A DNA stretch of 21,830 nt from Baffinella frigidus (taxonomy: Eukaryota; Cryptophyceae; Cryptomonadales; Baffinellaceae), in NCBI GenBank assembly GCA_026770585.1, contig MU646535.1, positions 23,755 through 45,584 on the forward strand. The letters run 5' to 3'. Below the pieces are notes generated by a model that had not been told where the DNA came from, made no database searches, and saw nothing but the letters and a program-made list of their open reading frames with translations. The translations under genes were made by a program, and so were the position numbers. Within the stretch, counting starts at the first letter, position 1. Each line of letters begins with the position of its first letter. Shown here one piece after another: positions 1-21,830 of the stretch.

Positions 1-23
1 GGGGGGGGGGGGGGGGGGGGGGG
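1..23 (+). other. Poly-G run at window start
   Basis: Twenty-three consecutive Gs begin the window. It is either a true homopolymer or a sequencing or gap-edge artefact. The remaining sequence to 412 holds GA-rich simple sequence (about 206-256) and no supported exon. Confidence 0.6.
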
Positions 24-205
24 ATTATATCTTGTCGACATAGCTGTACCATAGCACGAAATTCATCCCTAAGAGAGCAAAAAACTGATTTAATTTGAAC
101 CTGTTTCCACATGAGCTTGTTGGGAACGGAGGGGGGGGTGGCTCTGGCGTAAAGAGGGAGGAGATGTTCTCAGGAGGAGATCGTGTTCTCAGTGAAATGG
201 AGTGC

Positions 206-260
206 CCCCCCCCTTTGTTGAGAGAGAGCGAGAGAGAGAGAGCGAGCGAGCCAGATAGAG
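206..260 (+). repeat. GA-rich simple sequence
   Basis: Purine-rich stretch of GAGA and GAGC steps following an eight-C/T tract. Open frames over it are compositional. Confidence 0.7.
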
Positions 261-412
261 AGAGCGAGAACAATATTCACTGACTTGCTGCGCTCTAATC
301 AAGCACAACCCGAATCCCGGTCGACCCCTGCTGGGGGCTTCCCAGGCGTCTGGTCCCTCCCCGATGCGTGAAACGAATTCACACCGGAGGGGTACCTAAC
401 CAGCCTCCGGCA

Positions 413-599
413 CCCCCCCCCCTCGCAGGTCGAGCCGCATTCGGTTGCGGCCCGTCGGGTTGACTCATCGTTTTCACGCCAACAGCTGACGTATTTGTAC
501 CACACACCAGGGACATCAACTTCCGGTCTCCTCATTTTGAGGAGACCAGATTGACCCAGCCCCCCCCCCTCGCAGGTCGAGCCGCATTCGGTTGCGGCC
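413..599 (+). repeat. Perfect 40-nt direct repeat flanking a family A element
   Basis: The 40 nt at 413-452 (ten Cs, 'tcgcag' and the first 24 nt of exon 1) recur exactly at 560-599. The 107 nt between contain a family A core ('gtatttgtaccacacacc', 'catcaact') and a short hairpin at 526-547. Perfect identity suggests a recent event. The inner copy lies directly against the functional exon. Confidence 0.85.
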
Positions 600-698
600 A
601 TGTGCAAGCGCGCCCCGCTCAAGGAATACGACTTCGAGATCGACGGCTTGGATCAAAGGCTCTGCGTGGGCTTCTCGGAGGAGTTGCACACACGCAAG
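576..698 (+). CDS. Gene 1 exon 1 (unknown domain), with duplicated edges
   Basis: This exon lies between acceptor 'ctcgcag' and donor 'gtctct' and encodes 41 codons, including DFEIDGLDQRLCVGFSEEL. It is in phase 0 at both ends. The first methionine in frame is at 600-602 and could be the start if the exon's first 24 nt are untranslated. Both edges occur again nearby: the acceptor plus first 24 exon nt at 413-452, and the last 54 nt plus donor, diverged, at 824-879. I do not recognise the protein family. Coding status rests on the open frame, splice sites, phase match to the next exon, and mostly silent third-position differences between the exon and its 3' copy. Confidence 0.6.
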
Positions 699-3600
699 GT
701 CTCTACGCGGGAGGGCTAGAAGGCGTTTTACGCTCCAGGGTCTTTCTATTATTTGTGCTGCGAACCATCCACTTGTGATGATGCAGCTTCATTTCTGAGT
801 GAAAATAATTGACTTTGACTTCAGATGGACAGCAGAGGCTCCTCGTGGGGTTCTCAGAGGAATTGCACAACCGCAAGGTCCGCGCGCCCCCCGAAACGGT
901 CAACCAATTGTGAGGTTGTTCTGGTAGAGCTATTTCGGTACAACTTGGCCGCCTCCGACGTCGAAATTTTCCGACCTGGAGAGTTCAGTAAGGTTGTGAA
1001 GGATTTGTGGCACAAATTGAAATCTCCATGTCGGCAATTCGGCCAAATCGAGAACTGCCAAGTCCCATCGGAATAGCTCTACTAATCCTGCCCGATTTAG
1101 TTACCGTCTCTGTACAAAGCCTGTCCGGTACTGTCAGCAGACGTGGGGCTTTCAGGTCTTGTTCTTGTTCTTCTCCTCCTCCGTCTTCTTCTTCTTCCTC
1201 TTCTTCTTCGTCTTCTTCTTCTTCTTCTTCTTCTTCTTCTTCTTCTTCGCCAGGGGGGTCGAAACATCCACTTTTGACATCTTTCAAGGGAAACCCCTAG
1301 GATTCTTAAGTCAACAACGCCAGATCTGACGTGGATAAGGCGTCGGTTTCCCTCGATCATTCTGGCGTGGCAGTCTATTCGGGCCCGCCAATTCGGTGCG
1401 CCCGGGCTCTTACCCGCTCCAAAGTTGGCGGATTTGCACCGTGAAGCAAGCGTGTCACCTTGAGGATAGTCGGTCAACCCGAGTGAGGCGAGTCAGCAGT
1501 CGCGACGTGGAAGCACTGTCTCGCGCGCGTTAACTCCACGGTCTCGCCCCCGACCCTTCTTCCTCTTCTTCTTCTTCTTCTTCTTGTTCTTCTGGTTCTT
1601 CTGGTTCTTCTTCTCCTTCTTCTTCTTCTTCTCCTTCTTCTTCTTCTTCTTCTGGTTCTTCTTCTGCCTCATCTTCTTCTCTTTCTTCTGGTTCTTCTTG
1701 TTCTTCTTCTCTTTCTGCTGTTTCTTCTTCTCCTTCTTCTTGTTCTGCTACTACTTCGTTATCACCCTCGAGCCTCAAGTTGATCGACCGAATAGGCTAT
1801 GAGCATTATGCCAGACCCGCCTCCTCCCCGCGGGATGTTCGCTTATCTTACTCGCAGGGGATAACACTACCAGGGTTTGTACCAGACATCCTTTCGATGG
1901 ACGCCTTGCGAAATGGAATCCATTGTGGCCCAGGACTAAGTTGGTGCACTCTCAGGCCTGCGGGATCTTTGCCTACTTCGACAAAGGCAACGACCTCCCG
2001 CCAAGGCTCATCCTGAGCCTGACGCGCATGCGTGTGTCGAGCGTGTTGAGCGCCTCCAACGACACCAACCACGGGCTCGTGGCGTACGCGTTGGTCCGCG
2101 GCTGCAAACCCGACAACGGTAACTTCCGGCACCTACCTAGGTAGAGCGGTTTTTGCATCTGTTGGCTATGAAAACAATCAAACAAAGTCAAATTTTGACG
2201 GTTTAGTACCAGTTCAGTAACAGGTTGAGTACCAGGTTGATATCAACTTTTGCCATCGGTTCATTCTTTACAGTGGCCAACAGATGCGAAAACCGCTCTA
2301 ACTCTCTGTCAGATCGATTTGGTCTCACCAGTTTGGCAAAGCCGGGCCCCTTTTCGCTTCAAAGGTGACGGAGTTGGACCACACCCCCATTCTGTCAACC
2401 TGAGAAGAGTCCGTCAACCCGACTGAGGCAGACCTAGGGGCGCCGGAGCCCCGATCTAGGCGCGTTCACGCGGCTGACGTGCGTAACTCTGCAGAGTGCC
2501 CCCCCTCTAACTCTGCAGAGTTAGGGGGCGAAGCATGATACCGCCGCACGCCAACGATGATTCAAATATTAGTCGCTGCCGAGAGGTCTTGATGCACATC
2601 TGTTTGAAACCTTACACGGATTGACCGAACGTAAGCCCTAAACCATAAACCCTGAACCATATAAACCCCAAACCCTAAACCCTAAACCATAGAAACCCTC
2701 AACCCTCAACCCTCAACCCTAAACCCTAAACCCTAAAATCCCTAATCCCTAAAATCCCTAAACCCTAAACCCTAAACCCTAAACCCTAAACCCTAAACCC
2801 TAAACAGGAAAGCAAACCTTCGGAGGCTGCGTCGACGGAAACTCGGCGTACAGCGTCTCTTTCACAGAACTGCAGAATGCGTGGAGCGAGCGGCTCACCG
2901 AGTACTACCACGACACGGATTTCAAGAAAGTGCGCGACGATTTCTCTCAGGCACGTCCACAAGTCCTAGACAGCCTCCACCAAATTAGAACGTGGACTAG
3001 GATTTTCCGATCTCTTCAATCTGCACACAGGGCGTGGGTTGCCATGGCGTCTATATCCTAAACCCTGCACAGACCCTAAACCGTAAACCCTACACCCGTC
3101 AAAACGCATCAACTTTGTTGGCGACCAAAAGGCCTGGTCGCTTGCCGATCGAAATTTTGTTTGTCCTCGCTGCGTGTCGTTGCATCCTGTTCCAAAGCCA
3201 CCGGCGTTTGCAGCGCCGAGTTTATGATTTTGGGAGGCTTTTGGAACGGACTTCACAGTTTTTTTTGCACCCTGAACCTGAATGGTGGCACCCTCAAGCA
3301 GGCGCAGGCGGACCTTGTATTCAAGAACATCTGCCAGGGCGGGATCTTCTGGGCCAAGTGGGGCATGAGCCCCGCTTGGCCCTCCTGTGTCCATGACCGC
3401 TGGAACCGAGAGATCTTGCGGGACATTGGGGCCCCCCAGTTCTTCGAGCAGTCCAGATGGGCGGGGGGGGAAAAGACGTTCCCGCGCGACGCTCACCCGG
3501 GGAACATCCTGGTCAAGTGCTACGAGACTAACGAACTCCTCTGGTGCAAGCCCACTGACCTGATCGACTGGAACTCTGAGGAGGGGGAGAGACTCCGCCG

Positions 3601-6600
3601 CCAGAAAGTCCCGGACCAGTACAAGAAAGCGCTCACCGCCGCAGTTGCCCTGGCGGATGCGGACGCGACAACAGGCTACGCAAAGGACAACTTCGTCGCG
3701 GTGAGGCGCTGCTGGGATTGCAACGCCATGCGGAACTGGCAGGTCCCCCCCCCATCCTCAGGGGTGGTCGCGGGCGAGGGCCCTCCCATCTCACCTCACG
3801 CTCGTGGCTCGTTGCGGTCGTGTTTGCCGATTTATTGATACCCGCTTTTCTCCCAGGGCATCGAGGGCGATCAGCTCTGCGGCGACTGGCACTGTGACGA
3901 GGGTTTCCTCAACACGGACGGCGATACGGTGCTCCCAAACCCTGTCCTACGACGCCCTAAACCCTGACACACACCCTAAACCCTGCCCACACCCCTAAAC
4001 CCTGTGCTTGACCCTAAACCCTGTCCTAAGCCGTCACCAGACAGCTGTTTGGTGATCTGGTGTCCTCCCGAACCTAGAGCCAATCTGGTAGGACTTGGCC
4101 AAAGCGAACTTCGAAGTTGCAAGATTGCGAACTTCTAGATGGACCCGTTTGGACATGTAGTGTTTTAAATTCAAATTTTGCAGTACAATCATGGTGTTTA
4201 CTAATAATTTCGGTCCATCGAGAAGTTCGCAATCTTGCAAGTTCGAAGTTCGCGCTGGCCAAGTCCTACCAGATTGGCTCTAGCTCTCAAGCGATGTTTT
4301 GTCACGGTTCGGTGAAACTGGGCTCTCTTTCTCCCCAAAGTCCGAGCCATGTTGCTGCCTCCTCACCGTAGTGGACCGTTGAAACGGTCCGGTGGTTGCA
4401 GGGCGGCCTCAGTGAGGCTCTGCGACTTATTCTCAAGTTGTCAACCGGGGCTTGTGGTACAAAATCCGTCAACTTTGGACACACTTGTGCAGAGAAGCTT
4501 CTCTGAATGTCCAAAGTCGACAGAAAATGTGCCAAATCCATGAACCTTTGAACCGGTGGATTCAGCAGTAGTCTGACAAAGGTCTTACCAGTCGTTTAAT
4601 TTGCCTGGTCGTAAGTCGCTCTGACTTTGCCAGGAGCCTCAAAACGCTTCTGGGCGAAGCCTGGGTTGAACGGCCCTGCAGGTGTACGGCTGCCTCATGC
4701 GTCTGGTTTTGAGTCGCTCTGGTGTCTTGCGCACCATGAAACGTGTTTGGCCAAACACGTTTGGTCAAACATGAAGCGAAGCCTGAGTACCGTCCCCCCT
4801 CAGGAGCACGGCTGTCTCGCTGATGCGAGACACGGAAAGGGCCAGAGCGGGCCCATCGTCTCCTGGAGTGGAGCGCCTGTCAGCGGTCCGAAACCCTAAA
4901 CCCTACACCCCAAACCTCAAACCCTTCCTTAAACTCTGAACCCTAAACCCTCAACCAGATCGGATGCACGGCTTCCTGGAACAGCTGCGGGCCAAAAGCC
5001 TGTACTTGACCGACAAAATCGAAAATGTTAAGCCGCTGCGGAAACAAGGCTCGTTCGGCAAGATCTTCACGTGAGCAGGCTTGCCCTCGACTGAATAGTG
5101 GGGGAATTCCCTCCTGCAAAATCTCGGACATGCCACTCGAGACTAGAAATGTGACTATTTTAAAAGTTTCAACCTTACATGTCCTTTACAAGTGGACCGA
5201 TGCGTAGTAATTTTTACAAAAGTATCTGGGGTTGGTCACGTAGCTGAAGGAATTCCCCCAGCTACGTGACCAAACCCGCCCGTGACTCGTACAAATGTTT
5301 ACAACCCCACATTTGAAATGCTCCCCTTTCCAGCCTCGAGTGGTGTGACTAGATACTGGGAAAGTTCCCTACTGCGATTTCCCGGGTGTGTTTCGACCAG
5401 GCTGAACACAACCGTACGTCCCTCCTTTTTCGAGCCTCATCGCCTGGGGCGGCAGGTGGGACGCGAGCATCCTCGCCCTAGGTCTACAATAGCCCAACGC
5501 CGTATGCTGATTACACTGAAATGTTTGACAGGGGGACGTGCCGCACGAGCACGTACGCCATAAAGGTCGTTGAGCTGCACAACGACACCGCGAAGGAACA
5601 CCTGTACAAGGTCTAGCTCTACCCCAGTCTGGTTGACGAATCGTTTTCGTACCAAACGTTGAAGGATTTGCTCCACAAAACATGGAAATGGCGGAAGAAC
5701 CTCCTATACAAGGTTTGACTAGTCAAACCAATAGTCAAAGGTTTTACTGGTTTGACTAGTCAAATAAGGCCTTCCGAGAAGGCCCTTGTTGGTGGACACC
5801 AGCGAGGGCACCAGGTGTACCAGCTCTGCCTCAGTCGATTTGACCGACAATTCTCGTGTTGGCATTTTTGGTCTATGGTGCACCCAGTCTGCAAGCAGTC
5901 ACTCTCCTCACGCGTTTGCCCCTCTTTCTGATCTTCTGGGCGAATCTCTCTTGGAGCTCCTCTCTCTGAAACATTGGTATATTTCTCGGGGGCAGACCTT
6001 TCCAACACCGGAAAAATGCCTTCCCCGCCCTCGGTCTCTTCCAAATGAGACTGCCCAGGTGCCCGGGGTCATAACGCACCCGCCGGCAGGCTCTTGAGCG
6101 CCCGCGTGACCGGTCACGCGGACGCCGAAGCCAGACGGTCGGTCGTGACTGCCTTGTCATGTTCCGCCCATGGCCGGCGCCAGACCTGGGCCCAGGTGCC
6201 CGGGGTCATAACGCACTGCTTCCGACGATGGTGCTCAATTTGGTGACGGCTGGTCCTGGTTTGAGACTCCTGACCCTGGTGAGCCAACCGTCTGACGGGG
6301 ACCTCGGTGTATCAAGGAGAATGGGATGAGGTGCAGTGTCGAGTAGAACACAGTGAGTGGTGCAGTAAACTTCGTGGTATAGTTGAGAGGAGGGAGGGAG
6401 GGTGAGGGCACAGTCCCCGCTTCACCACACCGAGTCTCGCCGGGCCATGTGCCTGTGCGCCTCCGTGCATGCGGTGCGGTGGTGCTTTGGTGCTTTGTAT
6501 TACACTCAACTTCGCCTCTCACTCCTACCCCACCACCACTCAGAAGGCTTGAGGGAACCCGCAACTCTAAATTTAGGATCCCTTTCTTCGGATTGTGCCG

Positions 6601-9600
6601 GGAATGGAAACGTTGCGTTTTTTACATAAAAGGGCAAAACTTGGCGAGATTGATCGAAATTATCGAAAATAACCCAAATTTGAATTCTTTCTCCGAAATG
6701 AAGACACGCATTTAAAAGGACGTAGATCTGTTCGTGTCCGGGTGCGGTACACCTGCTGGTGTACTCACAAACTAGGCATTGGGACTCATAACCTGGGTAC
6801 GGCAGGAGCTCCTGGCGGCGTTTGAGATTGTCAACAGGCACACCAACATCCTCAACTACTACTACGTCACCAACCAGCAGGTTGTAGCGCGCTGTCTCCT
6901 TCTTTTTGGGCTCACCAGTTTGGGGAGACCGGGCTCTGTTCCGCCCCAACGTCGACGGATTTGTACCACACACCCAGCGTCAACTTGAGAATATTCCGCC
7001 AATCCGGCGGAGACAGAGCGAGAGTTTCACTGCTGGCAGTGAAGAGAGATTGATAATTTATTGCCAAACAACCAGCGTCAGCGCCGCACATGCTACGCAT
7101 CGTGCCACTTACTGTACCCCGTGTCGGCCGCTCATACGAGCATTTTCCGGATGGATTCTAACTCCACCTCCTACCCTTTTCTCGATTTGTTGCCCCTTTC
7201 GTCTCGCCGCGCCCGCCTTCCCGCAGCTGCTGGCAGTGAAAACAATGGACGGCCGCATCGTTCTCCACTGCACACTACACCTTGCCATCGTAAGCGTGCA
7301 CTCCCAAACTCATAACCTGGGCAAGACAGGAGCATCTGAATCCTCCTACAACCTAAACCCTAAACCCTAAACCCTAGACCCTAAACCCTAAACCCTAAAC
7401 CCTAAACCCTAAACCCTAAACCCTAAACCCTAAACCCTAAACCCTAAACCTTACACCCTGAACTACAGATGGGCGAGTCAAAGGACTCTCTCGGCATCGT
7501 CATGGAGCTGGTCTAAACCCGAAAACCGAAACTCTCAACCGTAAACCCTAAACGAACTAAAGCCTAAACGCTGAACCCTGACCATTAATCATCAACCATC
7601 AACCATCAACCATCAACCATCAACCATCAACCCTAAACGCCAAGCCTCGAATCATAAACCCTAAACCCTAAACCCTAAACCCTAAACTCTAAACCCTGGA
7701 CCCTAAACCCTAAACCCTAAACCCGGATCCCTAAACGAACGAACCCCTAAACACTAAACCCGAAAACCGAAACCCTAAACCCTAAACCATAGACCCTAAA
7801 CCCAAAGCAAACCCCTTCCGAGCGTGATTCAATCATTGTCTATGCCTTTCAGCACAGCTTTTGCACTGCGGTGGTTCTTGCTTCGTATCTCACTGAACGT
7901 CCAGTGGCGACGTGATTGCCAAACGGAGTCAGGGAATAGTCCCGTTGTGGGTTTCTCGCTCGCGTTTTGAGTGTTTCCCCCCTCTTGTGTTGAGCAGATA
8001 AAGTGGGATTAAAGTGGGAGTTGACTCCCGCGCATTAAAGTGGGAGTTGACTCCCGCGCATTCCCTAATAGGCCTCAGACGGGACGGTTCCGCTGAATAA
8101 TAACCCGAGCTCGGGGTCGGTTCAGATGAGGTGGAACCTTTATCCGGAGAAACCTATTTTTCTTTCATTTGATGGCAATCAAAATTGCTACACAGATTCT
8201 TTTACATTACCAATAAGAACGAATTGTGTAGTAATTTTCGTTGCCATCAAATGAAAGAAAAATAGGTTTCCCCGGATAAACCTGCACGACGCCGGAGTCT
8301 GGGGAACCTGAGTGATTTCTCGCTTGCTTCAGGGTCCAGGATTTATGGTGTACCTGCGCGCGACCTCGTCCTTAAGCATCGGATTTGTTCAGATGAAGTG
8401 GGACTTGGACGACGCTGCGCACTCGACAGAGGTGGAGGGGGTACGCCGTCGCCCCACCCCGGGGTAGATCCCGTCCATTCCAAATTCGGGGGGAACCAAA
8501 TGGGACACGCCCCTGCCTCCATTCGGCCATCCCATCGCGACTGGAAGTTCAGCTCGTTCAGAACCAAGCCCTGAAAGATTGTGATTGTGTGCGGACCACT
8601 TGAATTTAAAAAAAAAACTTACATGGCATGGGACACGATTGCTCTCTTGAGCATGCAGCCCTTACAGCTCCCCCTGCGAGCAGTGATCAGTTCCCCTCTG
8701 CGATTTGGGGATTAGGTTTCAGGGTTTGAGGGGTTAGGGTTTAGGGTGTATCATCTAGATGATACGCCTTGACTGGGATTTGCGTGAGGGCTGTCCCAGG
8801 CAAGACTGGTAAACCCTCACGGATTTGCGTGAGGGCTGTTCCAGGCAAGATTGGTAGGCAAGATTGGTACCAATCTTGCCTGGATCTCAAACGCCGCCAG
8901 GAGCTCCTGCCCCTTTGCGGCAAGCCGTCGCTTGACCGGACTTTGCTCTGCACCACCCAAGACAATGCGATATTTTGGGTATCCACTGAGTTTCGTCAAA
9001 ATTTCTAAACCCTAAACCATACGCCATAAACCATTAACCATAAACCATAAACCATAAACCATAAACCCGAAATGCAGTGAGTGGATCAGCATCCTTGCGG
9101 GTGTCGCTGATGCGATGGTGTTTCTGCACGACAACACAATCATGCATCGGGATCTTAAACCTGCCAACGTGAGTCCAGACCCTCCTCACATATGCAAGGC
9201 TGACCGTGGCCATGACATAAAATCTGCAAGTGCATCTCGCTTAGAGGATCTGTATGGGAATTGCCTGCACCACAGAAGACCCGGAGGCCCTGGTTTTGAT
9301 CCACTAGCTGCTCTTGAGCGCCCGCGTGACCGGTCACGCGGACGCCGAAGCCAGACGGTCGGTCGTGACTGCCTTGTCAGAACCATTGTTTGGACCACAC
9401 GCCATTGTTTGCAACGTGACCCCTCTTTGCGCCCCAAATATCCGATTTATGTGGCGCTTGAAACATGCAGACACACCTGAACAATGTGAACTACACCTGC
9501 ATGCAAAGGCCCCGAAGTATCTTGTAAGGGGTGCTTCACGCACGTATCTGAAGAGCCTAAACCCTGATTCCTAAACCCTAAACCCTAAACCCTAAACCCT

Positions 9601-12600
9601 AAACCCTAAACCCTAAACCCTGAACCCCTGAACCCCTGAACCCCTGAACCCTAAGCCCTAAACCCTTACCCTAAACCTATGGAAGCTTTTCGACGCGTCT
9701 TGGTCCCGGTAGCTTCACAGAGAACACATCAATTATTGCCTTTCCTGTCAACGAGATTTACTTGACGCATGCTTTACTATTACTAGAATGATCCAATTCT
9801 GCTGTAATTTGTGTTGACAGAAAGGCATTCATTCATACCTTCCCTCAGATAAGGAAGCTTCTCATGCGTCCCATGTGGGCCATGCCAGGTCACGGGTGGG
9901 AATTTGTCCAAAATTGATTCTGGAGATATGGGGGGAGAATCACGCCGAACGTGAATCCCGCCCACCGCAACAATGTGGGATTTATGCCACGAAACACTCA
10001 CAAAAGAAACGTTGCGAAATTCAAACTTTTGACCTGGAGCGGTCCTGCCTCCCCACTGCCACGCAAGAGTGGAGGGCAGAGTGCCGTGTAGGAAAAATAG
10101 CCAGATCTGGCTATTTTCAAATGTTCATAAGTCAACATTCTCCCCAGAGAAAAATCGAAATTTCGGGAAGTTGGTACAAATTCCGTGTGAACTGACTTGT
10201 TTTCCCAGGTCTGTGTTACACTCTTGCGTGGTGGGCAGGTTCTGCTCAACGAGCAGAACATCCCCAAGATCTGCGACTTCGGCACGGTCAAACACATCGA
10301 CTCCAACAACACTTGGCTCAAGAAAACGTCAACAACCCCCGGCGTGGGGTCTCTCGGTTCTCCCCAACAGATTGCGCCGTTTCCCCCCACAACTTGATCT
10401 TTTCGGGACCAACACGAGAGGACTGTCCATGCATGATACGTCGGAGTCGATTGCTTCTCCCTGAACAAGAGCTGTGCCTCAGGTGAGGCGGTACATGGGC
10501 CCGATTCATGATTACCTTTTATTTTCTTTACACGTCTTCACTCGACATTTCTTCACACGCCATGTGGTTGACTAGACTCCGTGCGCTTCAAAGGGTTGGG
10601 TGCCCTTCCGTCACGTGCCATTCTGGGATTCATGAGGCTGACCTGCGCACCTTAATTGTCTCGTGCCTCGGTGCGCTGCAGCGACTGATCTGGGAAGACT
10701 CGTCTCCCTTGCTATGGTGCTTTGGTGCTTGCCTCAACTACGTCTCTCAAAAGTTGACACGCCGACTTAAATACACGGAGAGACCTACGACCTTTAGCTG
10801 ACCCGCGCGGGGTTCGTGCCTGAGTTTTCTCCAACACGCAGCTTCAACCCCCCCACAAGCATCCCTTCTCCTGGCTGGCAGGGTCTCGTCGTAGGCTTAA
10901 GTGTGAGGCACTGGTGATGCGGTTGACGCTGCGTGTTGGAGAAAACTCGTCCCAGGACGATCATCGTCCCTTTTCAGGGAAGGAATCGCACGATAGAAAC
11001 CTGAGGCGTGAATGAGGGTTGACGGTGTGTGGGATCGTCCCTGGCTTCGTGCGATTTGCACCGGAGAACAAACTGCTTCCGTCCGATTCGTACCAGCAAA
11101 CACTCTGGTAACACTCGTACGGTTGACTCTCGTGCAGCGTACATGGCTCCAGAACTGCAAAGACAGAAGGGGGGGCCAATCAACTGGGCTCTCGCAGACG
11201 TCTTCAGCTTCGGGGCCTTGTGCGTGGACATTCTCTGCCCGGAAACCGAGACGCTGTCCAACAGGCAGAGAGAGTACCTCCAAAACGCCAAGGTACGGAG
11301 GTCCCACAACGTTCCCTGATGCTCATCCTGTCCGGTACAGTCACCGTCCTGATGCAAAACCTGCCGAGTCAGTCACCAATCTTATCCCGGCGAGCATTTA
11401 ATTTAAATGCTCTCGCTCCCGTAGGGAATTAGAGCTTTTAGGGATATCCTCTGCCTGAAGGGGAACGCGCTGCCTAACCGATGAATTCCTCGGGAAAGCC
11501 ACGGTCTAGTTCTGCCTCACTCAGACCGACTGTCAGACTATTCTCAAGTTGACATGCTGATTTTTTTGGTACAAATCCGTCAGCTCTGGAGCGGCAAAGA
11601 GCCTGGGCTCACCAAACTTGAGTCCAGGTAGACTGGTAAGAACAAACCTATTGGTTCAACATTTGCGCGAGGGGTCCGGCGATGGTAAGATCGAATCAAT
11701 CCTGAATGTCCTGAACGAGCGGACGAACTAATTCCGGCGTCGACCCTACTCTGGCATTCTGTACCATCGTACCGTATTGCATACGGTAGCACCCGTTCCG
11801 TTGGAACGCCGGAATTTCATCCTGGGTAGTTTTTTTGAGAAATACGATCCTGGCAACGAAAATTACTACACACCGGACATTTTCAGTCACGTCCGTGTAG
11901 TAATTTTCGTTGCAAATTGAATCGGAGATCCCCGAAATCGTATTTCTCAGAAATACTCGCCGGGATGAAATTAGGCTGACGCCGGAATTAGGTCTTCCAC
12001 CCTTAGCCTAGCTCTGCTGGAGTAAAATAGGGCCTGCCATTGATGTCTTTTAGTTGCACTTGTGCTCTAGATTTCCTGCTCTAACTGTACTTTGTGACGA
12101 GCCCAGTTTTACGCAGGCAGAGCTGGAGGTCCGACCTCACGCTCCGTGTGTACCAGTCTATGCTTTCATGGTCGTGTCCACTGTGTACCGGTGCTCTCAC
12201 GGGCGTGTCGAGTTAGCACCGATCTGTAGAAGTTAGTGTGCACATGGTGTAGGTATGGTGTAGCCATGGTGTAGGTATAGTGTAGCTATGGTGTAGTTGT
12301 AGCGTAGGTATGGTGTAGCTATGGTGTAGGTACGTCCTCGGAGAGCTTCCGTTTGACCATCAAAACGTTTGACCATTCGTGTCCGCGAACCTCGAGGTTC
12401 CTTTTGGGATTTTATCTCAGAAAACGAGTTCTAAAACTCATTTTATTAAGTCAATTCCCCTACAAATTTGTCAACTTATGCAGAGAGTAAAGAATAAGTT
12501 GACGAATTTGTAGGGGAATTGACTCAAGAAAACGAGTTTTGGAACTCGTTTTCTGAGATAAGATTCTTGTTTCTCTTTTGCGTGCATCACCATGCTCTGA

Positions 12601-14090
12601 TTTGTCAACAGCCATTAAACCCAAAGGGGACCCCAGAAACTGGCGGAGTTTCATGACTGTTGACAACCCAGAGCTTTCCCTGGTACTAAGCCTTCCCAGT
12701 TTAGGCACCGCCCGGACGCTATTTCGTTATTTCGTTTTTATTAAACAGGATTGTCGGTGTCAGCCCGTGCCGTCCCCAAGCTAGGACCGGGTCAGCCTTG
12801 CTTCCCAAATAGAGCGTTGGGCTCCGCCCGCTGTGGTTTCAGGGGCCGCTCCCGGTGGTCGCGTTTGACGCGAAACCCCGCCCGGTTTAATTAACGGTCA
12901 TGGGGTTTATGCCAAGATCGCAACACCCACCCTAACATGCCACAGATTAAGCCTAACGTAGCATGCAAAGTGCAACTGGATCAGTGATCTTCCGAAATGG
13001 GGATGTCGAAGGTGCAATGGTGGGGACCTAGATGCAGGCGTCACCTTATGGAATCGATTTCGCAGCCCGTCCATCCAAAGGATCTCCGATACCAATCCCG
13101 GTATTTGAAGCCCCCAGAGCACGAAACGGCCAAGAGCCAAATCTGAGGCATGATCTATTGGGTGACGCGACTAAATCGTAAGATTCTGGAAGGTGCCCGG
13201 GGATGTAGAGGCGGCCAGGCATCTGGCAATGGACTGTGTGTAGTTCGTCCTGTCAAGGCGCCTCTTCGTCCCTTGTACATTGAATCTGATGTTGCATTAA
13301 CTCGTGGGGCTGTCGAAGGTGCACGGGGATCTGGAGGCGATCAGGAATCTGGCGCTGGACTGCGTGCAGGATGACCTTCCGAAGCGGCCCGAGGATTTCA
13401 GGAAGATCATCAAGACCCTTCAGGTTGATCCCACGGGCTCTCCTGAATGGGCCTAGGACCACACAGCGGGCTACGATGGGATTCTCGGTGGCTCCACTAC
13501 CAACAATCGGTTACATGTCTGTAGGACCAGCCTATGTCCTAACGGCAGGGCCTATCGTAGTTACGGTAGTGCATACCGTAGGGTCCTAAGGAGTAAATCC
13601 CTTCGTAGCCTGCTGTGTGGGATGGTGCGGGGTATTTGAGGACCACTATCCACCGGGATTGGAGCCGAACCTGGCTTTCGATCATTTCCGGTGTGCTCTT
13701 CTGAAGATTGGAGCATGATCTGGATTGGCGCTGGTGACTACCGCTCACATGGTCCCGCATAGTCTTACTCACAAATTGCGGTTTTGAATTCAGGATTTGC
13801 ATCCTGGCGAATGGCGCCGAGTGGTACTCACACCACTATTTGGCATGCAGGATATCCAATCTATCAACGCGGCGAAGCTTCAAGACACCCTCCCGCAGGA
13901 CCCACTTTCAGACTACATCGCTCGTCATGGACAGAAGGACGAAAAGCTCAAGCTGTGCGCTTTCCTGCCCACGCCCCTTTGCGAAAAGCCTCAAAATCTC
14001 TGCCACGGGCTCCAAACCGACAGTTTTGATCAAGACCCTGCCCCCAAGACACCCAGACGCAACGCGCAAGAATCGATCACTGGAGTGTAG
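576..14090 (+). CDS. Gene 1: 15-exon protein kinase gene with long unrecognised N-terminal region
   Basis: I join exons 576-698, 1956-2118, 2808-2950, 3299-3742, 3857-3928, 4804-4885, 4959-5070, 5532-5610, 6806-6880, 7469-7510, 9082-9168, 10239-10356, 11138-11292, 13319-13423 and 13851-14090. Every junction keeps codon phase, the total is 2040 nt (679 residues plus TAG at 14088-14090), and all introns end in AG. The C-terminal third is a eukaryotic protein kinase domain, predicted to phosphorylate Ser/Thr or Tyr on an unknown substrate. The N-terminal ~370 residues match nothing I recognise with confidence. The true 5' end is unclear: exon 1 may continue upstream, or ATG 600-602 may be the start. 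The donor of the 2808-2950 exon would be GC, and the acceptor at 3299 could instead be 3302. About 20 residues expected between kinase subdomains V and VIa are missing, so a small exon in 7511-9081 was probably not found. The N-terminal and kinase parts could be two genes, but exon 4804-4885 links them in phase. Confidence 0.7.
824..879 (+). pseudogene. Diverged copy of the 3' edge of exon 1 with donor
   Basis: This matches the last 54 nt of exon 1 plus the GT donor. It reads RLLVGFSEELHNRK against RLCVGFSEELHTRK in the exon, with several silent differences. An AG precedes it at 823-824, but using it as a cassette exon would break phase with the exon before, so I treat it as an intronic exon fragment. 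Confidence 0.7.
925..1081 (+). repeat. Foldback element with TAGAGC termini
   Basis: Termini 'gtagagctatttcgg' and 'tcggaatagctctac' are inverted; inner arms are imperfect. It shares the terminal TAGAGC with foldbacks at 2141-2300 and 4074-4282. It lies in the intron between gene 1 exons 1 and 2. Confidence 0.65.
1165..1250 (+). repeat. CTT/CCT microsatellite
   Basis: Pure pyrimidine triplet repeat on the + strand in the long first intron of gene 1. Reverse-strand Glu-rich and Arg-rich frames over it come from the repeat and are not called as genes. Confidence 0.85.
1424..1495 (+). repeat. Family A copy (+)
   Basis: 'gcggatttgcaccgtg', 'gtcaccttgaggatag' and 'ggtcaacccgagtgaggc' align with the other family A copies. 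It lies between two CTT tracts. Confidence 0.55.
1556..1760 (+). repeat. Long interrupted TTC microsatellite
   Basis: About 200 nt of TTC/CTT/TCC steps with G interruptions. Pyrimidine asymmetry makes triplex (H-DNA) formation possible. The Phe-rich forward and Glu-rich reverse frames are compositional. Confidence 0.85.
1862..1930 (+). repeat. Family G dispersed repeat (+ copy)
   Basis: The stretch around 'acatcctttcgatggacg' and 'gcgaaatggaatccatt' matches the reverse complement of 13033-13110 ('gatcctttggatggacgg', 'gcgaaatcgattccata'). It lies just upstream of exon 2. Confidence 0.6.
1956..2118 (+). CDS. Gene 1 exon 2 (unknown domain)
   Basis: This exon runs from acceptor 'actctcag' to donor 'gtaact' and has 54 codons plus one base (phase 0 in, phase 1 out). 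The peptide includes ACGIFAYFDKGNDLPPRLIL and NDTNHGLVAYALVRGCKPDN. Codons are GC-rich at the third position, unlike the flanking intron sequence. The next exon begins with the two bases that complete the split glycine codon. No family was recognised. The intron starting at 2119 carries a hairpin element beginning 22 nt downstream of the donor. Confidence 0.65.
2141..2300 (+). repeat. Foldback element, 25-nt terminal inverted repeats
   Basis: Arms 2141-2166 and 2276-2300 ('tagagcggtttttgcatctg' and its complement) differ at one or two positions. The interior has short direct repeats of 'gagtaccagg' type. It begins 22 nt inside the intron after exon 2. Confidence 0.85.
2326..2440 (+). repeat. 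Family A copy (+)
   Basis: Contains 'tctcaccagtttggcaaagc', 'acggagttggaccacac' and 'gtccgtcaacccgactgagg', aligning with copies at 6905, 11510 and 21362. Confidence 0.7.
2490..2528 (+). repeat. Short palindrome 'taactctgcagagtta'
   Basis: A palindromic 'ctaactctgcagagttag' bounded by C and G runs, plus a nearby partial copy 'taactctgcagagt' at 2486. Function unknown. Confidence 0.6.
2635..2804 (+). repeat. Telomere-type CCCTAAA array abutting exon 3
   Basis: Degenerate, then regular, CCCTAAA repeats end three nt before the 'cag' acceptor of exon 3. The same motif may serve as branch-point-like sequence (CTAAAC). Confidence 0.9.
2808..2950 (+). CDS. Gene 1 exon 3 (unknown domain), likely GC donor
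   Basis: The acceptor 'aaacag' lies directly at the end of a telomere-type CCCTAAA array. The exon (phase 1 in, phase 0 out) encodes a peptide including GKQTFGGCVDGNSAYSVSF and NAWSERLTEYYHDTDFKKVR. The best junction is CAG|gcacgt, a GC-AG intron. The alternative is that the frame simply continues open to a TAA at 3059-3061, which would make this a terminal exon. Phase compatibility with the next exon favours splicing, but only weakly. No family was recognised. Confidence 0.55.
3299..3742 (+). CDS. Gene 1 exon 4: long exon with a kinase-brace-like motif
   Basis: This is the longest exon in the window (148 codons as drawn), ending at donor 'gtcccc'. Phase 0 acceptors are available at 3299 ('ctcaag') and 3302 ('aagcag'). 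About 60 residues in, it shows FPRDAHPGNILVK followed about 15 residues later by DLIDW. The D-x4-N spacing and a following D-W recall the catalytic brace of APH- or ABC1-type kinase-like folds. The rest does not clearly fit either family and the match may be chance. A run of eight Gs at 3473-3480 inside the exon is a possible frameshift site for sequencing or replication. The Trp- and Cys-rich tail includes RRCWDCNAMRNW. Confidence 0.55.
3857..3928 (+). CDS. Gene 1 exon 5, short acidic Cys-containing exon
   Basis: This exon has 24 codons between acceptor 'tcccag' and donor 'gtgctc', phase 0 on both sides. The peptide begins GIEGDQLCGDWHCDEGF and is acidic. It follows a 114-nt intron. The next supported exon is at 4804, after an intron with a short telomere-type array, a long inverted repeat and a family A copy. 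No function is assigned. Confidence 0.5.
3929..4075 (+). repeat. Degenerate telomere-type repeats after exon 5
   Basis: Spaced 'accctaaaccctg' units lie immediately downstream of the donor, to about 4030. The remainder to 4075 has nothing I recognise. Confidence 0.7.
4074..4282 (+). repeat. Foldback element with ~70-nt arms
   Basis: Arms 4074-4144 and 4211-4282 are nearly perfect inverted repeats containing 'ccaatctggtaggacttggc'. About 65 nt of AT-rich loop lies between. Termini begin TAGAGC like two other foldbacks. Confidence 0.9.
4400..4530 (-). repeat. Family A copy (-) and adjoining hairpin
   Basis: 'ctcaagttgtcaaccgggg' and 'ggtacaaaatccgtcaac' place a family A copy on the minus strand. 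An inverted repeat 'ctttggaca'...'tgtccaaag' around 'agagaagcttctct' follows at 4482-4522. Confidence 0.6.
4676..4709 (+). pseudogene. Upstream copy of the 5' edge of exon 6
   Basis: 'gcaggtgtacggctgcctc' resembles the exon 6 start 'tcaggagcacggctgtctc' at 4801. A perfect 24-nt palindrome at 4739-4762 lies between the two. Confidence 0.5.
4739..4762 (+). repeat. Perfect palindrome around TTGGCCAA
   Basis: 'aaacgtgtttgg' followed by its exact complement 'ccaaacacgttt'. Confidence 0.8.
4804..4885 (+). CDS. Gene 1 exon 6, linking exon before kinase domain
   Basis: Acceptor 'ccctcag' and donor 'gtccga' bound 27 codons plus one base (phase 0 in, phase 1 out). The peptide includes EHGCLADARHGKGQSGPIV. 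Its exit phase is what the kinase exon at 4959 needs, which is the main reason to treat the upstream exons and the kinase as one gene. A diverged copy of its acceptor and first ~25 nt sits upstream at about 4676-4704. Confidence 0.5.
4886..4955 (+). repeat. Telomere-type array filling the intron before the kinase loop exon
   Basis: The 73-nt intron between exons 6 and 7 consists almost wholly of degenerate CCCTAAA units, ending 'aaccag' at the acceptor. Confidence 0.85.
4959..13423 (+). CDS. Protein kinase catalytic domain of gene 1 (eight exons)
   Basis: The domain is read in order. Exon 4959-5070 carries the nucleotide-binding loop KQGSFGKIF, with Lys where the first Gly of GxGxFG usually sits. 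Exon 5532-5610 has YAIKVVEL (ATP-anchoring Lys). Exon 6806-6880 has ELLAAFEIVNRHTNIL (helix C and subdomain IV). Exon 7469-7510 has DSLGIVMEL (hinge). Exon 9082-9168 has FLHDNTIMHRDLKPAN (catalytic loop). Exon 10239-10356 has VLLNEQNIPKICDFG (metal-binding DFG) and the activation loop. Exon 11138-11292 has YMAPEL and DVFSFGALCVDIL. Exon 13319-13423 has DDLPKRPEDFRKI (subdomain XI Arg). All catalytic residues are present, so an active kinase is likely. The HRDLKPAN loop favours Ser/Thr specificity; the overall look is TKL- or STE-like, which I cannot settle. Confidence 0.88.
5226..5280 (+). repeat. Short inverted repeat
   Basis: 'ggttggtcacgtagctg' and 'cagctacgtgaccaaacc' flank a 14-nt spacer in the intron 5071-5531, which otherwise shows no recognised content. 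Confidence 0.8.
5611..5770 (+). repeat. Family A-like segment, exon-edge copy and palindrome
   Basis: After exon 5532-5610 come a degenerate family A piece (5630-5675), a copy of the exon's last ~20 nt with donor ('gaacctcctatacaaggt', 5692-5713), then a hairpin of 'gtttgactagtcaaac' units (5712-5765). Confidence 0.6.
6052..6216 (+). repeat. 26-nt direct repeats around a block shared with 9311
   Basis: 'ggtgcccggggtcataacgc' occurs at about 6056 and 6195. Between them is a 69-nt block (6091-6159) repeated identically at 9311-9379, containing the palindrome 'ccgcgtgaccggtcacgcgg'. Confidence 0.85.
6560..6610 (+). repeat. Dispersed repeat shared with gene 2 terminal exon region
   Basis: Around 'ttaggatccctttcttcgga' this resembles 16405-16455, which overlaps the end of the gene 2 coding region and its 3' flank. 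The rest of the intron 5611-6805 holds no recognised feature. Confidence 0.55.
6905..7045 (+). repeat. Family A copy (+), most complete
   Basis: 'gctcaccagtttggggagac', 'gacggatttgtaccacacac', 'gcgtcaacttgagaat' and a degenerate 'ggcggagacagagcgagag' end. It begins 25 nt inside the intron after exon 6806-6880. Confidence 0.75.
7308..7333 (+). pseudogene. Downstream copy of sequence at the 5' edge of exon 6806
   Basis: 26 nt beginning 'actcataacctggg' match 6784-6809, the intron/exon junction of kinase exon 3, with about three mismatches. It sits in the next intron, just before a telomere-type array. Confidence 0.65.
7340..7465 (+). repeat. Telomere-type array abutting the hinge exon
   Basis: Regular CCCTAAA units run to 'gaactacag', the acceptor of the 42-nt exon 7469-7510. 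Confidence 0.9.
7511..7805 (+). repeat. Telomere-type and 'atcaacc' repeats after the hinge exon
   Basis: Degenerate CCCTAAA units start immediately at the donor, with an inner block of about six 'catcaac' units (7590-7632). The 42-nt exon is thus embedded in telomere-type sequence on both sides. Confidence 0.85.
8008..8059 (+). repeat. Tandem 26-nt direct repeat with internal palindrome
   Basis: Two adjacent copies of a unit beginning 'attaaagtgggagttgactc', each containing 'gggagttgactccc'. Confidence 0.85.
8140..8279 (+). mobile_element. MITE with TTATCC termini and 4-nt target duplication
   Basis: Terminal inverted repeats of about 50 nt start TTATCCGG and include 'tttctttcatttgatggc'. 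The element is bordered by 'acct' on both sides (8136-8139, 8280-8283), a likely target-site duplication. The inner ends ('gtagtaattttcgttgc') are shared with the 11.8 kb element. There is no coding capacity; non-autonomous. Confidence 0.8.
8703..8750 (-). repeat. TTTAGGG-orientation telomere-type patch
   Basis: The only patch in the window with G-rich units on the + strand ('ggggttagggtttaggg'). It lies near an inverted fragment of an exon at 8884. Confidence 0.8.
8777..8882 (+). repeat. Direct repeats and hairpin of 'gcaagattggta'
   Basis: A ~34-nt unit ('tttgcgtgagggctgt') occurs twice, followed by 'ggcaagattggtaccaatct', a palindrome. Confidence 0.75.
8884..8911 (-). pseudogene. Inverted exact copy of the start of kinase exon 6806
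   Basis: The reverse complement of this 28-nt stretch equals 6801-6828, the acceptor and first ~23 nt of the exon encoding ELLAAFE. It lies on the opposite strand within a later intron of the same gene. Confidence 0.8.
9003..9068 (+). repeat. Telomere-like array before the catalytic-loop exon
   Basis: 'aaaccataaaccataaac' units end about 10 nt before the acceptor region of exon 9082-9168. Confidence 0.75.
9311..9379 (+). repeat. 69-nt block identical to 6091-6159
   Basis: Begins 'ctcttgagcgcccgcgtgac'. It is in a different intron of gene 1 from its twin, in the same orientation. The rest of 9380-9555 holds nothing recognised. Confidence 0.9.
9556..9680 (+). repeat. Telomere-type array, mid-intron
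   Basis: CCCTAAA units with an inner 'cccctgaa' variant, not adjacent to a splice site I can support. Confidence 0.85.
9728..9838 (+). mobile_element. Degenerate MITE of the 'ttactattactag' group
   Basis: Imperfect inverted arms ('attgcctttcctgtcaac' and 'gttgacagaaaggcatt') flank a centre with 'tttactattactag', a centre also seen at 17745-17765 and 19915-19930. Confidence 0.55.
10094..10118 (+). repeat. Palindrome around AGATCT
   Basis: 'aaaatagccaga' followed by 'tctggctatttt', 36 nt downstream of a region with no recognised feature (9839-10093). Confidence 0.7.
10820..10952 (+). repeat. Inverted repeat 'gagttttctccaacacgcag'
   Basis: Arms about 10822-10849 and 10920-10949 in the intron 10357-11137. 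Nothing else is recognised in 10357-10819. Confidence 0.8.
11391..11412 (+). repeat. AT-rich palindrome
   Basis: 'gagcatttaatttaaatgct' is a near-perfect palindrome in the intron after the APE-motif exon. Confidence 0.7.
11510..11640 (-). repeat. Family A copy (-)
   Basis: 'tgcctcactcagaccgact', 'attctcaagttgacatgctg' and 'ggtacaaatccgtcagctc' match the reverse complement of the 6905 copy. Confidence 0.75.
11718..12003 (+). mobile_element. Family B element carrying a nested hairpin element
   Basis: The outer ends 'ctaattccggcgtcgaccc' and 'gacgccggaattagg' match the family B element at 15214. Inside is a second inverted repeat ('gagaaatacgat' and 'gcaacgaaaattactacac' arms), whose inner arm also occurs at 8228-8244. 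This reads as one element inserted into another. Confidence 0.7.
12245..12331 (+). repeat. 12-nt minisatellite
   Basis: About seven units of 'atggtgtagcta' or 'atggtgtaggt' type. Confidence 0.85.
12412..12561 (+). mobile_element. Family D hairpin MITE, 'gatt' target duplication
   Basis: Terminal inverted repeats begin TTATCTCAGA and extend about 65 nt, including 'gtcaattcccctacaaattt'. 'gatt' borders both ends (12408-12411, 12562-12565). It shares both terminal sequence and interior with the element at 20883-21042. There is no coding capacity. Confidence 0.88.
13033..13110 (-). repeat. Family G dispersed repeat (- copy)
   Basis: Reverse complement matches 1862-1930. The neighbouring 12566-13032 shows no supported exon. 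Confidence 0.6.
13193..13243 (+). pseudogene. Upstream copy of kinase exon 13319, ends in TAG
   Basis: 51 nt aligned to the first 51 nt of exon 13319-13423 at roughly 80% identity, also preceded by 'gaag'. It reads VPGDVEAARHLAMDCV then stop, against VHGDLEAIRNLALDCV. Substitutions are mostly conservative, so it may be a former alternative exon. Confidence 0.75.
13453..13628 (+). mobile_element. Family F inverted-repeat element, copy 1
   Basis: Ends 'ccacacagcgggctacga' and 'tcgtagcctgctgtgtgg' are inverted. The interior holds 'taccgtagggtcctaaggag', matched at 15738 in the second copy. Confidence 0.75.
13851..14090 (+). CDS. Gene 1 terminal exon (kinase C-terminal tail)
   Basis: After acceptor 'ggcatgcag' the frame is open for 79 codons to TAG at 14088-14090. 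Entry phase 0 matches the preceding kinase exon. The tail starts DIQSINAAKLQDTLPQDPL, is hydrophilic, and ends with a basic stretch (PKTPRRNAQ). No domain is visible. It could be a regulatory tail following the kinase core. Confidence 0.65.
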   Translation, partial: DIQSINAAKLQDTLPQDPLSDYIARHGQKDEKLKLCAFLPTPLCEKPQNLCHGLQTDSFDQDPAPKTPRRNAQESITGV

Positions 14091-14409
14091 CGAGGGTGTA
14101 GAAGAAGCGTGCTTACAGTTAGAGTGCAGGGAGCAGGGTGCGGGGTGCAGGGTGCAGGCGTTAGGGTGTCGGAACACGCTTCCTGCGGGTATAACTGAAA
14201 CATTTTGTACACTGAATTTCCAACTCGGGTTACGAACATGATGCCCGCGTCTCGAGAGTCTGAAACTTCGTCAGATTGCGGCACTGTGTGGATGCTGGAC
14301 ACGCTTGCTGCTAGTGCAACTGAAATATGAGTATACTGATGTAGTGACATGGCGCCCTAGTAAGAAACTTGGTCCCAACGCATGCTCAAATCGTTTCACT
14401 CCCAAGCAG
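14091..14409 (+). other. Spacer between gene 1 stop and first supported exon of gene 2
   Basis: Contains a 'gggtgcaggg' type short repeat at 14128-14158 and one weak start candidate for gene 2 (ATG 14238, donor at 14258). The promoter and poly(A) signal are not identifiable. Confidence 0.4.
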
Positions 14410-16416
14410 GTACCGTGTGTTGGATTCCGGGGACCTCCGAGTGTTGCGGAGCAAGAGACTCACGGAGCTTCCTCCAGTCAACCCCTACAGCGCGGTCCTT
14501 AAGCCCGAGACCGAGCCCCATTGCTTATCATCCAAACGCTGCACACCCGCATTCTAAACACCCAATATCTAACTCAGCGTTCGAGACCCTCATACCAAAC
14601 CCCGAATGACTGCAATTCCTGATCGCGGAACCGCAAGCTCCAGATCCAGAAAGCCTGATGGAGCACACCGTGAAGGTGGATCGAATGTGGAATACGTGAG
14701 TGTATTCAGATGAATCTGTCAACCAGTACTGCAACAACGTGGGAGTCTCCACTATAGTTTTCGGTTGCTTGACTAAGGGATAAGGTTGTTACGAGAAACG
14801 GAACATGTACAAAATATACAGCATCTATACGCTGTGTGTATAGGCCTTTTCTGGTACACAAGTTATCTCCGAGGTAACGATGCACCGTTGAGCAGGTGAC
14901 GGTGGATCAACACGTGGCCAAGGGCAGGATGCGCACGCGCTTTATCTCGACAACTTGCTCCCCGAAGTGGGCCCTCCACTATCTCCACAAGCAGGTTCGA
15001 TCGTAGATAAGCAGGTTCGATCACAGACCATTCGGTTCTTCGCACACAATGTCTATCTATTTTATTGGTACAAATCTTAACGATTACCAAGGAACAACTG
15101 GAAATTTGAGCATAATTCTGGTCGAAATCCCCTTCAAAGCCCACTGTGTGGCTAACCTACAGGTCTGGAGAAGTCATGTATTTTCACATCCCCTGCAGCA
15201 GTTTAGATCGTTGTTAAGGATGGACGACCTAATTCCGGCTTCAACCCAAATCCGGGATTTCGTATCACCCTACGGTATTGCGTACGGTATCACCCTACGG
15301 CATGCCGGAATTAGGTTGACGCCGGGATTAGGGCGTCCACCCTTAAGCAAGTTACATCGTTGATCTAACCTATCAGGTCTGAGCCTGATAGGCTCAAATC
15401 TAACCTATCTAACCTATCTAACCTATCAGGTCTGAGCCTGATCTAACCTATCAGGTCTGAGCAACTCATGTGTAACGTATCCCCTGAAGCATGCGAGATC
15501 CCGAGTCATACTCCACAACAGCGCTGCTAAAGAAACTGTATGCGTGCGGGAATTGTGTGCAGTGAGTCAGGGGTGCGCAATTCGAGCCCTGCTCCGTTCA
15601 AACATATTAGCCGCGGACCTGTTTTTGACTGGTCGACCTACCACACAGTGGGGTACGAGGGATTCTTGGTGGCTGAGCCACCACGTTTCGATTAGGATAT
15701 GCGTAGAAGCAACCCTATGTCCCTGCGGATGGCCTACCGTAGGGTCCTACGGATTATTCACCTCTGGACTATCTACGAAATCCTTTTGTAGTTCGCTGTG
15801 TGGAGTGGGTGCGGGGTAAGAATCCGAAGTCTGTTGGACATGCCACTCTCAGGGTGGCAGCGAACCGTTGCTTCATTCCGTTTAGATGCTGACTGGCTCT
15901 GCCTGCACAAAACTGCGCTCGCCATAAACGCATTTTCGTTGCCTAAATGTGTTTTATGTCTTGCCCAGTTTTAATCAGTCAGCGCTAGGCTGACACGGAG
16001 CCCTACCACAGTTTCAGACCGGGGGGGGGGTCAGCTACCCGATCGCGGTCATCGATGTGCGGAAGCTCAAGAAGCATCTCGGGGGAATCTACGGCTCGTA
16101 CGACAACGTCCCTGCGGACGTGAAACGCAGTGCGTTGTACGACTGGTGCTACCCCGCCCACCACCCGCTTCGGAGGTTTTGACGTATGGCTTGCCTGCGA
16201 GGAGTTGCCTCTGTGTTCGCTGGGGCGTGTCTTGGCAGTGCAACCAAGTGGCTGCCCACGTAGCTGAGTTGCGGGGCTCGCCCTGAAGACGCTGCATCTT
16301 TCAGGACGGTGCTGGCGCCTGGAGAGTACGGGGTGCGGAACAAGATCGGAGTCCACTTTGGGACCGACGCAATGGTCCTTCCCACTCAAAAGCCCAGAGG
16401 GAGCGCGAAATTCTAA
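14410..16416 (+). CDS. Gene 2: four-exon gene, ADP-ribosyltransferase-fold-like pattern
   Basis: Exons 14410-14494 (YRVLDSGDLRVL), 14896-14994 (HVAKGRMRTRFISTT), 16018-16175 (SYPIAVIDVRKLKKHL) and 16305-16416 (ends in TAA) join with phases 2, 0, 0 and 2 intact. The order YR, then H-V-x-x-G, then a phenylalanine before STT, then A-L-x-Y, then an IAVID strand is like the Arg/Ser-Thr layout of ADP-ribosyltransferase-fold proteins such as DUF7587-type families. The third key acidic residue cannot be assigned; the Glu in PGEYG near the end is a candidate. The third exon includes a run of ten Gs (16021-16030) encoding glycines, which is frame-critical. The first exon is missing: it must end in phase 2. 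A weak candidate is ATG 14238 to donor 14258. Function is inferred only from pattern. Confidence 0.6.
14800..14875 (+). repeat. Family E dispersed repeat, copy 1
   Basis: 'cagcatctatacgctg' and 'tataggccttttctggtac' match 18785-18860. It lies directly upstream of the gene 2 exon at 14896. Confidence 0.7.
15214..15346 (+). mobile_element. Family B element with TTAA at both ends
   Basis: Inverted ends 'ttaaggatggacgacctaat' and the complement of 'attagggcgtccacccttaa' flank a centre rich in 'accctacggtattgcgtacg'. The flanking TTAA on both sides resembles TTAA-target (piggyBac-like) insertion. Confidence 0.7.
15365..15465 (+). repeat. 'ctaacctat' tandem and 'caggtctgagcctg' repeats
   Basis: Three copies of 'aacctatcaggtctgagc' with tandem 'tctaacctat' units between. 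Confidence 0.85.
15637..15808 (+). mobile_element. Family F inverted-repeat element, copy 2
   Basis: Ends 'ccacacagtggggtacga' and 'gtagttcgctgtgtgg'. The interior 'taccgtagggtcctacgga' aligns to copy 1. The remainder of the intron to 16017 shows no recognised feature. Confidence 0.75.
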
Positions 16417-16614
16417 ATCTAGGGTCCTTTTCTTCAGATTGTACCGGGAATGGTCAACCCCCCCCCCGGGATATCCGGGGAGTTAAGTCCATCGTAGCCT
16501 GTTGAGTGGGAACCAAACCCCTGGGCTTTTGCTTATCTCTGAGACGTCAGGCTGTTCTGGCGGACGCAGCGCGAGAACTTCAGAGCTTGGTCGCAGGGCG
16601 CGATACTCGACACC

Positions 16615-16840
16615 CGAAACCCGAAACCCGAAACCCGAAACCCTAGTCTCAAATGCTTGAAGACGGTCTGAACCACCATTCTCAACCCGGGCCGAAAAGA
16701 CCTGCGGGTATCCCGGCTAAGCCCTAAACCCTAAAGACTAAACCCTAAACCCTAAACCCTAAACCCTAAACCCTAAACTCTAAACCCCAAACACTAAACC
16801 CTGAACCCCAAAACTCCAAACCCTAAACCCTCAACCCTTG
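16615..16840 (+). repeat. CCCGAAA then CCCTAAA arrays upstream of gene 3
   Basis: A short 'aacccgaaacccgaa' run (16615-16643) and a long telomere-type array (16720-16838) end directly before ATG 16841. Confidence 0.85.
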
Positions 16841-19800
16841 ATGCAACAACAGGAAGTAACTCTCGGGATGCCTATCCCAATAGACGCCATCACAGACTTC
16901 CTCTGGCTAGGCACCTACGACAAGCCGAAATCCCGCTGCATCGCAAATTTCCTCAAACATGTCTCTCCGAAGCCAGGTTTATCCCACAGAGATCATTGAT
17001 CCAGGAGACTTCCCCGAAATTGGTTCATGGTGTTTCTGAGATGAAGAGATACCCGGCAAACCTCCGGGCTTCTCTCCAGGTTGCACCCCCTCGGGCGAGC
17101 AAGTGAAATGGCCGACGAAAAGTTGGCCGACCTTGGCCAAAGTGGTGTCGTGGCGTCGGGTGGAGGAGTTCTAACCGCGCCAGCAGCCGGGTTTTACTAG
17201 TCGCACGCCGCGCAGCCTTAGAGAGATCTTCATTCTGATTTACCAAGAGGATCGACTGATTTTTGGAACCCATGCTGTCGCCGAGCTGAGGAATGGTACT
17301 GTCTTGAACGCTGCTTAGAAAACTGCAGCGGACTCCGCACGGCCCGATCACATCAAGGTAACTGTTGACGGCTCAGGCAAACTGGAAGTTTCAGAGTGAA
17401 GCGACTCATCCCCGCCCCACTACCTGCTGGGTTTCATCTCAACCCTAACCACCAACCCCTAAACCCCAACCCCTGAACCAGGCAAGTTCTCGTCGTTCAA
17501 AGACTGGAACCACCTCTACGGGCGCCTGACGGACGCCGGGTACCTTCGCCCGAAACCGAACCGCTCTTCTTCTTATCTCACCGCTCCACACCGCGGGCGG
17601 CCAAAAATCCCACACCACTCTCCGGGAACATCGCACCAAACCCAGAAGAACTTATTCTCATTGATCATGCGAGTCCCTGAACCTGATCCGGGAACATGTT
17701 TATTTCAGTTGCTGTTTGGCAATGAAAATTACCACACTTAATGATCATACTAGTAATAGTAAAGAATCTGTGCAATAATGTCCATTACCCAAAAGCAATT
17801 AAGTTAAACATTTTCCCGGATGAAACCCAGGGTCGATGTGGAAGCGGAGCTATTCCAGGAGCTCACGATATTCCCGATCCAAAACAACTCCGACATGAAA
17901 GAGTGCACGCAAAAGCTGGAGTACATCACAAAACACATCGACGCGGACCGGATCATCCTCCCAAACCACCTCCCGTACCAAGCGTACGAGACAAACATGC
18001 AAGGTTTTAAACCTTTAACCCTAAACACTAAACACTGAACACCAAACACTAAACACTAAGCCCGAAGCCCGAAGCCCGAAGCCCTAAACCCTAAACCATA
18101 CACTCTACACCCTAAACCCTAAACCCTGAACCCTGAACCCTAAACCCTAAACCCTAAACCCTAAACCCTAAACCCTAAACCCTAAACCCTAACTCTTAAA
18201 TCAGAAACCCTAAACCCTAAACCCTAAACCTTAAACCCTAAACCCTAAAACCTAAACCCTAAAACCTAAACCCTAAACCCTAAACCCCAAACCAGGCCAC
18301 ACGATGAACCTCTTCCTCGCGGGGCACACGCAGATGGACTTCCGAAACTTATCTGATCCAGAGAAGGGCTTCGCGTTGGTCGTGGGTCTCGGTGACGATG
18401 ATTATTGCAACGTCACTATGGACTTCGGCACGGTGAAGAGGGGCGACACGGTGGTCCAACGCGTCAGCAATGTAACCCGAAACCCCACACCCCAAAACCT
18501 AAACCCTAAAGTGCCGCAAGCTAGCGTCGACCCTCAGCTCGAGTACCTCTGGCGCTTTGCAAATGATTTGAAGTGAAATCAGATTCAATTTGAATCACCG
18601 CTATGTGTTATCGTAAGGGTGAAACTCGCTATCTTAGCCTCGCCGTAGTTGTATCACAGCACAAAGTTCGCCCCTTAGATATTAAACAGGTGTTTCAAAT
18701 TAACCATATTTCATGTGAGATCGCCCGCATCCGCGCCTTGGGAATTCTCACCTTTCCGATGACTTGACCAAGGTTGGTGCCAGGAACAGAATGTGTACTA
18801 AATTTATAGCATCTACACACTTCATGCATAGGCCTTTCCTGGTGCAGAACTTATCCCTTAGTTGAGCGATTTGATACTATTCCACTGCACCGCCGGGGTG
18901 AATGTGCTCAGGGGCTGCTGTCTTTGCCAGGTGAAGGAAGGTATGTGCAGCTATGAGATCACCTGTCCGTCCTCATGGCACGAATTCACACGGCAGCCCA
19001 AAGTCCCTTACACGCGTAAAGTGAATTTTCCGTAAAGCGGAGGCCGTACAATAACTGTACAAAGCCTAGTAGGTTGCAAGCGCAGGTCTCGGGGACGCAC
19101 CGCTGGTTCGCGAACACCTCTCAGAGTAAAGTGACTGACGGTCCATCACCTCACGTTGTAAATCCTGTGGTAATTTACCACCTATCCTGTGGTAATTTAC
19201 CACCTGTAAATCCTGTGGTAATTTACCACGCTTGTCTGGCAGGGACTCGACTACGTGAGCTTACCGACGGGCTACTTCACCTCGCCGTCCTCCCCCGAAA
19301 AGATCGCCAAGTGCCTCATCGCGCTCACCAACCTCATCATCGTCTACTCCAAGCGCGGGGGCAAGGTCTCGCGCTGCCTCACTCGAGTTGACTGTCAGAC
19401 TATTCTCAAGTTGACTGGATGGGCGTGCGGTACAAATCCGTCAACATCTGAGCGGGGAAGAGCCCAAATAGATCGCCTAATTCAAGCGCGGGGACAACTA
19501 CGAGTTGCATGGCCTAGAATTGTAGCAGAGTCCAGAAACGCGTCCATCGAGAAGATTGACGCGTTTCGTGGAGTCCGTGACAGAAATCTCCAACCTCGTC
19601 ATCGCCTACTCCAGGCGCGGGGACAAGGTATGCCCTGGTCCTGCAGGACCTTTAGGATCAGAAAGTTGACGGATCCATACCGCAACCCCGGGCGTCAACT
19701 TGAGAATAGCCCGGAAATGCGTCCTCATGCGTCTGAGGACGCATTTCCGGGCTATCAAGCGCGCCCGTGAACCTTCTAGGACCTAACCTTCTAGGACCTT

Positions 19801-21589
19801 GAGGGTTTGCGGATTTGCAATCGATGTGCCACAGAAGTTCTCGCTGTCCGCAAATTTTGTCTGCGGAAACGATTCCCCCCCCTTCGTTTTCTGGCAAAGA
19901 AATTACAATTTTTACTGTTACTAGTAAGAACCAATGGCGCAGCAATTTTCGTGACAGAAACGATTGAATTTAATCGTTTCGTGCCAGAAACGATTAAATC
20001 TAACCATTTTTGCAGATCTTTACTACTCTTAAGCCTGGAGATGAGTGATCCAAAAGTATATGTGCCTGGAGACGAGCCCGCCTCGGTGCAGAGGTGGCAA
20101 GTGGCGATGTGCGACCATTATGCTTGCGCATCTGGCTGATAGGGAGGTAGATTTCAGGCTACGGGCAACCGGGTGTTCAAACACCCATGGCGCGAAGACG
20201 GTGCGCTGAATCATCTCGGTCATCAAGTGATCAAGTGAATCTGGACCAGAAAGAACTCTCTCTGGCTGATAGAGAGCAGCGGGAGCAGCAGACGACGTGC
20301 CCTTCTCCCTCTTGAAACATCGCCGCATTTACCCTAAACCCTACACCCTACACCCTACACCCTAAACCTGAAACCCTAAACCCTAAACCCTAAACCCTAA
20401 ACCCTAAACCCTAAACCCTAAACCCTAAACCCTAACCCCTCAAATCAAAACACAAAATCCTAAATCCTAGACCCTAAACCCTGAACCTTCACCCCTAAAC
20501 CCTAAACTCTAAGCTCTAAACCCCAAACCCTCTCCCAGGTGCTCATCCACTGCAAATCCGGGAAAGGCGCCTCGGCAGCGCTCGCGGCTGTCACCGTCAT
20601 GCGAATGATGCGGGAAGCGGTGCCACAACAGAGCTGGACGTTCAAGATGGCGCGCGACGAAATGCAGGTTGGGGCCATCTTACGAGCAGCGCAGGGCCTT
20701 GTTTTTGAAACCTCGTGTGCGGGCATCCGGTATGGCTGTTCCTGATTTGCACCTCTGCGTCCGCTGCAGAAATCCTTCCACACGCGGATCCCTCAGCTGA
20801 AGAATGATGGGATAGGCGCGATCAAGATCAACATTGCCAAGAGGCTTCAGGACGACATCGAAGCTGTGGACAAGGAGGTAATTTATCTCAGATCAACACT
20901 TTTAAAAGTCGTTTTCCTAAGTCAACTCCCCCACAAATCCGGCAACTTATGCGTACGGGCTCGCAGAGTAAAGCATAAGTTGACAGATTTGTGGGGGAGT
21001 TGACTTAGGAAAACGACTTTTAAAAGTGTTTATCTGAGATAATAATGCCAGACATAATCAGGGGCGCGTACCTTATTTCTGGACACACACTTTACACGCA
21101 TGAGTTAAAAGCTCTTTTGGGGGGGTTAAACGCCTCTAGTTGTCAATCTTGTACCAAAACGGCTGCAGAAGGTCCCAGAGGTGAGCTTCTCATGGCCCTC
21201 ACCCCTGGCTCCTTTTTGCATGAGAGGCAGACTCCTGTCCCGAGTCGGGCCTATCTCTGGGGCTGGACCGTCCCAGCATCTGAAAGAGTCTTGACAGCTG
21301 GGACGTTCGGCTCCGAGAGACTCTCAGAGCTGAATCTCGTCTGGCAGACTCTTTCAGATGCTAGATCTGCCTCACTCGGGCTGACCGACTGTTCTCTAGT
21401 TGACATGCTGGGTGTGCGGTACAAATCCGTCAACTTTGGGGCGGCAAAAGGCCTGGGCTCTCCAAATTGGTGAGCCCAAATAGACTGAGACAGAGCTAGA
21501 GTTTCCACCTGGCTGGCTCTCGCCTGAACTTTACACACCCCAAACAGATCCGGCAAGCGTCAGTTCCTTCGGCGGGAGACAAGACGCAG
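16841..21589 (+). CDS. Gene 3: DSP-like pseudophosphatase with large inserted region (3' partial)
   Basis: Exons 16841-16976, 17482-17539, 17831-18003, 18296-18471, 18931-19002, 19243-19365, 20539-20667, 20770-20877 and 21548-21589 join in phase (339 codons, still open at the last donor). The N-terminus (IDAITDFLWLGTYDKP) resembles the first strand of dual-specificity phosphatases. GLDYVSLPTGYFTSPSSPEK, then KCLIALTNLIIVYSK, then VLIHCKSGKGASAA resembles the acid loop, helix and P-loop. The P-loop Cys is kept, but the CX5R arginine is Ala, and no Asp is seen at the general-acid position. Catalysis is therefore unlikely; a binding or scaffolding role is inference. Around 190 residues lie between the first strand and the acid loop, much longer than in DSPs. 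The start may be ATG 16841 or an acceptor at 16851-16852. The 18931 exon may extend to 19020. Confidence 0.65.
17440..17479 (+). repeat. Short telomere-like tract before gene 3 exon 2
   Basis: 'aaccctaaccaccaacccct' and related units end at acceptor 'accag'. The intron 16977-17439 otherwise has nothing recognised. Confidence 0.65.
17703..17815 (+). mobile_element. Degenerate MITE of the 'actagtaatagtaaag' group
   Basis: Imperfect arms 'tttggcaatgaaaattacc' and 'gtccattacccaaaagcaa' around 'actagtaatagtaaag', ending just before acceptor 17830. Confidence 0.55.
18010..18293 (+). repeat. Long telomere-type array filling intron 3 of gene 3
   Basis: The array fills essentially the entire 292-nt intron from donor to acceptor, with CCCGAAG and CACTAAA variants at its 5' end. 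Confidence 0.9.
18296..18471 (+). CDS. Gene 3 exon 4, possible Hydin/MSP-like beta-strand motif
   Basis: This exon has 58 full codons, phase 1 in and phase 0 out, directly after a 280-nt telomere-type array. It encodes HTMNLFLAGHTQMDF and VTMDFGTVKRGDTVVQRVSN. The D-F-G-x-V-x-x-G-D/S-x-x-x-x-x-x-x-x-N pattern resembles the start of ASH (Hydin/MSP-like) immunoglobulin-type domains. The following exon (18931) would supply only one further strand, so the domain would be short. I treat the assignment as weak; the exon itself is well supported by frame, phase and splice sites. Confidence 0.55.
18512..18576 (+). other. Coding-looking segment of unresolved splicing, gene 3
   Basis: A 40-nt telomere-like spacer (18472-18511) separates exon 4 of gene 3 from an open stretch reading VPQASVDPQLEYLWRFANDL before a TGA at 18574-18576. 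Codon use looks coding. Removing the spacer as an intron puts the reading frame out of phase; reading through it keeps the frame. It may be an alternative 3' end with a retained spacer, or a decayed exon. Confidence 0.3.
18785..18860 (+). repeat. Family E dispersed repeat, copy 2
   Basis: 'tagcatctacacacttcatg' and 'ataggcctttcctggtg' align with 14800-14875. It lies upstream of the 18931 exon, mirroring copy 1's position before an exon. Confidence 0.7.
19155..19230 (+). repeat. Three-copy hairpin repeat
   Basis: Three units of 'tcctgtggtaatttaccac', each self-complementary, end just before the acceptor at 19242. Confidence 0.85.
19378..19480 (-). repeat. Family A copy (-)
   Basis: 'ctattctcaagttgactgg' and 'ggtacaaatccgtcaacatc'. 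It starts 12 nt after the donor of exon 19243-19365 and lies between that exon and the exon-edge copies at 19483 and 19592. Confidence 0.75.
19483..19627 (+). pseudogene. Two copies of the 3' edge of exon 19243-19365
   Basis: 19592-19627 plus GT matches the last 36 nt of the exon with four transitions, all at coding-relevant sites (NLVIAYSRRGDK against NLIIVYSKRGGK). A shorter copy lies at 19483-19500. An 'acgcgt' hairpin (19537-19567) lies between. Confidence 0.75.
19658..19762 (+). repeat. Family A fragment (+) and strong hairpin
   Basis: 'gttgacggatccataccgc' and 'gcgtcaacttgagaatag', then the inverted pair 'agcccggaaatgcgtcctca' / 'gaggacgcatttccgggct'. Confidence 0.75.
19883..20010 (+). 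mobile_element. Degenerate MITE with 'actgttactagtaag' centre
   Basis: Arms around 'tggcaaagaaattacaat' and 'gcaattttcgtgacag', plus three tandem 'cagaaacgatt' units. The rest of the intron to 20330 is unremarkable. Confidence 0.5.
20330..20536 (+). repeat. Telomere-type array abutting the P-loop exon
   Basis: CCCTAAA units, with 'ctacacc' variants at the start, end two nt before 'cag' of the acceptor at 20538. Confidence 0.9.
20539..20667 (+). CDS. Gene 3 P-loop exon with Arg-to-Ala change
   Basis: This exon lies between acceptor 'tctcccag', which follows a 200-nt telomere-type array, and donor 'gttggg': 43 codons, phase 0 on both sides. It starts VLIHCKSGKGASAALAAV. Relatives of the PTPMT/PTEN/DSP type have HCxxGxxR(S/T) here. 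Codons for Gly-Ala-Ser read GGC GCC TCG, whereas Gly-Arg-Ser would be GGC CGC TCG, so the change is two adjacent bases. The downstream helix (MRMMREAVPQQSWTFKMARD) fits the end of a phosphatase domain. Confidence 0.75.
20883..21042 (+). mobile_element. Family D hairpin MITE inserted at a splice donor, 'taat' duplication
   Basis: Terminal inverted repeats of ~69 nt begin TTATCTCAGAT and contain 'aagtcaactcccccacaaat'. 'taat' borders both ends (20879-20882 and 21043-21046). The exon before ends at 20877 and the donor is 'gtaat', so the target duplication overlaps the donor. No coding capacity. Confidence 0.9.
21255..21375 (+). repeat. Inverted repeat 'agcatctgaaagagtct'
   Basis: Arms at 21277-21293 and 21347-21363 are complementary, adjoining the family A copy that follows. 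Confidence 0.75.
21362..21500 (-). repeat. Family A copy (-), near full length
   Basis: 'tctgcctcactcgggctgac', 'tgacatgctgggtgtgcgg', 'acaaatccgtcaactttggg' and 'ccaaattggtgagccc'. It lies in the same intron as the family D MITE. Confidence 0.8.
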
Positions 21590-21682
21590 GTCAGGCCGAA
21601 AAATTTAATATTAATTGAATATTGCCCGGCCCGTGACGGGACACCCCGTGCACTCTCTGTCTCTAGTTCTCACTCTTTCTTT

Positions 21683-21758
21683 CATACACACATACACACA
21701 TACACGCATACACGCATACACACATACACGCATACACACATACACACATGCACACATG

Positions 21759-21809
<51 letters not shown>

Positions 21810-21830
21810 ACATGAACACATACACACATG
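21683..21830 (+). repeat. CA-rich microsatellite
   Basis: 'acacatacacacatac' units grade into pure CA and extend to the window edge. His/Thr and Cys/Val frames over it are compositional. Confidence 0.9.

What the first reader, a model, noticed from the sequence alone, without database searches (positions are those of the whole stretch)
413..19627. Recurrent duplication of exon edges, with splice sites, into neighbouring introns
At least seven exons have a second copy of one edge including the AG or GT: 413-452/560-599 (100%), 661-698/840-877, 5590-5612/5692-5713, 4676-4704/4798-4830, 6784-6809/7308-7333, 13193-13243/13319-13369 and 19330-19365/19592-19627. Identity ranges from perfect to about 80%, so the process looks ongoing. 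Three pairs have a family A element or fragment between the copies. This could reflect intron gain or expansion by segmental duplication around an inserted element.
Basis: partly seen in the sequence, partly recalled or inferred. Interest (0 to 1): 0.85.

Follow-up and report, generated by a model that had tools for sequence, protein, structure and literature searches.

The report
Repair scars duplicating exon edges
In one heavily interrupted gene of what is probably a cryptophyte alga, short stretches of DNA, including the ends of several exons, have been copied nearby with other DNA between the copies; the copies are real and mostly decaying, and look like scars of sloppy DNA repair that the gene survives by splicing around them.

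Summary
All seven claimed pairs exist. Nearby direct repeats far exceed chance: 21 pairs of score 26 or more within 600 nt, against a mean of 0.45 in 40 shuffles. Duplication is not confined to exon edges: pairs overlap exons about as often as random placement predicts (7 of 18 vs 5.2), but cross an exon edge three times more often (5 of 18 vs 1.6, P=0.018; two of the five share one edge). Differences in exonic parts are flat over codon positions (10/9/11), so as a set the intronic copies decay neutrally and are not alternative exons. Two perfect pairs lose similarity at the block ends and enclose an insert; 4605-4826 is a decayed tandem duplication; one edge has a perfect inverted copy 2 kb away. 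This mixture resembles scars of error-prone repair of staggered breaks. Family A lies between the copies in 4 of 7 claimed pairs (0.77 expected), but six other family A elements lack long flanking repeats. Best reading: repair scars, tolerated at exon edges because a splice site is duplicated too. Genome-wide rates are untested: the genome search did not complete.

The parts
413..452 (+). upstream copy of a perfect 40-nt direct repeat, contains CGCAG|GT (AG 427-428)
   Evidence: 40 of 40 identical to 560-599; no similarity beyond the block
453..559 (.). 107-nt insert between the perfect copies; family A-like (minus strand 471-522)
   Evidence: nhmmer E 5.5e-6; 451-516 aligns to 5624-5689 at 73%
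560..599 (+). downstream copy, directly before the ATG at 600
654..701 (+). 3' edge of exon E1 with donor AAG|GT (junction 698/699)
   Evidence: 83% to 833-880
833..880 (+). intronic copy of the E1 donor edge, AAG|GT at 877/878
4605..4826 (+). decayed tandem duplication (unit 4605-4702, second unit 4703-4826) that contains the E6 acceptor edge and its copy (AG ends at 4681 and 4803)
   Evidence: global score 156 vs maximum 80 in 300 shuffles
5590..5612 (+). 3' edge of exon E8 with donor AAG|GT (5610/5611)
   Evidence: score 22, weak on its own
5613..5691 (.). 79-nt insert, homologous to the 453-559 insert; its start 5613-5638 matches the left end of the family A element at 2412-2437 (inverted, 85%)
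5692..5714 (+). intronic copy of the E8 donor edge, AAG|GT at 5712/5713
6053..6079 (+). purely intronic perfect 27-nt direct repeat, first copy
   Evidence: 100% to 6190-6216
6080..6189 (.). 110-nt insert holding 6090-6159, a 70-nt exact copy of 9310-9379
6190..6216 (+). second copy of the intronic 27-nt repeat
6784..6809 (+). acceptor edge of exon E9 (CAG|GAGC, 6805/6806)
   Evidence: 23 of 26 identical to 7308-7333
7308..7333 (+). direct copy of the E9 acceptor edge, in the following intron
8884..8911 (-). inverted perfect copy of the E9 acceptor edge 6801-6828
   Evidence: 28 of 28
8120..8137 (+). probable copy of an acceptor edge (CAG|ATG) at 8387-8404; hairpin element 8139-8280 follows it
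   Evidence: 16 of 18, score 26; the exon itself is uncertain
12998..13016 (+). further upstream copy of the E14 acceptor edge 13305-13323 (GAAG|GTGCA)
   Evidence: 18 of 19, score 33
13189..13243 (+). intronic copy of the first 51 nt of exon E14 with its AAG|GT
   Evidence: 82% to 13315-13369
13315..13369 (+). 5' part of exon E14 (acceptor 13318/13319)
   Evidence: exon supported by co-linearity with P0121
19325..19367 (+). 3' edge of exon F9 with donor AAG|GT (19365/19366)
   Evidence: 88% to 19587-19629
19368..19471 (+). family A element starting directly after the donor GT
   Evidence: 19368-19474 (this copy was one of the model's seven seeds, so the match is by construction); 77% to 11500-11603 in an independent self-comparison
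19472..19497 (+). third, partial copy of the F9 edge
   Evidence: 85% to 19339-19364 and 88% to 19601-19626
19587..19629 (+). intronic copy of the F9 donor edge, AAG|GT at 19627/19628

Best explanation
The pairs are scars of short-range duplication made by error-prone repair of staggered breaks. A break with long single-stranded ends is filled in on both sides, which duplicates 20-55 nt. Unrelated or ectopic DNA (fragments of the family A element, a 70-nt palindromic piece, nearby sequence in either orientation) is captured between the ends; sometimes the result is a plain tandem duplication. Hits inside exons are mostly purged. Hits in introns, or across an exon edge, survive because the edge duplication also duplicates the splice site, so splicing with the outer site removes insert and spare copy together. 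The spare copy then decays neutrally. Shown: the pairs, their excess over chance, the inserts, the absence of flank similarity in the two perfect pairs, one tandem case, the inverted copy, neutral decay of the set. Inferred: the staggered-break step, the filler source, the selective filter, and which splice sites are used.
For: Excess of local direct pairs: 21 at score 26 or more vs 0.45 in 40 shuffles; 18 remain after three family or telomere-like pairs are set aside. Perfect pairs 413/560 and 6053/6190 end abruptly and enclose 107- and 110-nt inserts. The 6080-6189 insert holds a 70-nt exact copy of 9310-9379. 4605-4826 is a tandem duplication. The E9 edge has one direct and one perfect inverted copy. 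Differences by codon position are 10/9/11, with 8 synonymous and 17 nonsynonymous changed codons. Pairs overlap exons near the random rate but cross edges in excess (5 of 18 vs 1.6, P 0.018). [quoted passage not shown]
Against: No allele or relative without the inserts was available, so no event was seen as a before/after pair. Two apparent donor-copy distances are 2.1 and 3.2 kb, beyond the 200 bp of the rice cases. For the inserts 702-832 and 13244-13314 no source of score 30 or more was found in the window, apart from the end of the latter. The deficit of exon-interior hits is not significant (2 vs 3.9, P 0.22), and two of the five crossing pairs share the E14 edge, so that P value is too favourable. 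The 6784/7308 copy lies beyond its exon and gains nothing from a duplicated splice site.
Confidence: 0.6

Rival explanations
1. Plain tandem genomic duplication of segments holding AGGT; inserts and divergence came later.
For: 4605-4826 is one (score 156 vs shuffle maximum 80). Weak flank similarity at 13189 upstream (P 0.035) and 19325 downstream (P 0.04); the short intronic pair 8776/8821 also has similar flanks. Tandem genomic duplication is a demonstrated route to introns (PMC3443670, passages).
Against: In the two perfect pairs (413, 6053) similarity should continue beyond the block and does not.
Confidence: 0.17
2. Family A (and related) elements are introner-like transposons that insert at AG|GT and make unusually long target-site duplications.
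For: Family A lies between the copies in 4 of 7 claimed pairs. In two pairs the insert begins with what looks like the element's first bases directly after the exon's GT (5613, 19368; the model hit at 5613-5648 alone is weak, E 0.37). The inserts of the 413 and 5590 pairs are homologous.
Against: Six other family A elements have no long flanking repeat: local flank scores 10-19, against 80, 32 and 22 for the three inside pairs; the 22 does not exceed the best of 13 unrelated hairpins in the same call (23). The 453-559 insert seems to lack the element's left end (read from the sequence). At 21361 the element sits between CTAG ends, suggesting a TA duplication. Some earlier introner families have 3-9 bp repeats (PMC9860276, passages).
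Confidence: 0.13
3. The copies are tandemly duplicated alternative exons, or remnants of paralogous genes.
For: The 654/833 pair is dominated by third-position changes (1, 2, 5 by codon position; 4 synonymous of 6 changed codons), and its copy is bounded by AG and GT (read from the sequence).
Against: Over all pairs the differences are flat (10/9/11). The 13189 copy ends in an in-frame TAG (sequence, frame read by eye). Copies cover an edge, not a whole exon.
Confidence: 0.05
4. Chance matches or assembly artefact.
For: The scores of the 5590 and 4676 pairs are reached in shuffles.
Against: No shuffle of 40 gave a pair of score 36 or more within 600 nt; 9 are observed. Copies diverge to many different degrees, which a mis-assembly would not give (inference).
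Confidence: 0.03

Closest known systems
Short insertions with tandem or partly tandem duplication in rice (Vaughn and Bennetzen 2014, patch-mediated double-strand break repair; the paper is not held, known here through review PMC7407515, passages)
   Same: duplications next to a break, with or without inserted DNA from ectopic or nearby donors
   Different: here many cases in one gene of a probable cryptophyte, several straddling exon edges, with family A fragments in some inserts; two apparent donors 2-3 kb away
[quoted passage not shown] PMC3443670, passages)
   Same: insert flanked by direct repeats, splice sites near or inside the repeats
   Different: the repeats are called short there, here 20-55 nt; creation of a new intron is not shown, only enlargement of introns of unknown age
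Intron gain by tandem genomic duplication of AGGT segments (PMC3443670, passages)
   Same: both copies carry AG|G or AG|GT, at or within a few bases of the block, in all seven claimed pairs (read from the sequence); 4605-4826 is a tandem duplication
   Different: the two perfect pairs have no similarity beyond the block
Introner elements with target-site duplications (PMC9860276; Amoebophrya, PMC7789003; passages)
   Same: inverted-repeat, non-autonomous-looking elements in introns, some starting at the donor GT
   Different: long duplications absent around most family A copies; 3-9 bp in some known families, 3-5 nt in Amoebophrya

Membership tests
Repair-born insertion/duplication (staggered break) | insert flanked by direct repeats whose similarity stops at the block | tested here: met
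   413/560 and 6053/6190; undecided for the decayed pairs
Repair-born insertion/duplication (staggered break) | inserted DNA traceable to ectopic or nearby donors, either orientation | tested here: inconclusive
   met for the 70-nt exact copy 6090/9310 and the inverted copy 6801/8884, direction of copying unknown; no source of score 30 or more in the window for most of 702-832 and 13244-13314
Repair-born insertion/duplication (staggered break) | empty, unduplicated site in a relative | not testable with these tools
   genome search unreachable
Tandem genomic duplication | similarity extends over the whole unit, in register | tested here: inconclusive
   met for 4605-4826, not met for 413 and 6053, weak for 13189 and 19325
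Introner / MITE with target-site duplication | each element copy flanked by a duplication of fixed type | tested here: not met
   long flanking repeats clear at 2 of 9 family A or A-like elements (scores 80 and 32), doubtful at a third (22, while 13 hairpins reach up to 23); a 2-bp TA duplication was not tested systematically
Mutually exclusive exons | coding constraint on both copies | tested here: not met
   10/9/11 differences by codon position; six pairs examined, five with differences; the 654/833 pair alone leans to third positions

The most novel reading that the evidence does not exclude
In this lineage, breaks at or near mobile-element ends (family A) are repaired so that exon edges are duplicated together with their splice sites. 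Each duplicated donor edge makes an intronic AG|GT, a ready-made recursive-splicing (zero-length exon) site, so the same events both enlarge introns without cost and seed new splice sites. The 413/560 pair, which would restore the unduplicated sequence exactly if 429-575 were spliced out, is then an intron caught at birth.
Probability: 0.12. Interest if true: 0.75.

Novelty: new member of a known kind. Interest (0 to 1): 0.42.

Why it matters
How introns grow and arise is an open question, and many recent introns keep no trace of their origin. A genome in which duplicated splice edges range from perfect to barely recognisable would let the steps be ordered in time and the selective filter at exon edges be measured directly. 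The gene also shows that duplicated splice edges need not be alternative exons, a trap for gene annotation.

Tried and rejected
Tested and dropped: (a) telomere-repeat arrays as the inserted matter: flanks of the 16 sense arrays show no duplication, highest local score 17. (b) Long target-site duplication as a general feature of family A: clear at 2 of 9 elements, doubtful at a third. (c) Coding constraint on the copies: flat codon positions, although 654/833 alone leans to third positions. (d) ORF 13851-14090 as an exon: the homologue P0121 passes from E14 directly to 14896. The shift test used an earlier list of 44 junctions with this ORF's acceptor, a later-moved F1 donor, and without the F2, F4 and E14b junctions; one search used the corrected list of 47. 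(e) One degenerate 27-base family A pattern: no exact match in the prokaryote or viral contigs, where records near the window's own genome may be left out; a 17-base pattern gave two viral contigs of 27% and 34% G+C, set aside as chance. (f) Plasmids, window 1-8000, close matches only: none. (g) Third protein search, residues 270-680 of the assembled query: none of 7999 candidates at E 0.001. (h) First protein search: 1135 kinase-like hits, best 120 listed, no close relative. (i) Rfam and tRNA scans: nothing. Five pairs were dropped by hand before the counts (hairpin arms, family members, telomere-like): 12419/12527, 20933/21421, 3934/4013, 20898/21016, 21134/21661. In that count 13189/13315 and 12998/13305 share one edge, and 19339/19472, which stops one base short of the junction, counts as exon-interior. 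The 14670-14682/14896-14908 pair (12 of 13, score 21) touches the E14b acceptor but is at chance level and is not used as evidence.

Full report
WHAT THE WINDOW IS. The window carries a eukaryotic gene that I model as 24 exons. Translations of joined exons match a protein kinase domain (Pfam Pkinase, E 5.8e-31), a PWWP domain (E 1.1e-5) and, below the curated cut-off, a dual-specificity phosphatase (E 5.3e-6). Exons E12 to F5 (10239-18003) are co-linear with P0121, a 320-residue protein of the cryptophyte Baffinella frigidus (164 identities in 329 aligned columns, 40 of them gaps; lineage). Kinase and phosphatase parts are therefore probably one gene, and the organism is probably a cryptophyte; both inferences rest on this one relative. 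The homologue supports several junctions between E12 and F5, including the acceptor at 13319, one of the claimed edges. The donors at 698, 5610 and 19365 and the acceptors at 4804 and 6806 rest on reading frame, GT/AG and domain continuity only. The junctions E3/E4 and E10/E11 do not fit in phase, so an exon is probably missing between 7510 and 9078 and one splice site near 2950 or 3259 is unsure.

IS IT ABOUT EXON EDGES. With 44 junctions of an earlier gene model, circular shifts give P of 0.02 to 0.30 depending on threshold and distance. With the corrected 47 junctions, independent random placement of the pairs gives edge-crossing counts of 7 of 28 (2.2 expected, P 0.004), 5 of 18 (1.6, P 0.018), 5 of 13 (1.3, P 0.009) and 4 of 9 (1.0, P 0.009) at four thresholds. 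Two of the five crossing pairs share the E14 edge, so these P values are somewhat too low. Overlap with exons as such is near expectation (P 0.13-0.26), and interior-only overlaps lie below expectation without significance (P 0.14-0.24). The simplest reading is random duplication followed by selection: a hit inside an exon breaks the message, a hit across an edge brings a spare splice site with it. A copy in an exon also decays more slowly, which keeps edge pairs visible longer.

WHAT LIES BETWEEN THE COPIES. The perfect pair 413/560 encloses 107 nt related to family A and to the insert of the 5590 pair. The perfect intronic pair 6053/6190 encloses 110 nt with a 70-nt exact copy of 9310-9379. 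Neither shows similarity outside the block, which excludes a simple tandem duplication for these two. The 19325/19587 pair encloses a family A element starting directly after the donor GT, followed by a third, partial edge copy that shares two variants with the far copy; the edge was therefore probably duplicated twice. The 4676 pair belongs to a tandem duplication 4605-4702/4703-4826. The acceptor edge of E9 has a direct copy past the exon, in the next intron, and a perfect inverted copy at 8884-8911; neither layout is that of a target-site duplication. Family A between copies: 4 of 7 claimed pairs against 0.77 expected, or 4 of 14 against 1.4 with seven further local pairs chosen by hand. 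The other six family A elements examined carry no long flanking repeats (scores 10-19); the three inside pairs score 80, 32 and 22, and 13 hairpins in the same call reach up to 23, so only two of the three stand out.

DO THE COPIES STILL CODE. In exonic parts, differences fall 10, 9 and 11 on codon positions 1, 2 and 3, with 8 synonymous and 17 nonsynonymous changed codons and 18 transitions to 12 transversions (six pairs, one without differences). That is neutral decay for the set. The 654/833 pair leans to third positions (1, 2, 5) and is the one place where an alternative exon remains possible.

MECHANISM. The mixture of abrupt duplications with inserts, tandem duplication, ectopic copies and inverted copies fits error-prone repair of staggered breaks. 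[quoted passage not shown] Fill-in of 3' overhangs followed by end-joining makes small tandem duplications in human and mouse cells (PMC8355091, abstract and outline). Direct repeats at or near the borders were reported for all 213 introns of one survey, 4 to 30 bp long (PMC11782384, abstract). The family A association leaves room for element-induced breaks. The staggered-break step is inference.

LIMITS. One window, one distant relative, no RNA, no empty sites. Literature was searched; the one search worded for partial exon or splice-site duplication listed two papers, neither on this by title and abstract start, and no claim is made that the phenomenon is unpublished.

Noticed in passing
2632-2820, 4888-4956, 7350-7463, 9004-9072, 16717-16839, 17438-17479, 18079-18293, 20330-20532: Telomere-like CCCTAAA arrays, 16 sense runs against 4 antisense-like runs; these eight abut or overlap the 3' splice site (within 13 nt) of 8 of 23 acceptors examined, as if the telomeric repeat supplied branch point and pyrimidine tract.
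   Followed up: partly
6090-6159 and 9310-9379: A 70-nt partly palindromic sequence present twice with no difference, 3.2 kb apart.
   Followed up: partly
2139-2303, 4074-4283, 8139-8280, 12409-12564, 20883-21042: Long hairpins (arms 79-96% complementary) whose outer ends read TA...TA by eye, like mariner-type miniature elements (recalled type); the last starts at the sixth base of the intron after F11.
   Followed up: partly
13851-14090: Open frame of 79 codons plus stop with an acceptor-like start, skipped by the homologous protein; possible pseudo-exon or alternative end.
   Followed up: partly
2950: Exon E3 appears to end at a GC donor (CAG|GCACGT); the phase to E4 does not fit, so this junction is unsure.
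   Followed up: no
4741-4760: Perfect palindrome ACGTGTTTGGCCAAACACGT inside the second unit of the 4605-4826 tandem duplication.
   Followed up: no
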